Of a stretch of DNA of 64,000 nucleotides, positions 1-64,000 are shown in pieces (the stretch's first letter is position 1; each line of letters begins with the position of its first letter). A program made the translations under genes and the position numbers. This stretch comes from Bathymodiolus japonicus methanotrophic gill symbiont (GTDB lineage Bacteria > Pseudomonadota > Gammaproteobacteria > Methylococcales > Methylomonadaceae). The stretch lies in NCBI RefSeq assembly GCF_019721995.1, contig NZ_BLYC01000007.1, positions 124,001 through 188,000 of the forward strand, in the 5' to 3' direction. Below the pieces are notes generated by a model that worked only from the letters and a program-made list of their open reading frames with translations, was not told the origin of the DNA and searched no databases.

Positions 1-1
1 T

Positions 2-691
2 TTAGGTACGGGAAACTATCACCCGAAAACAGCCCAGTTCTATACGGATTACGGCTTGTTCTCATCCAGTAAAGAACTAGGTGAAGATGTCAGAAAAGTT
101 TTTGTGCAGCTAACCAGCCTGGGTAAAGTAATCAAGTTAAATAAACTGCTACAATCTCCGTTTACTCTGCATAAGGGGCTGCTTGCTAAAATTGAGCGTG
201 AAATTGATTTTGCCAAAAAAGGCGAGCCTGCAAAACTCATTTTTAAAGTCAATTCCGTGGTCGAAGAGCAGGTGATTCAGGCACTCTACAGAGCGTCACA
301 GGCTGGGGTTGAGGTTAGGCTTATTGTGCGTGGAATCTGTTCATTAAGACCGGGTATTAAAGGGGTATCTGATAATATTGAGGTGCGCTCGATTATTGGC
401 CGCTTTCTTGAGCATACCCGGGTTTATACATTTGAAAATGGTGGCAGCCAAGAGGTTTATGCATCCAGTGCTGACTTGATGAACCGCAATATGTTCAGAC
501 GCGTAGAGATTGGTTTTCCAATAGAAAATAAGCGCTTAAAACAGCGGGTGCTGAGTGACCTGGAATGTTATTTGCGAGACAATTCCCAGGCCTGGATTAT
601 GCAAAGTGATGGCAGTTATATGCAGTGTGTGCCTAAAGGTGATGTTTTCCGTGTGCAAAATGAGCTAATGGAGCAGTATTGCGTGAAATAG
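2..691 (+). CDS. ppk1: Polyphosphate kinase, C-terminal part
   Basis: Cut by the window edge, so only the last 229 or so residues are visible. The reading frame is open from base 2 and begins with the PPK1 motif LGTGNYHPKTAQFYTDYGL. Further on, the block ASSADLMNRNMFRRVEIGFP matches the C-terminal phospholipase-D-like (HKD-type) domain of PPK1. The enzyme reversibly transfers the terminal phosphate of ATP to polyphosphate through a phosphohistidine and is membrane associated. It stops at TAG just before an AT-rich gap with a MITE. I see no terminator. Family assignment is firm; only the 5' end is missing because of the window boundary. Confidence 0.93.
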   Translation, partial: LGTGNYHPKTAQFYTDYGLFSSSKELGEDVRKVFVQLTSLGKVIKLNKLLQSPFTLHKGLLAKIEREIDFAKKGEPAKLIFKVNSVVEEQVIQALYRASQAGVEVRLIVRGICSLRPGIKGVSDNIEVRSIIGRFLEHTRVYTFENGGSQEVYASSADLMNRNMFRRVEIGFPIENKRLKQRVLSDLECYLRDNSQAWIMQSDGSYMQCVPKGDVFRVQNELMEQYCVK

Positions 692-754
692 CCAGTCTAT
701 CCCCGTATAAAGTAAAACTACTGTTATGATAGAAACCAGTGAAGAATATATTGA

Positions 755-957
755 CTGAAGTTTCCCAATAATTATTTATGGTAAAATTGAAACTATGCTA
801 CAACTATATGAAAAAATAGTCTTTTCATTCGTTTCAAATGCTATTGCCTAAGGGGAATTAAGTAGGGGTTTGCTATAAACATGGCAAAACCACCTAAAAT
901 AAACCTCGATACACCAGCATTGTGTATTTCAGCTACTCAATAATTGGGAAACTTCAG
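755..957 (+). mobile_element. MITE-A copy 1 (203 bp)
   Basis: Terminal inverted repeats CTGAAGTTTCCCAAT and ATTGGGAAACTTCAG bound a 203-bp non-coding element that recurs at 6015, 6543, 38231, 56605 and 60209. The flanks here (TATATTGA and TTGCCTAT) are not duplicated, unlike three other copies, so this copy has probably recombined. It separates ppk1 from a toxin-antitoxin remnant. Confidence 0.9.
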
Positions 958-992
958 TTGCCTATATAAAACCCCATAAATTAGATAATATT

Positions 993-1213
993 ATGCTGGC
1001 GTTGCATGGGATTAAAAAATTAACGGGAATCAGCGTATTAAAGAGCTTGAAGAAAGTTTAAAAAAAGAAGCACATCTGCCAGTGAAAAAAACATCTAAGT
1101 GGCAGAAAATGGTACAGGAAATTGAAGAAAAAGCATTTGATTTAGGTGATTATACGGATGTATTTAATCGGGATAGAGAGGAATTTAGACAATCAATTAC
1201 CTTTGATGAATAA
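993..1213 (+). pseudogene. Antitoxin-like gene remnant, frameshifted
   Basis: A charged reading frame from about 1016 to the stop at 1213 (containing RIKELEESLKK and EEFRQSITFDE) lies 6 bases before a PIN-domain toxin gene, the normal place of its antitoxin. That frame has no start codon. The only nearby ATG (993) is in another frame that would join after about 9 codons with a one-base shift. The 5' end is close to MITE-A and may have been lost to it. Calling it an antitoxin rests on position and size alone. Confidence 0.45.
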
Positions 1214-1219
1214 GTAAAA

Positions 1220-1669
1220 ATGAAGTACCTATTCGATTCTAATGTTGTTTCCGACATCTATAACATTTCGTCCGTTAACCACGCTGTAGTTATAAAAAAA
1301 TTACTTAGCTTGAAAGAAAATGATGAAATATTTGTTTCTATTTTAACGATATACGAATTTGAATATGCCTTTGCAAACTCACCAGAACATAAGAAGGTTG
1401 AATTACAGGCGACGATTCAGCAGATTCAGCAGATTCAGCAAGACTTTGTTGTTTTGCCATTGACTCCATCTGAAGCTAAGATTTTTGGTGATTTGAAAAA
1501 GCAATTTAAAGAATTAAGAAAAGCTAAACGGGAGACGCTTAAAAAGCATACTCTGGATTTAATGATAGCTGCCAGCGCAATAGGTCAGGGTATTGTTTTA
1601 GTCAGTGCTGATAAAATATATAAGGATATTCAGTTTCTTGATTCTGAGCTAAAGCTTGATTGTAGTTAA
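1220..1669 (+). CDS. PIN-domain ribonuclease toxin (VapC-like)
   Basis: 149 residues. It starts MKYLFDSNVVSDIYN, with the early acidic residue of PIN nucleases (D6), a mid-protein YEFEYA acidic motif, and a late HTLDLMIAASAI block that supplies the next aspartate, followed by the usual LVSADKIYKDI. PIN toxins cut RNA using Mg2+ held by these acidic residues. A QQIQQIQQ repeat at residues 65-72 reflects a short triplet repeat in the DNA. The upstream antitoxin appears damaged, which would be unusual if the toxin were active. I am confident of the fold, not of the target. Confidence 0.75.
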   Translation: MKYLFDSNVVSDIYNISSVNHAVVIKKLLSLKENDEIFVSILTIYEFEYAFANSPEHKKVELQATIQQIQQIQQDFVVLPLTPSEAKIFGDLKKQFKELRKAKRETLKKHTLDLMIAASAIGQGIVLVSADKIYKDIQFLDSELKLDCS

Positions 1670-1781
1670 GGTATATCATACATGGTCACGGCTTACTAGA
1701 ACTCAGTTGTTCCTTGCTAACTATCTTAGTTAATGACAGTGACTCCGCCGGTAACAAGAAAAATTTGTAAATAAGATATTA

Positions 1782-3923
1782 ATGCCTCCCATATTAAAAA
1801 CTCTCTTTATTATTCTAAGCTATCTATGTCTGTTTGCCTGCAATGAACAGGTGCTGAATAATCCATATCCCGCGTCAGCAGATAAAGGCCTGGCAGTTTT
1901 ATATTCTTCTTTTTCTGAGCGTCCCCGGCACCTGGATCCGGCAAAGTCCCATAGTTCCAATGAATATGTTTTTATCGGCCAGATTTATGAGCCGCCGTTT
2001 CAGTACCATTACCTAAAACGTCCGTATGAGCTAGAGCTGTTAACCGCAACGCAAATGCCCGAAATTATTTACTTGGATAGTGCAGGCCAGGTTTTAGCGG
2101 AAGATACCCCGGCTGAACAAATCGCCTTTTCAGATTATATTATTGCTATTAAGCCGGATATCCAGTATCAGCCTCATGCTGCGCTAGCCAGGAAAAAGCA
2201 AGGTGGATATTTGTATCATCAGCTTACACCACAGCAATTATCCCGGATAACGCAGCTAAGTGATTTTACCCAGACCGGTACGCGTGAATTAACTGCGGCT
2301 GATTATGTACACCAAATAAAGCGCCTGGTACATCCTCAAATTTCCTCACCCATAGCCGAGCTGATGAAACAATATATTGCGGGTTTGAGCGATTATGCCC
2401 TAACCATAAAAGATCAGCCACGTACTGCGCTGAAAGATTTCGCGATTAGCGGTGTCGAGGTCATAGATAAATATCGCTACAAAATACGCATAAAAGGTAA
2501 GTATCCGCAATTTATCTATTGGCTGGCTATGCCATTTTTTGCGCCGATGCCGTGGGAGGCGGATGCCTTTTATAGCCAGCAAGGGTTGATTGATAAAAAT
2601 ATTACCCTGGACTGGCAGCCACTAGGCACAGGTCCTTTTATGCTGGAAGAAAATAACCCAAACCTGCAGATGGTGATGCTTAAAAATCCTAATTACCATG
2701 CCGCCTTTTACCCACATGAAGGTGAGCCAGGCGATAGGGAAAAGGGTTTGTTAGACGATGCGGGTAAGCGCTTACCCTTTATTGACAAAGCCGTTTATCG
2801 GCTGGAAAAAGAAACCATTCCTTACTGGAACAAATTTCTACAAGGGTATTATGATGCCTCGGGTATTGCATCCGATAGCTTTGACCAGGCGGTGCAATTT
2901 ACCGGTGATGGTGAGCTAGGTCTAACGCCATCAATGTTGGATAAAGGCATGCAGTTACAAACCGCAGTAACCAGCTCTATCTTTTACATGGGCTTTAATA
3001 TGCTGGACTCAGTGGTCGGTGGTGATAGCGAACGGGCACGTAAATTACGCCTGGCAATATCCATCGCTATCGATTATGAAGAATATATTTCTATTTTTAT
3101 GAATGGACGAGGGGTCACAGCACAAGGGGTCATTCCACCCACAATCTTTGGCTTCAGTGAAGGAGAGCAGGGCATTAATACCTATGTTTATGACTGGGTT
3201 GGCGAACAGGCCCGACGTAAACCCTTACAGGAGGCCAGACATTTAATGCAAGAGGCAGGTTATGCAGAGGGTATCGATGCCTCAACCGGTGAAGCATTGA
3301 TTTTATATCTGGATACAGCAGCCAGTGGTCCTGATGATAGAGCGCGACTAAACTGGTATCGTAAACAGTTTTCCAAGCTGGGTATACAACTGGTAATACG
3401 GGCAACGGATTACAACCGCTTCCAGCAGAAAATGCTCAATGGCAATGCGCAAATTTTTATGTGGGGCTGGAACGCGGACTACCCGGATCCGGAAAACTTC
3501 TTCTTCCTCTTATATGGTGCAAATGGCAAGGTTGAGCATGGGGGAGGAAATGCAGTAAATTATCAGAATAATGAGTTTGATCGCCTGTTTAAGCAAATGA
3601 GTAATATGGAAAATAGTCCAGAGCGCCGGGCGATGGTAGAAAAAATGCAGGAAATCATTCGCCATGATGCCCCCTGGGTGTATGGGTTTCATCCAAAAAG
3701 TTTTTCCTTATTTCATAGCTGGTATCATAATTTAAAGCCTAACTTAATGGCTAATAATAAACTAAAATACCAGCGTATAGACCCACGGCAACGCGAGCAA
3801 CTAAGACAGCAATGGAACCAGCCAGTATTATGGCCGATTATCGGACTGGTTTTTCTTATGGTTTTGCTGGTTCTGCCGGCAGTACGCAGCTTTCAACGCC
3901 GTGCAAAAGAGACGATTAAGTAA
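1782..3923 (+). CDS. ABC transporter substrate-binding lipoprotein, family 5 (peptide type)
   Basis: 713 residues. An N-terminal signal ends in a lipobox-like LCLFAC at residues 15-20, suggesting a lipoprotein. The body matches family 5 extracellular solute-binding proteins (OppA/YejA type), with the early RHLDPAKS motif and the late MWGWNADYPDPENFF motif. Unusually, the C-terminus carries a transmembrane helix (about residues 682-703) followed by a basic tail. It overlaps the permease gene by one base (TAATG), so the two are co-translated. The likely role is delivery of oligopeptides or a related solute to the permease. The second permease and ATPase genes expected in such operons are absent here. 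Confidence 0.85.
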   Translation: MPPILKTLFIILSYLCLFACNEQVLNNPYPASADKGLAVLYSSFSERPRHLDPAKSHSSNEYVFIGQIYEPPFQYHYLKRPYELELLTATQMPEIIYLDSAGQVLAEDTPAEQIAFSDYIIAIKPDIQYQPHAALARKKQGGYLYHQLTPQQLSRITQLSDFTQTGTRELTAADYVHQIKRLVHPQISSPIAELMKQYIAGLSDYALTIKDQPRTALKDFAISGVEVIDKYRYKIRIKGKYPQFIYWLAMPFFAPMPWEADAFYSQQGLIDKNITLDWQPLGTGPFMLEENNPNLQMVMLKNPNYHAAFYPHEGEPGDREKGLLDDAGKRLPFIDKAVYRLEKETIPYWNKFLQGYYDASGIASDSFDQAVQFTGDGELGLTPSMLDKGMQLQTAVTSSIFYMGFNMLDSVVGGDSERARKLRLAISIAIDYEEYISIFMNGRGVTAQGVIPPTIFGFSEGEQGINTYVYDWVGEQARRKPLQEARHLMQEAGYAEGIDASTGEALILYLDTAASGPDDRARLNWYRKQFSKLGIQLVIRATDYNRFQQKMLNGNAQIFMWGWNADYPDPENFFFLLYGANGKVEHGGGNAVNYQNNEFDRLFKQMSNMENSPERRAMVEKMQEIIRHDAPWVYGFHPKSFSLFHSWYHNLKPNLMANNKLKYQRIDPRQREQLRQQWNQPVLWPIIGLVFLMVLLVLPAVRSFQRRAKETIK

Positions 3924-4900
3924 TGTTTAATTATATCCTGCGACGTTTTATCTATGCCTTTCCCTTATTACTAGGGGTCAATATCCTTACCTTTGTGCTG
4001 TTTTTTATCGTCAATAGCCCAGATGATATGGCGCGTATGCAACTAGGTCAGAAGCATGTTACCGAGCAGGCGATTGATAACTGGAAGCAGCAGCGTGGCT
4101 ATGACTTGCCATTATTGTTTAATCCGACCAAGACTGGGCTGGATAAAATTAAAGCCACCATTTTTTACCAAAAATCCCTGCGCTTATTTGCCTTTGATTT
4201 TGGCATTTCAGATAGTGGCAGGAATATAGACCAGGATATACAGCAACGTATGTGGCCCAGTTTAGCAGTGGCTTTACCCTCGCTGATAGTCGGTTTAATT
4301 GTTAATATCAGCGTTGCCTTAATGATGGTGCTATTTCGGCAGAGCTATCTGGAATTTAGCATAATCGTGCTGTGTATTATTATTATGTCGATTTCTTCTT
4401 TATTCTATATTATTGGTGGGCAGTTTATTATCGGTAAATTACTGATGCTGGTGCCGATCTCTGGTTACGATACCGGGATCAATGCCTACAAATTCCTGAT
4501 ACTGCCCGTGCTTATCAGCGTAGTGTCTGGCGTAGGGGCAGGGGCGCGTTGGTACCGTACCTTATTCCTAGAAGAAATAGAGCAGGATTGTGTGCGTACT
4601 GCGCGGGCAAAAGGACTGACAGAAACACAGGTGCTTTTTAAACATGTACTAAAAAATGCCATGATTCCAATTCTTACGGGCGTGGTGGTTGTGCTGCCAT
4701 TACTCTTTATGGGGAGCCTGATTACCGAGTCATTCTTTAGTATTCCAGGCTTAGGCAGTTATACGATAGATGCGATTAATAGCCAGGATTTTGCCATCGT
4801 TAGGGCCATGGTATTTCTAGGCTCTGTACTATATATCATAGGCTTATTGCTAACCGATATTTCCTACACACTGGTTGATCCGCGCGTGCGGTTGAGCTAG
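3923..4900 (+). CDS. ABC transporter permease (OppB/YejB type)
   Basis: 325 residues, with an N-terminal helix (YILRRFIYAFPLLLGVNIL) typical of OppB-like permeases, several further membrane helices, and the cytoplasmic EAA loop near the C-terminus (RTARAKGLTETQVLFKHVL) that contacts the ATPase. It ends TDISYTLVDPRVRLS, the usual end for the family. It begins at the ATG overlapping the stop of the binding-protein gene. No second permease (OppC/YejE) follows: the next 330 bases hold only a promoter, so the operon seems truncated or continues elsewhere. Confidence 0.88.
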   Translation: MFNYILRRFIYAFPLLLGVNILTFVLFFIVNSPDDMARMQLGQKHVTEQAIDNWKQQRGYDLPLLFNPTKTGLDKIKATIFYQKSLRLFAFDFGISDSGRNIDQDIQQRMWPSLAVALPSLIVGLIVNISVALMMVLFRQSYLEFSIIVLCIIIMSISSLFYIIGGQFIIGKLLMLVPISGYDTGINAYKFLILPVLISVVSGVGAGARWYRTLFLEEIEQDCVRTARAKGLTETQVLFKHVLKNAMIPILTGVVVVLPLLFMGSLITESFFSIPGLGSYTIDAINSQDFAIVRAMVFLGSVLYIIGLLLTDISYTLVDPRVRLS

Positions 4901-5232
4901 GCCAGGGCGGGATGTCTTGCTCTGAGCGGAAAAGGTGACACCATTTATAAGTTTTTAAAATCATAACCGAAAGCCCTTATTTCTGGTACCAATTCCCTGC
5001 TATCTCATAATCGAATAAATCAAACGGGAGCTAATGGAGCAACGATGAGCAGAGCTAGGAGCAAAGGGGGCATGGATCAAGGGGGGCAGAGTCGATTGAT
5101 ACAGCCTTTTTCTTTTAATAACTCAGAGCTCCTATCTCACTCCGCGCGACTTTGGCTCCTTTGATTTATTTGACATGCTAAATTACTAGGGCTATTGTAT
5201 CTACAATTAGATATACGTAGAGAGAAGCTATC
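4901..5232. other. Gene-free gap after the permease
   Basis: I see no coding frame with family features here. The only interpretable signal is the promoter-like pair at 5170-5198. The partner permease and ATPase genes expected next are missing, so this may be a deletion or rearrangement junction. Confidence 0.5.
5170..5198 (+). promoter_or_regulatory. Sigma-70-type promoter for the MazE-like gene
   Basis: A perfect TTGACA (5170-5175) is separated by 17 bases from TATTGT (5193-5198), about 35 bases before the ATG at 5233. Confidence 0.6.
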
Positions 5233-5479
5233 ATGGAAACAGAAATAAAAAAATGGGGCAATAGTGCTGCTGCCAAGTAAAATTCTCGTTGCTGCTCGCA
5301 TTAGCACCGGTAGTTCTATTTCAATCGAAGTAAAAGGTCGAAAAATCATTATAGAGGAAATTGCAGAGCCGAAAGCAAAGCGACTTAAATTTCCTTTTAG
5401 TGAACAAGCATTACTGGAAGGGCTAACTCCCGAATTAGCTCATGCTGATGAAACATATAGGAATAATTTTGTTATTTGA
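5233..5479 (+). pseudogene. MazE/AbrB-type antitoxin, frameshifted
   Basis: The start METEIKKWGNSAA matches the swapped-hairpin AbrB fold of MazE antitoxins. It is followed, in another frame, by LPSKILVAARISTGSSISIEV, which is its direct continuation. The break lies near 5264-5272, where a few bases that would encode a V-R-L-like linker seem lost. The C-terminal toxin-binding tail is intact to the stop at 5479. No MazF toxin gene follows. It is either a decayed antitoxin or a sequencing indel. Confidence 0.65.
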
Positions 5480-5556
5480 GTATCTGTCAGGCGTACATAT
5501 TTCATGTCTTTAATAAAAATTTTGTGACGTAATACAGTCTTTATTCTTTATAAAAT

Positions 5557-5802
5557 TCACGTTCTAATTGTTTGAGTGAAGAAGTTTCCAGGTTTTTTTC
5601 TGGCACGTACATCCCCCATAGCTGCCTGAGTTTCTTTATTGGGTAATGTAACATTAAAAGGTAAGCCTCGTTTAGCAACAATTAGGTTGGTAAAGATATT
5701 AACAGCTTCACTAAAGTTTAAGCCAAGATCAGCAAGGATTTGTTTTGCTTCTGCCAGTTTTTTTTGGTCTAAACGTAAGCTTGTTTGTGTTTTTGTACTC
5801 AT
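5557..5802 (-). CDS. RelB/DinJ-family antitoxin
   Basis: 81 residues starting MSTKTQTSLRLDQKKLAEAK, a ribbon-helix-helix DNA-binding domain of the RelB/DinJ antitoxin family, with GLNFSEAVNIFTNLIV in the second helix. The frame stays open upstream of this ATG, but the family starts here. No RelE/YafQ toxin gene is adjacent, so it looks orphaned. Most of the coding sequence is duplicated about 530 bases downstream in damaged form. Confidence 0.75.
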   Translation of the reverse strand: MSTKTQTSLRLDQKKLAEAKQILADLGLNFSEAVNIFTNLIVAKRGLPFNVTLPNKETQAAMGDVRARKKPGNFFTQTIRT

Positions 5803-6109
5803 ATTGTAGAATCCTTGGGTAACATAAATATATAGCATACCATATGGGTTGCTATTTTCTCTAGAAAAGTATCTTCCCAAGGGAAACTCGGGAGCTTTAG
5901 CAAGATCAAGAAGGTAGGGGTCAGCCAGCTTGATTTAGTAGGTACAGCAAAACCATCCAGCCATTTTAAAGTGGTTTAGAATGTATACTTTAATTGACGC
6001 TTATATTCATCGAGCTGAAGTTTCCCAATAATTATTTATGGTAAAATTAAAACTATGCTACAACTATATGAAAAAATAGTCTTCTCATTCGTTTCAAATG
6101 CTATTGCCT
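5683..6109. repeat. Direct duplication, copy 1 (antitoxin start plus MITE-A half)
   Basis: About 425 bp repeated at 6216-6639. The block runs from the 5' half of the RelB-like gene through its upstream region into MITE-A. The copies differ mainly by one- to three-base indels in short runs, which suggests recent duplication with decay, or uncorrected read errors. Confidence 0.8.
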
Positions 6110-6214
6110 AAGGGGAATTAAGTAGGGGTTTGCTATAAACATGTGCAAAAAACCACTAAGAATAAACCTCGATCACCAGCATGGTATTTCAGTCCAGCAC
6201 CGCTCAATAATTGG
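6015..6214 (+). mobile_element. MITE-A copy 2, right end lost
   Basis: Starts with CTGAAGTTTCCCAAT and follows the MITE-A consensus with small indels, but stops at AATAATTGG, a few bases short of the full right inverted repeat. There the second copy of the duplicated block begins. Confidence 0.8.
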
Positions 6215-6215
6215 T

Positions 6216-7470
<1,255 letters not shown>

Positions 7471-8664
7471 TTAATTTAACGGGACAAGAACCCAGTTCTT
7501 ATCAATTTTTTCTAATTTTTGCTGACCAGCAAACGGCTCTGCATTATCCTGCTGGCCAGATAACTGCTTGATGACTATGCACCCAGTCGCGCGTAGATCG
7601 CGTATTTTATCATCCAGCGTACGATCGCCGGGAGCGTATGGTGCGAAAACTTTAACCTGGTCATCTGCTACCTTATCCTGCTTAGTCAGTGCTGCCAGAA
7701 CTTTTAGGTCTGCACTAAAGCCGGTTGCCGGTCTGGCATTGCCAAAAATTTGACCGATATTATCGTAACGTCCGCCACGCGCTATTTCCTTACCAACTTC
7801 AGGAACAATCGCGGCAAACACCATGCCTGTATGGTAATGATATCCACGCAATTCTGCCAGGTCGAAACTGATGGTTAATTCAGGATAGTAACTGTGCAGA
7901 ATATCCGCTAGTTCTTCTAGTTGTGTGAGTGCCTTGTTAACACTTGCATCTACCGAAGCAAACACAGCTTTTGCTTTAGCTAATACCGATTTATCGCCAT
8001 TTAATTTAGGTAATGCGAGAAACACTTTCTGTATGTCTGAGCTTACCGCATAGCTGTCTATAAGCTCACTCAATTCACAATTGGCCTTACGTTGCAAGAC
8101 CTCGAATAATGCCAGCTCTTGCTCCTCAGTCAAATTCGCCTGTGCCACCAGTCCACGGTAAATACCCACATGACCTAAATCCAGATGCACATTTTTCAAC
8201 CCCGCCATTGCCAGAACTTCCAGCATCAACTGAATCACCTCGGTATCACTATCTATACCGGAATGACCAAATAGTTCCGCGCCAATTTGCATCGGAATCC
8301 GGGTTTTATACAAAGCACCACCACGTGTATGCAGTGTCGTACCTTCATAGCAAAGCCGCGAAACTTGCTGATGACTTAAGCTATGCGCATCAATTCTTGC
8401 GACCTGTGGGGTCATATCCGCACGTATGCCTAACATTTCACCGCTAAGTTGATCAGTTAACTTAAAGGTCTGCAAGTTCAAGTCATGCGCTGATCCGGTA
8501 AGCAAGGAATCCAGATAGTCAATAAATGGCGGAACTACTTTTTCATAACCCCAACACTCGAATACATCAAGCAACTGTCGCCGTAAAAATTCCAGGCGTT
8601 GCGCATCTGCAGGCAAAATTTCTTCAACACCATCTGGCAGTAGCCAAGGGTCTCTTTGTAACAT
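7471..8664 (-). CDS. hisZ: ATP phosphoribosyltransferase regulatory subunit HisZ
   Basis: 397 residues from MLQRDPWLLPDGVEEILP. It is a class II aminoacyl-tRNA-synthetase-like (HisRS paralogue) protein with the motif LGIRADMTPQVARIDAH and the late GGRYDNIGQIFGNARPATGFS block. HisZ binds short-form HisG and is required for the first step of histidine synthesis. The frame extends 11 codons upstream, but the family starts at this methionine. Its place between hflC and purA is common in Gammaproteobacteria, and the gap to purA is only 12 bases. Confidence 0.92.
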   Translation of the reverse strand: MLQRDPWLLPDGVEEILPADAQRLEFLRRQLLDVFECWGYEKVVPPFIDYLDSLLTGSAHDLNLQTFKLTDQLSGEMLGIRADMTPQVARIDAHSLSHQQVSRLCYEGTTLHTRGGALYKTRIPMQIGAELFGHSGIDSDTEVIQLMLEVLAMAGLKNVHLDLGHVGIYRGLVAQANLTEEQELALFEVLQRKANCELSELIDSYAVSSDIQKVFLALPKLNGDKSVLAKAKAVFASVDASVNKALTQLEELADILHSYYPELTISFDLAELRGYHYHTGMVFAAIVPEVGKEIARGGRYDNIGQIFGNARPATGFSADLKVLAALTKQDKVADDQVKVFAPYAPGDRTLDDKIRDLRATGCIVIKQLSGQQDNAEPFAGQQKLEKIDKNWVLVPLN

Positions 8665-8737
8665 GATATTTATCCAGTTCACACAAAAACGCCCCATATA
8701 AATGGAGCGCTTATTCGATCAATTCAAGTCAGTTCAA

Positions 8738-9595
8738 TTACTTCATCTTCTTGAAATATTTAAAGAAATCTGAATCTGGCTCAGTTACCATAAGATTTCC
8801 CGAATTAGCAAAGGTTTCTTTATATGCTGCCATGCTCCGATAAAAAGCATAAAACTCTATATCTTCTCCGTAAGCCTTAGCATAGATTTCAGATGCAGTC
8901 GCATCACCCTGTCCTTTAGCAACCTCAGCATCACGGTAGGCGTTCGCTAGAATAATTTCTTTCTGCTTATCCGCATCCGCACGGACACGCTCTGCTGCTT
9001 CTGAACCCTGAGATCTAAATTCACGAGCAACACGGGCACGCTCTGCTTCCATACGACTGTAAACTGATTGGCTGACCTCTTTAGGCAAATCAATACGTTT
9101 TACTTGTACATCCACAATTTCAATACCCAAATTGGCAGCGGCACTGGCTGTATTAGCAATCAATGCTTCACGTACAGCACGACGGTCAGTAGAAACCAGC
9201 TCTTTAATATCCCGCTTACTGAACTGACTACGGAATGCATCTTTAATAATTTGATCCAGACGCACATTAGCCTGATAAGTATCACCTGCCACCGAGGTAT
9301 AAAACGTTGTGACATCGCCGATGCGCCATTTAACAAATGAATCAACAATCACATTCTTCTTTTCAGCAGTCAAGAACCGCTCTGGTGATGAATCCAGGGT
9401 TAAAATACGTGAATCAAATTTCTTAACATTATTAATGAAGGGCATTTTAAAATGTAAGCCGGGCTTATAGTCCGACTTCATAATTTCCCCAAATTTAAAT
9501 TTTATGGATTTTTCTGTTTCGCTAACAGTAAAAACACTCATCATAATAACGGTAAAAACTACCCCAAGAGTAACTAAAATTTTATTTGCTGTCAT
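8738..9595 (-). CDS. hflC: HflC, modulator of FtsH protease
   Basis: 285 residues, with an N-terminal membrane anchor (ILVTLGVVFTVIMMSVFTVS) followed by a periplasmic SPFH/band-7 domain (from TEKSIKFKFGEI) and a coiled coil with RVRADADKQKEIILANAY. HflK and HflC form a large membrane ring that holds FtsH and tunes turnover of membrane proteins. It lies 2 bases after hflK, so is translationally coupled to it. Somewhat shorter than the E. coli protein (334). Confidence 0.94.
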   Translation of the reverse strand: MTANKILVTLGVVFTVIMMSVFTVSETEKSIKFKFGEIMKSDYKPGLHFKMPFINNVKKFDSRILTLDSSPERFLTAEKKNVIVDSFVKWRIGDVTTFYTSVAGDTYQANVRLDQIIKDAFRSQFSKRDIKELVSTDRRAVREALIANTASAAANLGIEIVDVQVKRIDLPKEVSQSVYSRMEAERARVAREFRSQGSEAAERVRADADKQKEIILANAYRDAEVAKGQGDATASEIYAKAYGEDIEFYAFYRSMAAYKETFANSGNLMVTEPDSDFFKYFKKMK

Positions 9596-9597
9596 GT

Positions 9598-10788
9598 TTA
9601 GCGCCCTCTCGGCATACGTCCACGACCTGTAGGCCGAGGTGTGTTATTGGGGTAAGGTTGCGTTACCGTTGGTGTAGACTGGTAAGTATTAACCAGTTTT
9701 TTCATTACCTTAGACTTACTACCCAATTTATCTAGCGGTAAATACATAAGATTATTACCACCTTTAACATCAACCATCACCATATCCGTACTAGACATCA
9801 CCGACTCCAGGGTATCCAGATAAATACGCTTGCGAGTAACTTCCGGCGCTTTTTTATATTCTTTTAATATCTGCGTAAAACGACTCACATCCCCTTCCGC
9901 CGCTGAAATAATACGTGACTTATAACCTTCCGATTCCTGCATCAGTCTGGCTGCCGCTCCACGTGCCTTTGGCACGATATCATTGGCGTAGGCTTCTGCT
10001 TCATTAATCAGGCGCTGTTTATCTTCACGCGCTTTAATAGCATCTTCAAATGCACTTTGTACCTGGTCAGGTGGCTGCGCATCCTGTAGGTTCACACTGG
10101 TTATAATAATACCAGAATCATAAGAATCCATAACCCGCTGAATTTCAGTCTTAATATCAGCAACAATCTGACTACGACCTTCGGTTAACGCAAAGTCCAT
10201 GGTATTTCCACCAATAACACCACGTTCAACACTTTCGGTCACCTGTTTTAAAGTTGCTGTCTGGTTAAGTATATTAAATAAATATTTTTTAGCATCACTC
10301 ACCTGGTACTGAACCGCTAAACGTACATCAACAATATTTTCATCTTTAGTCAGCATTAGTGCTTCCTGGGCAACCGTTCCTTTACGGCCACCACCAGAAC
10401 GATAACCAACCTCTAAAGAACGCACCTTGGAGATATTAACAATATCGACACTTTCAATCGGTGCTGGCAATTTCCAGTTCAAGCCAGGTTGCGTGGTCGT
10501 AGTATATTTGCCAAAGCGCAATTCAACACCGCGATTTCCCTCATCCACAACATAGAAACCACTCGCCAGCCAAAGTGCAATTGCACCCAGCGCTAAAAAC
10601 CCCAGGCCTTTTAACGACGGTGAAGAGTCATTATCACCTCCGTCTGCGCCTTTATTACCACCAAACAAGCCGCCTAATTTATCCTGTAGCGAACGTATCG
10701 CCTCATCTAAATCGGGAGGACCATTGTCCTCATTACGCCCACTCCAAGGGTCTTTCTTCTTATCGCCACCCGGCTCATTCCAAGACAT
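9598..10788 (-). CDS. hflK: HflK, modulator of FtsH protease
   Basis: 396 residues. A Gly/Asp-rich cytoplasmic N-terminus begins MSWNEPGGDKKKDPWSG, as in HflK. One membrane helix (about residues 61-78) is followed by the SPFH domain (DEGNRGVELRFGKY), a long coiled coil, and a Pro/Arg-rich tail. It partners HflC in the FtsH-HflKC complex. The 147-base gap from hflX may hold a secondary promoter, but no clear boxes were seen. Confidence 0.95.
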   Translation of the reverse strand: MSWNEPGGDKKKDPWSGRNEDNGPPDLDEAIRSLQDKLGGLFGGNKGADGGDNDSSPSLKGLGFLALGAIALWLASGFYVVDEGNRGVELRFGKYTTTTQPGLNWKLPAPIESVDIVNISKVRSLEVGYRSGGGRKGTVAQEALMLTKDENIVDVRLAVQYQVSDAKKYLFNILNQTATLKQVTESVERGVIGGNTMDFALTEGRSQIVADIKTEIQRVMDSYDSGIIITSVNLQDAQPPDQVQSAFEDAIKAREDKQRLINEAEAYANDIVPKARGAAARLMQESEGYKSRIISAAEGDVSRFTQILKEYKKAPEVTRKRIYLDTLESVMSSTDMVMVDVKGGNNLMYLPLDKLGSKSKVMKKLVNTYQSTPTVTQPYPNNTPRPTGRGRMPRGR

Positions 10789-10935
10789 TCTCTAACTCCA
10801 CGCTAATACTGCAAAAATGTTCAGCCCTTGCAGGCTATCAATATAATACTTATCTAAGTTCAACCCATTTTTCCAGGATAAAACTTTTTTCAACTGACTA
10901 ATTATCCTAAAAAACGCATTGTTTAACAATGCTGG

Positions 10936-12219
10936 CTATACAACTTCTTCCACATCTATACCACCAAGGATGCCCATATATTGCTGATCAATTTCTATCA
11001 GCAAGTCCCAGCCTCCCAGTTCGGTAAAATCTTCGCGCATGATATTGGCTACTGAAAACAACTTGGCACGCACATCCCCCTGACTTGGCAGTAAATGGCA
11101 TAAACGCGTCACTTTAGTTGCGGAGAAAAGCTCCGCCAGCGCCTGTAACAGCAAATCCATACCGGCTCCAGTTTTTGCCGATAAACAGACACGTACAGGT
11201 AAGCCCTGCTCATTACGGTCGATACGCGGTTTAAAGTCGTCCAGTAGATCTATTTTATTATATACTTCCAACTGTTGATTAGTATCCGCACCAATTTCTT
11301 TCAACACGCGATTCACTTCAGCAATCGTTTCTGCGCGATACTCATCATTGGCATCAATGATATGCAACAATAAATCAGCCTCTGTTGCTTCCTGCAATGT
11401 CGACTTAAATGCCGCAACTAATTCATGGGGTAAATGGCGTATAAAACCCACGGTATCAGCTAAGACAACTTCTGATGCGTTGGGTAATTTAAAGCGCCTT
11501 AAGGTTGGGTCCAGTGTCGCAAATAACTGATCCGCCGCATAAATATCTGCACCAGTCAGGCTATTAAATAAGGTAGACTTCCCGGCATTCGTATAACCCA
11601 CCAAAGACAATCCGGGAATTTCCGAACGCTTACGCCGGGCGCGCCCCTGGTGTCGTTGCTTGACTACTTTTGCCAGACGACTTTGTACTAATTTAATTCT
11701 TGCGCCTACCTGACGCCTATCATCCTCTAGCTGGGTTTCCCCGGTACCACGCATCCCGATACCCCCTTTTTGTCTATCTAGGTGGGTCCATCCTCGGGTC
11801 AACCGTGAAGACAGGTGATTTAACTGTGCTAGCTCAACTTGCAATTTTCCATCATAGGATTTTGCGCGCAAGGCAAATATATCCAGAATCAAGCCATTAC
11901 GGTCAACTACACGAAACTCTAATGCTGCTTCTAAATTTCGCTCCTGACTCGGCGTTAATACGTGATTAAACAGTACCAAATCGGCTTCTGTTTCTGCAAT
12001 GACAGCTTTTAATTCTTCTAGCTTTCCCGAGCCTATAAAATACTTGGCATCGGGGTACTTGCGTGTGCCAGTTAACACATGCACGACTTCTGCGCCTGCT
12101 GAACTCGCTAATTCCTTTAATTCATTTAAATCTTCCTGGCCTGCATGTAGATTAATATGCACCAGTACAGCTCTTTCCCCTGATTCAGGACGATCAAACA
12201 AAATTAATCTCCCTGTCAA
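10936..12219 (-). CDS. hflX: GTPase HflX, ribosome-rescue factor
   Basis: 427 residues. The N-terminal nucleotide-binding subdomain (VLTGTRKYPDAKYFIGSGK) is followed by the conserved GGIGMRGTGETQLEDDRR linker and a GTPase domain: G1 GYTNAGKSTLFNSLTG, G3 DTVGFIRHLP, G4 YNKID. HflX binds 50S subunits and splits stalled ribosomes under heat stress. It lies 14 bases after hfq in the classical hfq-hflX-hflKC operon. Full length, no anomalies. Confidence 0.96.
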   Translation of the reverse strand: MTGRLILFDRPESGERAVLVHINLHAGQEDLNELKELASSAGAEVVHVLTGTRKYPDAKYFIGSGKLEELKAVIAETEADLVLFNHVLTPSQERNLEAALEFRVVDRNGLILDIFALRAKSYDGKLQVELAQLNHLSSRLTRGWTHLDRQKGGIGMRGTGETQLEDDRRQVGARIKLVQSRLAKVVKQRHQGRARRKRSEIPGLSLVGYTNAGKSTLFNSLTGADIYAADQLFATLDPTLRRFKLPNASEVVLADTVGFIRHLPHELVAAFKSTLQEATEADLLLHIIDANDEYRAETIAEVNRVLKEIGADTNQQLEVYNKIDLLDDFKPRIDRNEQGLPVRVCLSAKTGAGMDLLLQALAELFSATKVTRLCHLLPSQGDVRAKLFSVANIMREDFTELGGWDLLIEIDQQYMGILGGIDVEEVV

Positions 12220-12233
12220 AACAGTTACTCAAA

Positions 12234-12470
12234 TTATTCAACTCCAGTGTCTTTATTTAGCATAGTGACTGGCTTACCAGGCACTATTGTAGAAATGGCA
12301 TGCTTATAAACCATCTGTACCATGGTGTTTTTTAGCATCACTACATACTGATCAAATGAATCAATGCGACCTTGCAATTTGATGCCATTAACTAAAAAAA
12401 TATATACTGGTGTATGCTCTTTTCTGAGTGTGTTTAGAAAAGTATCCTGTAAATTTTGACTTTTTGGCAT
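12234..12470 (-). CDS. hfq: RNA chaperone Hfq
   Basis: 78 residues with the Sm1 motif ([27 protein letters not shown]) and the Sm2 signature [11 protein letters not shown]. Hfq hexamers pair small RNAs with mRNAs. The N-terminal [15 protein letters not shown] is the standard distal/proximal-face start. miaA, which usually precedes hfq, is absent: the next gene upstream is the 3' end of ftsX, so this is a rearranged neighbourhood. Promoters must lie in the 236 bases to 12706. Confidence 0.97.
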
Positions 12471-12750
12471 ATGTCTCTCCCTATTATTATTGTTTTTTAA
12501 TTAGCCTAAAGCTCGAATCCAGTCACAACTTCAGATGATACCTTACCGATAATTAGCCTGCTTTACAAGATATAAGGACGCAAAGCTGAAATTCAATACT
12601 AGTACAGCACCTATTTTGGGAAAATGGTTAGATAAATTAATATATTAATGCTAAATCATTAACTTAAAGGAACTCCTGTCCATCAAAGCAAAAAACAGCT
12701 GCTAGACTATTCTGGTTTTAATAAGCGTAATTGATGACTAGCTACGCTAA

Positions 12751-13069
12751 CCCATCTTCGTCACTTTCATCTTTCTAAGCCATTGATTCATCGGTTTAAG
12801 CGATTTTTTGTCGAAAAATTCTCTTTAAAATCAATGGTGTTTTTTTTGAAAGTTTTGTAGTGCCATTTATGTTATTTTTGTCGATAAATTCATTGACTTT
12901 TGTCAAAAAAATCATCATTATTTGAGTGTAATTTACATGCGACAAAAATACTCTAAAAAATCCAACGTTTTATACAAAAACACAAAATCTGTAGTGCCAA
13001 CTGGCTACTTTTTAAAATTTCAACCAATTGATTTATAACAACTACATCATCAATAGTGACGAAGATGGG
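12751..13069. mobile_element. MITE-B (319 bp) in the ftsX 3' end
   Basis: Terminal inverted repeats CCCATCTTCGTCACT and AGTGACGAAGATGGG bound 319 bp of AT-rich non-coding DNA. It is flanked by a 4-base direct repeat CTAA (12747-12750, 13070-13073). The CTAA duplication fits the YTAR target pattern known for IS701-type elements, though no such transposase is in the window. Removing the insert plus one CTAA restores the last codons of FtsX exactly. Confidence 0.88.
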
Positions 13070-13168
13070 CTAAATGCACCTAACACTTCCAATGCAGACG
13101 AACCGGCTAACAATATAATAGTATCTGCAAAACTCATAAATTGCAGCTGAAACTGACTATGATAAAGT

Positions 13169-13428
13169 CAGGCGCGCCATGCTACCTCACGAAATTCCGG
13201 GACTCCTGTCGCCGTAATTCGTTCACCTACGCAGCGAATAGGAGATGCTCCAGCCGCCCTGCGTCCGCCACAGACTGAGCACAAAGCAGCTCAGTCATGG
13301 CTACCACAAATGGCTCTACGGCTATTCGGGATAAAATTTTAGCCTCCCTCGCGCGCTATCGCGCACTTCGGATTGGCAAATTTCCCTGCGCCTTCTGGAG
13401 ACTATCAGCCCGTCCGGGGCTGACAGCG
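13169..13428 (+). mobile_element. PE1 copy in ftsX (260 bp)
   Basis: Starts CAGGCGCGCC, ends CTGACAGCG; no target duplication. Host base before is T, and the next host bases are AAGG. Contains strong hairpins (GACTGAGC with GCTCAGTC; GCGCG with CGCGC; TCAGCCC with GGGCTGA next to the right end). Antisense to ftsX; excision rejoins codons LAQLA/LLYHS. Confidence 0.92.
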
Positions 13429-13444
13429 AAGGCCAGCTGTGCTA

Positions 13445-13724
13445 CAGGCGCGCCATGCTACCTCACGAAATTCCGGGACTCCTGTCGCCATAATTCGTTC
13501 ACCTACGCAGCGGATGGGAGATGCCCTGAACGCCCTGCGTCCGCAACGACTACGCACAAAAGACGCTTCGTCATTACTACCTCACTGGCTGGACGGCTAT
13601 TCGGAATGCAATTCTTGCTCCTCTCGCGTGCTGCTAGCACACGTCGAATCAGCAAATTGCCCTGTCGCCTATCAGGGACTAAAAATCACCACTTCGCTAA
13701 GCTCCATTTCCATGATTTTCAGCG
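13445..13724 (+). mobile_element. PE3 copy in ftsX (280 bp)
   Basis: Begins like PE1 (CAGGCGCGCC) and ends like PE2 (GATTTTCAGCG). Only 16 bases of ftsX separate it from the PE1 copy. Flanks TGTGCTA and ATGGTGTG; no duplication. Excision gives NTP/LAQL in frame. Confidence 0.92.
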
Positions 13725-13814
13725 ATGGTGTGTTAATCATCAACAGTATTAAGCTAATCACACACCAGGCCACGACCCCTGATATAAAACCATACCAAAA
13801 CCCTGTATAAAGAA

Positions 13815-14109
13815 TCGGGGAGTCGCTATTTTTGCGAAAGCTTGTTTTGGGCATCCCAGCCCAAGCAAGCAGCAAAAACTTAACGCGACCACTTATGCCT
13901 CCGGCGGCCCCGATTCGTCCTCGTCACCTCGTCCCGACCCAACAAGGGGTCGGAACATAGGCTCCAAATGACTTGACGCCGTGTCGGATGGCCTTTTATT
14001 TTGTCTCCACCTTCGCTAACGCTCAGACTCCGACAAAACAACGACCCTACGGCTATCGCGGACTAAAAATCATCACTTCGCTTAGGCTACGTTTCCCTGA
14101 TTTTCAGCG
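13815..14109 (+). mobile_element. PE2 copy in ftsX (295 bp)
   Basis: Starts TCGGGGAGTCGC, ends GATTTTCAGCG. Near the left end are hairpins TCGC with GCGA and GCTTG..GGGC with GCCC..CAAGC. Host flanks are AAAGAA and AAGGTAG. Excision restores ICLPFLYTG. Antisense to ftsX. Confidence 0.92.
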
Positions 14110-14856
14110 AAGGTAGACAGATAAATGCATTAGTTCCACCGACCAGCTTGGTAATGACCACTTCATCATGTCGCGTCTGCAATTCAGAACGGATAGTATT
14201 GCCAATAATAAACAACACCGCAATTGCCAGTAACACAGTCAAAATAAGCACTATACTATTTGCCATCTGCATGATCGCCTGTAATCGCGCCAGCCATTGC
14301 ATATCTAGTTGTGCAAAATCAACCTCCGGCTCATATTGCAAAACCTCAAGCAAATGCTGGAGCTGATAGGCTTCGCTTAATGAGTCTTGTGGATAGACCT
14401 GAATAACCGCAGCAGGTAACGGGTTTTTCTCTAATGCATTCAAAGCAGCACCAAAGCCACTGTATTCGCGGAATTCTGCCAGTGCTTGTTGCCTGGAAAT
14501 AACACTGACTTTAGCTACCCCTTCATTAGCCTGTATTTTAGCAGCCAATATTCTGGCTTGATCGTCGCTAATTTTATCCTGCAAAAACAAGGATATCTGC
14601 TTACCTGTCTGCAGGGAATCAACCAGTTGCTGCGCATTATTAACTAACACATAGAAGCTGCCCGCCAAGGCAATAGCTATCGCCATCACCGTAATTGCCA
14701 TCGCCGAGGTAAAAGGCGCGCGTAACAGGCGAGATAAACTGGAAATCAGCGCTTGTCGCTGCAATTGCAACTGTGTCAGCGCACGACTTTCAGTGCCGCG
14801 CTTATTCGTTTTAGCGACTCTACTGGCCCTTGCTTGCGGCGCTTCTCTAACCTGTC

Positions 14857-15519
14857 TCATGATTGCTGCGGGAGCAGTCGCCCATAATCTAATTGCAAAA
14901 CTCTATGCTGCATTTTTGTCACCAGCTCTATATCATGGGTAGCAATCAATACGGTCACGCCTACTTGCTTGAACTGCTCAAATAAATGCATAATTTCAGC
15001 AGATAATTCCGGATCCAGGTTTCCAGTAGGCTCATCCTCCAGAATCAATGCAGGCCGATTTACGACTGCTCGCGCTATACCGATACGCTGCTGCTCTCCT
15101 CCCGACAGAGCCAGCGGGTATCTATTTTCTTTGCCTAGCAAGCCTACCTTGTCTAATGCAGCGCGCACACGCCTGGCGACTTCATATGATCCTAAGCCAG
15201 AAACAACTAAAGGCAATGCGATATTATCAAATACTGTGCGGTCAAACAGCAATTTATAATCCTGGAAAATAAGCCCTAATTTGCGCCGTAAATATGGAAT
15301 TTGCCGATCGGACAAGCGGTTCAGGTTTTGTCCATCTACCAGTAATTGGCCACGCGAACAGCGCTCAATGGCGGCAATCAATTTTAATAAGGTAATTTTT
15401 CCTGCGCCTGAATGACCGGTCAGAAATGCTATTTCTCCTTTCTGCAGATGAAAACTGACATCCAGCAAGGCATCGCCCGCATCCGCATAGCGCTTAAACA
15501 CATGATCTACAGTGGGCAT
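14857..15519 (-). CDS. ftsE: Cell-division ABC ATPase FtsE, altered Walker A
   Basis: 220 residues, full length, with FtsE landmarks: QDYKLLFDRTVFDNIALPL, signature LSGGEQQRIGIARAVVNRP, EPTGNLD and ATHDIEL. FtsE powers FtsX to activate septum hydrolases. Two oddities: Walker A reads GHSGAGKITLL, where the Mg2+-coordinating Ser/Thr after Lys is Ile (one base change, AGT to ATT), and the Walker B stretch is LILEDEPT rather than the usual L-L-A-D-E. The first is expected to cripple ATP hydrolysis. It starts 3 bases after the ftsY stop and overlaps ftsX by 4. With ftsX broken, the pair looks to be decaying. Confidence 0.93.
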   Translation of the reverse strand: MPTVDHVFKRYADAGDALLDVSFHLQKGEIAFLTGHSGAGKITLLKLIAAIERCSRGQLLVDGQNLNRLSDRQIPYLRRKLGLIFQDYKLLFDRTVFDNIALPLVVSGLGSYEVARRVRAALDKVGLLGKENRYPLALSGGEQQRIGIARAVVNRPALILEDEPTGNLDPELSAEIMHLFEQFKQVGVTVLIATHDIELVTKMQHRVLQLDYGRLLPQQS

Positions 15520-15522
15520 GAT

Positions 15523-17439
15523 CTAATGCGCATCCTCACCAAATAATGCATCGATAAACTGCTCAGCATTAAAGTCCTGTAAGTCATGTATCCCCTCACC
15601 CACACCTAGAAAGCGAATCGGCACACCGATCTGCTTAGCCAGTGCAAAAATCATCCCGCCTTTGGCAGTACCATCTAGCTTGGTCAGTGCAATCCCAGTT
15701 AGCTCAACCGATTTATTAAAGTGCTCGGCTTGCGAAAGCGCATTTTGCCCTGTACCAGCATCCAGCACCAGCAAGACTTCATGCGGTGCTGTTTCGTCAA
15801 CTTTCGCAGTGATGCGCTTGATTTTCTTCAACTCATCCATCAAATTGGATTTAGTATGCAAACGACCTGCCGTGTCGGCAATCAGTACATCAACTCCTTT
15901 TGCCTGTGCTGATTGCACAGCATCAAAAATAACCGAGGCTGAATCAGCACCTGTATGCTGCGCGACTACATGAATATGATTGCGCTCACCCCAGACTTGT
16001 AATTGCTCTACAGCCGCTGCTCTAAAAGTATCACCCGCAGCCAGCATAACGCTATGACCTTGCTGTTGTAATCTTTGCGCCAGCTTGCCAATGGTAGTGG
16101 TTTTCCCCACGCCATTAACACCTACTACTAAAATAACAAAGGGCCCCTGTTTTTCCGGAATCACCAGCGGCTGACTGACAGGTTCCAGTAATTCGCGTAA
16201 TTGCTGTTTAAGCAATGTAGACAAGGCACTCACATCTTGCAATTGATGCTTCTCTACGCTTTCTTCCAGTCGAGCAATAATTTCTGTGGTGACATCCATG
16301 CCGACATCTGCCATTAACAGGCTGGTTTCTATCTCTTCCAGTAAGTCCTGATCAATTTTCCTATTGGCAAAAGTCATCACAGCAAGTGCCGAACCTAAAC
16401 CTGTACGCGTCCTGCCTAATTGCGATTTTAAGCGTAGATACAGCGATTCAGGCTCAACTACTTCAGGTTCACGCTCAACCAAGTCCGCCTGATCGACTAG
16501 CTGTGTCGCACCGTCTTGTTCATCGACTGCTGTATAGCGTCTATAAAATCTTAGCGCAATCAGCGGCAGCATCAAAACTACTGCATTAACACTATGCAAC
16601 ACCACTAACCAGGTAGGCATTAACATTTTGACTATGCCAATACCTGCAGCAATCTGCAGCAATAATAATATGCTGATCGCGATGCCTGCCCTGCGTATTT
16701 GCTTAACAGGACTTTTAGTTGCAGACAGCATAATCCACGTCATTAGCGCAAAAACGACAATGGCTAAAATACGGTGCACCCAGTTTATAGCAACTTTTGC
16801 AGTAAATGATAAAGGTGCAAACAGGTTAAATGCATTCTGGTAATCAGCCTGCGGCCACCACGAATTTAAGCAGCGCGGAAAATCGCCACAAACTAAAGCT
16901 GCATTATTTGCAGCTAACCAGGCTCCCACAGCAACCTGCAGTAGCAAAAGCGCAGCCACGCCGGTTAGCAGCCACTGGCTGTTAGCATTGCTTTTTCTGA
17001 TATATCCAGCTTGGCTTTTTAAGAACACAGCGTAAGCGATAAACAGACTTAATGCACTGAGTAGGTAAACTACTAAATGGTTCACTGCCTGGCTCGGCAG
17101 AAACTCTTGATGCATACTCAGCTGAATTTGCGCAGCCACTAAAGCAACCAACACCATAGTGTAGAGCACGATTTTAAGCCGGGCAGTTTTTAGCAAAAAG
17201 CTCGCCATTAACATTGCTGCGAGAAACAACAGCAAGTCAAAGGTACTGATATAGTGTATTAATCCGACCACATCATGCACGTTCAATGTGGTTTGGCTGA
17301 GCATTTCAGTCATCTGAGTATAACAACCGGAAATCTCAGTACAGGACATTGTATTGATATGGGTCACTCGCTGATATGTGCCTGATGCCGTCAATACCAA
17401 CAGCAGCAACCCCACTAGAAAGGTAAATAATCTGAACAT
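15523..17439 (-). CDS. Heme A synthase CtaA fused in frame to SRP receptor FtsY
   Basis: 638 residues in one open frame. Residues 1-300 or so are CtaA/COX15: eight membrane helices, a Cys pair in VCGDFPRC, and helix histidines in NWVHRILA and VVLHSVNAV; it oxidises heme O to heme A. After RFYRRY and an acidic linker comes a complete FtsY NG domain: N-domain KIDQDLLEEIETSLLMADVG, G1 VGVNGVGKTTTIGKLA, DTAGRLH, TKLDGTAKGG. There is no stop or clear second start between them. FtsY docks ribosomes translating membrane proteins. Upstream genes are oxidase assembly genes and downstream is ftsE, so the fusion welds two operons. It could be real, or the result of a deletion that removed both gene ends. 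Confidence 0.88.
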   Translation of the reverse strand: MFRLFTFLVGLLLLVLTASGTYQRVTHINTMSCTEISGCYTQMTEMLSQTTLNVHDVVGLIHYISTFDLLLFLAAMLMASFLLKTARLKIVLYTMVLVALVAAQIQLSMHQEFLPSQAVNHLVVYLLSALSLFIAYAVFLKSQAGYIRKSNANSQWLLTGVAALLLLQVAVGAWLAANNAALVCGDFPRCLNSWWPQADYQNAFNLFAPLSFTAKVAINWVHRILAIVVFALMTWIMLSATKSPVKQIRRAGIAISILLLLQIAAGIGIVKMLMPTWLVVLHSVNAVVLMLPLIALRFYRRYTAVDEQDGATQLVDQADLVEREPEVVEPESLYLRLKSQLGRTRTGLGSALAVMTFANRKIDQDLLEEIETSLLMADVGMDVTTEIIARLEESVEKHQLQDVSALSTLLKQQLRELLEPVSQPLVIPEKQGPFVILVVGVNGVGKTTTIGKLAQRLQQQGHSVMLAAGDTFRAAAVEQLQVWGERNHIHVVAQHTGADSASVIFDAVQSAQAKGVDVLIADTAGRLHTKSNLMDELKKIKRITAKVDETAPHEVLLVLDAGTGQNALSQAEHFNKSVELTGIALTKLDGTAKGGMIFALAKQIGVPIRFLGVGEGIHDLQDFNAEQFIDALFGEDAH

Positions 17440-17445
17440 ATCTGG

Positions 17446-18042
17446 CTACCCAATTTGAGAAATTCTAAGTAATTTTTTCAAATCACGCTTAACATCGTAG
17501 GGATCAAATCCTGGTGGATATTGCATCATAATATTTCCCAGTGGATCCATTAACAGCAAGCTGCCCTGCGCAATTTCCCCACCTAACTGTTGCCTGATTT
17601 TATTTGCCAGCGCAGCTGACGGCTGTACTTTTATCAAGCGGTCATCTGCATCCCACCAAGGCTGGAACCCGGGTTCTTGTTTTCCTTGCATAATAATAAC
17701 CGCACGTCGGGTGCGTGTTAAGTCCTTATTCAGCATTAGACGTAATTGTTTAGTAGCATGAATTGCATCTACACAGACCTTGTGACACTGCTTGCCAGGA
17801 ATAATATTCAGCATTACCCAATGACCACCTAACTCGCTAATGTTATCTTTGGAAAATTGATCCACCCCGGTGAAATCAGTGCGTTCCATGGTAATTACAG
17901 GAATAACCAAATCACCCTTATTAGTTGAACCCGGGCGAAAATCAGGGTCGGTCGTCAAGTACCAGGCAAACGAAAAAGGAATAATCGTCATTAAGGCCAG
18001 AATGATAATCGTACGATGGTTCTTCTGTATTTGCTTAGTCAT
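17446..18042 (-). CDS. Membrane-anchored SCO-like protein of the oxidase cluster
   Basis: 198 residues. One N-terminal helix (TIIILALMTIIPFSFAWYL) anchors a periplasmic domain. The segment HWVMLNIIPGKQCHKVCVD has a Cys-x3-Cys pair placed as in SCO/thioredoxin-like copper chaperones, and the C-terminal LLLMDPLGNIMMQYPPGFDP resembles the end of a thioredoxin fold. Its position between surf1 and ctaA suggests a role in CuA insertion or oxidase assembly; no experimental function is implied. It overlaps surf1 by 8 bases and ends 6 bases before ctaA-ftsY. Confidence 0.7.
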   Translation of the reverse strand: MTKQIQKNHRTIIILALMTIIPFSFAWYLTTDPDFRPGSTNKGDLVIPVITMERTDFTGVDQFSKDNISELGGHWVMLNIIPGKQCHKVCVDAIHATKQLRLMLNKDLTRTRRAVIIMQGKQEPGFQPWWDADDRLIKVQPSAALANKIRQQLGGEIAQGSLLLMDPLGNIMMQYPPGFDPYDVKRDLKKLLRISQIG

Positions 18043-18760
18043 GTTTCTTTGTTTTACAACTTATCCAAAGGATTAATAAAGTTAAAGTAGCTGCTAGCGC
18101 AAACCACTGAAATGCATAGGCAGTATGTTTCTCTGGAGGCATACGCGTATGAACATGCCATTCACGAACATAACCATATGGCTCTCCAGCTGCCAGCTGT
18201 AGCTGGTAATCTGCAATTGACCGGCCTAGTTTACTGGTGATTTTTTGCTGGTTTATAATTTGTAACTTGCTCGGCCAGCCTTCACTAGGCTGATCAGCAC
18301 CTTTCAGTACCAGTCCCACTTGTGGGAATTCATTCAGCACCCCGGTAATTGCAATCATTTCTGTAGACGGTATAAAGTCTATCGCAGGCAGTTTGCTCCT
18401 GTCCTTATCCATCAACACCCAACCACGATTGACCAAAATAGTCGTTGGATCATGCGCTAGTATAAACGGCGTTAAAACCAGGTAACCCACTTTACCCTGG
18501 TGAATCTGGTTGTCTAATAATATCTGATGCTGGACATCGTAATGCCCCTTTGCAATCACTCGTCTATATCTTATCGGCTTATTGTCTGCTAATAATTGTC
18601 CGATGGGCTGCGGTTGTTTTTGCATCATGGCGGTTTGATTAGCCAAAAACTCGCGCTTTTCTTCGGCTCTGCTCAACTGCCAAAAACCCAGCCGCAATAA
18701 TAAAGCAAGCAGCGCGATAAAACCTATCAGTGGTACGATTTTTATTTTACAGCGACTCAC
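18035..18760 (-). CDS. SURF1 family cytochrome oxidase assembly protein
   Basis: 241 residues from a GTG start. N-terminal helix LIGFIALLALLLRLGFWQLSRAEEK and C-terminal helix HTAYAFQWFALAATLTLLILW bracket a periplasmic domain with the SURF1 motifs ILLDNQIHQGKVGYLVLTPF and LVNRGWV. SURF1 helps heme A reach subunit I. It overlaps the next gene by 8 bases, so translation is coupled. The divergent DUF2909 gene starts 137 bases away, so a promoter pair probably lies at 18761-18897. Confidence 0.9.
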   Translation of the reverse strand: MSRCKIKIVPLIGFIALLALLLRLGFWQLSRAEEKREFLANQTAMMQKQPQPIGQLLADNKPIRYRRVIAKGHYDVQHQILLDNQIHQGKVGYLVLTPFILAHDPTTILVNRGWVLMDKDRSKLPAIDFIPSTEMIAITGVLNEFPQVGLVLKGADQPSEGWPSKLQIINQQKITSKLGRSIADYQLQLAAGEPYGYVREWHVHTRMPPEKHTAYAFQWFALAATLTLLILWISCKTKKHD

Positions 18761-18897
18761 TTTACTCTCGGCTTCATGGCTAAATCATGATTCTAGTCCT
18801 GAATCATCAGATATTTTATGCTTATCTAATTTTTCTAGGATAATGTTGATTATGTATTAAGATATAAGCATTCTTGTTTACTACCTATCTTAACATT

Positions 18898-19143
18898 ATG
18901 CTAAAAATTCTAATTATTCTGGTTTTTTTATCTATTATTGCCAGCCTGGGCATCGCATTGTTTCATTTAATAACTAACAAAGAAACCTCAGCGAAAACTG
19001 TTAAAGCGTTAACCTATCGAATCAGCATCTCTCTGGCTTTATTTATCTTACTGGCTATCGCACTTATGTCTGGACTTATCCAGCCTTCAGGAATAGGCAT
19101 GCAGATGCAATTGCAAAAAGAGAAAATGGCTGAACAAAAGTAA
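18898..19143 (+). CDS. DUF2909 twin-helix membrane protein
   Basis: 81 residues with two hydrophobic helices (ILIILVFLSIIASLGIALFHLI and ISLALFILLAIALMSGLI) and a short charged tail. Proteins of this type are typically found beside cytochrome oxidase assembly genes in Gammaproteobacteria, as here between surf1 and coxC. Function unknown. It is transcribed against the cox cluster, and the shared terminator lies downstream. Confidence 0.8.
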   Translation: MLKILIILVFLSIIASLGIALFHLITNKETSAKTVKALTYRISISLALFILLAIALMSGLIQPSGIGMQMQLQKEKMAEQK

Positions 19144-19262
19144 TCACAATAAACGGTTACTTATGGTTTCAAGTGCTGCACAGCATAAAATCTGCATTCT
19201 GCAGTTACCTTTAAGCCATCTGATAGCGGGATAAAGCCACGCTCTACAGCGGTTTATTTTGA

Positions 19263-19302
19263 CAAAAAAAAAGCACTACCTGTTTGAGGCAGTGCTTTTT
19301 TT
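19263..19302. terminator. Bidirectional intrinsic terminator
   Basis: An A-run, stem AAGCACTACC/GGCAGTGCTT with a TGTTTGA loop, then a T-run. Symmetrical A and T tracts let it serve both coxC (minus) and DUF2909 (plus). Confidence 0.88.
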
Positions 19303-19318
19303 AGGCATAGCGGTTTGC

Positions 19319-20185
19319 TTACAGCAAATAAACAAAAATAAACAAGCCTAACCACACCACATCAACAAAATGCCAGTACCAGGCTGCAGCCTCAAAGACG
19401 AAGTGATTTTCCGGTGTAAAGTGACCTTTCCAGCTACGGAATAAAACGACCGTCAGCATGATTGCACCGATACATACGTGCGCACCGTGAAATCCCGTTA
19501 GCATAAAGAAGGTTGAGCCATAGATTCCGGAACCTAATGTAAGCCCCATCTCATGGTATGCCTCTTGATACTCGATCGCCTGAAACGCAACGAATAAAAA
19601 CCCTAAAGTAACCGTTGCCGCTAGCCCTCTAATAAGCTCAGTGCGGTTTTTGGCTAATAATCCATGATGCGCCCAGGTACAGGTGAGACCACTAGACAAT
19701 AGAATCAATGTATTCAGCAAAGGCAAACCAAGCGCCCCCATAGGTTCAAACTCGCCACCCACATTGCCTGGGCCATTTGTCGGCCAGACATAATCAAATG
19801 CAGGCCATAACATGCCTGACGAACGCCCTGGTCCGTCACCAATGCCCGCAAGCCAATCTAGTGACAGGTTACGTGTAAACCAGAGGGTGCCAAAAAACAC
19901 GGCGAAAAACATGATTTCGGAAAAGATAAACCACATCATGCCCATACGGTAGGAAATTCCTACGTGATGGTTATACATACCCGATTCACTTTCATTAGCC
20001 TGCATGGTAAACCAGCCAGCCAGCATCAGTATAAAGATCACCAGCCCGAGTATCATGAAAGTAGAGCCTGCTGCATTACCATTCAGGTAATTTGCAAAGC
20101 CAGCTAAGGTGACCACCATTCCAGCAACTGCTGCAATCGGCCAGGTTGCCTTATGTGGAATGTAATATGCGCCTGTAGACATCAT
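19319..20185 (-). CDS. coxC: Cytochrome c oxidase subunit III
   Basis: 288 residues, seven membrane helices, with the subunit III features YHVGISYRMGMMWFIFSEIMFF, FQAIEYQEA and FHGAHVCIGA, ending FVDVVWLGLFIFVYLL. It stabilises proton pumping by subunit I. It lies 10 bases after ctaG and is last in the coxB-coxA-ctaG-coxC transcript before the terminator at 19263. Confidence 0.96.
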   Translation of the reverse strand: MMSTGAYYIPHKATWPIAAVAGMVVTLAGFANYLNGNAAGSTFMILGLVIFILMLAGWFTMQANESESGMYNHHVGISYRMGMMWFIFSEIMFFAVFFGTLWFTRNLSLDWLAGIGDGPGRSSGMLWPAFDYVWPTNGPGNVGGEFEPMGALGLPLLNTLILLSSGLTCTWAHHGLLAKNRTELIRGLAATVTLGFLFVAFQAIEYQEAYHEMGLTLGSGIYGSTFFMLTGFHGAHVCIGAIMLTVVLFRSWKGHFTPENHFVFEAAAWYWHFVDVVWLGLFIFVYLL

Positions 20186-20195
20186 TATCCCCTAT

Positions 20196-20723
20196 TTATA
20201 TAGTAGTATCGTAATATGTAAGTCCAAATGTCAGTCTTTTATAGCGTGCAGGTAGAACAGGATCAACCACCAGCTGCACATCAAGGTGTCTGGTCTCGCC
20301 TGCTTCAAAAACCTGTGTTGCAAAACAAAAACACTTGGTATTTTTAACGTAGCTCACTGCAGGTCCCGGTGTGACACTGGGATTTGCCTTGGCAAGCATG
20401 CGTTTATCTGTTTTATTCCTTACTGTATAAGTCATGCTTATAACTTCACCAGGATGCACTTTTAGCTGGTACTTATCGGCTTTAAATTCTAGACCTGTAC
20501 CAGATCCTATGGAAGTAATAAACTCAAAGCTAATTGCTCGCTGTGTATCAATTGTATAATTTAGGGCAGAAGATTCTTGCCTGGTTTTACCATTGATACC
20601 GGTTATCTCGCACAAAATATCGTACAAAGGTATCAAGGCCACTGCAAATAAAAACATCAGTAACACTAAAAAAAGCAAGGCACGTACTGTTTTTTTATTC
20701 CTCTGCTCTACATCCGGATTCAC
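20196..20723 (-). CDS. ctaG: Cytochrome oxidase assembly protein CtaG/Cox11
   Basis: 175 residues from a GTG start overlapping the stop of the small upstream gene (GTGA), which fixes the start by coupling. One N-terminal helix is followed by the periplasmic domain with the copper-binding KCFCF motif and GETRHLDVQLVVDP. Cox11 delivers copper to the CuB site of subunit I. The C-terminal TFGLTYYDTT is standard. Confidence 0.94.
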   Translation of the reverse strand: MNPDVEQRNKKTVRALLFLVLLMFLFAVALIPLYDILCEITGINGKTRQESSALNYTIDTQRAISFEFITSIGSGTGLEFKADKYQLKVHPGEVISMTYTVRNKTDKRMLAKANPSVTPGPAVSYVKNTKCFCFATQVFEAGETRHLDVQLVVDPVLPARYKRLTFGLTYYDTTI

Positions 20724-20818
20724 AAAGAAGTAGCTCTTATGACAGCAAAAACATAAATTGTAATCACTACAGCCGCTAAGGCGAGTGCAGTCAAAATATT
20801 TTTTGTTTTAGTCTTCAT
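20720..20818 (-). CDS. Tiny single-helix oxidase assembly peptide
   Basis: 32 residues: a basic MKTKTKN followed by one hydrophobic helix (ILTALALAAVVITIYVFAVI) and RATSL. It occupies the gap between coxA and ctaG where very small membrane peptides are commonly annotated as oxidase assembly factors. Its TGA overlaps the GTG of ctaG, strong evidence that it is translated. Function inferred from position only. Confidence 0.75.
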   Translation of the reverse strand: MKTKTKNILTALALAAVVITIYVFAVIRATSL

Positions 20819-20871
20819 TATTTCATTTACTTTGCCTACTTTATACAAATAGGCAAAGTTTAGTCAACTCC

Positions 20872-22485
20872 CTAGAAATGTTCAGTTGGAATTTTTTCTG
20901 GTGGAGTATCAAAAGTATGGTATGGCACTGGAGATGGCAAACTCCATTCCAGACTATGTTTATGTGCATCTTCCCACACTTCATCACTCACTTTCTCACC
21001 AGTACCACCTTTTACTGTTTTATACATAATATACACAAACAGCAACTGACTAAATCCAAAGATAAAGGCACCAATACTGGATACCATATTCCAGTCAGCA
21101 AATTGTACAGCATAATCAGGGATACGACGCGGCATACCTGCTAAACCCAGGAAGTGTTGTGGAAAGAACAGGATATTAACCGAGATAGCAGATAACCAGA
21201 AATGGAATCTTGCCAATCTTTCATCATACATATGTCCAGTCCACTTAGGTACCCAGAAATACGCACCTGCCATAATGATAAATACGGAGGCTGGTACTAA
21301 TGTGTAATGAAAATGCGCAACAATAAAATAGGTATCGTGATACTGAAAATCCACTGGTGCCAGCGCCATCATTAAACCAGTAAACCCGCCTAAGGTAAAC
21401 AGCACAACGAATGCAATGGAAAACAGCATAGGTGTTTCAAAGGTCATCGACCCTTCCCACATGGTTGCTGTCCAGTTAAAGATTTTCACTCCAGTAGGAA
21501 TCGCAATCAGCATGGTGGCATACATAAAGTACAACTCCCCGGCCATCGGCATCCCCACGGTAAACATATGATGCGCCCAGACGATAAACGACAAAAATGC
21601 AATTGCAGCTGTCGCATAAACCATTGAGCTATAGCCAAACAAAGGTTTGCGTGCAAATACAGGAATAATCGTAGAAGCAATACCGAAAGTAGGCAGAATC
21701 ATCACATAAACTTCTGGATGTCCGAAGAACCAGAAAATATGTTGATAAAGTACTGGATCACCACCACCCGCCGCATCGAAAAAGCTGGTATCGAAAAAAC
21801 GATCCGTCAATAGCATGGTTACCGCACCAGCGAACACTGGCATAATCGCGATCAACAAGAAAGCAGTAATTAACCAGGTCCAGACGAATAATGGCATTTT
21901 CATCAAGGTCATTTTCGGCGCACGCATATTGAAAATAGTCGCGATAATATTAATCGCTCCCATAATCGATGAGATACCCAGTAAATGCACGGAGAAAATT
22001 GCGAAAGGTAAAGCCGCACCGGTTTGCAATACTAAAGGTGGATATAAAGTCCAGCCCGATGCTGGCGCTCCACCTTCCATAAATAGTGTGCTAGCTAACA
22101 TAAGTATTCCGGCAACTAATAACCAGAAGCTCATATTATTCATTCTTGGCAATGCCATATCTGGCGCACCAATCATCAGTGGAATCTGCCAGTTAGCAAA
22201 GCCCACGAAGGCTGGCATAACGGCACCAAATACCATCACCAATGCATGCATGGTAGTCATCGAGTTAAAGAACTGCGGGCTGACGAACTGCATTCCCGGC
22301 TCAAATAATTCAGCACGAATAATCAACGCCATGCTTCCACCGACAAAAAACATTGCCAATGCAAAGACTAGATAAAGCGTGCCTATATCTTTATGGTTAG
22401 TGGTAATTATCCACCTTAGAAAACCTTTTTCAGGTCCGTGATCATGATGATCATCGTGTTCATGTTCAGCTACAACAGCAGACAT
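20872..22485 (-). CDS. coxA: Cytochrome c oxidase subunit I (aa3 type)
   Basis: 537 residues, 12 membrane helices. Ligands visible: low-spin heme histidine in [12 protein letters not shown], the CuB His and cross-linked Tyr in [11 protein letters not shown], the CuB histidine pair in [10 protein letters not shown], and heme histidines in [13 protein letters not shown]. It reduces oxygen to water and pumps protons. A His/Asp-rich N-terminus ([14 protein letters not shown]) may bind metal. It follows coxB by 61 bases. Confidence 0.97.
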
Positions 22486-22546
22486 AATTAATACCTCTTA
22501 AAATACTATATAGAATTCGATGCAAAATACTTTTGACAATGAACTA

Positions 22547-23710
22547 TCAATCGTCGTCATCGTCATATTCGGTAGCTGGAATTGCTCCTTGCAACGCTTT
22601 AATCGTTGCTGGTTGAATTGAATCACCAACAGAATTACCCAAGCCATTACGGATAAATGTGGATACCGCTGCAAAATCAACAGGATCTAACATTTGCCCA
22701 AAAGCAGGCATCATGCCTTTACCATTCAACATCAAATCAACTTGTGCATCCATATCACCTGTGACGAGTGCGCTACCAGTAATAGCAGGAAAAGTACCGG
22801 CTAAACCTGCACCATCTGCCATATGACATGAAGCACAGTTGTTTGTATACACGCTCTCGCCTTTTGCAATCAAATCTTCTGCTGACCATTCTTTATCAGC
22901 CGCACTTGCGTTCGCTACAGCTTGTTGTTTTTGCTCCACAACCCAGGCTTCATAATCCGGCTTTTCCATGGCGATCACAACAATCGGCATAAAACCATGA
23001 TCTCTACCGCAAAGCTCAGTACACTGGCCACGATACGTTCCGGGCTTATCGACTGATGTCCATGCCTCATTGATATACCCAGGAATCGTATCTTTTTTCC
23101 AGCCTAAATCCGGCACCCACCAAGAATGAATAACATCTGCTGCTGTAAACAGAAAGCGAATTTTTGTGTTAATAGGAACTACTAATGGCTTATCAACTTC
23201 CAGTAGATAATTCGGTACGGTTCTGGGGTCTATACCAGAATTCAGCTGTCTGGCTTTATTGCTTGCCTCATCCAGACTACTGAAAAAACGCACCCCGCTA
23301 TCCAGATATTCATATTCCCACTTCCATTGCCAGCCAGTGACCTTAATGGACATATCCGAATCTTTAGTATCATCCATTTCCAGCATAACTTTAGTTGCGG
23401 GAATGGCTAATAAAATCAAAATAACGGTAGGAATAATCGTCCAGATAATTTCTATCTTGGTACTTTCATGAAACAGTGATGCTTTATGCCCTCTAGACTT
23501 ACGGTGAAAGTATATTGAGTAAAACATCGTACCGAATACAGCGATACCAATGACCACACACACCCAAAATACCAACATATGCAAGCCATAAACATCACGA
23601 CTAATTGATGTTACACCCTCCATTAAGTTAAGGGTATAGTCCGCCTGAGCTGTTCCTAGACCGAAGGTCATCAGGGCCAGACCTGCGAATAATTGCTTTG
23701 TTTTCACCAC
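22547..23710 (-). CDS. coxB: Cytochrome c oxidase subunit II with fused cytochrome c
   Basis: 387 residues: signal/anchor, two helices, the CuA domain with GQCTELCGRDHGFMPIVV, then a C-terminal c-type heme domain with CASCH (about residue 293-297) and distal Met region GMMPAFGQM. The caa3-like fusion takes electrons directly from soluble cytochrome c. An acidic tail (EYDDDDD) ends it. It is first in the oxidase transcript; its promoter must lie at 23711-23930. Confidence 0.96.
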   Translation of the reverse strand: MVKTKQLFAGLALMTFGLGTAQADYTLNLMEGVTSISRDVYGLHMLVFWVCVVIGIAVFGTMFYSIYFHRKSRGHKASLFHESTKIEIIWTIIPTVILILLAIPATKVMLEMDDTKDSDMSIKVTGWQWKWEYEYLDSGVRFFSSLDEASNKARQLNSGIDPRTVPNYLLEVDKPLVVPINTKIRFLFTAADVIHSWWVPDLGWKKDTIPGYINEAWTSVDKPGTYRGQCTELCGRDHGFMPIVVIAMEKPDYEAWVVEQKQQAVANASAADKEWSAEDLIAKGESVYTNNCASCHMADGAGLAGTFPAITGSALVTGDMDAQVDLMLNGKGMMPAFGQMLDPVDFAAVSTFIRNGLGNSVGDSIQPATIKALQGAIPATEYDDDDD

Positions 23711-23930
23711 GGAGAAGCCTCCTCTAATTAATAATAAGCTGATTGAATGCGCTAAAATCGTTGTGACTCGCCTTTATTCCCTTAGCAAAGCTAGCCTTAA
23801 TATTGTTACCACAAAGAACTTGTTAATTCTAACTCATGAGCCACTCCTAAGCTAGGGATGTTTTGCTCTTTTTATGCTTGATGGTTTATAAGCCCCCGAA
23901 TTCATATTTTAATTACATCACTAAATTTAT
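23711..23930 (-). promoter_or_regulatory. Leader region of the cox cluster
   Basis: 220 bases without a gene between coxB and the IS4-type element. It is AT-rich, with a plausible ribosome site GGAGG (complement of CCTCC at 23720-23724) before the coxB ATG. I could not fix a promoter with confidence. The IS end abuts it. Confidence 0.4.
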
Positions 23931-23932
23931 CA

Positions 23933-25232
23933 TCAGTGTTCCCCTATCAATTGATGCCGTGAAACTAACCTCGCCACAAGAGAGCTCATAAAGCACTGTA
24001 AAGACATTCCTGTTATTATTGCGTTTTGAACTGCCCGAATGGTATACGAGCTGATACGAGATATTCTTGCCTGGAAAAATAATGGATTCACAAAACGATC
24101 TCGTTTTTGAGCCTGTTGCTGCCTAATCTCCAGAGCCTCGCTATATTTTTTATCCGATGGATGAATCAATTCTGGCTGTTGTGTTTTTGAAATCTCTTCA
24201 AACACGCGCATTAAATTATAGCTCATTGCAGTCAGGCGCATTTGATTTTCAAGTGAGCGGGTATTGGAAGACCAAGCTTTAGTTTCCTTGAAATTACTTT
24301 TAGTGTTATTGAATGTCTTTTCAATCGTCCATCGCTTGAAATACAGCATGGCAATGGTTCCAGGGTTAATAGTCATTGGCAAGGTTGTCACAAACCGGTG
24401 AAGTTTTCCGGTTTCTGGATCACGGTAATCCACCACGTTAAATTTGATGCCCTTGTTTTCGTACACACTGTATGCTTCAACCCCTGTATTGATCTCATGG
24501 CGGGAGTCAAAAGGGATAGACTCAACCAGAGTCGCAATTGAATTTTCTTTTAGCATTGAAATCATGTAATTAGCATGTCGTTTCTGCCGATCACACCAGA
24601 CAAAGTCGGTGACGGCTTTATCGTAGACATAGAGATGCTTCTGAGAGCTGTTATTTTCCTTGTTTTGCTTTCCAATATGATCTCGTAACACAGGTATTTC
24701 TTGATGCCTCTGAGTTCCGTTTGTCACCAGACAAAGAAATCTGAGCAACCCACTTCTGAGATTCAACGCGTAAATCCCCCCCGGCCGCATAAACTTTCCC
24801 CTTGCTGTTTTTTTCAGTATGGCAGGCATGATCAATAAAATGTCCATCCGCTGCTTCTATGGTGTATTCGTCAGGTTCTTGGAATTCTTTAAGATAATCA
24901 ATGCCTTGCGATAGCAGTATTTCAGCGTGAAGATGATAGCTCTGCTGTTCAAATGCCTCAAGCATACTTGTTCGTCTATGCGACTTCAGTGATTTAAAAT
25001 ACGTTGAGTGGGGAAGCAGCTGGCCATGAATCTGTTCATTGGTTTGGAGGAAATGGCGACCACTATCGACTACACTGATACAGCGTAATAACCCAAGGCG
25101 AATAAAGTCGATATCCTTCAACTCTGGGCATGAACGAGCCCACAAAGGATGACGCTCTGCTAACAGGGCACGTTCCATACTTTCATTGCAGTGTTGGTGA
25201 ATATGTTCAGAGAGTGGTAGGTCTTTAAGCAT
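23933..25232 (-). mobile_element. IS4-family transposase, split by a frameshift at a G6 run
   Basis: DDE transposase encoded in two overlapping frames: N-terminal part 25232 to about 24780, C-terminal part from there to 23933. They meet at six consecutive G (complement of 24777-24782), where the frame passes from GKVYAAG to GIYALNLRSG. The C-terminal part holds the Y(2)R(3)E(6)K signature of the IS4 family (YFKRWTIEKTFNNTK). The left end CATCAGTGTTCCCC (23931) is shared with the copy at 60519; the other end was not resolved. The frameshift could be programmed or inactivating. It lies between coxB and bioD. Confidence 0.85.
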
Positions 25233-25414
25233 GGGTGATATCCGTTTATGAGGTGATTAAAACGGAAATTTTTAGAAAATCTTTTCGGCAAATGCAAGCT
25301 TTATTTGAAATTATTTGTTGTTTTTTTACGGTGCCTACAGAGTGTCTATTTGCTGTTATAAGTGATTAAAATCAAAAAGATGGAAATATTCGAGTGGTGC
25401 TACCTTCAGGTAGG

Positions 25415-26110
25415 TTATAGGCTGCTTTGTTTAGGTACTTCTTCTTTCAATGGGAACACTGATGTAAAATACTCAGGATTTAGCTTTTCCCTAAATGGCA
25501 ATACTGCCAGCAATGGCATCTCTGTTGCTTGGCATAGAGTTTGGATATTTTCATCTAGCATCAACATATCTTGCTCCATACAGGACGCAATCCATCCCCG
25601 ACACTCCACTCTACTTTGTTGAATTGCTGCAAAAGTTAATTTTGCCTGATTAATACACCCCAGGCGCATACCCACTACGACAATAACAGGTAACTTCAAT
25701 TGCTTCGCTAAATCAGCAACATGCTGATGCGCATTTAACGGTACTAGCCAGCCACCCACGCCCTCAACCAGTACAATATCCGCAAGATTTTCAATCTGCT
25801 GATATTTATCGACAATTTCATCTAGCACAATTTCGATGCCCGCCTGCTCGGCAGCAATATGCGGAGAAACAGGCAAGGTAAATGCATACGGATTAACATC
25901 CTCATAAGGCAAGGCAAAAGATGCATATTGTTGTAATAACAAGGCATCCTCATTTTTTAAACGACCGTCCAGCTCATCGCAACCCGATGCCACAGGCTTC
26001 ATGCCTAGCACCGTTTTTCCCTGATTTTTAAAGTACTGCATTAAGGCAACCGTACTCCAGGTTTTGCCTATTCCAGTATCAGTTCCGGTGATAAAATAGC
26101 CCTGACTCAT
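25415..26110 (-). CDS. bioD: Dethiobiotin synthetase
   Basis: 231 residues with the P-loop GTDTGIGKTWSTVALM and the motifs KPVASGCDE and LVEGVGGWLVPLN. It closes the ureido ring from 7,8-diaminopelargonate, CO2 and ATP. The ATG overlaps the bioC stop by 4 bases. It is last in bioF-H-C-D; bioA is not in the window. The IS4 element lies beyond. Confidence 0.96.
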   Translation of the reverse strand: MSQGYFITGTDTGIGKTWSTVALMQYFKNQGKTVLGMKPVASGCDELDGRLKNEDALLLQQYASFALPYEDVNPYAFTLPVSPHIAAEQAGIEIVLDEIVDKYQQIENLADIVLVEGVGGWLVPLNAHQHVADLAKQLKLPVIVVVGMRLGCINQAKLTFAAIQQSRVECRGWIASCMEQDMLMLDENIQTLCQATEMPLLAVLPFREKLNPEYFTSVFPLKEEVPKQSSL

Positions 26111-26901
26111 ACACTCCAGCCTGATTTTGCCTGTACATAAATGATTTCATAACTTGCGGTAATAGAGCCATTATCATCGGCCGGGTACGCGGCCAACAAG
26201 GCTTGCATATGCCCCTTGCCAGTTAACTGCTTGTTCCGCCCCTGACTGACATTATGCGCACCTATCCCCTTTAGCTCACGCATAAGCGCAATGACACTTT
26301 TATATTTCACCTGATAAACCTGTCGCTGTAATTGCACATCAACAAAACCAGCGGCATGCATGTATTGCTTAATTTCGGTCAAACTGCAAAAGTCATTCAC
26401 ATGCGCATAGTCGTCAACTTCGGCCCACGCCGCTTTTAGCTCACATAAAGCACTCTCGCCAAAAGTAGAAAAAGAAAACTGCCCCTGGCTACGCAAAACG
26501 CGCCGCACATTAGCAAACAACTCGTGCAGATTCTGGCACCATTGCAGAGCTAAATTAGACACCAGCCCATCAATACTATGATCCGCTATGGGCAATTGCT
26601 CCGCATCAGCGCAAAGCAGTGGCACAGCTGAACTATTTAACCTCTGCCGTGTTTTTAACAGCATTGGCAAGGCAATATCCAGAGCGATAATATTTTTTAA
26701 CAAGGCTCTATCGTACAATTGCTGGGTAAAAAAACCGGTACCACATCCCACATCAACAACCAGCGCTTCATGTGGCAGAGAGAGCTGAGTGATCAATTCA
26801 CGCCCGACCTGGCGCTGCAATGCTGCCATAGCATCATAACTTTGCGAAGCATTGGCAAACGACTGCCTGACCTGTCTTTTATCCAGCACAGCGCTAGCCA
26901 T
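26107..26901 (-). CDS. bioC: Malonyl-ACP O-methyltransferase BioC
   Basis: 264 residues. Class I SAM-methyltransferase motif VVDVGCGTGFFTQQLY, then motif LIALDIALPML and DGLVSNLALQW. It methylates malonyl-ACP to start pimeloyl synthesis. The ATG at 26901 is chosen over a GTG three codons earlier because AAGGAG lies 8 bases upstream of it. It overlaps bioH by 8 and bioD by 4 bases. Confidence 0.95.
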   Translation of the reverse strand: MASAVLDKRQVRQSFANASQSYDAMAALQRQVGRELITQLSLPHEALVVDVGCGTGFFTQQLYDRALLKNIIALDIALPMLLKTRQRLNSSAVPLLCADAEQLPIADHSIDGLVSNLALQWCQNLHELFANVRRVLRSQGQFSFSTFGESALCELKAAWAEVDDYAHVNDFCSLTEIKQYMHAAGFVDVQLQRQVYQVKYKSVIALMRELKGIGAHNVSQGRNKQLTGKGHMQALLAAYPADDNGSITASYEIIYVQAKSGWSV

Positions 26902-27676
26902 TAGCCCCACTCCTTAAGATAAAACCCTCGAGCAAGAACAGCAACTGCTTTTGATCGCTAATAAACGGCAGATGCCCTGCACCTGGAATAATTTTCAATT
27001 CAACTTTTTCAGATAATAGCCGGCATGCTTCAACCGCCGATACTGGCACTAAACTATCCTGTCCAGCAAAAACCATCAATACAGGCAGGTTTAAACTACG
27101 CAGCATTTCTCTTTGGTCAACAGTTTGTAATACCTGCAGAGCAGCAAGCAATATTTCTGGATCTGGTGCAGCACATTCCTGCATGGCTCGCTTAATCTGC
27201 TTGAGACTTGCCCGGACATCCGCCCTGTCCTGCACCTGCAAGCTCATAAAGCGCAATAAAGTCTGCCTCGCATTTTTTTGTATATTAGCGGCAAACTCCT
27301 GTAGAAGCTGTGCAGGCATCCCAGGCCAGGATTCAGTTTGCACAAAATGTGGATTACTGGCAATCAGCACAACAGCCTTTACACGTTGCGGATATTTTTC
27401 CGCCAGACGCAAGGCGACATTTCCACCCAGGGACCAGCCTACCAATACACTGGCCTGCCCGGGTAACTGCGCAGACACCGCATCAACAACCGACTCCAGC
27501 GTATATGGACTAATATTCTTACTTAAGCCATGACCCGGCAGATCCAGACATATTACCTGACGGCATACTGCCAGCGCCTGGGCAAATTCTCGCCAGATAC
27601 CTGTATGCATTGCCCAGCCATGCAGCATAACCACAGGCTCACCTTGCCCGTAAATTTCCTGATGCAACTCGCTCAT
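26894..27676 (-). CDS. bioH: Pimeloyl-ACP methyl ester esterase BioH
   Basis: 260 residues, alpha/beta hydrolase. Nucleophile elbow GWSLGG, catalytic Asp in FAGQDSLVP and His in GAGHLPF. It removes the methyl group that BioC installed, ending fatty-acid-like elongation of pimeloyl-ACP. The ATG overlaps the bioF stop by 4 bases. The full set of catalytic residues is present. Confidence 0.94.
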   Translation of the reverse strand: MSELHQEIYGQGEPVVMLHGWAMHTGIWREFAQALAVCRQVICLDLPGHGLSKNISPYTLESVVDAVSAQLPGQASVLVGWSLGGNVALRLAEKYPQRVKAVVLIASNPHFVQTESWPGMPAQLLQEFAANIQKNARQTLLRFMSLQVQDRADVRASLKQIKRAMQECAAPDPEILLAALQVLQTVDQREMLRSLNLPVLMVFAGQDSLVPVSAVEACRLLSEKVELKIIPGAGHLPFISDQKQLLFLLEGFILRSGANG

Positions 27677-28845
27677 GCAGACATGCCCTGCAATGCACTT
27701 AATAACTGATCGACATGCTGCTCATCATGCAGAGCAGAAAAAGTAATACGTAAACGCGCACTCCCCAGAGGTACTGTAGGCGGACGTATTGCGCTAACCC
27801 AGAATCCTTGCGCAAATAAATAATCACTGGCCTGAACTGCTTTAAGACTATCACCCAAAACTATCGGCTGAATAGCCGATGCTGATGGCATTAATGCCAA
27901 GCCTATTTGCCTGGCACCTGCCTGAAAGCGCCGCACTAACATCTTTAGCTTATCTCTGCGCCAGCTATCTTGCCGCACAAAATGCAAACTGGCTCTTGTC
28001 GCAGCTGCAATCGCAGGCGGCAAAGCAGTGGTATAGATATAAGATCTTGCCTGCTGAATTATCGTTTCTATCAGCGCGTCAGAGCCAGCAACAAATGCAC
28101 CACTCGCGCCGAATGCCTTACCTAAAGTGCCAACCAGCACGGGAACCTGTTGCTGACTTAATTGATATTGCTCGACCAGACCTGCTCCATTTGAACCTAA
28201 CACGCCAAATCCATGTGCATCATCAACCATTAAATAAGCATGCTGGCGTTGAGCCAATACCGACAACTTATCTAAAGGTGCGAAGTCACCATCCATACTG
28301 AACACACCATCGGTCACTATCATGGCTTTTTGCCCTAGCGAATGGGATTGCATTTTTTGCTGTAAATTCTCCACATCGGCATGCAAATAACGCTTAAACC
28401 GTGCCCCAGACATTAAGCCGCCATCCAGCAAAGAAGCATGATTTAACCTGTCCTGATAAATCACATCACCCTTGTCCATTAATGCAGTTATGACCCCCAG
28501 GTTTGCCATATATCCGGTAGAAAACAATAATGCGCGTTCACGTCCGGTAAAATCGGCCAACTCTTCTTCCAGCTCATGATGTTCGCGCCCATGCCCACAG
28601 ACTAAATGCGCCGAACCACTGCCTACGCCGTATTGATCTGCGGCCTGTTTAAATGATGCGATGACTTCGGGGTTATTAGCCAGACCTAAGTAATCATTAC
28701 TACAAAAATTCAGTACTTTACGCCCTTCCACTTGCAAAACCACTCCCTGTGCTGACTCAATCATTCGCCGGGAGCGATATAAACTGGCTTGCTTTAAATC
28801 GTCAAGCTTTGCTAGCAAAATTTGTTGATTTACCATGAAGGGCAT
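27673..28845 (-). CDS. bioF: 8-amino-7-oxononanoate synthase
   Basis: 390 residues, PLP-dependent alpha-oxoamine synthase: NFCSNDYLGLANNPEV, DDAHGFGVLG, and the PLP lysine in VGTLGKAFGASGAF. It condenses pimeloyl-ACP with alanine. A second ATG three codons in (28836) is an equally possible start; no clear ribosome site decides. A 174-base gap to bioB suggests separate initiation. Confidence 0.95.
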   Translation of the reverse strand: MPFMVNQQILLAKLDDLKQASLYRSRRMIESAQGVVLQVEGRKVLNFCSNDYLGLANNPEVIASFKQAADQYGVGSGSAHLVCGHGREHHELEEELADFTGRERALLFSTGYMANLGVITALMDKGDVIYQDRLNHASLLDGGLMSGARFKRYLHADVENLQQKMQSHSLGQKAMIVTDGVFSMDGDFAPLDKLSVLAQRQHAYLMVDDAHGFGVLGSNGAGLVEQYQLSQQQVPVLVGTLGKAFGASGAFVAGSDALIETIIQQARSYIYTTALPPAIAAATRASLHFVRQDSWRRDKLKMLVRRFQAGARQIGLALMPSASAIQPIVLGDSLKAVQASDYLFAQGFWVSAIRPPTVPLGSARLRITFSALHDEQHVDQLLSALQGMSA

Positions 28846-29019
28846 GAAAGTAATGAAGAAAGAGGCGAAGGACGTAGCGAATTAGCTGATTGGTGTGCGA
28901 CCAGAACCCATATAAAAACTTTAATAAAACCAAAACTTCAAGTCCTATATGCGCTACATGGCAACAATAACACTCTAACAACACATTGCCGGAAAACGCT
29001 GCGCTATTCCGGCCTACTG

Positions 29020-30003
29020 TTACGCGTAACTCGAACCTGCCGAGCGCACACCTAGACGCTCAAACAAAGCCAGGTCTCGATTAGTCATAGGGTTATCAGT
29101 GGTGAGTAATTTATCACCATAAAAAATAGAATTTGCGCCAGCGAAAAAACACAGCGCCTGCATTTCATCGGACATATCGTTACGCCCAGCTGAAAGCCTG
29201 ACCCGGGACTGCGGCATTAAGAGTCGCGCAACTGCAATCATGCGGATAAACATAAACGGCTCCAGTTCTTCAGAACCCATCAAAGGCGTACCTTCTACCT
29301 GTACCAGCATATTAATTGGCACACTTTCCGGGTGTTTAGGTAAATTCGCCAATTCGATCAATAAATTAGCGCGATCATCATCATTTTCACCCATGCCTAC
29401 AATACCGCCACAGCAAACATTGATTCCGGCATCGCGTACCCGTGCTAATGTATCTAAACGATCCTGATAGGTTCGCGTAGTAATTACTTCTGAATAATAG
29501 TCTTCAGAGGTATCCAGGTTATGATTGTAGTAATCCAGCCCCCCCTCTTTTAAGGTTTGCGTCTGCTCATCGGTTAACATGCCTAAAGTTACGCAGGTCT
29601 CCATACCCATTGCTTTTACGCCCTGGACCATCTCTACGACACGCGCCACATCTTTATCTTTAGGACTACGCCAAGCGGCTCCCATACAAAAACGAGTAGC
29701 GCCCTGGTCTTTCGCCATTTGCGAGGATTTTAAAACGTCATCAATCGGCATTAATGCCTCAGGTGTTAACTCTGTATCATATCTAGCGCTTTGCGGACAA
29801 TAGCCACAATCTTCTGAACAAGATCCAGTTTTAATACTTAACAGGCTGCTGATTTGCACTTCATTAGGATCAAAATGCGCGCGGTGTACTGTTTGCGCCT
29901 GAAATAACAGGTCATTAAACGGCTGATTAAATAAAGCCTTCACTTCGTTTAACTGCCAGTCATGGCGTAATGCTGAATTATTACTTACTAGAATGGATGA
30001 CAT
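29020..30003 (-). CDS. bioB: Biotin synthase
   Basis: 327 residues, radical-SAM enzyme with the cluster motif [11 protein letters not shown] and the later blocks [11 protein letters not shown] and [12 protein letters not shown]. It inserts sulfur into dethiobiotin. The ATG at 30003 is preceded by TTGGAG with a 9-base spacer; an in-frame TTG further up is less likely. It is the most upstream gene of the bio group. Confidence 0.97.
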
Positions 30004-30031
30004 TCTGTTAATCTCCAAGGTGTATTATTAA

Positions 30032-30191
30032 TCCTAAAAAATCAGTTGCTCACGGTTTCTAGCACCAGCTATTGATCCCAAGCACGCCCAAAAACCCCCA
30101 CTTAACCTATGGTGCAGCTAAGATTCTTTTGAAAGCACTGTGCAACCAACACCATGCACGAGTGTCCGCGCTCAACTGATTTTTCTAGGAT
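30032..30191. repeat. Inverted-repeat segment between bioB and comF
   Basis: CCTAAAAAATCAGTTG at the bioB side and CAACTGATTTTTCTAGG at the comF side form near-perfect arms about 125 bases apart, in a gene-free divergent region. It may be a small MITE or a pair of operators. A similar TTTTTCTAGGAT string occurs near 18830 before DUF2909. No BirA-type biotin operator was recognised. Confidence 0.5.
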
Positions 30192-30224
30192 TATCAATCA
30201 AGCAAAACTAATCAACCTAATATA

Positions 30225-30932
30225 ATGAAAACGGTAAACAACTGGTGCGATATTATACAATATAGTTTGCTAGCGCCTAGCTGTATCTTATGTGAAAATC
30301 GAGGAATGCAGCACATGGATCTATGTCAGCCCTGTTATAGCAGGCTATTACGCGTAGCAGATCATTGTTATTGTTGCGCCAAAGAATTTGCAAGTGAGCA
30401 TGTAAATCAACAGCTGTGCGGGAAGTGCCAGCAACATCATCCTGCTTTTGATAGAACCTACGCCCCTTTTGTGCATCAGGGAGCGATACGTTATCTGATT
30501 AATCATTGTAAATTTAATCGCGCATACAAATACGCTCGGGTATTAGGCCAGTTACTTGCAGAGTTTCTGCAGCATAATGCCCAACTGCCAGAGCTGATTA
30601 TTCCAGTACCATTGCATCCAAAACGCTATCGTCAAAGAGGCTTCAATCAAACACTGGAAATCGCCAAAATCATTTCCCGTCAACTCGCTATACCTATCGA
30701 TAACAACAGCTGTTTACATGTAAAAAACACACCTCACCAAATTTCCCTGTCAGGCAAACAAAGGCAGCAAAATATTAAAAATGCATTTCAGATGCAAGCC
30801 ATACCCAGAGCCAGCCATGTCGCCATACTTGATGATGTGATCACCACTGGCGCAACCGCTAATGAACTCGCCAGGATAATTAAAGCCACCGGGGTTAGCC
30901 AAGTAGATTTATGGGTCTGCGCTAGGGCATAA
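30225..30932 (+). CDS. ComF family phosphoribosyltransferase-like protein
   Basis: 235 residues. Two Cys-rich zinc-ribbon motifs (CILC..CQPC and CYCC..CGKC) precede a PRTase domain with the PRPP-binding motif VAILDDVITTGAT and LIIPVPLHPKRYRQRGFNQ. ComF proteins act in DNA uptake in naturally competent bacteria; the enzyme role is unknown. Transcribed divergently from bioB, as is common in Gammaproteobacteria. Its 3' end overlaps waaA on the other strand by 11 bases. Confidence 0.92.
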   Translation: MKTVNNWCDIIQYSLLAPSCILCENRGMQHMDLCQPCYSRLLRVADHCYCCAKEFASEHVNQQLCGKCQQHHPAFDRTYAPFVHQGAIRYLINHCKFNRAYKYARVLGQLLAEFLQHNAQLPELIIPVPLHPKRYRQRGFNQTLEIAKIISRQLAIPIDNNSCLHVKNTPHQISLSGKQRQQNIKNAFQMQAIPRASHVAILDDVITTGATANELARIIKATGVSQVDLWVCARA

Positions 30933-32196
30933 AGCGATCAATCACTGCGATAGTCCTTTGTACCGCCCCCTTGTTCTGCTCTACAAACGCACGACCCGCA
31001 TCTACCAGCAACGCTTTTTTATCTGGCTGACTCAAGATTAACGCCACATTTTGTTCGATATCCGTTTCATTAAAGCATTGCATTGCCCCGTTAACGTCGA
31101 GTAATTGCTGCGCTAATAGCTCTGAATTTTTCATATACGGGCCAAATAGCACTGGCACACCCAGCAAAATCGGCTCAAAAATATTATGCCCACCGATTGG
31201 CACCATACTGCCCGCGACAAAGCTGCAGTCAGCAAGCGCATACATCAGTTTCAGCTCGCCCATGGTATCAACTAAATAAACATCGGTATCTGCAGTACAA
31301 GTTCTGCTCTCAGTCCTGCTTACAATATTAAGTTTTTCTGTTCGGCATAGCTGAATAATATCGCTCGCACGCTTAGGCTGGCGAGGCACTAATACTAGCA
31401 ATAGCGTTGGAAACCGCTGCTTTAATCGCTGATACACTTTTAAAAACGCCCCGTCCTCTCCCGGATGGGTACTGCCCACTACAAAAATCAAACGCTGCGC
31501 AAATAAACCCTGCTTTATTTTCTTTGCCTGCTGCAGGGTCGCATCAGGAATAGCCATGTCTAATTTCATATTGCCTGAGACCGTGATTTTCTCGGCATTT
31601 ACGCCTATCTGGCGGTAACGTAGCGCATCATCCTCTGTTTGCACTACGACGCCCTTAATATCCGAAAAAATTCTTTGCAGGAAAAACTGGAGCTTCAGAT
31701 AAGATTTTACCGACTTTGCTGATAGTCTTGCATTTACAATAAATAACGGAATGGACTTTTCTGCACATTGAATAAATAGCACAGGCCAGATTTCGGTCTC
31801 CATAATCACCGCTATCCTGGGTTGAAAATGACTATAAAACCGCGCCATTGCATCGGGCAAATCCAGCGGTAAATAAACATGCTCGACTTTATCACCCTGT
31901 AATGCGCAAACTCGCTGATAACCCGGCTCAGTACTGGTCGTTATCAGGATTTTATAAGGGTAATGATCATGAAAATAATTGATTAGCACATTAGCCGCTT
32001 CCACTTCACCGACGGAGGCGGCATGCAACCAGATTACCTGCTGATTATGTTTTCCGGCATAAAATCCGAAATATTCTTTCCAGCGAGCATGATAGCTTTT
32101 CTTTTTTATACTTCTAAAGTATTGAAAAACTATGAGTAAAGGCAGCACAAGATAGAACAACCCAATATAAAAAAAGTACATCAATAAGATCCACAA
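30922..32196 (-). CDS. waaA: KDO transferase WaaA
   Basis: 424 residues. N-terminal anchor, then the GT30 motif WLHAASVGEVEAAN with the catalytic Glu, TSTEPGYQRV, and the C-terminal GGHNIFEPILLGVPVLFGP nucleotide-sugar site. It adds KDO to lipid A precursor at the inner membrane. No terminator is seen, and convergent overlap with comF may provide antisense interference. Full length. Confidence 0.95.
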   Translation of the reverse strand: MWILLMYFFYIGLFYLVLPLLIVFQYFRSIKKKSYHARWKEYFGFYAGKHNQQVIWLHAASVGEVEAANVLINYFHDHYPYKILITTSTEPGYQRVCALQGDKVEHVYLPLDLPDAMARFYSHFQPRIAVIMETEIWPVLFIQCAEKSIPLFIVNARLSAKSVKSYLKLQFFLQRIFSDIKGVVVQTEDDALRYRQIGVNAEKITVSGNMKLDMAIPDATLQQAKKIKQGLFAQRLIFVVGSTHPGEDGAFLKVYQRLKQRFPTLLLVLVPRQPKRASDIIQLCRTEKLNIVSRTESRTCTADTDVYLVDTMGELKLMYALADCSFVAGSMVPIGGHNIFEPILLGVPVLFGPYMKNSELLAQQLLDVNGAMQCFNETDIEQNVALILSQPDKKALLVDAGRAFVEQNKGAVQRTIAVIDRFMP

Positions 32197-32743
32197 AAGC
32201 GTTAATTAGTTCTGAGGAATGCACCTTTAAATCGGATACAAGATGTGTGATCGGCATAAACGAACGATATACCTAAAGAATACTAAGCCTGCACGCACGA
32301 TAAAAATCAACGTGACACAGGCGCTATACTTATAAAAAAACCACTGGTCTGACAGTGCAAACCCAGGCGCGCCATGCTACCTCACGAAATTCCGGGACTC
32401 CTGTCGCCGTAATTCGTTCACCTACGCAGCGAATAGGAGATGCTCCAGCCGCCCTGCGTCCGCCACAGACTGAGCACAAAGCAGCTCAGTCATGGCTACC
32501 ACAAATGGCTCTACGGCTATTCGGGATAAAATTTTAGCCTCCCTCGCGCGCTATCGCGCACTTCGGATTGGCAAATTTCCCTGCGCCTTCTGGAGACTAT
32601 CAGCCCGTCCGGGGCTGACAGCGAGTGACTTTTAAAGCTTGTACTGCACCCACTAAATAAAACTAACAAATGCGCCCATGAAACTATCATGTTTATTAAG
32701 CTTCATAGTTAATGGAATTTAAGGGAGTGCTGATCTACTAGCT
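32197..32743. other. Intergenic region between waaA and rplI
   Basis: Outside the PE1 copy (32364-32623) about 290 bases remain. I find no coding frame with family features and no clear terminator for rplI. This is the only PE insertion not clearly inside a gene. Confidence 0.6.
32364..32623 (+). mobile_element. PE1 copy, intergenic (260 bp)
   Basis: Full consensus from CAGGCGCGCC to CTGACAGCG. Host flanks GCAAACC and AGTGACTT, no duplication. The right flank fits the RNNG rule (AGTG). Confidence 0.92.
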
Positions 32744-33193
32744 TTAGTCTTCTGCTACAACCTGAATGTTCATAGTAACAATAACATCAGCATGTAAACT
32801 GATATCAATTGCATAATCACCAACCTGGCGAATAATACCCTCTGGCAAGCGTACTTCGCTCTTATCAACCGATGAGCCAGCCGTTGTAATTGCATCAGCA
32901 ATATCATTTGTACCTACTGATCCAAACAACTTGCCTTCTTCACCTGCTTTATGCGCAATAACAACTTCAACTTTAGTCAGGCTTTCAGCTCGTTTCTGTG
33001 CAGCTGATAATTTTTCCGCCGCTGCTTTTTCTAGCTCCGCTCTACGCGACTCAAATTCAGCGATTTTTTCTTTAGTCGCTAAAACAGCTTTTTTCTGTGG
33101 AACCAGAAAATTTCTGGCAAATCCTGATTTCACAACAACTTTATCACCTAGATTACCTAGGTTTACAACTTTCTCAAGAAGGATAACTTCCAT
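32744..33193 (-). CDS. rplI: 50S ribosomal protein L9
   Basis: 149 residues. The N-terminal RNA-binding domain ([28 protein letters not shown]) is joined by a long helix to the C-terminal domain with [16 protein letters not shown]. Last in the rpsF-rpsR-DUF2232-rplI operon. Standard length. Confidence 0.97.
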
Positions 33194-33237
33194 CTTTAAA
33201 TCCTCATAGTTATCGGTGTACCGATCTCACAATACAG

Positions 33238-34146
33238 TTAAGTACTGGATGGGGGGGTTATGTTTTTTCGTAAATTCAGCCATGTATCGCTGATACCAAT
33301 AATCGCTACCGGCAGCACAATTTGTGGTACAACAAAGATGCTTATATAAAACAACGGTAGTATAAAGCGCTTTGCTTTAAAAGTCGCTATCAGGGCATGC
33401 GCAATAGCTGTTCCAATAAAAGCATATAACATAAATAAAATAATACCTATGTTCCATACTAACTCGGAAAATACGCCTGTGGTCACAGAGGCTACCAATA
33501 AGATGACTAGCGTCATTATGGTAAAGCGCTGCGGCATGCGTAAGGACAGGTATTCAGCAGCAAAACCGCCCCGATTATACAGATTAGACTGCCACCAGCG
33601 CGCCAGTAATAGGCCTAACAATAAGCCGGTCACCGACCCTGTCGCAAGAATCCCCATCATATATTTAGCCAGCATAACAACAGTCTGCTCAATTTGCTCT
33701 ACAGGGACTTCTGATACCTGTAACATCGGCTGTAACATGATATTCAGAACTTCCAGCCAGAACATCGCTGGATTTTCTACCATCAAGTAAAAACCTGCCA
33801 CAAAGAGCACACCTAATACTGACGCCATCTCGAATGCAAGCGACAAATGCCGCCCTTCACGCAGTACCACAGATAGCACCCAGACAGGAAGCCACAAAAT
33901 AAGTGTATAGCCCAGGGCAAATTGAAAATTACCCAGGACAAAAAAACCTAATATAGCAGCAGCCAAACTGGCACTTAACAAGACTAATATGCCTTCATAC
34001 CCACCACGACGCAATGTAACTAACGCGAGCGTGGCTGAACTTACAATACTAATGGGAGGCATAAGCAGTGAAAGTAATGCAAAAGAAGCTGCAACGGCCA
34101 TTGCCTGCATCCGCCCCCGCATTATAAAATTTGGTAAAAAATTCAC
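33238..34146 (-). CDS. DUF2232 multi-helix membrane protein
   Basis: 302 residues with about eight hydrophobic helices, an N-terminal RMQAMAVAASFALLSLLMPP and a polar gap before the C-terminal helices. It matches the YybS/DUF2232 group often found between rpsR and rplI in Gammaproteobacteria. Function unknown; translation alongside ribosomal proteins suggests a housekeeping membrane role. Gaps of 19 bases after rpsR and 44 before rplI fit one transcript. Confidence 0.85.
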   Translation of the reverse strand: MNFLPNFIMRGRMQAMAVAASFALLSLLMPPISIVSSATLALVTLRRGGYEGILVLLSASLAAAILGFFVLGNFQFALGYTLILWLPVWVLSVVLREGRHLSLAFEMASVLGVLFVAGFYLMVENPAMFWLEVLNIMLQPMLQVSEVPVEQIEQTVVMLAKYMMGILATGSVTGLLLGLLLARWWQSNLYNRGGFAAEYLSLRMPQRFTIMTLVILLVASVTTGVFSELVWNIGIILFMLYAFIGTAIAHALIATFKAKRFILPLFYISIFVVPQIVLPVAIIGISDTWLNLRKNITPPSST

Positions 34147-34165
34147 TGAGCCTACCTGATCTTAA

Positions 34166-34396
34166 TTATTCGTGTGCGTCACAAAAAGGCATCAAGGCAA
34201 TATAACGTGCGCGCTTAATAGCCGTTGTTATTTGTCTTTGATTTTTTGCTGATGTACCGGTAATACGGCTAGGTACAATTTTTCCTGTTTCAGTCACGAA
34301 TTCACCAAGCAAATCGATATTTTTATAATCGATTGCATTGCTTTCACCTTCCGCACCAAAAGTATAATGCTTTTTGCGTCTCATTTGACGAGCCAT
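34166..34396 (-). CDS. rpsR: 30S ribosomal protein S18
   Basis: 76 residues. Core motifs [19 protein letters not shown] and [30 protein letters not shown] are typical. S18 binds S6 on the small-subunit platform, consistent with rpsF just upstream (23-base gap). Confidence 0.97.
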
Positions 34397-34419
34397 AAGT
34401 TTAACCTCTATGTCTATTA

Positions 34420-34908
34420 TTAATTGTTATCAGAATCTGTTTTAACTTCAGCGACTTCTTCAGTTTTTGCAGCTACTTCTTCTGGCGCTGCTGCTTCTGT
34501 TTTCGCTACAACTTCTTCTGCTTTCGCATCAGGGACTGTTTTTTCAGCTTTAGCTTCAGCTGCTGGTTTTTCAGTTTTAACTTCTTCAACAGCTGCTGAT
34601 GCAATCACTGAGGCACCAGTCACAGCCGCACTCATTAATAAAGTCATGCTACGTAGCACGGCATCATTAAAGCGGAAATTACTTTCCAACTCAGCAAGAG
34701 TTTCCTGGTCACACTCAATATTCATTAATACATAATGAGCTTTTTGCAGTTTTTTAATTGGATAGGCAAGATGTCTACGTCCCCAATCTTCAAAACGATG
34801 AATAGTTCCTGATGTGCCCTCAATAGATGCACGATAGCGATCTATCATTGCAGGTACTTGAGCACTCTGGTCAGGATGAACTAAAAAGACAATTTCATAA
34901 TGTCGCAT
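34420..34908 (-). CDS. rpsF: 30S ribosomal protein S6 with long acidic tail
   Basis: 162 residues. The first 95 or so are a normal S6 fold ([39 protein letters not shown]). The rest is a low-complexity Ala/Glu/Lys/Val tail of imperfect repeats ([16 protein letters not shown] and similar), much longer than the short tail of E. coli S6, to which RimK adds glutamates. First gene of the operon; the promoter should lie at 34909-35249. Confidence 0.95.
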
Positions 34909-35249
34909 AATTTTCCTTTCGGGTTAAAGCCTTCTATCATTATTATATAGTAAGGCAAGGAGGGTTTTTGACGCCCCATTTAAAGAACTCGCCATTATAT
35001 TTTATATTTACTTTCATTGCAAAATAATAGTTTACCCGAGCCTGTCCACAAATAACCCGCTATTGCCTAAAAATTTCTAACATAATGTAACGCATTAAAT
35101 TAAAGCTAAAACATCATCTGAATGCTACCTATTACAATAAGCCAATGAAAGTATTATACTTTTTATTATTTAATAACTCACTCATCCGGCAATATAATAG
35201 TGCTTCACAGCTTTTTTTCAAAAAAACTCCCTCTACTCAATTCCTGACA
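34909..35249. other. Gene-free region before rpsF
   Basis: AT-rich, no recognisable gene. It should contain the rpsF promoter on the minus strand. The left end of an IS begins at 35250. Confidence 0.55.
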
Positions 35250-35467
35250 CTCGATGTTCAAGTTTTTGATATTGAGAAGGTAAAATCAGGCATTCTGAGG
35301 TTGTTGTAATTTTATCGGTGTAAGCCCATGTTAATGAATGCCCCAGCCACCTTTATCCAAAGCTATATTGACGATTTAAATGATGCGCTCAATCAGCTAA
35401 AACCCGGAGCCGCTTTGACACGGATTCAAGCCGCTTGGTTGGGCACTTGTTTAACGGGCATACTGCT

Positions 35468-35727
35468 CAGGCGCGCCATGCTACCTCACGAAATTCCGGG
35501 ACTCCTGTCGCCGTAATTCGTTCACCTACGCAGCGAATAGGAGATGCTCCAGCCGCCCTGCGTCCGCCACAGACTGAGCACAAAGCAGCTCAGTCATGGC
35601 TACCTCAAATGGCTCTACGGCTATTCGGGATAAAATTTTAGCCTCCCTCGCGCGCTATCGCGCACTTCGGATTGGCAAATTTCCCTGCGCCTTCTGGAGA
35701 CTATCAGCCCGTCCGGGGCTGACAGCG
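35468..35727 (+). mobile_element. PE1 copy in IS-1 transposase (260 bp)
   Basis: Flanks TACTGCT and AATGAACT; excision restores GILLMNSVC in frame. Sense orientation relative to the transposase, opposite to the ftsX copy. Confidence 0.92.
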
Positions 35728-36471
35728 AATGAACTCTGTTTGCTGGGCTAAGTTTGAGCGAGCAAGCCTTGGAGACTGCAAAGTAGCCGCATTATCCTGG
35801 GTGTTTCGTAAAGCAAGTATACCCTGGGACTGGTTGCTACGGGTGAGTGTGGTCTTAATTTTAAAACGTTATGGCATTACTGAAGGTGTGTTGGCCTTTG
35901 ATGAATCAGACCGAGCACGATCTAAGTCTACAAAACGTATTTATAAAGTTTACAAGCAGAAACACAAAGGCTCCGGCGGGTATGTTAATGGACAAACGAT
36001 AGTATTATTGCTGCTAGTTACCTCATCCATTACAGTGCCTGTCGGTTTTTTCTTTTATATGCCGGATCCAGCCTTAAAGCAGTGGGATAAAGAAGATAAA
36101 CGGTTGAAAAAGAGCGGTATAGCAAAAAAAGATCGGCCTATTAAGCCTGAACGTGACAGTGCCTACCCGACCAAAACAGAGATTGCATTAGGCTTATTAA
36201 AAGAGTTTAAAGTTGCGCATAGCCTGATTAAAATTAAAGGCGTACTGGCTGATGCGCTGTATGGTGAAAAAGCCTTTATGGACGAAGCCGCTAAAGAATC
36301 TGGAGGCTCGCAGGTGATTAGCCAATTACGTAAAAACCAAAATATTGAATATAGAGGTAGAATAAGGTCAGTCGAGAGCTACTTTAATTCGATTAACAAA
36401 GGCATTGATCAGATAATACGTGTACGTGGCGGCAAAGAGATTAAAGTGACTGTCAGCAGTGCACGATTGAA

Positions 36472-36766
36472 TCGGGGAGTCGCTATTTTTGCGAAAGCTT
36501 GTTTTGGGCATCCCAGCCCAAGCAAGCAGCAAAAACTTAACGCGACCACTTATGCCTCCGGCGGCCCCGATTCGTCCTCGTCACCTCGTCCCGACCCAAC
36601 AAGGGGTCGGAACATAGGCTCCAAATGACTTGACGCCGTGTCGGATGGCCTTTTATTTTGTCTCCACCTTCGCTAACGCTCAGACTCCGAAAAAACAACG
36701 GCCCTACGGCTATCGCGGACTAAAAATCTTCACTTCGCTAAAGCTCCGTTTCCCTGATTTTCAGCG
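36472..36766 (+). mobile_element. PE2 copy in IS-1 transposase (295 bp)
   Basis: Clean before/after comparison: uninterrupted transposase sequence near 63050 and 63905 shows that exactly TCGGGG..TTTTCAGCG was added between GATTGAA and GGTGAG, with no duplication or loss. Confidence 0.95.
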
Positions 36767-36965
36767 GGTGAGTTCTCACAGTAAAAAACGCTTTGTCATT
36801 GCCTTAAAATATGAGGGTGAAAACGACTATCGCTATTTAGTGGCGACAGACCTGACTTGGCGCACACAAGATATTATTCAAGCCTATACGTTGAGATGGC
36901 TGATTGAGGTTTTCTTTGAGGACTGGAAGCTTTATGAAGGATGGGGGCGTGAGGCCAAACAATTA

Positions 36966-37225
36966 CAGGCGCGCCATGCTACCTCACGAAATTCCGGGAC
37001 TCCTGTCGCCGTAATTCGTTCACCTACGCAGCGAATAGGAGATGCTCCAGCCGCCCTGCGTCCGCCACAGACTGAGCACAAAGCAGATCAGTCATGGCTA
37101 CCACAAATGGCTCTACGGCTATTCGGGATAAAATTTTAGCCTCCCTCGCGCGCTATCGCGCACTTCGGATTGGCAAATTTCCCTGCGCCTTCTGGAGACT
37201 ATCAGCCCGTCCGGGGCTGACAGCG
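36966..37225 (+). mobile_element. PE1 copy joining IS-1 to trhP (260 bp)
   Basis: The left flank is transposase (after codons EAKQL, target CAATTA), the right flank is trhP (EEGRPGEL). Neither gene continues across, so two insertions have been joined by recombination within PE1, in the genome or in the assembly. Confidence 0.9.
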
Positions 37226-37465
37226 GAAGAAGGTCGCCCGGGTGAGCTATTGCCGGTAATGGAAGATGAGCATGGTACTTATATTATGAATTCCAAAGAT
37301 TTACGCGCCATCGAACACGTACAGCGCCTAGTAGAAATCGGGGTGGATAGTTTAAAAATCGAGGGACGTACTAAATCGCATTATTATGTTGCCAGAACAG
37401 CGCAGACTTATAAACAAGCCATTAACGATGCACTAGCGAGCAAGGACTTCCAGTCTGAATTGATA

Positions 37466-37745
37466 CAGGCGCGCCATGCTACCTCACGAAATTCCGGGAC
37501 TCCTGTCGCCATAATTCGTTCACCTACGCAGCGGATGGGAGATGCCCTGAACGCCCTGCGTCCGCAACGACTACGCACAAAAGCCGCTTCGTCATTACTA
37601 CCTCACTGGCTAGACGGCTATTCGGAATGCAATTCTTGCTCCTCTCGCGTGCTGCTAGCACACGTCGAATCAGCAAATTGCCCTGTCGCCTATCAGGGAC
37701 TAAAAATCAACACTTCGCTAAGCTCCGTTTCCATGATTTTCAGCG
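37466..37745 (+). mobile_element. PE3 copy in trhP (280 bp)
   Basis: Flanks TTGATA and GGCGTACT, no duplication. Excision restores SELI/GVLENLANRG in frame. Same length as the ftsX copy, with a few substitutions. Confidence 0.92.
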
Positions 37746-37832
37746 GGCGTACTAGAAAATCTGGCTAACCGTGGTTATACCGATGGTTTTTATCAACAAC
37801 ATCATACCCACGAATATCAAAACTACCTAACA

Positions 37833-37984
37833 CTCGATGTTCAAGTTTTTTAACTGATTGATTTTATTGATAATTTTACTGACAAAGAAAGCATCAACAT
37901 CATTGTAAATCAATCACTTATAAAACAAAGCCGGAAAAATTTACTTTTCTTAGCCCAGTTATAGCTGAAAACTTGAACATCGAG
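37833..37984. mobile_element. MITE-C (152 bp), ends match IS-1
   Basis: Inverted ends CTCGATGTTCAAGTTTT and AAAACTTGAACATCGAG, flanked by a 5-base duplication TAACA (37828-37832, 37985-37989). The ends equal those of IS-1 (35250; 62176), so it is most simply a non-autonomous derivative moved by that transposase. Excision restores NYLTGYSKS in trhP. Confidence 0.9.
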
Positions 37985-38230
37985 TAACAGGCTACTCAAA
38001 AAGTCATCAGCAACAATTTTGTGGCGAAATCAGGGCCTATGATGCAGATACCGGCCTGGCTGAAATTCTGGTAAAAAATAAATTTTCCGTTGGAGATAAA
38101 CTGGAGTTTATACATCCTGAAGGAAATCATGATATTATCGTTGAACACATGGAAGATATGTATGGTCATGAAATGCAAGAAGCATCAGGTGGCGGATATG
38201 AAGTTAAAATTCCTATCCCATCTTTTCAAA

Positions 38231-38434
38231 CTGAAGTTTCCCAATTATTGAGTAGCTGAAATACACAATGCTGGTGTATCGAGGTTTATTTTAGGTGGTT
38301 TTGCCATGTTTATAGCAAACCCCTACTTAATTCCCCTTAGGCAATAGCATTTGAAACGAATGAAAAGACTATTTTTTTCATATAGTTGTAGCATAGTTCC
38401 AATTTTACCATAAATAATTATTGGGAAACTTCAG
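38231..38434 (-). mobile_element. MITE-A copy 4 (204 bp) in trhP
   Basis: Complete, with an 8-base duplication TTTTCAAA on both sides (38223-38230, 38435-38442). Inserted 10 codons before the trhP stop; excision gives PIPSFQNKLGLLARYL. Orientation opposite to copy 1. Confidence 0.93.
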
Positions 38435-38493
38435 TTTTCAAAATAAACTGGGTTTATTAGCCCGGTATCTTTAATTTAGATTAGGAAAGAATT

Positions 38494-38692
38494 ATGAAAG
38501 CTAATGTAGGTGGACTCGATAAGGAACTTAGAATTGCTGCTGGTTTAATTATTATAGCAGCAGGCGCATTCTTTCAATCCTGGTGGGGGAGCCGTAGGGA
38601 TTATTCCTCTGGCAACAGCGCTGATTAACTGGTGTCCTGCGTACCTTCCATTTAATATATCAACCTGCGAAACAAAAACAACTGATAACTAA
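38494..38692 (+). pseudogene. DUF2892 small membrane protein, one-base frameshift
   Basis: The start MKANVGGLDKELRIAAGLIIIAAGAFFQSWWG continues, one frame over, as AVGIIPLATALINWCPAYLPFNIS. This is the inner-membrane DUF2892 (YgaP C-terminal-like) pattern with two helices and a Cys in NWCP. The shift lies in a run of five G at 38585-38589; four G would restore 65 residues. Read error and real mutation are equally possible. Function unknown. Confidence 0.75.
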
Positions 38693-38724
38693 TAAACAAA
38701 ATACACGAGTATGGAGTCCAGTAT

Positions 38725-38888
38725 ATACTTCACGCGGTCACGGGTGCGGAAAATATAGTAAGCTGATTTTTGTCGAGAGCAAGGCGCTGAAACTAGCGCA
38801 TAGCTGGCTACGTAACGGTTTCAGCAACGTAGCTATTGGCAAAAACTCAGCCGCTAGAAATCAACAGTCGTGACCGTGCGAAGTATAG
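38725..38888. repeat. Imperfect inverted-repeat segment
   Basis: The arms TATACTTCACGCGGTCACG and CGTGACCGTGCGAAGTATA bound a gene-free stretch of about 165 bases. Palindromic ends and size fit a small mobile element or REP pair. No duplication of flanks was identified. Confidence 0.5.
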
Positions 38889-38959
38889 TAGCCCATTAAT
38901 TGATAATACTTCGAGAATTCTGCACTAGTCTCTATGCCTTACCACTCTGCTCACATTTC

Positions 38960-39462
38960 ATGATATTCACAACTGCTGACCTTTGCGACAAGCTTGCTTT
39001 TGATACCGATGTTCAAATAGCTGAACCGATTTTCAGATCATTTGGTAGCAAACACAGCTTTTCAGGGAAAATCAGCACCGTTAAAGTATTTGAAGACAAT
39101 GTATTAATACACACATTATTAGAGCAAAAAGTCAGCCAGCGCGTTCTGGTTATTGATGGCGGCGGCTCTCACCGCTGCGCATTACTAGGTGGAAATCTAG
39201 CAAAAATTGCCTTGCAAACGGCTGGCCGGGCATCATTATTTACGGATGCATCCGTGACTCAAACAAAATCAACCAGTTACCCATCGGCATACGCGCATTA
39301 CACGCTTACCCGCTAAAAAGTCATAAAAAAGGCACCGACGAGCTAGGGGGCACCTGCGTGTTTGCCGGCATCCATTTTAAAACTGATCATTATCTGTATG
39401 CAGATAATGACGGTATTATCGTTTCTCAAAATCCATTACTTACTGAAGACCATGAAAATTGA
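38960..39462 (+). pseudogene. rraA: RraA-like ribonuclease E inhibitor, frameshifted
   Basis: MIFTTADLCDKLAFDT, EPIFRSFGSKHSFSGKISTV and VLVIDGGGSHRCALLGGNLAKIA match RraA, which binds RNase E and slows mRNA decay. After about 39212 the frame changes; the continuation [36 protein letters not shown] and [10 protein letters not shown] is in the next frame and runs to the TGA at 39460-39462. One missing base explains it. The end overlaps the ispH start by 11 bases, suggesting past co-translation. Confidence 0.82.
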
Positions 39463-40405
39463 ACTTGCAAACCCTAGGGGTTTTTGTGCCGGTGTAGACC
39501 GCGCCATTGAAATTGTAGACCGCGCTATTGAAGCATTTGGCGCACCCATTTATGTCCGTCATGAAGTGGTACACAACCGTACCGTGGTTGATGGGCTTAG
39601 AGAAAAAGGCGCGATTTTTATCGAGGAATTAAGCGATGTCCCGGAAGGCTCATATCTCATTTTTAGTGCGCATGGCGTCTCTAAAAAAGTACAGAAAGAA
39701 GCAATAGAAAGAAATCTGACGGTATTCGATGCAACCTGCCCGCTGGTTACCAAGGTGCATATACAAGTGGCCAAACACGCCAAAGCTGACCGAGAAGTTT
39801 TCCTGATTGGACATGCAGGTCATCCAGAAGTTGAAGGCACCATGGGACAATATGAAAAATGCACTGAAAATGGTGCTATTTACCTGGTTGAAACACCCTA
39901 TGATGTTAGGGCAACTAAAGTTAATAACCCAAAAAATCTTGCCTATGTCACGCAAACCACTTTATCTATGACTGATACCAGCGTTATGGTTGATGCGCTA
40001 CATGAGCACTTCCCGCATATTCAGGAGCAAAAGAAAGACGATATCTGCTATGCCACTCAAAACCGCCAGGACGCAGTACATGACCTTGCAGAAAATGCCG
40101 ATATTATCCTGGTTGTTGGCTCACCTAATAGCTCTAACTCTAACCGCCTAAGAGAAATTGCAGAACAACTGGGCAAATCAGCACACCTGATCGATACTGC
40201 AGCAGATATGGATAAAGATTGGTTCAATGAAGTCGATGTCGTAGGCGTTACAGCCGGTGCCTCTGCTCCCGAAGTACTAGTACAGGAAGTTATCAGCCAA
40301 CTACAGGACTGGGGCGGCGAAACTGCAAGTGAGATTAAAGGGATAGAAGAGAAAGTGGTCTTTACCTTACCTAAAGAATTAAAGTTACATATGGATAATC
40401 GTTAA
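39452..40405 (+). CDS. ispH: 4-hydroxy-3-methylbut-2-enyl diphosphate reductase
   Basis: 317 residues from [19 protein letters not shown]. The three Fe-S cysteines are visible in GFCAGV, DATCPLV and NDICYAT-like [11 protein letters not shown]; the conserved histidines are in RHEVVHN and [11 protein letters not shown]. It makes IPP and DMAPP in the last step of the MEP pathway. An upstream in-frame ATG exists, but the family starts here. Confidence 0.96.
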
Positions 40406-40437
40406 TTCAAAGCGCCTGAACACGCTTTACATCACCT

Positions 40438-40508
40438 GTAGAACGGACTTTAGTCCGCTATAAGCCACATTTGCAGATAGCTGTTGTGGACTGAGGTCCG
40501 CTCTACCA
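40438..40508. repeat. REP-like inverted pair
   Basis: The arms GTAGAACGGACTTTAGTCC and GGACTGAGGTCCGCTCTAC flank a short spacer downstream of ispH. The same arm sequence occurs at 56556 and 56777. Probably a REP/BIME-type palindrome that may end transcription. Confidence 0.7.
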
Positions 40509-40540
40509 CGGTTATAAATTCTTTGTGCTAAACACTCATC

Positions 40541-41726
40541 ATGAAAACTGATTTCTTCCTCTATGATACTGAACAATTAAATACCCTCGCTACAGCAGAC
40601 ACGGTAAAACAAGGCCTAGCCTATTTTACTGAAAATCGCGTGTTTGCTCTCAGTGCAGAAGAGGATCATCTCACTTCTCAGGTAGAAGGTTCATTAATAG
40701 ACAAGCCTTATTGGGTAGAATTGTCGAGAAGTAGTGATAATGAATTACTTGTACAATGCGACTGTCATTCAGAAATTCAAGTATGCAAACATGCCATAGC
40801 TACACTCTATAGCTATGCTGAAGATTGCCTTAATCGTGAACAGGAAAACTTTAGCGGAGCAGTTGACGAGGCAGTTAAAGAACGAGTAAAAAAAGGCCGC
40901 AACGAAGTCAGTGTTAAATTAATCAGTGGCAACCTGGCTTTCGGACTATGGCAGGCTAAATCTATTATTTCTGCTACTTACCGGCCTACATCGTATCATG
41001 TTTATATTCGCTCCCTGGAGCAACGCAAAAATCATTGCACCTGCCCAGATTTGGCAAACAATCGCTTAGGTACCTGTAAACATATTGAAGCCGTCTTGCA
41101 TTATGCTAAGAAACAGCCAGGATACGATAAACTCTTAGCGCTAGGCACTCCTACTTCATTTGTTTATTTAGCCTGGGAGTCTGCAACCGAACCTGTTATT
41201 CGCCTGCATAAAGCACCCAATATTGAAGCTAACCTAAGCGATGAATTAGCTGAGTTTTTTACTAGCGACAACTGCTTTAAAGGCCGTTTACCCGAAGATT
41301 TTAATTACTTTGTCGAGAAGTTTAATGCTTACTCTGGGAGCCACCTCCCCCGCTAATGCTCAAGTCATTTATGAAGCAAAAGAGACACAGCAGGAAAGCC
41401 TCAATCCATTAATTAAAATAGCACAAGCTAAGCTACGTTCTGCCGAGGTTCTGGTGGAGCAGCAATGCTACGCAGGCGTGATGGAAATTTTAGCGGCAAC
41501 TAGCCTGGCCGTTGCGGCAATAGCCAGCGGCCAACAACAAGTACCTAAGCTGGAAAAAGCCACTGTATGGCTATACAGCGACGTGCTGCCAAAACAACTG
41601 ATGAGCGCAGAGCAAATAGCGACAATTGTCAGGATTATTGCCTTAAGTCAAAATATTGAGGTCCCTGATGCATTAGTGCAACAATCATTACTTGATACTC
41701 AATCATTGTTCGCGCAATACGGATAA
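40541..41726 (+). pseudogene. SWIM zinc-finger protein remnant, probable SNF2 helicase with deleted middle
   Basis: Part 1 (40541-41356) has two SWIM-type motifs, CDCHSEIQVCKH and CTCPDLANNRLGTCKH, as at the N-terminus of SWIM-SNF2 helicases. Part 2 (from about 41330 to 41726, another frame) is a helical stretch starting QVIYEAKETQQESLNPL. No helicase motifs lie between them; the expected several hundred residues are missing and the frames differ at the joint near 41330. I infer one large helicase gene with an internal deletion. Part 1 could still make a 271-residue zinc-finger protein. Confidence 0.6.
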
Positions 41727-41748
41727 GAACATGAAGAGTTTCACTCCC

Positions 41749-41818
41749 TGTAGGGCGCGGCTTTAGCCCGCTAATAAGCTAGGGGCATGCTGATGGCGGG
41801 CTAAAGCCGCGCCCTACA
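41749..41818. repeat. REP-like palindrome, possible terminator
   Basis: The arms TGTAGGGCGCGGCTTTAGCC and GGCTAAAGCCGCGCCCTACA are perfect. They lie between convergent genes (helicase remnant and def). Confidence 0.8.
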
Positions 41819-41824
41819 GAGAAA

Positions 41825-42397
41825 CTATTCAGCTTTGGGCTCGATATTGCCCCAACACGGCTCCCTTTCGGATATTGCCATTAGCTTAGCAAACTCCGCT
41901 TCGGCAATAATATCCTGATTATTCTCTACCCTATCAAGATACACCAGACCATCAAGATGGTCATATTCATGCTGGAAAACACGCGCAATAAATCCAGCAA
42001 ATTTCTGCGTAATCTCCTGGCCTTCGATACTTGTATAAGTCACTGTTATATCCGTATATCGAGGTACTTTAGCCCTAATACCCGGAATACTTAAGCAGCC
42101 TTCCCAGTCTTTTTCGCGTGTCTCACGCAATGATTCAAAGCTAGGATTAATCATTAGTACCGGCTCCATATCAGACGCATAAGGATAACGCTCGGATGGC
42201 CTGGATGCAATAATCATCATCCGCCATGACTCCGAAATTTGTGGCGCTGCTATTCCCACACCATTCGTGTCCGCCAGCGTGGTAAACATATGACTGACAA
42301 TCGACTGCATCTCTGGCGCGTGGATATCTTGTACTTGTTTTGCCTGCTGGCGCAAAACCTTTGCACCCAACTGTGCTATTTCACGTACTTCGCTCAT
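41825..42397 (-). CDS. def: Peptide deformylase
   Basis: 190 residues with all three metal motifs: GVGIAAPQ, EGCLSIPG and QHEYDHLDG. It removes the formyl group from nascent proteins. It overlaps the upstream DUF2797 gene by 4 bases (ATGA), so the two are coupled. A C-terminal extension with Cys (REPCWGNIEPKAE) is somewhat longer than in E. coli. Other deformylase copies may exist, since this form is not beside fmt. Confidence 0.94.
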   Translation of the reverse strand: MSEVREIAQLGAKVLRQQAKQVQDIHAPEMQSIVSHMFTTLADTNGVGIAAPQISESWRMMIIASRPSERYPYASDMEPVLMINPSFESLRETREKDWEGCLSIPGIRAKVPRYTDITVTYTSIEGQEITQKFAGFIARVFQHEYDHLDGLVYLDRVENNQDIIAEAEFAKLMAISEREPCWGNIEPKAE

Positions 42398-43209
42398 GCT
42401 TCAAACTCGATCTCATAACCGGTAAATTTGCGGATATTAATCACTCCGCTATCCAGTAATAGATACTGTCCTTTAATCCCTTGCAACACCCCTTCAACCT
42501 CCGCCACTTTATCAAAATTAAACGACTTTACCTTGGCCGGGTATTGTTCAACAGGATAAATAATATCAACTACTTTTTCGCCGGGCAAAAACTCTATCGC
42601 CTGACTACCAAATTTCTCACTGATCGCGGCTAATTGCGGCTGGCACTCAGCCAGTAATTCATCACGTCTGGTGAGCAGGTCCACAGGCGTCTGCATATTC
42701 TTTAGCATCTTTTGCCAGCTGGTTTTATCACTGACATGTTCTGCTATCGCGATCTCAGCCAGACCTGAAACAAACCGTGAAGCAACTTTTAAGATAGGCA
42801 ATGCCTGGATCGCACCCTGATCTATCCAGCGCGTTGGAACCTGCGTATGCCGGGTAATGCCAACCTTAATACCCGATGAATTTGCCAGATATACATAATG
42901 CGGCTGAAAGCAAAACTCATCACCCCAGGCAGGTTCGCGACATGTCCCCGCATCATAGTGACATAATTCAGGCTTCATAATACACATATCGCATTGCGCC
43001 AGCTTGATAAAACATGGGTAGCAAAAGCCCTGATTAAAGCTCTTTTTAATTGCGCGCTGACAATGCACACAGAAAATATTGCCCGTGTAAGTAAGCTTGA
43101 TTTCCTTGCCAATAAAAGGATTTAATTCGATTAACTGCTCACCAACCGGCAAATGATACTTTACCGGCGGCTGCAATTCAGTTGTCATCTTGCGTAATGT
43201 TCCCAGCAC
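42394..43209 (-). CDS. DUF2797 family protein
   Basis: 271 residues. Cys-rich zinc-ribbon-like part (CVHCQRAIKKSFNQGFCYPC, CDMCIMKPELC, CREP) followed by VYLANSSGIKVGITRHTQVPTRWIDQGA, the signature region of DUF2797. Function unknown; cysteines suggest metal binding. Starts at GTG here; an ATG seven codons in (43188) is an alternative. Coupled to def. Confidence 0.83.
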   Translation of the reverse strand: MLGTLRKMTTELQPPVKYHLPVGEQLIELNPFIGKEIKLTYTGNIFCVHCQRAIKKSFNQGFCYPCFIKLAQCDMCIMKPELCHYDAGTCREPAWGDEFCFQPHYVYLANSSGIKVGITRHTQVPTRWIDQGAIQALPILKVASRFVSGLAEIAIAEHVSDKTSWQKMLKNMQTPVDLLTRRDELLAECQPQLAAISEKFGSQAIEFLPGEKVVDIIYPVEQYPAKVKSFNFDKVAEVEGVLQGIKGQYLLLDSGVINIRKFTGYEIEFEA

Positions 43210-43351
43210 CTACTCCACCCTTCAAAATCCAAGCCTGGAAAATAGACTGCGCATACGCCCCAGGACAATTAAACAAATTTCAGCACTCAAAGTATAAAGA
43301 AAATGCGTATAATTACATAGTAATTAATTTTTAACTTTTTAGAGAACCATT

Positions 43352-43879
43352 ATGTCATTTGAAAATGTCACACCAGGCAAAGACCTTCCTAGCGACATCA
43401 ACGTTATTATAGAAATCCCTGCTTACAGCGACCCCGTTAAGTATGAAGTCGACAAAGAAACCGGCGCACTAACGGTAGACCGTTTTATGGGTACCGCCAT
43501 GCAATATCCGGCTAACTATGGTTATATCCCCCAGACTCTATCCGACGACGGTGACCCTGTTGATGTACTGGTTATCACACCTCAGCCGATTATTGGCGGT
43601 AGTGTAATTCGCTGTCGTCCGATTGGCATACTGAAAATGTCTGACGAAGCGGGTGAGGATGCCAAGATTCTAGCCGTTCCAGTGCAAAAGCTGACGCAGT
43701 ACTATAATAAAATTGAAACCTATCAGGACTTCCCTGAAGCGGAGCTAGATAAAATCTCGCATTTCTTTGAGCATTACAAAGATTTAGAGAAAGGCAAATG
43801 GGTCAAAGTTGAAGGCTGGTTTGGCATAGCGGAAGCAGAAGCAGAGATTCTGTCAAGTATCGAACGCTATAATAAATAG
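43352..43879 (+). CDS. ppa: Inorganic pyrophosphatase
   Basis: 175 residues, family I, with the metal-binding signature [19 protein letters not shown] and the catalytic region [14 protein letters not shown]. It hydrolyses pyrophosphate and drives biosynthesis. Full length. A hairpin follows at 43889. Confidence 0.97.
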
Positions 43880-43888
43880 GCGTAGGCC

Positions 43889-43925
43889 GGGTTAGCTTAT
43901 CAAGCGTAGCGCGATAAGCTAACCC
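43889..43925. terminator. Hairpin after ppa
   Basis: Perfect 13-base arms GGGTTAGCTTATC and GATAAGCTAACCC with an 11-base loop. No strong T-run follows, so it may be a REP-like element serving as terminator or RNA stabiliser between ppa and moaE. Confidence 0.6.
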
Positions 43926-44022
43926 AGCACACTTTTTCAGCATATACAAGCAGTACAATACCCTGCCGGATTTCGTTCTTTCATACTCCGCAATAAAAAA
44001 TCTCATCCAACCTACAGTATTA

Positions 44023-44463
44023 CTAATACCCATCGGTATTTTTTTCTACCCAGCGACTATTATCATCGACCAGTATCTCTTTCTTCCAGAAAGGGACCTG
44101 CGACTTGAGCGCTTCCATAATAAAACGACTGGCATCAAATGCTGCTCCACGACGTACTGACCAGATAGCAACCAATACCAGAACATCGTCAGGAAAAACA
44201 TCACCGACGCGATGAACCACTAATGAATCCAGAAAATCCCATTGCTTCCCAGCCTTGGCCACCACACGCGCCAATTGTTTTTCGGTCATTCCCGGATAAT
44301 GCTCCAAAGTCATGCCTTTAACACTATCGCCCTCATTCAAATCACGCATAGTCCCGATAAACAGGTTAGTCGCGCCATATTTCCCAGCTAGCGACTGTTG
44401 CTGCTGTTGATAGGCATGAACTTCTTGAAACGGATCAAAACCGCTAGATACAATTTTAATCAT
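44023..44463 (-). CDS. moaE: Molybdopterin synthase large subunit MoaE
   Basis: 146 residues: GTMRDLNEGDSVKGMTLEHYPGM, VVHRVGDVFPDDVLVLVAIWSVRR and the catalytic lysine region PFWKKEILVDD. With MoaD it puts sulfur into precursor Z. Immediately follows moaD. Confidence 0.95.
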   Translation of the reverse strand: MIKIVSSGFDPFQEVHAYQQQQQSLAGKYGATNLFIGTMRDLNEGDSVKGMTLEHYPGMTEKQLARVVAKAGKQWDFLDSLVVHRVGDVFPDDVLVLVAIWSVRRGAAFDASRFIMEALKSQVPFWKKEILVDDNSRWVEKNTDGY

Positions 44464-44703
44464 TTAACCTCCGGTAACAGGCGGAAAAAACGCAACTTCA
44501 TCGCCATCATGTACCTGATGCGCCAGAGTGACATATTCCATATTCACAGCCGTCAGAGTATTATCAGGGATGGCTTGTTCTGGCATCACCTGCTCCCAGA
44601 CTTCAGCAACACTAATGCTTTTTTCAAAGTCAAGACTATCTTTATCACGCCCCAGGTTTTCTTTTAAACTTGCAAAATAACGTACTTTTATCGCCATAGC
44701 CAT
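44464..44703 (-). CDS. moaD: Molybdopterin synthase sulfur carrier MoaD
   Basis: 79 residues, ubiquitin-like fold ending in the required Gly-Gly (FFPPVTGG), which is thiocarboxylated. ATG start at 44703; stop and moaE start abut (TAAATG). Confidence 0.94.
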   Translation of the reverse strand: MAMAIKVRYFASLKENLGRDKDSLDFEKSISVAEVWEQVMPEQAIPDNTLTAVNMEYVTLAHQVHDGDEVAFFPPVTGG

Positions 44704-44771
44704 TCACTCATGCACTAAAAAAATAGATAATATACAGAGATCGCCTATCTCATGCTAGGCTTAAACTTGAA

Positions 44772-44840
44772 TGTAGCGCGTGGCTTTATCCCGCTTTTTA
44801 AACTACAGCCAATATTTGCGGGCTAAAGCCACGCTCTACA
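44772..44840. repeat. REP-like inverted pair upstream of moaC
   Basis: TGTAGCGCGTGGCTTTATCC and GGCTAAAGCCACGCTCTACA are near-inverse arms. A half-site with the same GGATAAAGCCACGCTCTACA lies near 19228-19250. It sits between divergent moaD and moaC. No Moco riboswitch was recognised. Confidence 0.7.
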
Positions 44841-44866
44841 GTCCGCATTACCTGACACCAAACTCT

Positions 44867-45352
44867 ATGACAAAACTAACCCATTTCAATCAATCCGGTG
44901 AAGCCCATATGGTAGATGTCGGCCATAAAGCCATTACCCAGCGCACAGCAATCACGACAGGCTATATTGAAATGCTACCTGAAACCCTGATATTAATCAC
45001 TAGTGGGCTACATAAGAAAGGAGATGTACTTTCCATTGCCCGCATTGCAGGCATTATGGCGAGTAAAAGAACCGCTGATTTAATCCCGCTATGTCATCCG
45101 TTACCGATAACCCATGTAGAAGTTAATTTTACTAGCGACACAGAAAATCACCGCATTCATTGCAGCACCATAGTAAAAACCAATGGCCAGACCGGCGTGG
45201 AAATGGAAGCACTGACCGCAACGCAAATCGCCTTGCTAACCATTTACGATATGTGCAAAGCGGTAGACCGGGGCATGAGTATTAACCAGGTTCGACTGGA
45301 AGAAAAGTCGGGCGGCAAGTCTGGACAATGGCTGCGAACTGGGCACAAATAG
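44867..45352 (+). CDS. moaC: Cyclic pyranopterin monophosphate synthase MoaC
   Basis: 161 residues from [19 protein letters not shown]. Motifs [23 protein letters not shown] and [10 protein letters not shown]. It acts with MoaA in the first step of molybdopterin synthesis. The frame is open upstream through the REP, but the family starts at this ATG. Followed after 4 bases by the permease gene. Confidence 0.96.
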
Positions 45353-45356
45353 TCAG

Positions 45357-46052
45357 GTGAGCTATTTTACCGATGCCCTTATTTCAGCCACAGAGCTATT
45401 ACTGCAATTTAACCCCGAAATCTACCTGATCGTCTGGACATCACTCAAAATAGCACTGATAGCAACAATGTTTGCTGCTGTGCTCGCAATCCCAATCGGA
45501 ATTATCATTGCCGTCAACTCATTTATCGGCAAAAGTATGGTATTGCAATTATTACATACCCTGATGGCCATGCCTACGGTAATGATTGGCCTGATTTTCT
45601 ATGGTTTGCTCAGTCGCCGCAGTGCATTCGGTGACTTTGGGTTACTATATACAGAATCCGCCGTTATTATTGGCGAAGCCAGCTTAATTTTGCCCATTAT
45701 TATTAATATGACGGTCGTTGCCGTACAGTCGGCCGATGCCCGGTTGCTACCGACACTACAATCATTGGGAGCAAGCCAGACCCAATTAATCCTGCCACTA
45801 CTGCGAGAATTACGTTATGTCATTCTTGCTGCTGTTATCACTGGTTTTGGTCGCGCAATTGGTGAAGTGGGAGCTGCAATGATGCTGGGTGGTAATATTC
45901 AGGGTGCGACTCGCACTATGACTACCGCCATTGCCTTGGAAACTAGTAAGGGTGACTTTGAACTAGGTCTGGCATTAGGCATAGTGTTATTAATTATTGC
46001 CTTTACAGTGAACTTCTTACTGCAACAACTTAGTCCAAAATACAACGGGTAG
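45357..46052 (+). CDS. Tungstate-type ABC permease (TupB-like)
   Basis: 231 residues from a GTG start; about five or six membrane helices. The EAA loop LQSLGASQTQLILPLLRELRY and GFGRAIGEVGAAMMLGGNI match TupB/WtpB tungstate permeases. Placed 4 bases after moaC, so it probably supplies the metal for molybdopterin-type cofactors. The binding protein (TupA) and ATPase (TupC) genes are not next to it in this window. Confidence 0.82.
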   Translation: MSYFTDALISATELLLQFNPEIYLIVWTSLKIALIATMFAAVLAIPIGIIIAVNSFIGKSMVLQLLHTLMAMPTVMIGLIFYGLLSRRSAFGDFGLLYTESAVIIGEASLILPIIINMTVVAVQSADARLLPTLQSLGASQTQLILPLLRELRYVILAAVITGFGRAIGEVGAAMMLGGNIQGATRTMTTAIALETSKGDFELGLALGIVLLIIAFTVNFLLQQLSPKYNG

Positions 46053-46223
46053 AGTATGGGAAGCAGAGAATGTTTCCAGCCATAAAATCGTGCTATTATA
46101 AATAGCAGGGCATACTGTTTCGCAAAACCACGCAATGACTAGAATATTTGCGTCTCAAACCCCCAGCTACCTTTCTAACTAAATATCACCTATTTAACGA
46201 CCCACTTCTTACCAGCCTCAAAA

Positions 46224-47879
46224 ATGCACAACAAACTTTTCTATTATCCTCTTATCCCTGTTGTTTTCGCGCTGATTGCCTTAAGCGTATGGCTACAACC
46301 CGAGTTTTTTCAGCGCGCTTCAGGTATTAACTTACCTGCAGGACAAACCCCTCGGCTAAGTCAGCCGATGAAAATTGACAAGCCTTGCCTGAATGCCCAC
46401 CCTGAATGGCGCGCTGCTCAGAAAATTGATGGCGTAGACATTGCCGAGTCCTTACTTTGCGATCCGGACAACCCCTACAATATCGCCGCTTTTGTTAAGG
46501 GTATGAATAATATTTCCATGCATACCCTTATGAACAGCCGCATAGCTGAAGATGCATTAACAAAAAGTGATGATTTAGATGGTGATGGTGATCCGGATAT
46601 TATTCATATCAAACTAGAAGTACTAGAACTCAATGGCGCCACACCCGATAGCCCCGGTGTATTCCCTACCTATGACATAGCCCCTGGCATACAACCCGGC
46701 ATGTGGGCATTTTCACCGAAATTACGCGGCATGAGCGTGAAAAATTTCCGCTCGATTAAAGCCAATGCAATTCTACGCGCCCCTTCTCCTGTGATTCGTA
46801 TCGAGCAAGGAGATAAAGTCTATATCACTCTGGAAAACACGCATTATTTCCCGCACACCCTGCATTTTCATGGCGCTGATCATGCCTTTAAAACCTCCTC
46901 AGGCGGCGATAATGATGGCGTACCGGTCACGGGTGCAAAGCCGGTAATGCCCGGAAATACACGCACTTATGAATTACAGCCGCGCCATGCCGGTACCATG
47001 CTTTACCACTGCCATGTACAGACCGACAAGCATTTAATGATGGGCTTGAATGGTATGTTTGTGGTCGAGGAAAACAAACCCAACAACTGGGTGCAAACCT
47101 TTAATGTCGGTGCAGGTCATGTGCGTCATTCCTCTGTCGCTATCAAGGAAAAATATGACCGCGAATATGACTTACATTACCAGTCTATCGATAAAAACCT
47201 GGCTAAAACCATCCAGCAATCCAATGATATACGCGTGATCTCCAAAGCGATGCACCGCGTTTATAATATGAGTGAATCTAATGAAAATTATTTTATGCTA
47301 AACGGTCACTCCTTCCCATACACGTTGCGTGATGCCCTGGTTATTGCCAAACCAGATGAAGATATTAAATTACGCGTACTCAATACCCAGCATAGTAATA
47401 TTGCCATTCATATTCATGGGCATAAAGCGACGATTACCGATTACGATGGCGTGAGACAAAACCCGGCTGCACAAATTACCCGCGACGTATACAACTTATC
47501 TGCCGCGCAACGTATAGATTTACATTTACAAACTGTCAATGATGGACTGCATAGTTATGGCGAAGGCGTCTGGTTATTCCATGACCACGTAGAAATGGGC
47601 GTTGCCAATAACGGCATGAGCCCGGGTGGAAACATCGCTCTACTGGCTTATGAAAGCCTGCTCAACGAACAAGGCATGCCAGCCACCCAGCGTGACGATG
47701 CTTTAGACGATGTATTAACCAATAGTTATTACGCCAAGCAGCGCCCACTCTGGGGTAAGCTGGAGGCGGGGGGGCTTGCTCCTGATTACCCTGCCATTAT
47801 TATATTTGGTTTATTAATAGGCCTTATTATCGGGCTGACTGTCTATATTATCTATGGTTTGATGAGGGCTGGATCATGA
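46224..47879 (+). CDS. Membrane-anchored multicopper oxidase-like protein
   Basis: 551 residues with a membrane helix at each end (residues 6-24 and about 521-546), the rest presumably periplasmic. Two cupredoxin domains. Domain 1 has PHTLHFHG and the Cys-containing YHCHVQTDKHLMMG. Domain 2 has IAIHIHGHKA and WLFHDHVEMGVANNGM, where Asp replaces the Cys of the usual HCH site. So type-1 copper is expected in domain 1 and not in domain 2, as in type-C two-domain oxidases. A DGDGDPD loop (residues 115-121) may bind Ca2+. It overlaps the next gene by 4 bases. Substrate unknown; copper or metal handling is likely. Confidence 0.8.
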   Translation: MHNKLFYYPLIPVVFALIALSVWLQPEFFQRASGINLPAGQTPRLSQPMKIDKPCLNAHPEWRAAQKIDGVDIAESLLCDPDNPYNIAAFVKGMNNISMHTLMNSRIAEDALTKSDDLDGDGDPDIIHIKLEVLELNGATPDSPGVFPTYDIAPGIQPGMWAFSPKLRGMSVKNFRSIKANAILRAPSPVIRIEQGDKVYITLENTHYFPHTLHFHGADHAFKTSSGGDNDGVPVTGAKPVMPGNTRTYELQPRHAGTMLYHCHVQTDKHLMMGLNGMFVVEENKPNNWVQTFNVGAGHVRHSSVAIKEKYDREYDLHYQSIDKNLAKTIQQSNDIRVISKAMHRVYNMSESNENYFMLNGHSFPYTLRDALVIAKPDEDIKLRVLNTQHSNIAIHIHGHKATITDYDGVRQNPAAQITRDVYNLSAAQRIDLHLQTVNDGLHSYGEGVWLFHDHVEMGVANNGMSPGGNIALLAYESLLNEQGMPATQRDDALDDVLTNSYYAKQRPLWGKLEAGGLAPDYPAIIIFGLLIGLIIGLTVYIIYGLMRAGS

Positions 47880-48526
47880 AAAATATGTTGTTACTGATGC
47901 TCTCTATATTTTTAAGTCCACAAGTTTCTGCAGCAATGCAGCACGGCAATATGATGACGGATAATAAAGGCATGATCATGAATAATAATCCGGATAATTT
48001 ACCTAAGGATTGCCAGGAAATTTCTGAGGATATTGATATTACCATCCGGGGTGGCAAAAAATTCGCTCAGGAATTTTCCGGAAAAATGTTTACCTATGAT
48101 AAGCGTGACCTGCAAGTGCCGCCTTGCGCACGGGTTAATCTCACCTTTATTAATGAAGATGATATCCGCCATCAATTTATGCTGCATGGCTTACCCGGAT
48201 ATATGTACCCAAAAGGCATGTTTACCATAGAGTTATACGGCAAGGGCCAGAAAACCGGCTCGTTTATCGTGCCCAGTCGAGACTACACCTATTACATCCA
48301 TTGTGAAGTCTCGCGACATACTGAAAAAGGCATGAAAGGTCAGCTAAAAGTCGGTAAAGGTACTGGAGACCTTGATAGTATTTTGGGTTTGACTGCTCCT
48401 TTGACACCTGATTATTACCCTATTAACAATACGCATTACACCTGGCTTGCTTTGGCTTTTAGTATGCTTGTGGGTGCGGTGTTGATAAGAGTGCTAATCA
48501 GTTTTTTCGCAAAGCGCGTAAGATAG
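47876..48526 (+). CDS. Membrane-anchored cupredoxin
   Basis: 216 residues. Signal peptide (about 1-21), a Met-rich segment (MQHGNMMTDNKGMIMNNN), a cupredoxin domain with the ligand set His (DIRHQFMLHG), Cys, His and Met (IHCEVSRHTEKGMKG), and a C-terminal helix. The four-base ATGA overlap with the oxidase gene makes them partners; the cupredoxin probably passes electrons or copper to it in the periplasm. Confidence 0.82.
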   Translation: MKNMLLLMLSIFLSPQVSAAMQHGNMMTDNKGMIMNNNPDNLPKDCQEISEDIDITIRGGKKFAQEFSGKMFTYDKRDLQVPPCARVNLTFINEDDIRHQFMLHGLPGYMYPKGMFTIELYGKGQKTGSFIVPSRDYTYYIHCEVSRHTEKGMKGQLKVGKGTGDLDSILGLTAPLTPDYYPINNTHYTWLALAFSMLVGAVLIRVLISFFAKRVR

Positions 48527-48610
48527 GCAAATGAAAACTTAAGAACCTACCCGTTGGTGAAACTGTTGCTATTACTTACGGGTGATTAAAGTGACCTACA
48601 AAGAATCAAA

Positions 48611-48817
48611 TCACAGTGCAGGTTCTTTTATATTTCGCGAATAGAACCATTGTTTATTGGTAACATGAAGAAATATTTCTTCCAAATATCCGGCCTTAGG
48701 ATGAGGTATTTTAATTACCTCGTCCCTGATGGAATTCGCATATTCCTAGCTCATCAAATCTTCGGCTTCAAACGGCCCCTTAGGGGGTAATCCACGATTT
48801 AAGTGCAAGACCTTCAT
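48611..48817 (-). pseudogene. Small hypothetical gene with an in-frame TAG
   Basis: A 68-codon frame starting MKVLHLNRGLPPKGPFEAE and ending WFYSRNIKEPAL is broken only by TAG at codon 24 (complement of 48746-48748). Amino-acid composition looks protein-like on both sides. Not recognised. A point-mutated small gene is likeliest. Confidence 0.4.
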
Positions 48818-48859
48818 GGTAATAATAGCCCCCAATTAGGCACACGCTATTTGGAAGCT

Positions 48860-49198
48860 TTACCCTGCTGGCCAGGTCATTTGTCGGCCACCTAATAAAT
48901 GCAGATGTAAATGATATACTTCCTGGCCACCTGCATTATTGCAATTAATCACAGTACGATAGCCCGTTTCTGCAATGCCCTCAGAATCTGCAAGCTGGGC
49001 GACCGTTTGTAGTAAATGCCCTGCCAGCTGCTGATCTTGTAGGTCATTTAAAGTGGCAACATGCTGCTTGGGAATAACTAAAATATGCGTAGGCGCTTTC
49101 GGGTGTATATCCCTAAAAGCCAGCACCTGCTCATCTTCATAAACGATATCAGGCTCAATTTCTTTTGCCACCATTTTACAAAATAGGCAGTCAGTCAT
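48860..49198 (-). CDS. hinT: HIT-family nucleotide hydrolase (HinT type)
   Basis: 112 residues with the histidine triad HLHLHLLGG, VIPKQHVATLNDL and the Cys-containing start MTDCLFCKMVAKEIEPDIVYED of HINT proteins. It cleaves AMP from phosphoramidates. Standard length. It lies 14 bases downstream of recR. Confidence 0.95.
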   Translation of the reverse strand: MTDCLFCKMVAKEIEPDIVYEDEQVLAFRDIHPKAPTHILVIPKQHVATLNDLQDQQLAGHLLQTVAQLADSEGIAETGYRTVINCNNAGGQEVYHLHLHLLGGRQMTWPAG

Positions 49199-49212
49199 GG
49201 TGTTCTCCTATG

Positions 49213-49809
49213 CTATATATCACGTCGCCCACTGAAAGCATGAGCCAGGGTACTACTATCAATAAATTCTAACTCGCCGCCCACTGGCACTCCATGAGCA
49301 ATGCGACTTACTTTAATCTTGTGTGGCAACGCTAGTTGCGCGATATAGTGTGCGGTTGTCTCACCTTCGACAGTAGAATTAGTCGCCAGAATAAGCTCGC
49401 TTATCTGACTATTTTCTAATTGCTGCTCTAACTGTTCCAGGCCTATTTCATCAGGGCCTATGCCATCCAGAGGTGATAGTCGCCCGTTTAAAACAAAAAA
49501 AACACCCTTAAAATCAGTTGCCTGATTAATCAGCCAGACATCAGCAGGGCTTTCAACGATACACAATACGTGTGCATCACGCTCCGAATCAGCACATAGC
49601 TCACATAGCTCGTGTTCTGAGAGGGTGCGGCACTGCCTGCAATGACCTAATCTATCGACTGCTGCTTGCAAGGTCTTAGCCAGATTTTCAGCCCCTCCCC
49701 TGTCGCGCTGAAACAAATGCAGGGCAATGCGCTGTGCCGACTTTGGCCCGACCCCCGGCATACAACACAAGGCATCAATAAGCTCAGTCAGCAGTTCTTG
49801 TTTCGGCAT
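49213..49809 (-). CDS. recR: Recombination mediator RecR
   Basis: 198 residues: helix-hairpin-helix (LCCMPGVGPKSAQRIA), C4 zinc finger (CRQCRTLSEHELCELC) and Toprim domain (LCIVESPADVWLIN, ILATNSTVEGETTA). It loads RecA at gaps with RecO/RecF. The dnaX-ybaB-recR order is classical; only one base separates it from ybaB. Confidence 0.97.
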   Translation of the reverse strand: MPKQELLTELIDALCCMPGVGPKSAQRIALHLFQRDRGGAENLAKTLQAAVDRLGHCRQCRTLSEHELCELCADSERDAHVLCIVESPADVWLINQATDFKGVFFVLNGRLSPLDGIGPDEIGLEQLEQQLENSQISELILATNSTVEGETTAHYIAQLALPHKIKVSRIAHGVPVGGELEFIDSSTLAHAFSGRRDI

Positions 49810-49810
49810 T

Positions 49811-50134
49811 TTAAAATGGCATTTTAAATCCTGGAGGAAGTGGGATTCCTGCAGTCACATCACCCATTTTGTCTTTTTTTAGTTTCGCCACTTTGTGCAC
49901 GGCATCATTAATCGCTGCTGCGACTAAATCTTCCAGCATTTCCTTATCATCTCCCACCAAAGCATCATCAATAGATACCTTGCGCACCTCTCTCTTGCCT
50001 GTCATTAAAATGCTGACCATGCCACCACCAGCTTCACCTGTCACTTCAATCGACTCAAGTTCAGCCTGTGCTTTTTGCATGTCTTCTTGCATTTTCTGAG
50101 CTTGCTGCATAATATTTCCAAGCGCACCCTTCAT
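49811..50134 (-). CDS. ybaB: YbaB/EbfC nucleoid-associated protein
   Basis: 107 residues. N-terminal coiled coil (MQQAQKMQEDMQKAQAELES), core GEAGGGMVSILMTGKREVRKVSIDD and C-terminal GIPLPPGFKMPF. It binds DNA as a dimer. Two bases after dnaX. Confidence 0.95.
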   Translation of the reverse strand: MKGALGNIMQQAQKMQEDMQKAQAELESIEVTGEAGGGMVSILMTGKREVRKVSIDDALVGDDKEMLEDLVAAAINDAVHKVAKLKKDKMGDVTAGIPLPPGFKMPF

Positions 50135-50136
50135 AT

Positions 50137-51780
50137 TTATTTCTCCTCAATAATATTTTCTACCGGCTCAATAGAACCAGAAATTACCCGTGCATCAAAA
50201 TTGCTTTTTAATGCCTGTATATTTTCATCATTGTCTATAGCATCGACCGCTGCTTGCTGTCGATTGAGCTTTGCCTTATGATTTTTTACCGCTGGCGTAT
50301 CGCTGGCAATAGCCTCCGTCTTAATCACCAACTTAAGCGTATTACCATACTGTTTTTGCAGCGCAGCCTGCAATTTATCTTCTGAACGCGAACTTCTGAT
50401 CTGTGCCTGTTTTGGATCTAGAATCAAGCAGCACTGCTGTGCGTCAACTGATTCCAGAATGCAGTTATTTGCTAGCTCACGCGTCAGCCCAGTTAAATTC
50501 ATAGCATCTACCATGTCATGCCACGGCAGGCTGGTGGAGGGCTCAATAGCCTGTGGTACTTCAGGAGGTGCGCTAACTTCGGGCATGGCCTTGCGCACTG
50601 TTTGCGGCTCAGCCACTTTACTCGGCACTGACACTGCCAGAGGTTTGGATCTTATAGCTGTTGTGGTGGTAATATTGCCTGCTTGCTTTTGATCACTGAC
50701 CTGTGGATTAAACGCCAGCATTCTGAGCATCATCATTTCAAATCCTGCGCGTGGTTCCGGCGCCAAACCCAGGTCTTTTTGACCCATCAGTGCAATCTGA
50801 TAATACAACTGTAACTCTTCAGCCGAAAACAGTTCACTCAACTCACGCAACATCTCGGCATCATCTTCGGTCTCTGCAACTGCCGGAACCAACTGCACCA
50901 ATGCAAGACGATGCAAGACCCGTAATATTTGCTGTAATACATCAGCGAAATCAGGTGATAATTCAGCCATTTCCTGAATAGTCTGCAAGACCTTTGACGC
51001 GTCTTTTAGCGCCAGGCTACGCAGTAATTCTGCCACCGGCTGTTGTGCAATCGTACCTAGCATCTGACTAACCGTCTCGGTGCTAACCACATCATTGCCA
51101 AATACAATTGCCTGATCTAGTAAACTCAGACCATCGCGCATACTGCCATCTGCCGCACGCGCTATTAAACGCAAAGCATCCTGCTCACATTGTATTTTTT
51201 CTTCGCCTAATATATAGGCCATTTGCTCGCTAATCTGACTGGGTGTCAGGCGCTTTAAATTAAATTGCAGGCAGCGCGATAAAACAGTAACCGGAATTTT
51301 CTGTGGGTCAGTCGTGGCAAGCAAGAATTTAACATGTTCGGGCGGCTCTTCTAGCGTCTTCAGCAAGGCATTAAAGCTACTCAGCGAGAGCATATGTACT
51401 TCGTCGATCAGATAAACTTTATATTTACCCGCATTAGGCGCATATTGAGCGTTATCCAGTAAATCCCGGGTATTATCGACCCCGGTCTGAGATGCAGCAT
51501 CAACTTCGATTAAATCCAGGTAGCGCCCTTCATCTATGGCCTGGCAAACAGAACATTGCCCACAGGGATTATAGTCTTGAAGATTTTCGCAGTTAACTGC
51601 TTTTGCCAGGATTCTGGCGATAGTGGTTTTTCCTACGCCGCGGGTGCCGGTAAATAAATAGGCATGGTGTAAACGATCATGTTGCAATGCATTGATTAGC
51701 GCCTGGCTAACATGCTCCTGACCAACAATTTGGTTGAAATTATGCGGACGCCATTTTCTGGCGAGAACCTGATGATTCAT
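50137..51780 (-). CDS. dnaX: DNA polymerase III tau subunit
   Basis: 547 residues from MNHQVLARKWRPHNFNQIVG. Clamp-loader AAA+ motifs: Walker A GTRGVGKTTIA, zinc site CGQCSVC, DEVHML and sensor ATTDPQKIPVTV. It holds the replisome together. Shorter than E. coli tau (643). No A6G-type slippery run was seen, so a gamma form by frameshift is not predicted. The frame is open 19 codons further up, but that overlaps no motif. Confidence 0.95.
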   Translation of the reverse strand: MNHQVLARKWRPHNFNQIVGQEHVSQALINALQHDRLHHAYLFTGTRGVGKTTIARILAKAVNCENLQDYNPCGQCSVCQAIDEGRYLDLIEVDAASQTGVDNTRDLLDNAQYAPNAGKYKVYLIDEVHMLSLSSFNALLKTLEEPPEHVKFLLATTDPQKIPVTVLSRCLQFNLKRLTPSQISEQMAYILGEEKIQCEQDALRLIARAADGSMRDGLSLLDQAIVFGNDVVSTETVSQMLGTIAQQPVAELLRSLALKDASKVLQTIQEMAELSPDFADVLQQILRVLHRLALVQLVPAVAETEDDAEMLRELSELFSAEELQLYYQIALMGQKDLGLAPEPRAGFEMMMLRMLAFNPQVSDQKQAGNITTTTAIRSKPLAVSVPSKVAEPQTVRKAMPEVSAPPEVPQAIEPSTSLPWHDMVDAMNLTGLTRELANNCILESVDAQQCCLILDPKQAQIRSSRSEDKLQAALQKQYGNTLKLVIKTEAIASDTPAVKNHKAKLNRQQAAVDAIDNDENIQALKSNFDARVISGSIEPVENIIEEK

Positions 51781-51805
51781 GACAGAGTGGTAGAATGTAG
51801 AGATT

Positions 51806-51918
51806 GGGCGGATACCATGCCAGCCACATCTCGGCACACGAATCTTCTGCTACCGTTGCTCCCTTCCAGGCCTGGCGGAGTTGACAGAATATCGTTGCGA
51901 GAGGACCGACACGGTAAC
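51806..51918 (-). ncRNA. ffs: Signal recognition particle 4.5S RNA
   Basis: The minus strand contains the SRP apical domain: GCCAGGCCTGGAAGGGAGCA, then the symmetric loop GCAACGGTAGCAG and the closing helix GTGTGCCGAGATGTGGCTGG. The ends pair (ACCGTG with CATGGT). About 113 nt, the usual length. It binds Ffh and then FtsY at the membrane. It lies just upstream of dnaX, a common location in proteobacteria. Confidence 0.93.
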
Positions 51919-52088
51919 CATAATGTCGACAACCACTAGCGTTGAAGAGCGGGTATTATGCGTTATTTACAGTAACAGTTCAAGGCTAAATCGTAATTTA
52001 TTATTGGATCGTATCTTTACTGATTAAACTGCTCAGAAAATCAAAGGGGAGATGGAGTAATTTGGTTTCTTTAGCGCTATTTCCCATG

Positions 52089-54126
52089 CTATTCGCCCAA
52101 AAATTCACCTTGCTGATGCCGCCACATTTGAAAATATCGTCCTTGCTGTGCCAATAACTGCTGGTGAGTTCCTTGCTCTATAATTCGCCCGTGCTCCAGT
52201 ACAATAATTCTATCCATGCGTAAGATAGTCGAGAGGCGGTGCGCAATCACTAGCGCAGTTTTATGTTGCAGTAATTCAAAAATAGCCACCTGCACCTGTT
52301 GCTCGGTTATCGAATCCAGCGCACTGGTTGCTTCATCTAACACCACGATGGGCGCATCTTCCAGAAATGCGCGGGCAATGGCTATGCGCTGCTTTTCGCC
52401 GCCCGATAGTTTCACCCCCCGCTCGCCAACCTGAGTATCAAATTGCTGCGGTAATTGCTGAATAAATTCCAGGCTCTGCGCTTTAGCAGCAACCGCATGC
52501 AACTCCGCGTCCGAAACATCTCGTCCCATAGTGATATTATCACGTACCGAGCGATGGAATAGATCGGGTTGCTGGGGGATCAGAGATATTTGCTGGCGCA
52601 ATTCGGGGAGTCGCTATTTTTGCGAAAGCTTGTTTTGGGCATCCCAGCCCAAGCAAGCAGCAAAAACTTAACGCGACCACTTATGCCTCCGGCGGCCCCG
52701 ATTCGTCCTCGTCACCTCGTCCCGACCCAACAAGGGGTCGGAACATAGGCTCCAAATGACTTGACGCCGTGTCGGATGGCCTTTTATTTTGTCTCCACCT
52801 TCGCTAACGCTCAGACTCCGAAAAAACAACGGCCCTACGGCTATCGCGGACTAAAAATCTTCACTTCGCTAAAGCTCCGTTTCCAGGATTTTCAGCGGAT
52901 GCCAAAGTGAAATCTCGACTATTAATACCATCAAACAAAATTTGCCCACTTTGCGCATCAACAAACCTGAATAATAAGCGGGTTAATGATGATTTGCCAG
53001 AGCCAGACTGACCTATTAGTGCTACTTTCTCTCTCGCTCTGATATGCAGAGAAAAACCCTCAAACAAGGACCGGTGACCATCATAGGCAAAGTTAATATT
53101 TCTGAAACTAATCTCCCCTCGCGAAATTTTCTGAGCTCTCGCGTGAGGGTCGTTTATTTCCAGAGCAGTATTGCTGAATACCTCACTCATCTCCTTTGCA
53201 TCAGCCAGTGCTGTGAAGAAGTTGCGTAAATTGCGCCCAAACTCCCACAACCGCTGAATCAACATTAACAAGATGGACTGAAACAAGACGAACTCACCAA
53301 CATCAAAAGTACTCGTGCGCCATTTATCAATCATTAAAAACATCAGTAATAACTCAATCGCGAAAACCATTAAGCCTTGCACCGCAAAAGAGATAAACAT
53401 TAATATCCAGGCGATCTTCTTGCGTTTATAAACTTCGTTTGAAGCCTGATCAACACGTTGCTGCTCAGTATCTTCCAGCACAAAACTTTTGACGATAAAA
53501 ATATTGCTAATGGCATCCGAATAAGCGCCACCCACGTTGGAATCTGCTTTAGCAACACTTTCATCAAACTTTAGCTTCCACCTGGAAAAACCGATATTCC
53601 AAATCAGATAAACAGCTACCCAGGCAAGAAAACACATGGCAAACTCGGGCTGTTGCTGATAGAAAATAACAAAAGCAATGCTGATCGCCAGAATATTTTG
53701 AAATAACTGGAACAGGCACCAGTCCATAATAATTTCAAAGGAGCGGGAAAATCGGTTAGCTTGTTTAATCAGACTACCGGAAAAGCTGTTTCCAAAGAAA
53801 ATATACTGCTGCTTTTTAAGCACATCAAAGCAGCGCTTTTCCAGCAGGTTCACACCACCGCCATCAACCGGAATAATGCCGATTTCCATAACCCGCCAGG
53901 AGAGCCAGACCCCCGCATAAAACACAGCGATCATGGACAGGTTGTGCAGCAGCATCGAATAGGTTGCAGCAGAATATTCCGAGGCCAGTCCATTGGCGAT
54001 ATTTTTGTAAAATACTGGCACATAAAAATCTAGTATCGTGGCGCCACTAAGGCCAATAATACACAGCAGAAAATACCATTTTTTCTGCCAGACTACCTTG
54101 CTGTATTCTTTAAAAATAATGTGCAT
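52089..54126 (-). pseudogene. ABC exporter (TMD-NBD) interrupted by PE2
   Basis: Pieces 54126-52898 and 52602-52089 total 1743 nt, exactly 580 codons plus stop. N-terminal half: six membrane helices; C-terminal half: Walker A IGQSGSGKSS, Q-loop SLIPQQPDLFH, signature KLSGGEKQRIAIARAFL and VVLDEATSALDS. The PE2 copy (52603-52897) sits between RDFTLAS and LRQQIS, inside the ATPase just before the Q-loop. As written, the product ends within a few codons of the insert; excision restores it exactly. Lipid- or drug-type exporter; substrate unknown. A complete gene apart from the insert. Confidence 0.88.
52603..52897 (+). mobile_element. PE2 copy in ABC exporter (295 bp)
   Basis: Flanks GCGCAAT and GATGCCAA, no duplication. 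One substitution near the right end (CAGGATTTTCAGCG for CTGATTTTCAGCG context). Antisense to the host gene. Confidence 0.93.
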
Positions 54127-54143
54127 TTTTTAATATGCAGTCA

Positions 54144-54374
54144 TTATTTTTTTTGCACATAAAAAATCTGTTGTTCATCCTCACGCATATATTCGATTAT
54201 CTCATTGCCGGTCTGCTCACTATAAACACCAAAATCCAGATGCGCTGCAGGATCTGTAGCAATCACCCGCACAACCTCGCCTGAGTGCATGTCTTTTAAG
54301 GCTTTTTTTAAGCGTAATAAAGGCAAGGGACAATGTAAACCAGCGGCATCTACTTCAATATCAAATTCAATCAT
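54144..54374 (-). CDS. TusA-family sulfur carrier
   Basis: 76 residues from MIEFDIEVDAAGLHCPLPLLRLKKAL. The CPxP motif (CPLPLLRLK) holds the persulfide cysteine. TusA-type proteins relay sulfur for tRNA thiolation or molybdopterin. A second possible start lies seven codons earlier (54395). The C-terminal EYMREDEQQIFYVQKK is typical for TusA/YedF types. Near cysG but divergent from it. Confidence 0.87.
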   Translation of the reverse strand: MIEFDIEVDAAGLHCPLPLLRLKKALKDMHSGEVVRVIATDPAAHLDFGVYSEQTGNEIIEYMREDEQQIFYVQKK

Positions 54375-54473
54375 TCTGATTTTAAATTTTCTCAATCATG
54401 CTTTATAAAGAGCGCATATAATAGCATCCAACTCTGTTTCTGAACGATGTACTTCTAGATTAATTATCATTTT

Positions 54474-55904
54474 ATGGACTATTTTCCACTTTTTATCAAT
54501 TTAAAAAATAAACACTGCCTAGTCGTAGGCGCTGGCGAAATAGCCGCTCGAAAAATTGAATTACTTGCCAAAGCTGGAGCCAAAATCGCCGTTATCGCGC
54601 CAGAAATAAGCGCCAGTGTTATGCAATTAGCGGCGAACAATTCAGACATAGAAATCAGCATAAAAAAATTCAGTACCGATGATATCTCTCAACAACGGCT
54701 GATTATTTCAGCGACTAATCAGGCCGATATTAATGCCCTGGTTGCAGCCACGGCCGATGCACATAATATCCCCGTTAATGTAGTAGATAAACCGGCCTTG
54801 TGCAGCTTTATTGTGCCGGCAATTATTGACCGCTCACCAGCCCTAGCCGCTGTATCTTCGGGTGGTACATCCCCTGTACTCGCACGTTTATTACGCGCAA
54901 AACTGGAAAGCCTTATCCCACCTGCTTTTGGCAGAATGGCTAAGCTAGCGGAAAAATACCGAGCATTAGTAAAAGAAAATATAAACCCACCAGCACAGCG
55001 GCGCATATTCTGGGAAAAAGTTTTGCAAGGTTCAATCGCAGAACTATTCTATTCGGGCAAAGAAGCCGAGGCAGAGTCGCGATTAAAAGATGCCATACTG
55101 AACAGCCCTAAGCAACTGGATAATAGCGGAGAAGTCTACCTGGTCGGCGCGGGCCCGGGCGACCCTGATCTCCTCACTTTTCGTGCTTTGCGCCTGATGC
55201 AGCAAGCCGATGTAGTTGTTTATGATCGTCTGGTTTCTACTGAAATATTGCAACTGGTTCGCCGTGATGCAGAAAAAATTTATGTCGGAAAGCAACGAGA
55301 CAATCATAGCCTCCCGCAGGAATCAATTAATGAATTACTCGCCAGGCTGGCAAAAGAAGGCAAGCGCGTAGTGCGCTTAAAAGGCGGAGATCCCTTTATT
55401 TTTGGTCGCGGCGGTGAAGAAATTGAAACCCTGGCTGAGCAAAACATTAACTTCCAGGTCGTACCTGGCATAACCGCAGCCTCTGGCTGTGCAACTTATG
55501 CAGGCATCCCACTAACGCATAGAGATCATGCCCAGTCATGCACCTTTGTTACCGGGCATTTAAAAAATAATCGCGCAAACCTGAACTGGCAACAACTCGC
55601 CGCACCTGGTCAAACCATTGTTATCTATATGGGACTGGTTGGACTGGGAATCATCTGCCAATCCTTGATTCAGCATGGTGCTGTAGCAGATTTACCGATT
55701 GCACTGATACAGCAAGGTACGACACAGAGGCAACGCGTAATTACCGGAACGCTAAGCAACTTGCCCGACAAATTGAAAAACCAGGGCATACACCCACCAA
55801 CCTTATTTATTATCGGCACGGTTGTTTCCCTACACGATGCATTAAAATGGTTTCATGCTGATGATATGCACAACACTACCGAAGATTTTATTCCTCAACA
55901 GTAA
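54474..55904 (+). CDS. cysG: Siroheme synthase CysG (trifunctional)
   Basis: 476 residues. The N-terminal dehydrogenase/ferrochelatase part has the NAD site [15 protein letters not shown] and [14 protein letters not shown]. The C-terminal uroporphyrinogen methyltransferase has [18 protein letters not shown] and [16 protein letters not shown] plus [20 protein letters not shown]. It makes siroheme for sulfite or nitrite reductase. Full length and normal. Confidence 0.96.
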
Positions 55905-56148
55905 TTAGCTAAAGCAAACCATTGAACCATAATGGAAAAACAACTTCACTGATTCGAGTATTTGTTAATCAAATAGCCGGCATATACACGATTTCATGAC
56001 GTCATATTGTTAAAAACCGATAAAAATAGTTGAAAATTATGGCTAAATTATCTATCATTTAACAGTTAAAATTTTTCGGGGCTATGTTTTCTGAATATTA
56101 TTCATTTACAATGACATAGTTTTTTATTACTAAGAGGAAGAGATCAAA

Positions 56149-56481
56149 ATGAAAAAAATACTATTAGCTGTTTCTACAGTTGCTTTATTAGGTTTAAGCG
56201 TCCAGGCATCAGCTGGTGACGTAAAAGTAGGTAAGAAAATCTATGACCGTGCGTTTGGTCGAGGCTGTGGTGCTTGCCATGATATATCTTCTAACCCACA
56301 ATTAATTGCATTAATTAAATCAGGCGACCTGACTAAAGCAAGTTTTTCGACTACTTTAAAAGAAGGTAAAAACGGCATGCCTAAAGCAGTAGATGCCATT
56401 ATGGCTGTAGGTCCTGTTAAGAAAGCCGGCCTAGACGAAGAGCAAGCTATCGATGCCGTATGGAGCTACCTGGCTCAATAA
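56149..56481 (+). CDS. Periplasmic class I cytochrome c
   Basis: 110 residues. Signal peptide (about 1-22, ending SVQASA) and one heme site CGACH (about residue 41-45) with the distal Met in NGMPK. Small soluble electron carrier, possible donor to the caa3-type oxidase. GAGGAAG lies a few bases before the ATG, and an intrinsic terminator follows 20 bases after the stop, so it is monocistronic. Confidence 0.9.
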   Translation: MKKILLAVSTVALLGLSVQASAGDVKVGKKIYDRAFGRGCGACHDISSNPQLIALIKSGDLTKASFSTTLKEGKNGMPKAVDAIMAVGPVKKAGLDEEQAIDAVWSYLAQ

Positions 56482-56500
56482 GCTCTTAGTAGTAGACACA

Positions 56501-56537
56501 AAAAAGCCATTCCTGAAAATCTGGAATGGCTTTTTTT
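56501..56537 (+). terminator. Intrinsic terminator after cytochrome c
   Basis: Stem AAAGCCATTCC/GGAATGGCTTT with a TGAAAATCT loop, followed by a T-run. Confidence 0.93.
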
Positions 56538-56555
56538 ATGCCTTAAAAACAGACT

Positions 56556-56797
56556 AAGGTAGAACGGACTTTAGTCCGATATTTTCCCGCCCTATCTTAT
56601 CTTACTGAAGTTTCCCAATTATTGAGTAGCTGAAATACACAATGCTGGTGTATCGAGGTTTATTTTAGGTGGTTTTGCCATGTTTAATGAAAAGACTATT
56701 TTTTTCATATAGTTGTAGCATAGTTTCAATTTTACCATAAATAATTATTGGGAAACTTCAGTTATCTTAGTGAATAGCGGACTAAAGTCCGTTCTAC
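56556..56797. repeat. REP-like palindrome split by MITE-A
   Basis: The left arm GTAGAACGGACTTTAGTCCG and right arm CGGACTAAAGTCCGTTCTAC are perfect inverses and match arms near 40438. MITE-A has landed in the spacer, with an 8-base TTATCTTA duplication. Confidence 0.82.
56605..56761 (-). mobile_element. MITE-A copy 5, internally deleted (157 bp)
   Basis: Both ends and the TTATCTTA duplication (56597-56604, 56762-56769) are intact; 47 bases of the middle are missing compared with the 204-bp form. Shows that the ends alone suffice for mobility, or a later deletion. Confidence 0.92.
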
Positions 56798-56799
56798 AA

Positions 56800-57432
56800 C
56801 TAAGATATTCTTTTCTGCTTGCTAGAACTATGCTCAAGGGCATATTGCCTACGCACCCAGACTCCACCTATAACAGCAATCATCAGTCCACAGGAAGTAA
56901 TCAGGAAATTCACCAGACCTTTTAATTGCGAGACCTGCTCAGCTAAAACGAGAGTTTCAGCGCTTTGAGGTGGTTGTTGCAAATATTTCTGCACAATCAA
57001 GCGCCCTGCCCCAGTTTCAGAATAGGTTTTTAAAACCACCAAGTCATTCTGTAAAGCGCGGATGGTATCCAGCCCTACTTCCTCAAAAGTCCCGCTACGC
57101 AAAGAGCCCTCTAGAATCTTCAACTTACTTTCAATAGAACCACTGACCAAACCGACCAACTGGGATTTCAAAGCATCCACCTCGGCAGATAAAACCGGGT
57201 TCATCTGCACTTCATACAGCTCGGCAGCCTTTACTGCTATCGTAGGCTGCTTTACTAATGCTTGCTCTGGTATTAATAACATACCCATAAAAATAACCAT
57301 TGCCATCAAACCGACAAGCACAGCTAATACCAACCGGTTCATTTTCAGCACACTCATCCGAGTTGCTGAATTTAGAACGGCTAAATTACGCACTGATTTA
57401 TTTTTTTTATCTTTTTTGCGTAAGTCGCTCAT
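56800..57432 (-). CDS. Two-helix membrane protein, function unknown
   Basis: 210 residues. A basic N-terminus (MSDLRKKDKKNKS) precedes helix 1 (about 34-53); a long, probably periplasmic helical region with Glu/Leu heptads follows, then helix 2 (about 173-191) and a basic tail. I do not recognise a family. It ends in a gene-poor stretch next to the MITE-A/REP repeat and faces argG downstream in the same direction, but a terminator at 57493 separates the two. Confidence 0.6.
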   Translation of the reverse strand: MSDLRKKDKKNKSVRNLAVLNSATRMSVLKMNRLVLAVLVGLMAMVIFMGMLLIPEQALVKQPTIAVKAAELYEVQMNPVLSAEVDALKSQLVGLVSGSIESKLKILEGSLRSGTFEEVGLDTIRALQNDLVVLKTYSETGAGRLIVQKYLQQPPQSAETLVLAEQVSQLKGLVNFLITSCGLMIAVIGGVWVRRQYALEHSSSKQKRIS

Positions 57433-57492
57433 TCAAGCTAAACCCCTTCTCCTATAAAAAATCCCAAGCCAAATCATTATACAAGTTTAATA

Positions 57493-57530
57493 AAAAAAAT
57501 CCCGTTCCCTTTTGCAGAGAACAGGATTTT
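57493..57530. terminator. Intrinsic terminator downstream of argG
   Basis: Hairpin AAATCCCGTTC with GAACAGGATTT (one mismatch) and flanking A and T runs, directly after the argG stop. Confidence 0.88.
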
Positions 57531-57538
57531 TAAGAAAA

Positions 57539-58750
57539 TCATTTCAACCGCTTGGCCGCAATCCGCATTCTTAAAGCATTCAGTTTAATAAAGCCCTCAG
57601 CATCTTGCTGATTATATGCGCCATCATCATCCTCAAAAGTGGCAATCGCTTCATCAAACAAACTATCCGTCTCAGAAACACGCCCCACAACATCGACATT
57701 ACCTTTATATAACTTGACCCGCACTTTACCATTCACTGTTAACTGCGACCGATCAATCATGGTCTGTAACATTTCCCGCTCAGGACTCCACCAATAACCA
57801 TTATAAATTAGTGTAGCATAACGCGGCATCAGCTCATCTTTTAAATGCGCCACTTCACGATCCAGAGTCAACGACTCAATTGCACGATGTGCGCGCATCA
57901 TAATGGTACCTCCGGGAGTTTCATAACAACCGCGTGACTTCATGCCCACATAACGGTTTTCTACGATATCCAAACGACCAATACCATTATCACCACCGAC
58001 TTGATTTAATTTAGCCAAAACTTCAGCAGGCGAATGCGGCACGCCATCTATAGCAATAATATCGCCTTTGGCATAAGTCAGCTCTAAATATGTTGGAGCA
58101 TCAGGTGCATTTTCTGCCGACACGCTCCACAGCCACATATCTTCCTCTGGTTCATTCCAGGGGTCTTCCAGAATTCCACCTTCATAAGAAATATGCAATA
58201 AATTAGCATCCATTGAGTAAGGCGACACCTTACCTTTTTTTCTTTCTATCGGAATACCATGCTGCTCGGCATAAGCTAACAGCTTCTGTCTGGAGCTCAG
58301 TTCCCACTCACGCCATGGCGCAATAATTTTAATATCTGGACGCAACGCATAAGCACCTAGTTCAAAGCGCACCTGATCATTACCTTTGCCAGTTGCTCCA
58401 TGAGAAATAGCATCAGCTCCCGTCTCATTCGAAATTTCAATTAAGCGCTTAGAAATCAAAGGTCGCGCAATTGAAGTACCTAGTAAGTACTCACCTTCAT
58501 AAATTGTATTCGCACGAAACATAGGAAAGACAAAGTCACGCACAAACTCCTCGCGCAAATCATCAATATAAATCTCTTTAATACCTAAAGACTTAGCTTT
58601 TTCACGCGCCGGCTCAACCTCTTCACCCTGCCCTAAATCCGCAGTAAACGTAACAACCTCACAATCATACTCATCTTGTAACCACTTCAAAATAACTGAA
58701 GTATCTAAACCGCCCGAATAAGCTAAAACAACCTTTTTGGTATCTGACAT
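57539..58750 (-). CDS. argG: Argininosuccinate synthase
   Basis: 403 residues from [19 protein letters not shown]. The ATP pyrophosphatase loop [33 protein letters not shown] and [11 protein letters not shown] are conserved. It joins citrulline and aspartate in arginine synthesis. Another ATG three codons upstream exists; the family start is used. Full length. Confidence 0.97.
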
Positions 58751-59082
58751 TATTCTCAAACTCTAATTAAAGTAAATTTTTTAATTATACTATAAATAGT
58801 GCCCGGTAAATTTTAAAAATGCAATTCTACGCTTAACAAAGCTAGCTACTTAACCCCATAAAACAAATAGAAATAATCACCACTAATCCATCAAAATATG
58901 ACTATTAACCATTTCCAGTGTGTTCTCGTAAATCTATCTATAATACGCCCCCAAGAAGCTAACACGACTTACAAAAAAAACCACTAAGCCCTATATTTAG
59001 CCAAAGGTCACTTGATTGATCATAAATAAACTAAAAAAATCAAATAGATAAAATGTAACTGAAAAATAATTCTCAAAAAGAG
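58751..59082. other. AT-rich gap between argG and tRNA-Phe
   Basis: About 330 bases with no recognisable gene. It must contain the argG promoter on the minus strand; I could not single out boxes. Confidence 0.5.
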
Positions 59083-59113
59083 TTGACGCAAAAAAGGATA
59101 GCTGAAATAATAC
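59083..59113 (+). promoter_or_regulatory. Promoter of tRNA-Phe
   Basis: TTGACG at 59083-59088; the -10 is either AATAAT (17-base spacing) or TAATAC (19-base spacing). It ends about 14 bases before the tRNA. Confidence 0.6.
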
Positions 59114-59127
59114 CCGCTCTTTAGCAA

Positions 59128-59203
<76 letters not shown>

Positions 59204-59216
59204 TGCTAAAGCCAGA

Positions 59217-59259
59217 TAAATAAAGGTCTTAGAAGATCTCTTCTACGACCTTTATTTTT
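59217..59259. terminator. Bidirectional terminator after tRNA-Phe
   Basis: AAATAAAGGTC..TAGAAGA pairs with TCTTCTA..GACCTTTATTT, with A and T runs on the sides. Serves the tRNA and the convergent integrase remnant. Confidence 0.85.
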
Positions 59260-59388
59260 GCTCAAAATCACAGTGTAGTAAATTTGACTCAGATTCTGCA
59301 TTGTTCGCATATTCCCGTAAGTACTCTCCTGATAAATGAGCATAACGCAATACCATCGATAGATCTGCCCAGCCGAAACTGGCTCAAT
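59252..59388 (-). pseudogene. Tyrosine recombinase (phage-type integrase), C-terminal remnant
   Basis: About 45 codons reading WADLSMVLRYAHLSGEYLREYA match the end of tyrosine integrases, with the conserved LRYAHLS block before the catalytic tyrosine region. It has a stop upstream and no start, and ends 49 bases from the tRNA-Phe gene. Probably the scar of an integrative element that used this tRNA. Confidence 0.75.
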
Positions 59389-59478
59389 TATTTTGGCCAT
59401 TGACAGCATGAATATAAATACTTTTATCATTACGACCTCCCCTTTTTTCAAGAAAACAAACAATTCATCAATAACGAG

Positions 59479-59634
59479 TCAAACCTCTAATACAGCTTTA
59501 TTCCAATTATTGATTTGTGTCGCATGGATGCCATATTTCGCAGTAATCTCTGCTATTGTCTTTTCTCCTTTTAGCGCTTCTAGCACTACTTTTACTTTGG
59601 TTTGCGTACTATGCTTCTTACGATTTATGGTCAT
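59479..59634 (-). pseudogene. IS3-type OrfA fragment
   Basis: 51 residues starting MTINRKKHSTQTKVKVVLEAL and containing KTIAEITAKYGIHATQINNW, a helix-turn-helix of IS3/IS911 OrfA. It stops early and no OrfB follows. Confidence 0.7.
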
Positions 59635-59799
59635 TTCTTAATCCTCAGTTTTGAGGGCAAGATTCTATCTTAAATACTGGTCTAGTTTTTGGGGATCATT
59701 ATAGTGAGCGTAATGAGGTTCTAGCAGCTAAAAATTTACGTAATGAAATAGCAAGAACAATTAAAGAAGCCGGACAATATTATTAACCAATGATGAATT

Positions 59800-59975
59800 G
59801 TAACTACTCAGCGTATTTTTTAACTTTAAAATCAAATGGATATATTTTAATTTAACCTGACTTTAGTCATTTTCACCTTTAAAAAGGGGTGAAAATTGGG
59901 CTAAAATTCAGAGAGATACATTAATTATTATTTTAAATCAATCTGTTATGAGTTTAAATTACGCTGAGTAGTTAC
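59800..59975. mobile_element. MITE-D (176 bp)
   Basis: The inverted ends GTAACTACTCAGCGTA and TACGCTGAGTAGTTAC, with GATGAAT directly repeated on both sides (59792-59798, 59976-59982). No coding content. The source IS is not in the window. Confidence 0.82.
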
Positions 59976-60020
59976 GATGAATGTTAATATCCTAAGAATT
60001 TAAAAAGAAAACTTTGACTA

Positions 60021-60194
60021 TTAAGAATCATGAATTCGTGAATTCTGTATATGTTGTAAGGAGTATAGAAAAGCATTACTCTTCTTTATAAAGATCAACT
60101 TACCATCATTTCGCAAGTGGGAAAGGTGACAATCAGAAACCTTTAAAACTTTCTTTGCTTCCTTGCTACTCACCCATATTTCTTTATTAGTCAT
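60021..60194 (-). CDS. Small helix-turn-helix protein (excisionase-like)
   Basis: 57 residues: WVSSKEAKKVLKVSDCHLSHLRNDGKL is a MerR-like winged-helix (HTH_17/excisionase) pattern. Its neighbourhood, an integrase remnant beside tRNA-Phe, suggests it was the excisionase or a regulator of the same integrative element. No toxin or other partner is seen. It starts 7 bases from the target duplication of a MITE-A copy. Confidence 0.6.
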   Translation of the reverse strand: MTNKEIWVSSKEAKKVLKVSDCHLSHLRNDGKLIFIKKSNAFLYSLQHIQNSRIHDS

Positions 60195-60208
60195 TATGTT
60201 CTACCTAA

Positions 60209-60412
60209 CTGAAGTTTCCCAATTATTGAGTAGCTGAAATACACAATGCTGGTGTATCGAGGTTTATTTTAGGTGGTTTTGCCATGTTTATAGCAAACCC
60301 CTACTTAATTCCCCTTAGGCAATAGCATTTGAAACGAATGAAAAGACTATTTTTTTCATATAGTTGTAGCATAGTTTCAATTTTACCATAAATAATTATT
60401 GGGAAACTTCAG
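60209..60412 (-). mobile_element. MITE-A copy 6 (204 bp)
   Basis: Intact ends, with an 8-base duplication CTACCTAA (60201-60208, 60413-60420). It is identical or nearly so to copy 4, implying recent movement. Confidence 0.94.
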
Positions 60413-60518
60413 CTACCTAATTTATCGGTTTTTTTCTGTGAAAATATTATTCAACTTACCTCTCCCAAAAACTTTTTTCTTATTCCCACTGCAACAAAAT
60501 ATCGCATACAATAAAGAC

Positions 60519-61177
60519 CATCAGTGTTCCCCTATCAATTGAGGCCGTGAAACTAACCTCGCCACAAGAGAGCTCATAAAGCACTGTAAAGACATTCCTG
60601 TTATTATTGCGTTTTGAACTGCTCGAATGGTATACGAGCTGATACGAGATATTCTTGCCTGGAAAAATAATGGATTCACAAAACGATCTCGTTTTTGGGC
60701 CTGTTGCTGCCTTATCTCCAGAGCCTCGCTATATTTTTTATCCGATGGATGAATCAATCGCTGAAAATCAGGGAAACGGAGCTTTAGCGAAGTGAAGATT
60801 TTTAGTCCGCGATAGCCGTAGGGCCGTTGTTTTGTCGGAGTCTGAGCGTTAGCGAAGGTGGAGACAAAATAAAAGGCCATCCGACACGGCGTCAAGTCAT
60901 TTGGAGCCTATGTTCCGACCCCTTGTTGGGTCGGGACGAGGTGACGAGGACGAATCGGGGCCGCCGGAGGCATAAGTGGTCGCGTTAAGTTTTTGCTGCT
61001 TGCTTGGGCTGGGATGCCCAAAACAAGCTTTCGCAAAAATAGCGACTCCCCGATCTGGCTGTTGTGTTTTTGAAATCTCTTCAAACACGCGCATTAAATT
61101 ACAGCTCATTGCAGTCAGGCGCATTCGATTTTCAAGTGAGCGGGTATTGGAAGACCAAGCTTTAGTTTCCTTGAAAT
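60519..61177 (-). pseudogene. Second IS4-type copy, 3' half of transposase, interrupted by PE2
   Basis: Nearly identical to 23931-24290. It begins at the same end CATCAGTGTTCCCC and runs to TTTCCTTGAAAT, where homology stops, so only the C-terminal part (RSLENQMRLTAMS to the stop) remains. The catalytic YREK region is lost. It carries PE2 at 60759-61053. Confidence 0.88.
60759..61053 (-). mobile_element. PE2 copy in the IS4 remnant (295 bp)
   Basis: Comparison with the uninterrupted copy near 24172 proves precise insertion: GAATCAAT/TCTGGCTG receives exactly 295 bases and nothing is duplicated. Sense orientation relative to the transposase. Confidence 0.96.
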
Positions 61178-61198
61178 CTGAAGTTTCTTAGAAATTCA

Positions 61199-61995
61199 TC
61201 AAGGAACCATTCGCAATAAAACGGCTACCACCGAATTTACAGGGGAGCTGCTGTATTTGGGGCAAACCCTTTCAAAATCCGGATCCAAAGCCGCTTCGGC
61301 AATGATGCGGCGGATATCTGAAAAGGCGAAACTGGCTCGCCCCTTCACTTTGTGCCGACGTTCCGGATCGGTTTTTAAACGATCCGCGTAAATCCACGTC
61401 AGCGTTGTTGCCATCATACAGAAGTTCAACAGGCGCGCCATGCTACCTCACGAAATTCCGGGACTCCTGTCGCCGTAATTCGTTCACCTACGCAGCGAAT
61501 AGGAGATGCTCCAGCCGCCCTGCGTCCGCCACAGACTGAGCACAAAGCAGCTCAGTCATGGCTACCACAAATGGCTCTACGGCTATTCGGGATAAATTTT
61601 TAGCCTCCCTCGCGCGCTATCGCGCACTTCGGATTGGCAAATTTCCCTGCGCCTTCTGGAGACTATCAGCCCGTCCGGGGCTGACAGCGATGGTTGGTCA
61701 CTGCCTACGCATTTCGACACTGATTTTTATGGCTCCCTATGTCTTGCTTGAGCTCTTTGAACCCGGATTTGATTTTCCATCGCGCACCATAATACTCAAT
61801 AATCTGTGTGACGGATAAACTTAGATCGGTCGTAAACAAAGCAATCCACTGTGTGCGACGAAACACCCAGACAACCTGAACGGGTCGTTTCAATGTTTTC
61901 AGCATGACAACGCGACTATAAGCCCTGACTTCACGCTGTTTTCCATAGAGATTCACGGTATACGATCGGGCCTTTTGTTGTACTGTTTTTGCCAT
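61199..61995 (-). pseudogene. IS-3 transposase fragment (IS4-like), interrupted by PE1
   Basis: Pieces 61995-61690 and 61429-61199. Joined, they read IIEYYGARWKIKSGFKELKQDI, then CRNA-stop-AVTNH/LNFCMMATTLTWIYADRL. Two further defects: a TAG in place of a likely Gln after CRNA, and K instead of the catalytic Glu in the YREK motif (ARWKIK where ARWKIE is usual). The 5' end is also missing. Dead element. Confidence 0.85.
61430..61689 (+). mobile_element. PE1 copy in IS-3 fragment (260 bp)
   Basis: Flanks GTTCAA and ATGGTTGG, no duplication; excision restores TNH/LNFCMM in frame. Antisense to the host. Confidence 0.92.
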
Positions 61996-62175
61996 GTCTG
62001 TGGCTGACCCCAGACGCTGCCCGTACTTTTTATTCCGCCCCTCTGCTTGGGTTTTCTTTTTTCTGGACGATCGTACAGTACATTATTGCACCTTAACCTA
62101 GAGAGAATATTAAACCGGCTTCCGATAGCTTTGTAAACAGGCTTCCATAGGCCATTGTTGCCAAACCAGCTATAA
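61996..62175. other. Gene-free junction between two IS remnants
   Basis: No coding signal recognised. It is bounded by the IS-3 5' truncation and the right end of IS-1 at 62176. Confidence 0.5.
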
Positions 62176-63630
62176 CTCGATGTTCAAGTTTTTCCATCCC
62201 ATTGCCATCAAACTCTTACCTTCACCCAGCAGAACAATACTTTAATGATGCTGTTGGCCCTAAGCGCCCTAAATCTCTGCCAGTCATATGTTTTCCTGAT
62301 GGCATCAGTTGAAACACATCCTTTATTAATTCACCTAACTCTTTCAGCTTATCACCAGGATCTGGAAACTCTAGCAATGACGTGATGAACTCAAGCAGTA
62401 CATCCATTTGAGACTTGCGCTGTAAGCTTCCTACGGTATACGCAGGTAGTTTGCTTTCAATGCGGGCTATTTGCTCTGGGTGAATCGGGGAGTCGCTATT
62501 TTTGCGAAAGCTTGTTTTGGGCATCCCAGCCCAAGCAAGCAGCAAAAACTTAACGCGACCACTTATGCCTCCGGCGGCCCCGATTCGTCCTCGTCACCTC
62601 GTCCCGACTCAACAAGGGGTCGGAACATAGGCTCCAAATGACTTGACGCCGTGTCGGATGGCCTTTTATTTTGTCTCCACCTTCGCTAACGCTCAGACTC
62701 CGACAAAATAACGGCCCTACGGCTATCGCGGACTAAAAATCATCACTTCGCTTAGGCTCCGTTTCCCTGATTTTCAGCGGGAGAAGGCAATGGTCAAACA
62801 AAAGACTCAGAATCAGGCCACGGCTTGATCCCTCTTCATCTAATTGTTTGGCCTCACGCCCCCATCCTTCATAAAGCTTCCAGTCCTCAAAGAAAACCTC
62901 AATCAGCCATCTCAACGTATAGGCTTGAATAATATCTTGTGTGCGCCAAGTCAGGTCTGTCGCCACTAAATAGCGATAGTCGTTTTCACCGTCATATTTT
63001 AAGGCAATGACAAAGCGTTTTTTACTGTGAGAACTCACCTTTAATCGTGCACTGCTGACAGTCACTTTAATCTCTTTGCCGCCACGTACACGTATTATCT
63101 GATCAATGCCTTTGTTAATCGAATTAAAGTAGCTCTCGACTGACCTTATTCTACCTCTATATTCAATATTTTGGTTTTTACGTAATTGGCTAATCACCTG
63201 CGAGCCTCCAGATTCTTTAGCGGCTTCGTCCATAAAGGCTTTTTCACCATACAGCGCATCAGCCAGTACGCCTTTAATTTTAATCAGGCTATGCGCAACT
63301 TTAAACTCTTTTAATAAGCCTAATGCAATCTCTGTTTTGGTCGGGTAGGCACTGTCACGTTCATGCTTAATAGGCCGATCTTTTTTTGCTATACCGCTAT
63401 TTTTCAACCGTTTATCTTCTTTATCCCACTGCTTTAAGGCTGGATCCGGCATATAAAAGAAAAAACCGACAGGCACTGTAATGGATGAGGTAACTAGCAG
63501 CAATAATACTATCGTTTGTCCATTAACATACCCGCCGGAGCCTTTGTGTTTCTGCTTGTAAACCTTATAAATACGTTTTGTAGACTTAGATCGTGCTCGG
63601 TCTGATTCATCAAAGGCCAACACACCTTCA
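62176..63630 (-). mobile_element. IS-1 second copy, interrupted by PE2, 5' end displaced
   Basis: The right end of IS-1 is at 62176 (CTCGATGTTCAAG in this orientation). Transposase pieces are 63630-62780 and 62484-62222; joined, they read GVLAFDESD ... LFDHCLL/LHPEQIARIE ... SGKHMTGRDLGRLGPTASLKY and stop. This copy supplies the C-terminus missing from the one at 35250. The first 185 or so codons are replaced by a PE1 at 63631. Confidence 0.88.
62485..62779 (+). mobile_element. PE2 copy in IS-1 second copy (295 bp)
   Basis: Flanks GGGTGAA and GGAGAAGG. Excision gives DHCLLLHPEQ in frame. Antisense to the transposase, whereas the PE2 in the first IS-1 copy is sense. Confidence 0.93.
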
Positions 63631-63890
63631 CAGGCGCGCCATGCTACCTCACGAAATTCCGGGACTCCTGTCGCCGTAATTCGTTCACCTACGCAGCGAA
63701 TAGGAGATGCTCCAGCCGCCCTGCGTCCGCCACAGACTGAGCACAAAGCAGCTCAGTCATGGCTACCACAAATGGCTCTACGGCTATTCGGGATAAAATT
63801 TTAGCCTCCCTCGCGCGCTATCGCGCACTTCGGATTGGCAAATTTCCCTGCGCCTTCTGGAGACTATCAGTCCTTCCGGGGCTGACAGCG
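63631..63890 (+). mobile_element. PE1 copy between inverted IS-1 fragments (260 bp)
   Basis: The left flank is IS-1 read backwards (ends at codons for EGVLAF); the right flank is IS-1 read forwards from an internal position (TGTCAGCAGTGC). Both cannot derive from one simple insertion, so PE1 was the crossover or misjoin point. Confidence 0.9.
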
Positions 63891-64000
63891 AATGTCAGCA
63901 GTGCACGATTGAAGGTGAGTTCTCACAGTAAAAAACGCTTTGTCATTGCCTTAAAATATGACGGTGAAAACTACTATCGCTATTTAGTGGCGACAGACCT
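63891..64000 (+). pseudogene. Third IS-1 transposase fragment, continues beyond window
   Basis: Reads SARLKVSSHSKKRFVIALKY and onward without the PE2 found at this point in the 35250 copy. It serves as an empty-site reference for that insertion. Confidence 0.85.

Follow-up and report, generated by a model that had tools for sequence, protein, structure and literature searches.

PEs, short folded elements that insert without target duplication in a methanotrophic gill symbiont of a deep-sea mussel

Palindrome-associated transposable elements (PATEs) have been described in Haloquadratum walsbyi (PMC3119063). According to the sections of that account compared here, they lack terminal inverted repeats, carry palindromes near their termini, produce no target duplication, are too short to encode a transposase, occur in many copies and reside in a host most of whose transposase genes are broken (PMC3119063). 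The elements studied in this work (PEs), found in the genome of the methanotrophic gill symbiont of Bathymodiolus japonicus, share all these traits, their palindromes being those of predicted folds. Comparison with the same sections of PMC3119063 revealed that: (i) PATEs have palindromes related to IS605-type transposons, while no such parent was found for PEs, none of the Y1 genes examined being bordered by a PE end; (ii) IS605-type targeting with PATEs involves an oligonucleotide of 4–6 bases, while in PEs one base is fixed; and (iii) a covarying fold of the whole element, demonstrated for PEs, can be listed as a further difference.

In IS200/IS605 elements (IS608, ISDra2), as presented in the parts of PMC6006769 used here, hairpins lie near the ends, the target is one-sided and the lagging-strand template is preferred. 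PEs resemble them in all three respects, strand preference being judged by GC skew, but lack both a transposase and a 4-nt guide on the 5' side of the hairpin foot. REP/RAYT systems also comprise high-copy palindrome-bearing elements, and in the compared parts of these sources the CGTC REPs are likewise without a known dedicated transposase (PMC3733652, PMC8266576). Unlike REPs as described there, PEs measure 260–316 bp rather than 20–65 nt, have no GTAG/CGTC tag at the hairpin foot and were not found to border RAYT genes (100 Y1 loci scanned). The first-pass annotation knew of no described family with such ends; this still stands for Rfam and the papers searched, but the descriptive kind, PATE, had been published. 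HEARO/IscB omega-RNA elements are non-coding and folded, measure a few hundred bases and follow a one-sided target rule. PEs are similar in their non-coding folded nature and one-sided target, but Rfam gave no match over the PEs searched, the HEARO/IscB RNA family model included, and no protein partner was found.

Copy number, ends and precision of insertion

The window, i.e., the whole analysed stretch of 64,000 nt, contains 13 PE copies, six of PE1 (260 bp), two of PE3 (280 bp) and five of PE2 (295 bp), with 12 on the plus and one on the minus strand (Table 1). The same 13 copies had been claimed before, and all of them proved to be real and precise. In an 864 kb sample (17% of the host genome) we found 234 full-length copies; with partial copies counted in, PEs occupy 8.8% of this sample and make up a share of the symbiont's repeats. 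Two left-end patterns matched 526 and 812 places genome-wide (up to three mismatches), and the reversed-pattern controls matched none, so the number of PEs is beyond chance. For an element with no transposase to exceed 1000 copies in a single bacterial genome is, in our judgement, unusual.

Table 1. PE copies and uninterrupted paralogous sites in the window
Feature	Position	Strand	Length and ends	3' flank	Context
PE1 copy	13169..13428	+	260 bp, CAGGCGCGCC...CTGACAGCG	AAGG	
PE3 copy	13445..13724	+	280 bp, CAGGCGCGCC...TTTTCAGCG	ATGG	
PE2 copy	13815..14109	+	295 bp, TCGGGGAGTC...TTTTCAGCG	AAGG	
PE1 copy	32364..32623	+		AGTG	
PE1 copy	35468..35727	+		AATG	frame in phase; 5' part of DDE transposase gene
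PE2 copy	36472..36766	+		GGTG	within the DDE transposase gene that also holds the 35468 PE1 copy
PE1 copy	36966..37225	+		GAAG	
PE3 copy	37466..37745	+		GGCG	
PE2 copy	52603..52897	+		GATG	in ABC transporter gene; three orthologous empty sites
PE2 copy	60759..61053	-		ATTG	
PE1 copy	61430..61689	+		ATGG	
PE2 copy	62485..62779	+		GGAG	
PE1 copy	63631..63890	+		AATG	
Empty site	24170..24171	.			uninterrupted paralogue for the 60759 copy; sequence comparison
Empty site	63913..63914	.			uninterrupted paralogue (...GATTGAA|GGTGAG...) for the 36472 copy; sequence comparison

The length of each type had been reported as invariant. In the sample this is nearly, though not strictly, so: PE1 has 260 bp in 61 of 62 copies, PE3 280 bp in 57 of 67, and PE2 295 bp in 69 of 105 and 293–294 bp in 33. 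Full length and fixed ends were seen at 234 of 299 PE places, the remaining 65 being partial or divergent. The elements are non-coding and, at 260–316 bp, too short for a transposase, and in most subfamilies the hairpin end reads GACTA-hairpin-CAGCG. Variable ends were looked for specifically; the ends are nearly constant except for the first two bases of PE2.

Insertion of PEs is precise and occurs without duplication. As read from the sequence, the ends have no terminal inverted repeats and are not accompanied by a target duplication. Two uninterrupted paralogues, for the 36472 and 60759 copies (the latter site being 24170|24171), show no gain or loss of host bases. For the 52603–52897 copy, an orthologous empty site in each of three genomes revealed no change of the target, and gain/loss was 0 in all four nested PE insertions with both host parts. 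Real duplications were thus sought in both the empty-site and the nested comparisons and none was seen; the absence of inverted repeats and duplications and the two empty-site comparisons of the first-pass annotation are confirmed.

Target rule, fold and orientation

PEs follow a one-sided target rule that the first-pass annotation had missed. In 223 of the 228 distinct flank pairs of the sample, G occupies the fourth position past the CAGCG hairpin end (+4); in the same pairs C occurs at +1 in five cases and G at +5 in ten. Upstream of the PEs these 228 pairs gave no signal comparable to the +4 G and no fixed base, and on the other strand the target is a C at -4. In other genomes and viral contigs, the +4 G was found at 71 of 73 scorable sites (80 ends in total), with C at +1 in 8 of 73, versus 5 of 228 in the host sample. 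Inspection by eye gave 6/6 in G027, 6/6 scorable of 7 in G016, 5/5 scorable of 6 in G020, and 3/3 in both G035 and G054, where we placed the ends ourselves and the last bases differ from CAGCG; the by-eye counts of these five genomes partly overlap the 73-site set. It should be mentioned that the two variable first bases of PE2 fall, on the other strand, at positions to which the target rule sets no limit.

Folding predicted hairpins at or near the PE ends, as noted in the first-pass annotation, and the fold is kept over the full PE length. Both sides were changed in 33 of 60 pairs among nine sequences, a covariation reached in 0 of 500 shuffles, and slid controls gave 5–9 pairs. When folded, PE2, PE1 and the G027 element have 0–2 nt between the cut and the hairpin foot, which leaves no room for a canonical guide, and the guide tetranucleotide of IS200/IS605 elements is absent there. 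Their target tetranucleotide is also lacking: beside the +4 G (223/228), positions +1 and +5 are merely restricted. Wobble counts favoured neither strand as the one that folds.

Orientation of PEs varied with GC skew. With the elements unmasked, positive-skew stretches carried 27 plus and 142 minus PEs, and negative-skew stretches 52 plus and 13 minus. When PEs were masked, orientation agreed with local skew in 163 of 234 copies, and in 145 of the 183 where |skew| exceeded 0.03; the signal was weak in Methylotuvimicrobium (13/24, local skew of 8-kb stretches). Entry of one strand into the lagging-strand template would produce such an orientation, and insertion into this template is a feature of IS200/IS605 elements that PEs show by the GC-skew proxy only; skew would thereby link orientation to the replication strand. 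A target rule that is sharp and can be tested, a probable replication-strand signature and a fold conserved over its whole length come together in this family.

Position relative to genes was scored for copies with clean 150-nt flanks (160 of 234) by asking whether an open frame continued in phase from one side of the copy to the other; since it needs 150 open bases per side, this test misses copies close to the end of a gene or inside a decayed one. An in-phase open frame was found for 42 of 160 copies (out-of-phase controls, 9 and 9), against 3008 of 5000 random sites (60%) with the same target motif. PEs are therefore depleted from open frames. The earlier statement that ten of the eleven window copies at undisturbed junctions lie inside genes is untypical in this light and was not reproduced: nine of the 13 copies had clean flanks, five of them in phase. 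Among the PEs within genes, 26 are sense and 16 antisense.

The moving enzyme and candidate mechanisms

A Y1 transposase gene with PE ends at its borders, which the first-pass annotation had suggested looking for, was not found in the loci examined. A scan of 100 Y1 loci for GACTA..CAGCG gave 26 matches, of which 18 are ends of PE copies and eight had no hairpin by eye; in a length of this size, chance alone would give about 18. A single intact Y1 gene was recognised in the host genome, and it encodes a RAYT of 222 aa (L016 type). RAYT loci bear their own palindromes, and those flanking the resident gene are different from PE hairpins and GGGGACGCTACCC-like. The resident type had no match in the PE-bearing genomes G020, G035 and G054, and a RAYT type of 175–190 aa had only two weak matches in the host genome; both were rejected as an order-wide driver because their presence does not track that of PEs. 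Decayed IS200-type copies were discarded as parents, having ends (GTAGTTAATT side in one type; a ACCCACCCGCT hairpin followed by GTTTAGTT in the other) unlike those of PEs, in a comparison that covered two of three decayed Y1 types, the third being the L011/L012 type. The TnpB C-terminal domain was absent from the host genome in a search whose controls matched in 6 of 14, and no control matched in the RRXRR search. Neither Y2-like nor HPHxH motifs occurred in the open frames of the 864 kb. A loose RT motif had 35 matches there; the 14 inspected were mostly one DDE transposase peptide, and none was RT-like by eye.

Three candidate autonomous elements were rejected: G000:C2:201545-203771 is a DDE insertion sequence inside a degenerate PE3, L099 contains an IS3-like insertion in a PE, and the PE-bordered stretch of L222 is a run of N. 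Solo palindromes CGCTG-hairpin-CAGCG (two found by pattern, one more by eye) were considered as minimal mobile units. Both flanks of each fit the +4 G, so they are probably remnants of deletion between inverted PEs, and they resemble the REP "double-foot" palindromes, for which the sections of PMC6006769 compared here give an explanation via deletion between inverted copies.

We consider it probable (about 0.58) that PEs are mobile DNA of a non-autonomous kind and travel in the form of a single strand, the one that would read 5'-CNNH|CGCTG-hairpin, with a target C at -4. The single-strand intermediate and the class of enzyme are suggested by the skew-linked orientation and the one-sided target rule, which fit IS200/IS605-type single-strand transposition. 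The IS200/IS605-like interpretation of the first-pass annotation stands as to mobility, non-autonomy, scarless insertion and near-terminal hairpins, and both the orientation and the one-sided target agree with it; the searches for a Y1 gene with PE ends, in the loci examined, and for the guide and the target tetranucleotide did not support it. Further points against the single-strand reading are that only one target base is fixed, that C occurs at +1 in 8 of 73 sites elsewhere, that the orientation signal was weak in Methylotuvimicrobium, and that on the strand presumed to be active PE1 and PE3 have a terminal G, which host targets avoid. In their mode of action PEs come closest to an IS200/IS605-type (PATE-like) element devoid of transposase, and the enzyme that moved them may be lost or inactive in the host genome. 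Identification of this driver would bring to light either an additional branch of single-strand transposition or a new route by which structured nucleic acids spread.

We regard as unlikely, and mention tentatively, that PEs form a class of their own, in which a folded nucleic acid of 260–310 nt, conserved along its full extent throughout a bacterial order, would itself be active or guiding in insertion and require no more than a G at four bases' distance from the cut, served by an enzyme belonging to none of the known transposase families, or by one of host replication or repair, with no lost IS605-type transposase. Rolling-circle transposition (Y2, IS91 or Helitron-like), with replication from the hairpin end and pasting beside a short target, is improbable. 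The asymmetric ends without inverted repeats or duplications, the hairpin at one end, the target rule on the hairpin side only and the TC start of PE2 (70/106) agree with it. On the other hand, DNNG does not match the targets of IS91, GAAC/CAAG adjoining the ori end, and no Y2-like or HPHxH motif turned up in open frames of the 864-kb sample, which represents 17% of the genome. Moreover, most copies of the sample (234 of 299 places) keep their full length and fixed ends, although one-ended products may be present among the other 65. Two further schemes, equal to each other, are rated slightly below the rolling circle. Reverse transcription of a plus-strand RNA where DNA is nicked or has a nascent end, in the manner of a bacterial SINE, would explain why the fold is conserved along the entire PE, why the hairpin end is constant and the other slightly variable, and why orientation follows GC skew; full-length copies with exact ends, unchanged target sites and the 14 inspected of the 35 RT-motif matches speak against it. 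PEs could also be long REP-type elements driven through their hairpins by the resident RAYT or another TnpA-REP, a notion favoured by this gene being the only Y1 gene recognised as intact in the host genome and by the fact that REPs, in the compared sections of PMC6006769, are likewise high-copy palindromes tied to Y1 enzymes. The missing GTAG foot, the RAYT's own palindromes and the distribution of both RAYT types given above speak against it.

Guide-RNA assistance, with PEs as omega-RNA-like relatives of IscB/TnpB-like RNA without the protein and the guide in the flank, appears very improbable. The covarying fold and the location of the target rule at the place of the TAM in IscB/TnpB-like elements would suit it; the Rfam search and the TnpB domain search (controls 6/14) yielded nothing in its favour. 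Finally, precise junctions and structure might evoke ribozyme-like introns tolerated in genes through splicing, but this explanation is barely credible: PEs are depleted from open frames (42/160 vs 3008/5000), which also speaks against silent insertion as a general property, they occur in genes in both orientations, and the upstream base is not fixed.

Occurrence in other genomes

Confinement to a single assembly, which would have cast doubt on the family, was checked, and PEs were found in many other assemblies. The named hosts belong to Methylococcales, the cultivated methanotrophs Methylotuvimicrobium buryatense and Methylomonas among them. The family also points to an exchange of elements between species. 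PEs have multiplied recently, and identical copies are present in another species.

Copy number and scarless insertion

All thirteen PE copies listed for the window in the first-pass annotation were confirmed, with slight corrections of their coordinates. The window corresponds to bases 124001–188000 of contig 7 in a host genome of 4,971,076 bases in 109 contigs, and it very probably belongs to the Methyloprofundus genome of PMC8788690. That paper describes a long-read composite draft of the B. japonicus methanotrophic symbiont (4.97 Mb, BLYC01000001 to BLYC01000109) in which more than 20% of the sequence consists of insertion sequences and the majority of transposase genes are broken; its main text makes no mention of mite, ISfinder or ISEScan. 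Genome-wide, with up to 3 mismatches allowed, the left end of PE2 gave 526 matches and the left end common to PE1 and PE3 gave 812, while the reversed control patterns of both gave 0.

In a sample of 864 kb (the window and 40 further stretches) we found 299 non-overlapping PE places, together covering 8.8% of the sequence. In total 234 were full length (ends within 5–6 bases, identity >88%), namely 62 PE1, 66 PE3 and 106 PE2; the 65 partial or divergent places were excluded from the flank counts. Since 38 of the 62 PE1 copies equal their consensus exactly, the spread of this type, judged from sequence, is recent. Mean identity to the respective consensus was 98.8% for PE2 and 99.0% for PE3.

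The insertion of PEs is scarless. Both comparisons with empty paralogous sites made in the first reading hold, and the ABC transporter gene interrupted by the PE2 copy at 52603–52897 is uninterrupted in three of the seven genomes searched (G016, G009 and G006). In these the halves of the match abut (e.g., 11577|11578 in contig 84 of G006) and exactly 295 query bases are absent. The G008 match was left uncounted; at the junction, both sides of the comparison have 20 bases that do not align. G004, G015 and G011 gave no such match to this gene. In four insertions of one PE into another, those with both host parts found and abutting, the host element stops and resumes with zero gain or loss.

Among 160 copies with clean 150-nt flanks, 42 (26 sense, 16 antisense) had an open reading frame that runs in phase through the two flanks, with 9 and 9 in the out-of-phase controls. 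Random sites bearing the same target motif lay in an open in-phase frame in 3008 of 5000 cases; therefore, most PE copies lie away from intact frames, or within genes that have decayed.

Target site and strand

The fourth base after the hairpin-side end CAGCG (+4) was G in 223 of 228 distinct flank pairs of the 864-kb sample; C occurred at +1 in 5 of them and G at +5 in ten. Relative information reached 2.0 bits at +4 and stayed below 0.09 at each upstream position tested. In four of the five exceptions the G stands at +3, which a shift of one base could explain should the final G of CAGCG come from the host. Outside this genome we collected 80 hairpin ends from named genomes and viral contigs, 7 of them without a readable canonical end; G was present at +4 in 71 of the 73 scorable ends (9 of them viral). 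C was found at +1 in 8 of 73, and thus these ends follow the +1 component of the rule less strictly. Inspection by eye, at loci partly overlapping this set, gave G at +4 in all scorable copies of three relatives (6/6 in G027; 6/6 in G016, with 7 copies; 5/5 in G020, with 6 copies). The rule is probably independent of the CAGCG end, because elements of G035 and G054, which end in CCTTC, also obey it (3/3 each, ends placed by eye).

When GC skew was computed with the elements included, 27 plus and 142 minus copies were located in positive-skew stretches, and 52 plus and 13 minus copies in negative ones. With the elements masked, the complementary CGCTG strand was the G-rich strand of the local 20 kb in 163 of 234 copies, and in 145 of 183 where |skew| exceeded 0.03. 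The same orientation sense was seen at 44 of 70 sites in named genomes and at only 13 of 24 in M. buryatense. The G-rich strand normally has the leading sense, its sequence being identical to that of the lagging-strand template. In this preference, read from GC skew as a proxy, the PEs resemble IS200/IS605, for which PMC6006769 describes the lagging-strand template as the strand used. By analogy, the CGCTG strand would insert as a single strand into the lagging template.

Fold and distribution

Nine PEs from nine genomes could be aligned end to end. Their predicted consensus fold combines a long hairpin close to one terminus with a multi-branched central part and small stems that are conserved. 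In this fold 93.8% of cells pair, a percentage leaning towards the fold because the structure came from the same nine-sequence alignment used for scoring. The double changes are stronger evidence: 33 of 60 pairs changed on both sides, a value reached in 0 of 500 shuffles, and slid versions gave 5 to 9. The opposite strand, when folded, showed double changes in 21 of 51 pairs, and single-sequence z-scores were moderate (-1.9 to -4.8). No Rfam family was found in the window at gathering score; the five matches at E ≤5 were outside PEs or below gathering.

At E ≤0.001, PE2 matches, many of them partial, were found in 31 of 61 genomes, this one included, and PE1 matches, likewise often partial, in 16 of 61. 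One exact hairpin-end pattern was revealed in 69 stretches of the named genome collection, titled Methylotuvimicrobium, Methylomonas, Methylomicrobium, Methylicorpusculum, Methylococcaceae or Gammaproteobacteria MAG. Plasmid records of Methylomonas, Methylobacter, Methyloprofundus and, weakly, Methylocalor were matched; no phage record matched PE2, and PE patterns were present in a few viral contigs. The PE1 of G006 (contig 385, 3685–3943) and the window's copy at 13170–13428 share 100% identity across 259 bases while the ABC transporter genes are 79–80% identical, which suggests that PE1 moved recently between species. PE2 at ~96% identity also occurs on short contigs (C79–C89) of G059, a genome of another family, through either transfer or contamination of that assembly.

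Candidate driver, classification and other repeats

A Y1 transposase gene flanked by PE ends, sought after the first reading, did not emerge from 100 Y1 loci of this genome and its relatives, where PE-type ends occurred only within PE copies; 8 further end-pattern matches, within chance, had no hairpin by eye. This genome gave 22 Y1 matches. Among the 20 loci fetched are at least two kinds of decayed IS200-type copies, a further decayed kind (the L011/L012 group) and one RAYT recognised as intact; for some of the 22 matches intactness was judged from frame data alone. The RAYT is flanked by GGGGACGCTACCC-type palindromes, with inverted ones of AAAGGGGACGCTACCC type at its borders, and has a 76% identical relative in G049. 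It is an unlikely order-wide PE driver: RAYT presence does not track PE presence across genomes. TnpB had no match in this genome, an RRXRR search gave no signal here, with its controls silent too, and the loci read contained no autonomous PE.

The PEs agree with the description of PATE except that no IS605-type parent emerged for them at the Y1 loci examined; they differ from IS200/IS605 in lacking the guide and tetranucleotide, and from REP in lacking the tags. We regard them as PATE-like elements whose mechanism is assigned by analogy, their new features being the order-wide conserved fold and the single-base target rule.

Coordinates of the intact RAYT and of other repeats
Feature	Location	Strand	Length
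Intact RAYT	L016:1201-1869	-	222 aa
Second repeat family copy	window 38229-38455		
Second repeat family copy	window 60207-60433		
Second repeat family copy	window 56584-56767		
Second repeat family copy	window 811-959	-	
Second repeat family copy	window 6071-6154	-	
Third repeat	window ~12740-13080		~320 bp
Third repeat	L087:4231-4548		~320 bp
Solo palindrome	L085:752-780		
Solo palindrome	G000:C2:205075-205103		
Solo palindrome	G000:C1 near 303494		

Solo palindromes (CGCTG-hairpin-CAGCG) in a fetched locus and on two contigs of G000 obey the G+4 rule on both sides; they probably remain from deletions that occurred between inverted PEs. A second, MITE-like family of short repeats (~200–230 bp) has inverted ends CTGAAGTTTCCCAAT...ATTGGGAAACTTCAG. 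A third repeat ends in ...CCATCTTCGTCACT / AGTGACGAAGATGGG; its copy in locus L087 lies inside a PE3 with a 5-base query overlap, the pattern that a duplication-making MITE would leave. Near-identical direct repeats at 5682–6638 of the window, spaced by ~530 bp, are not PEs.
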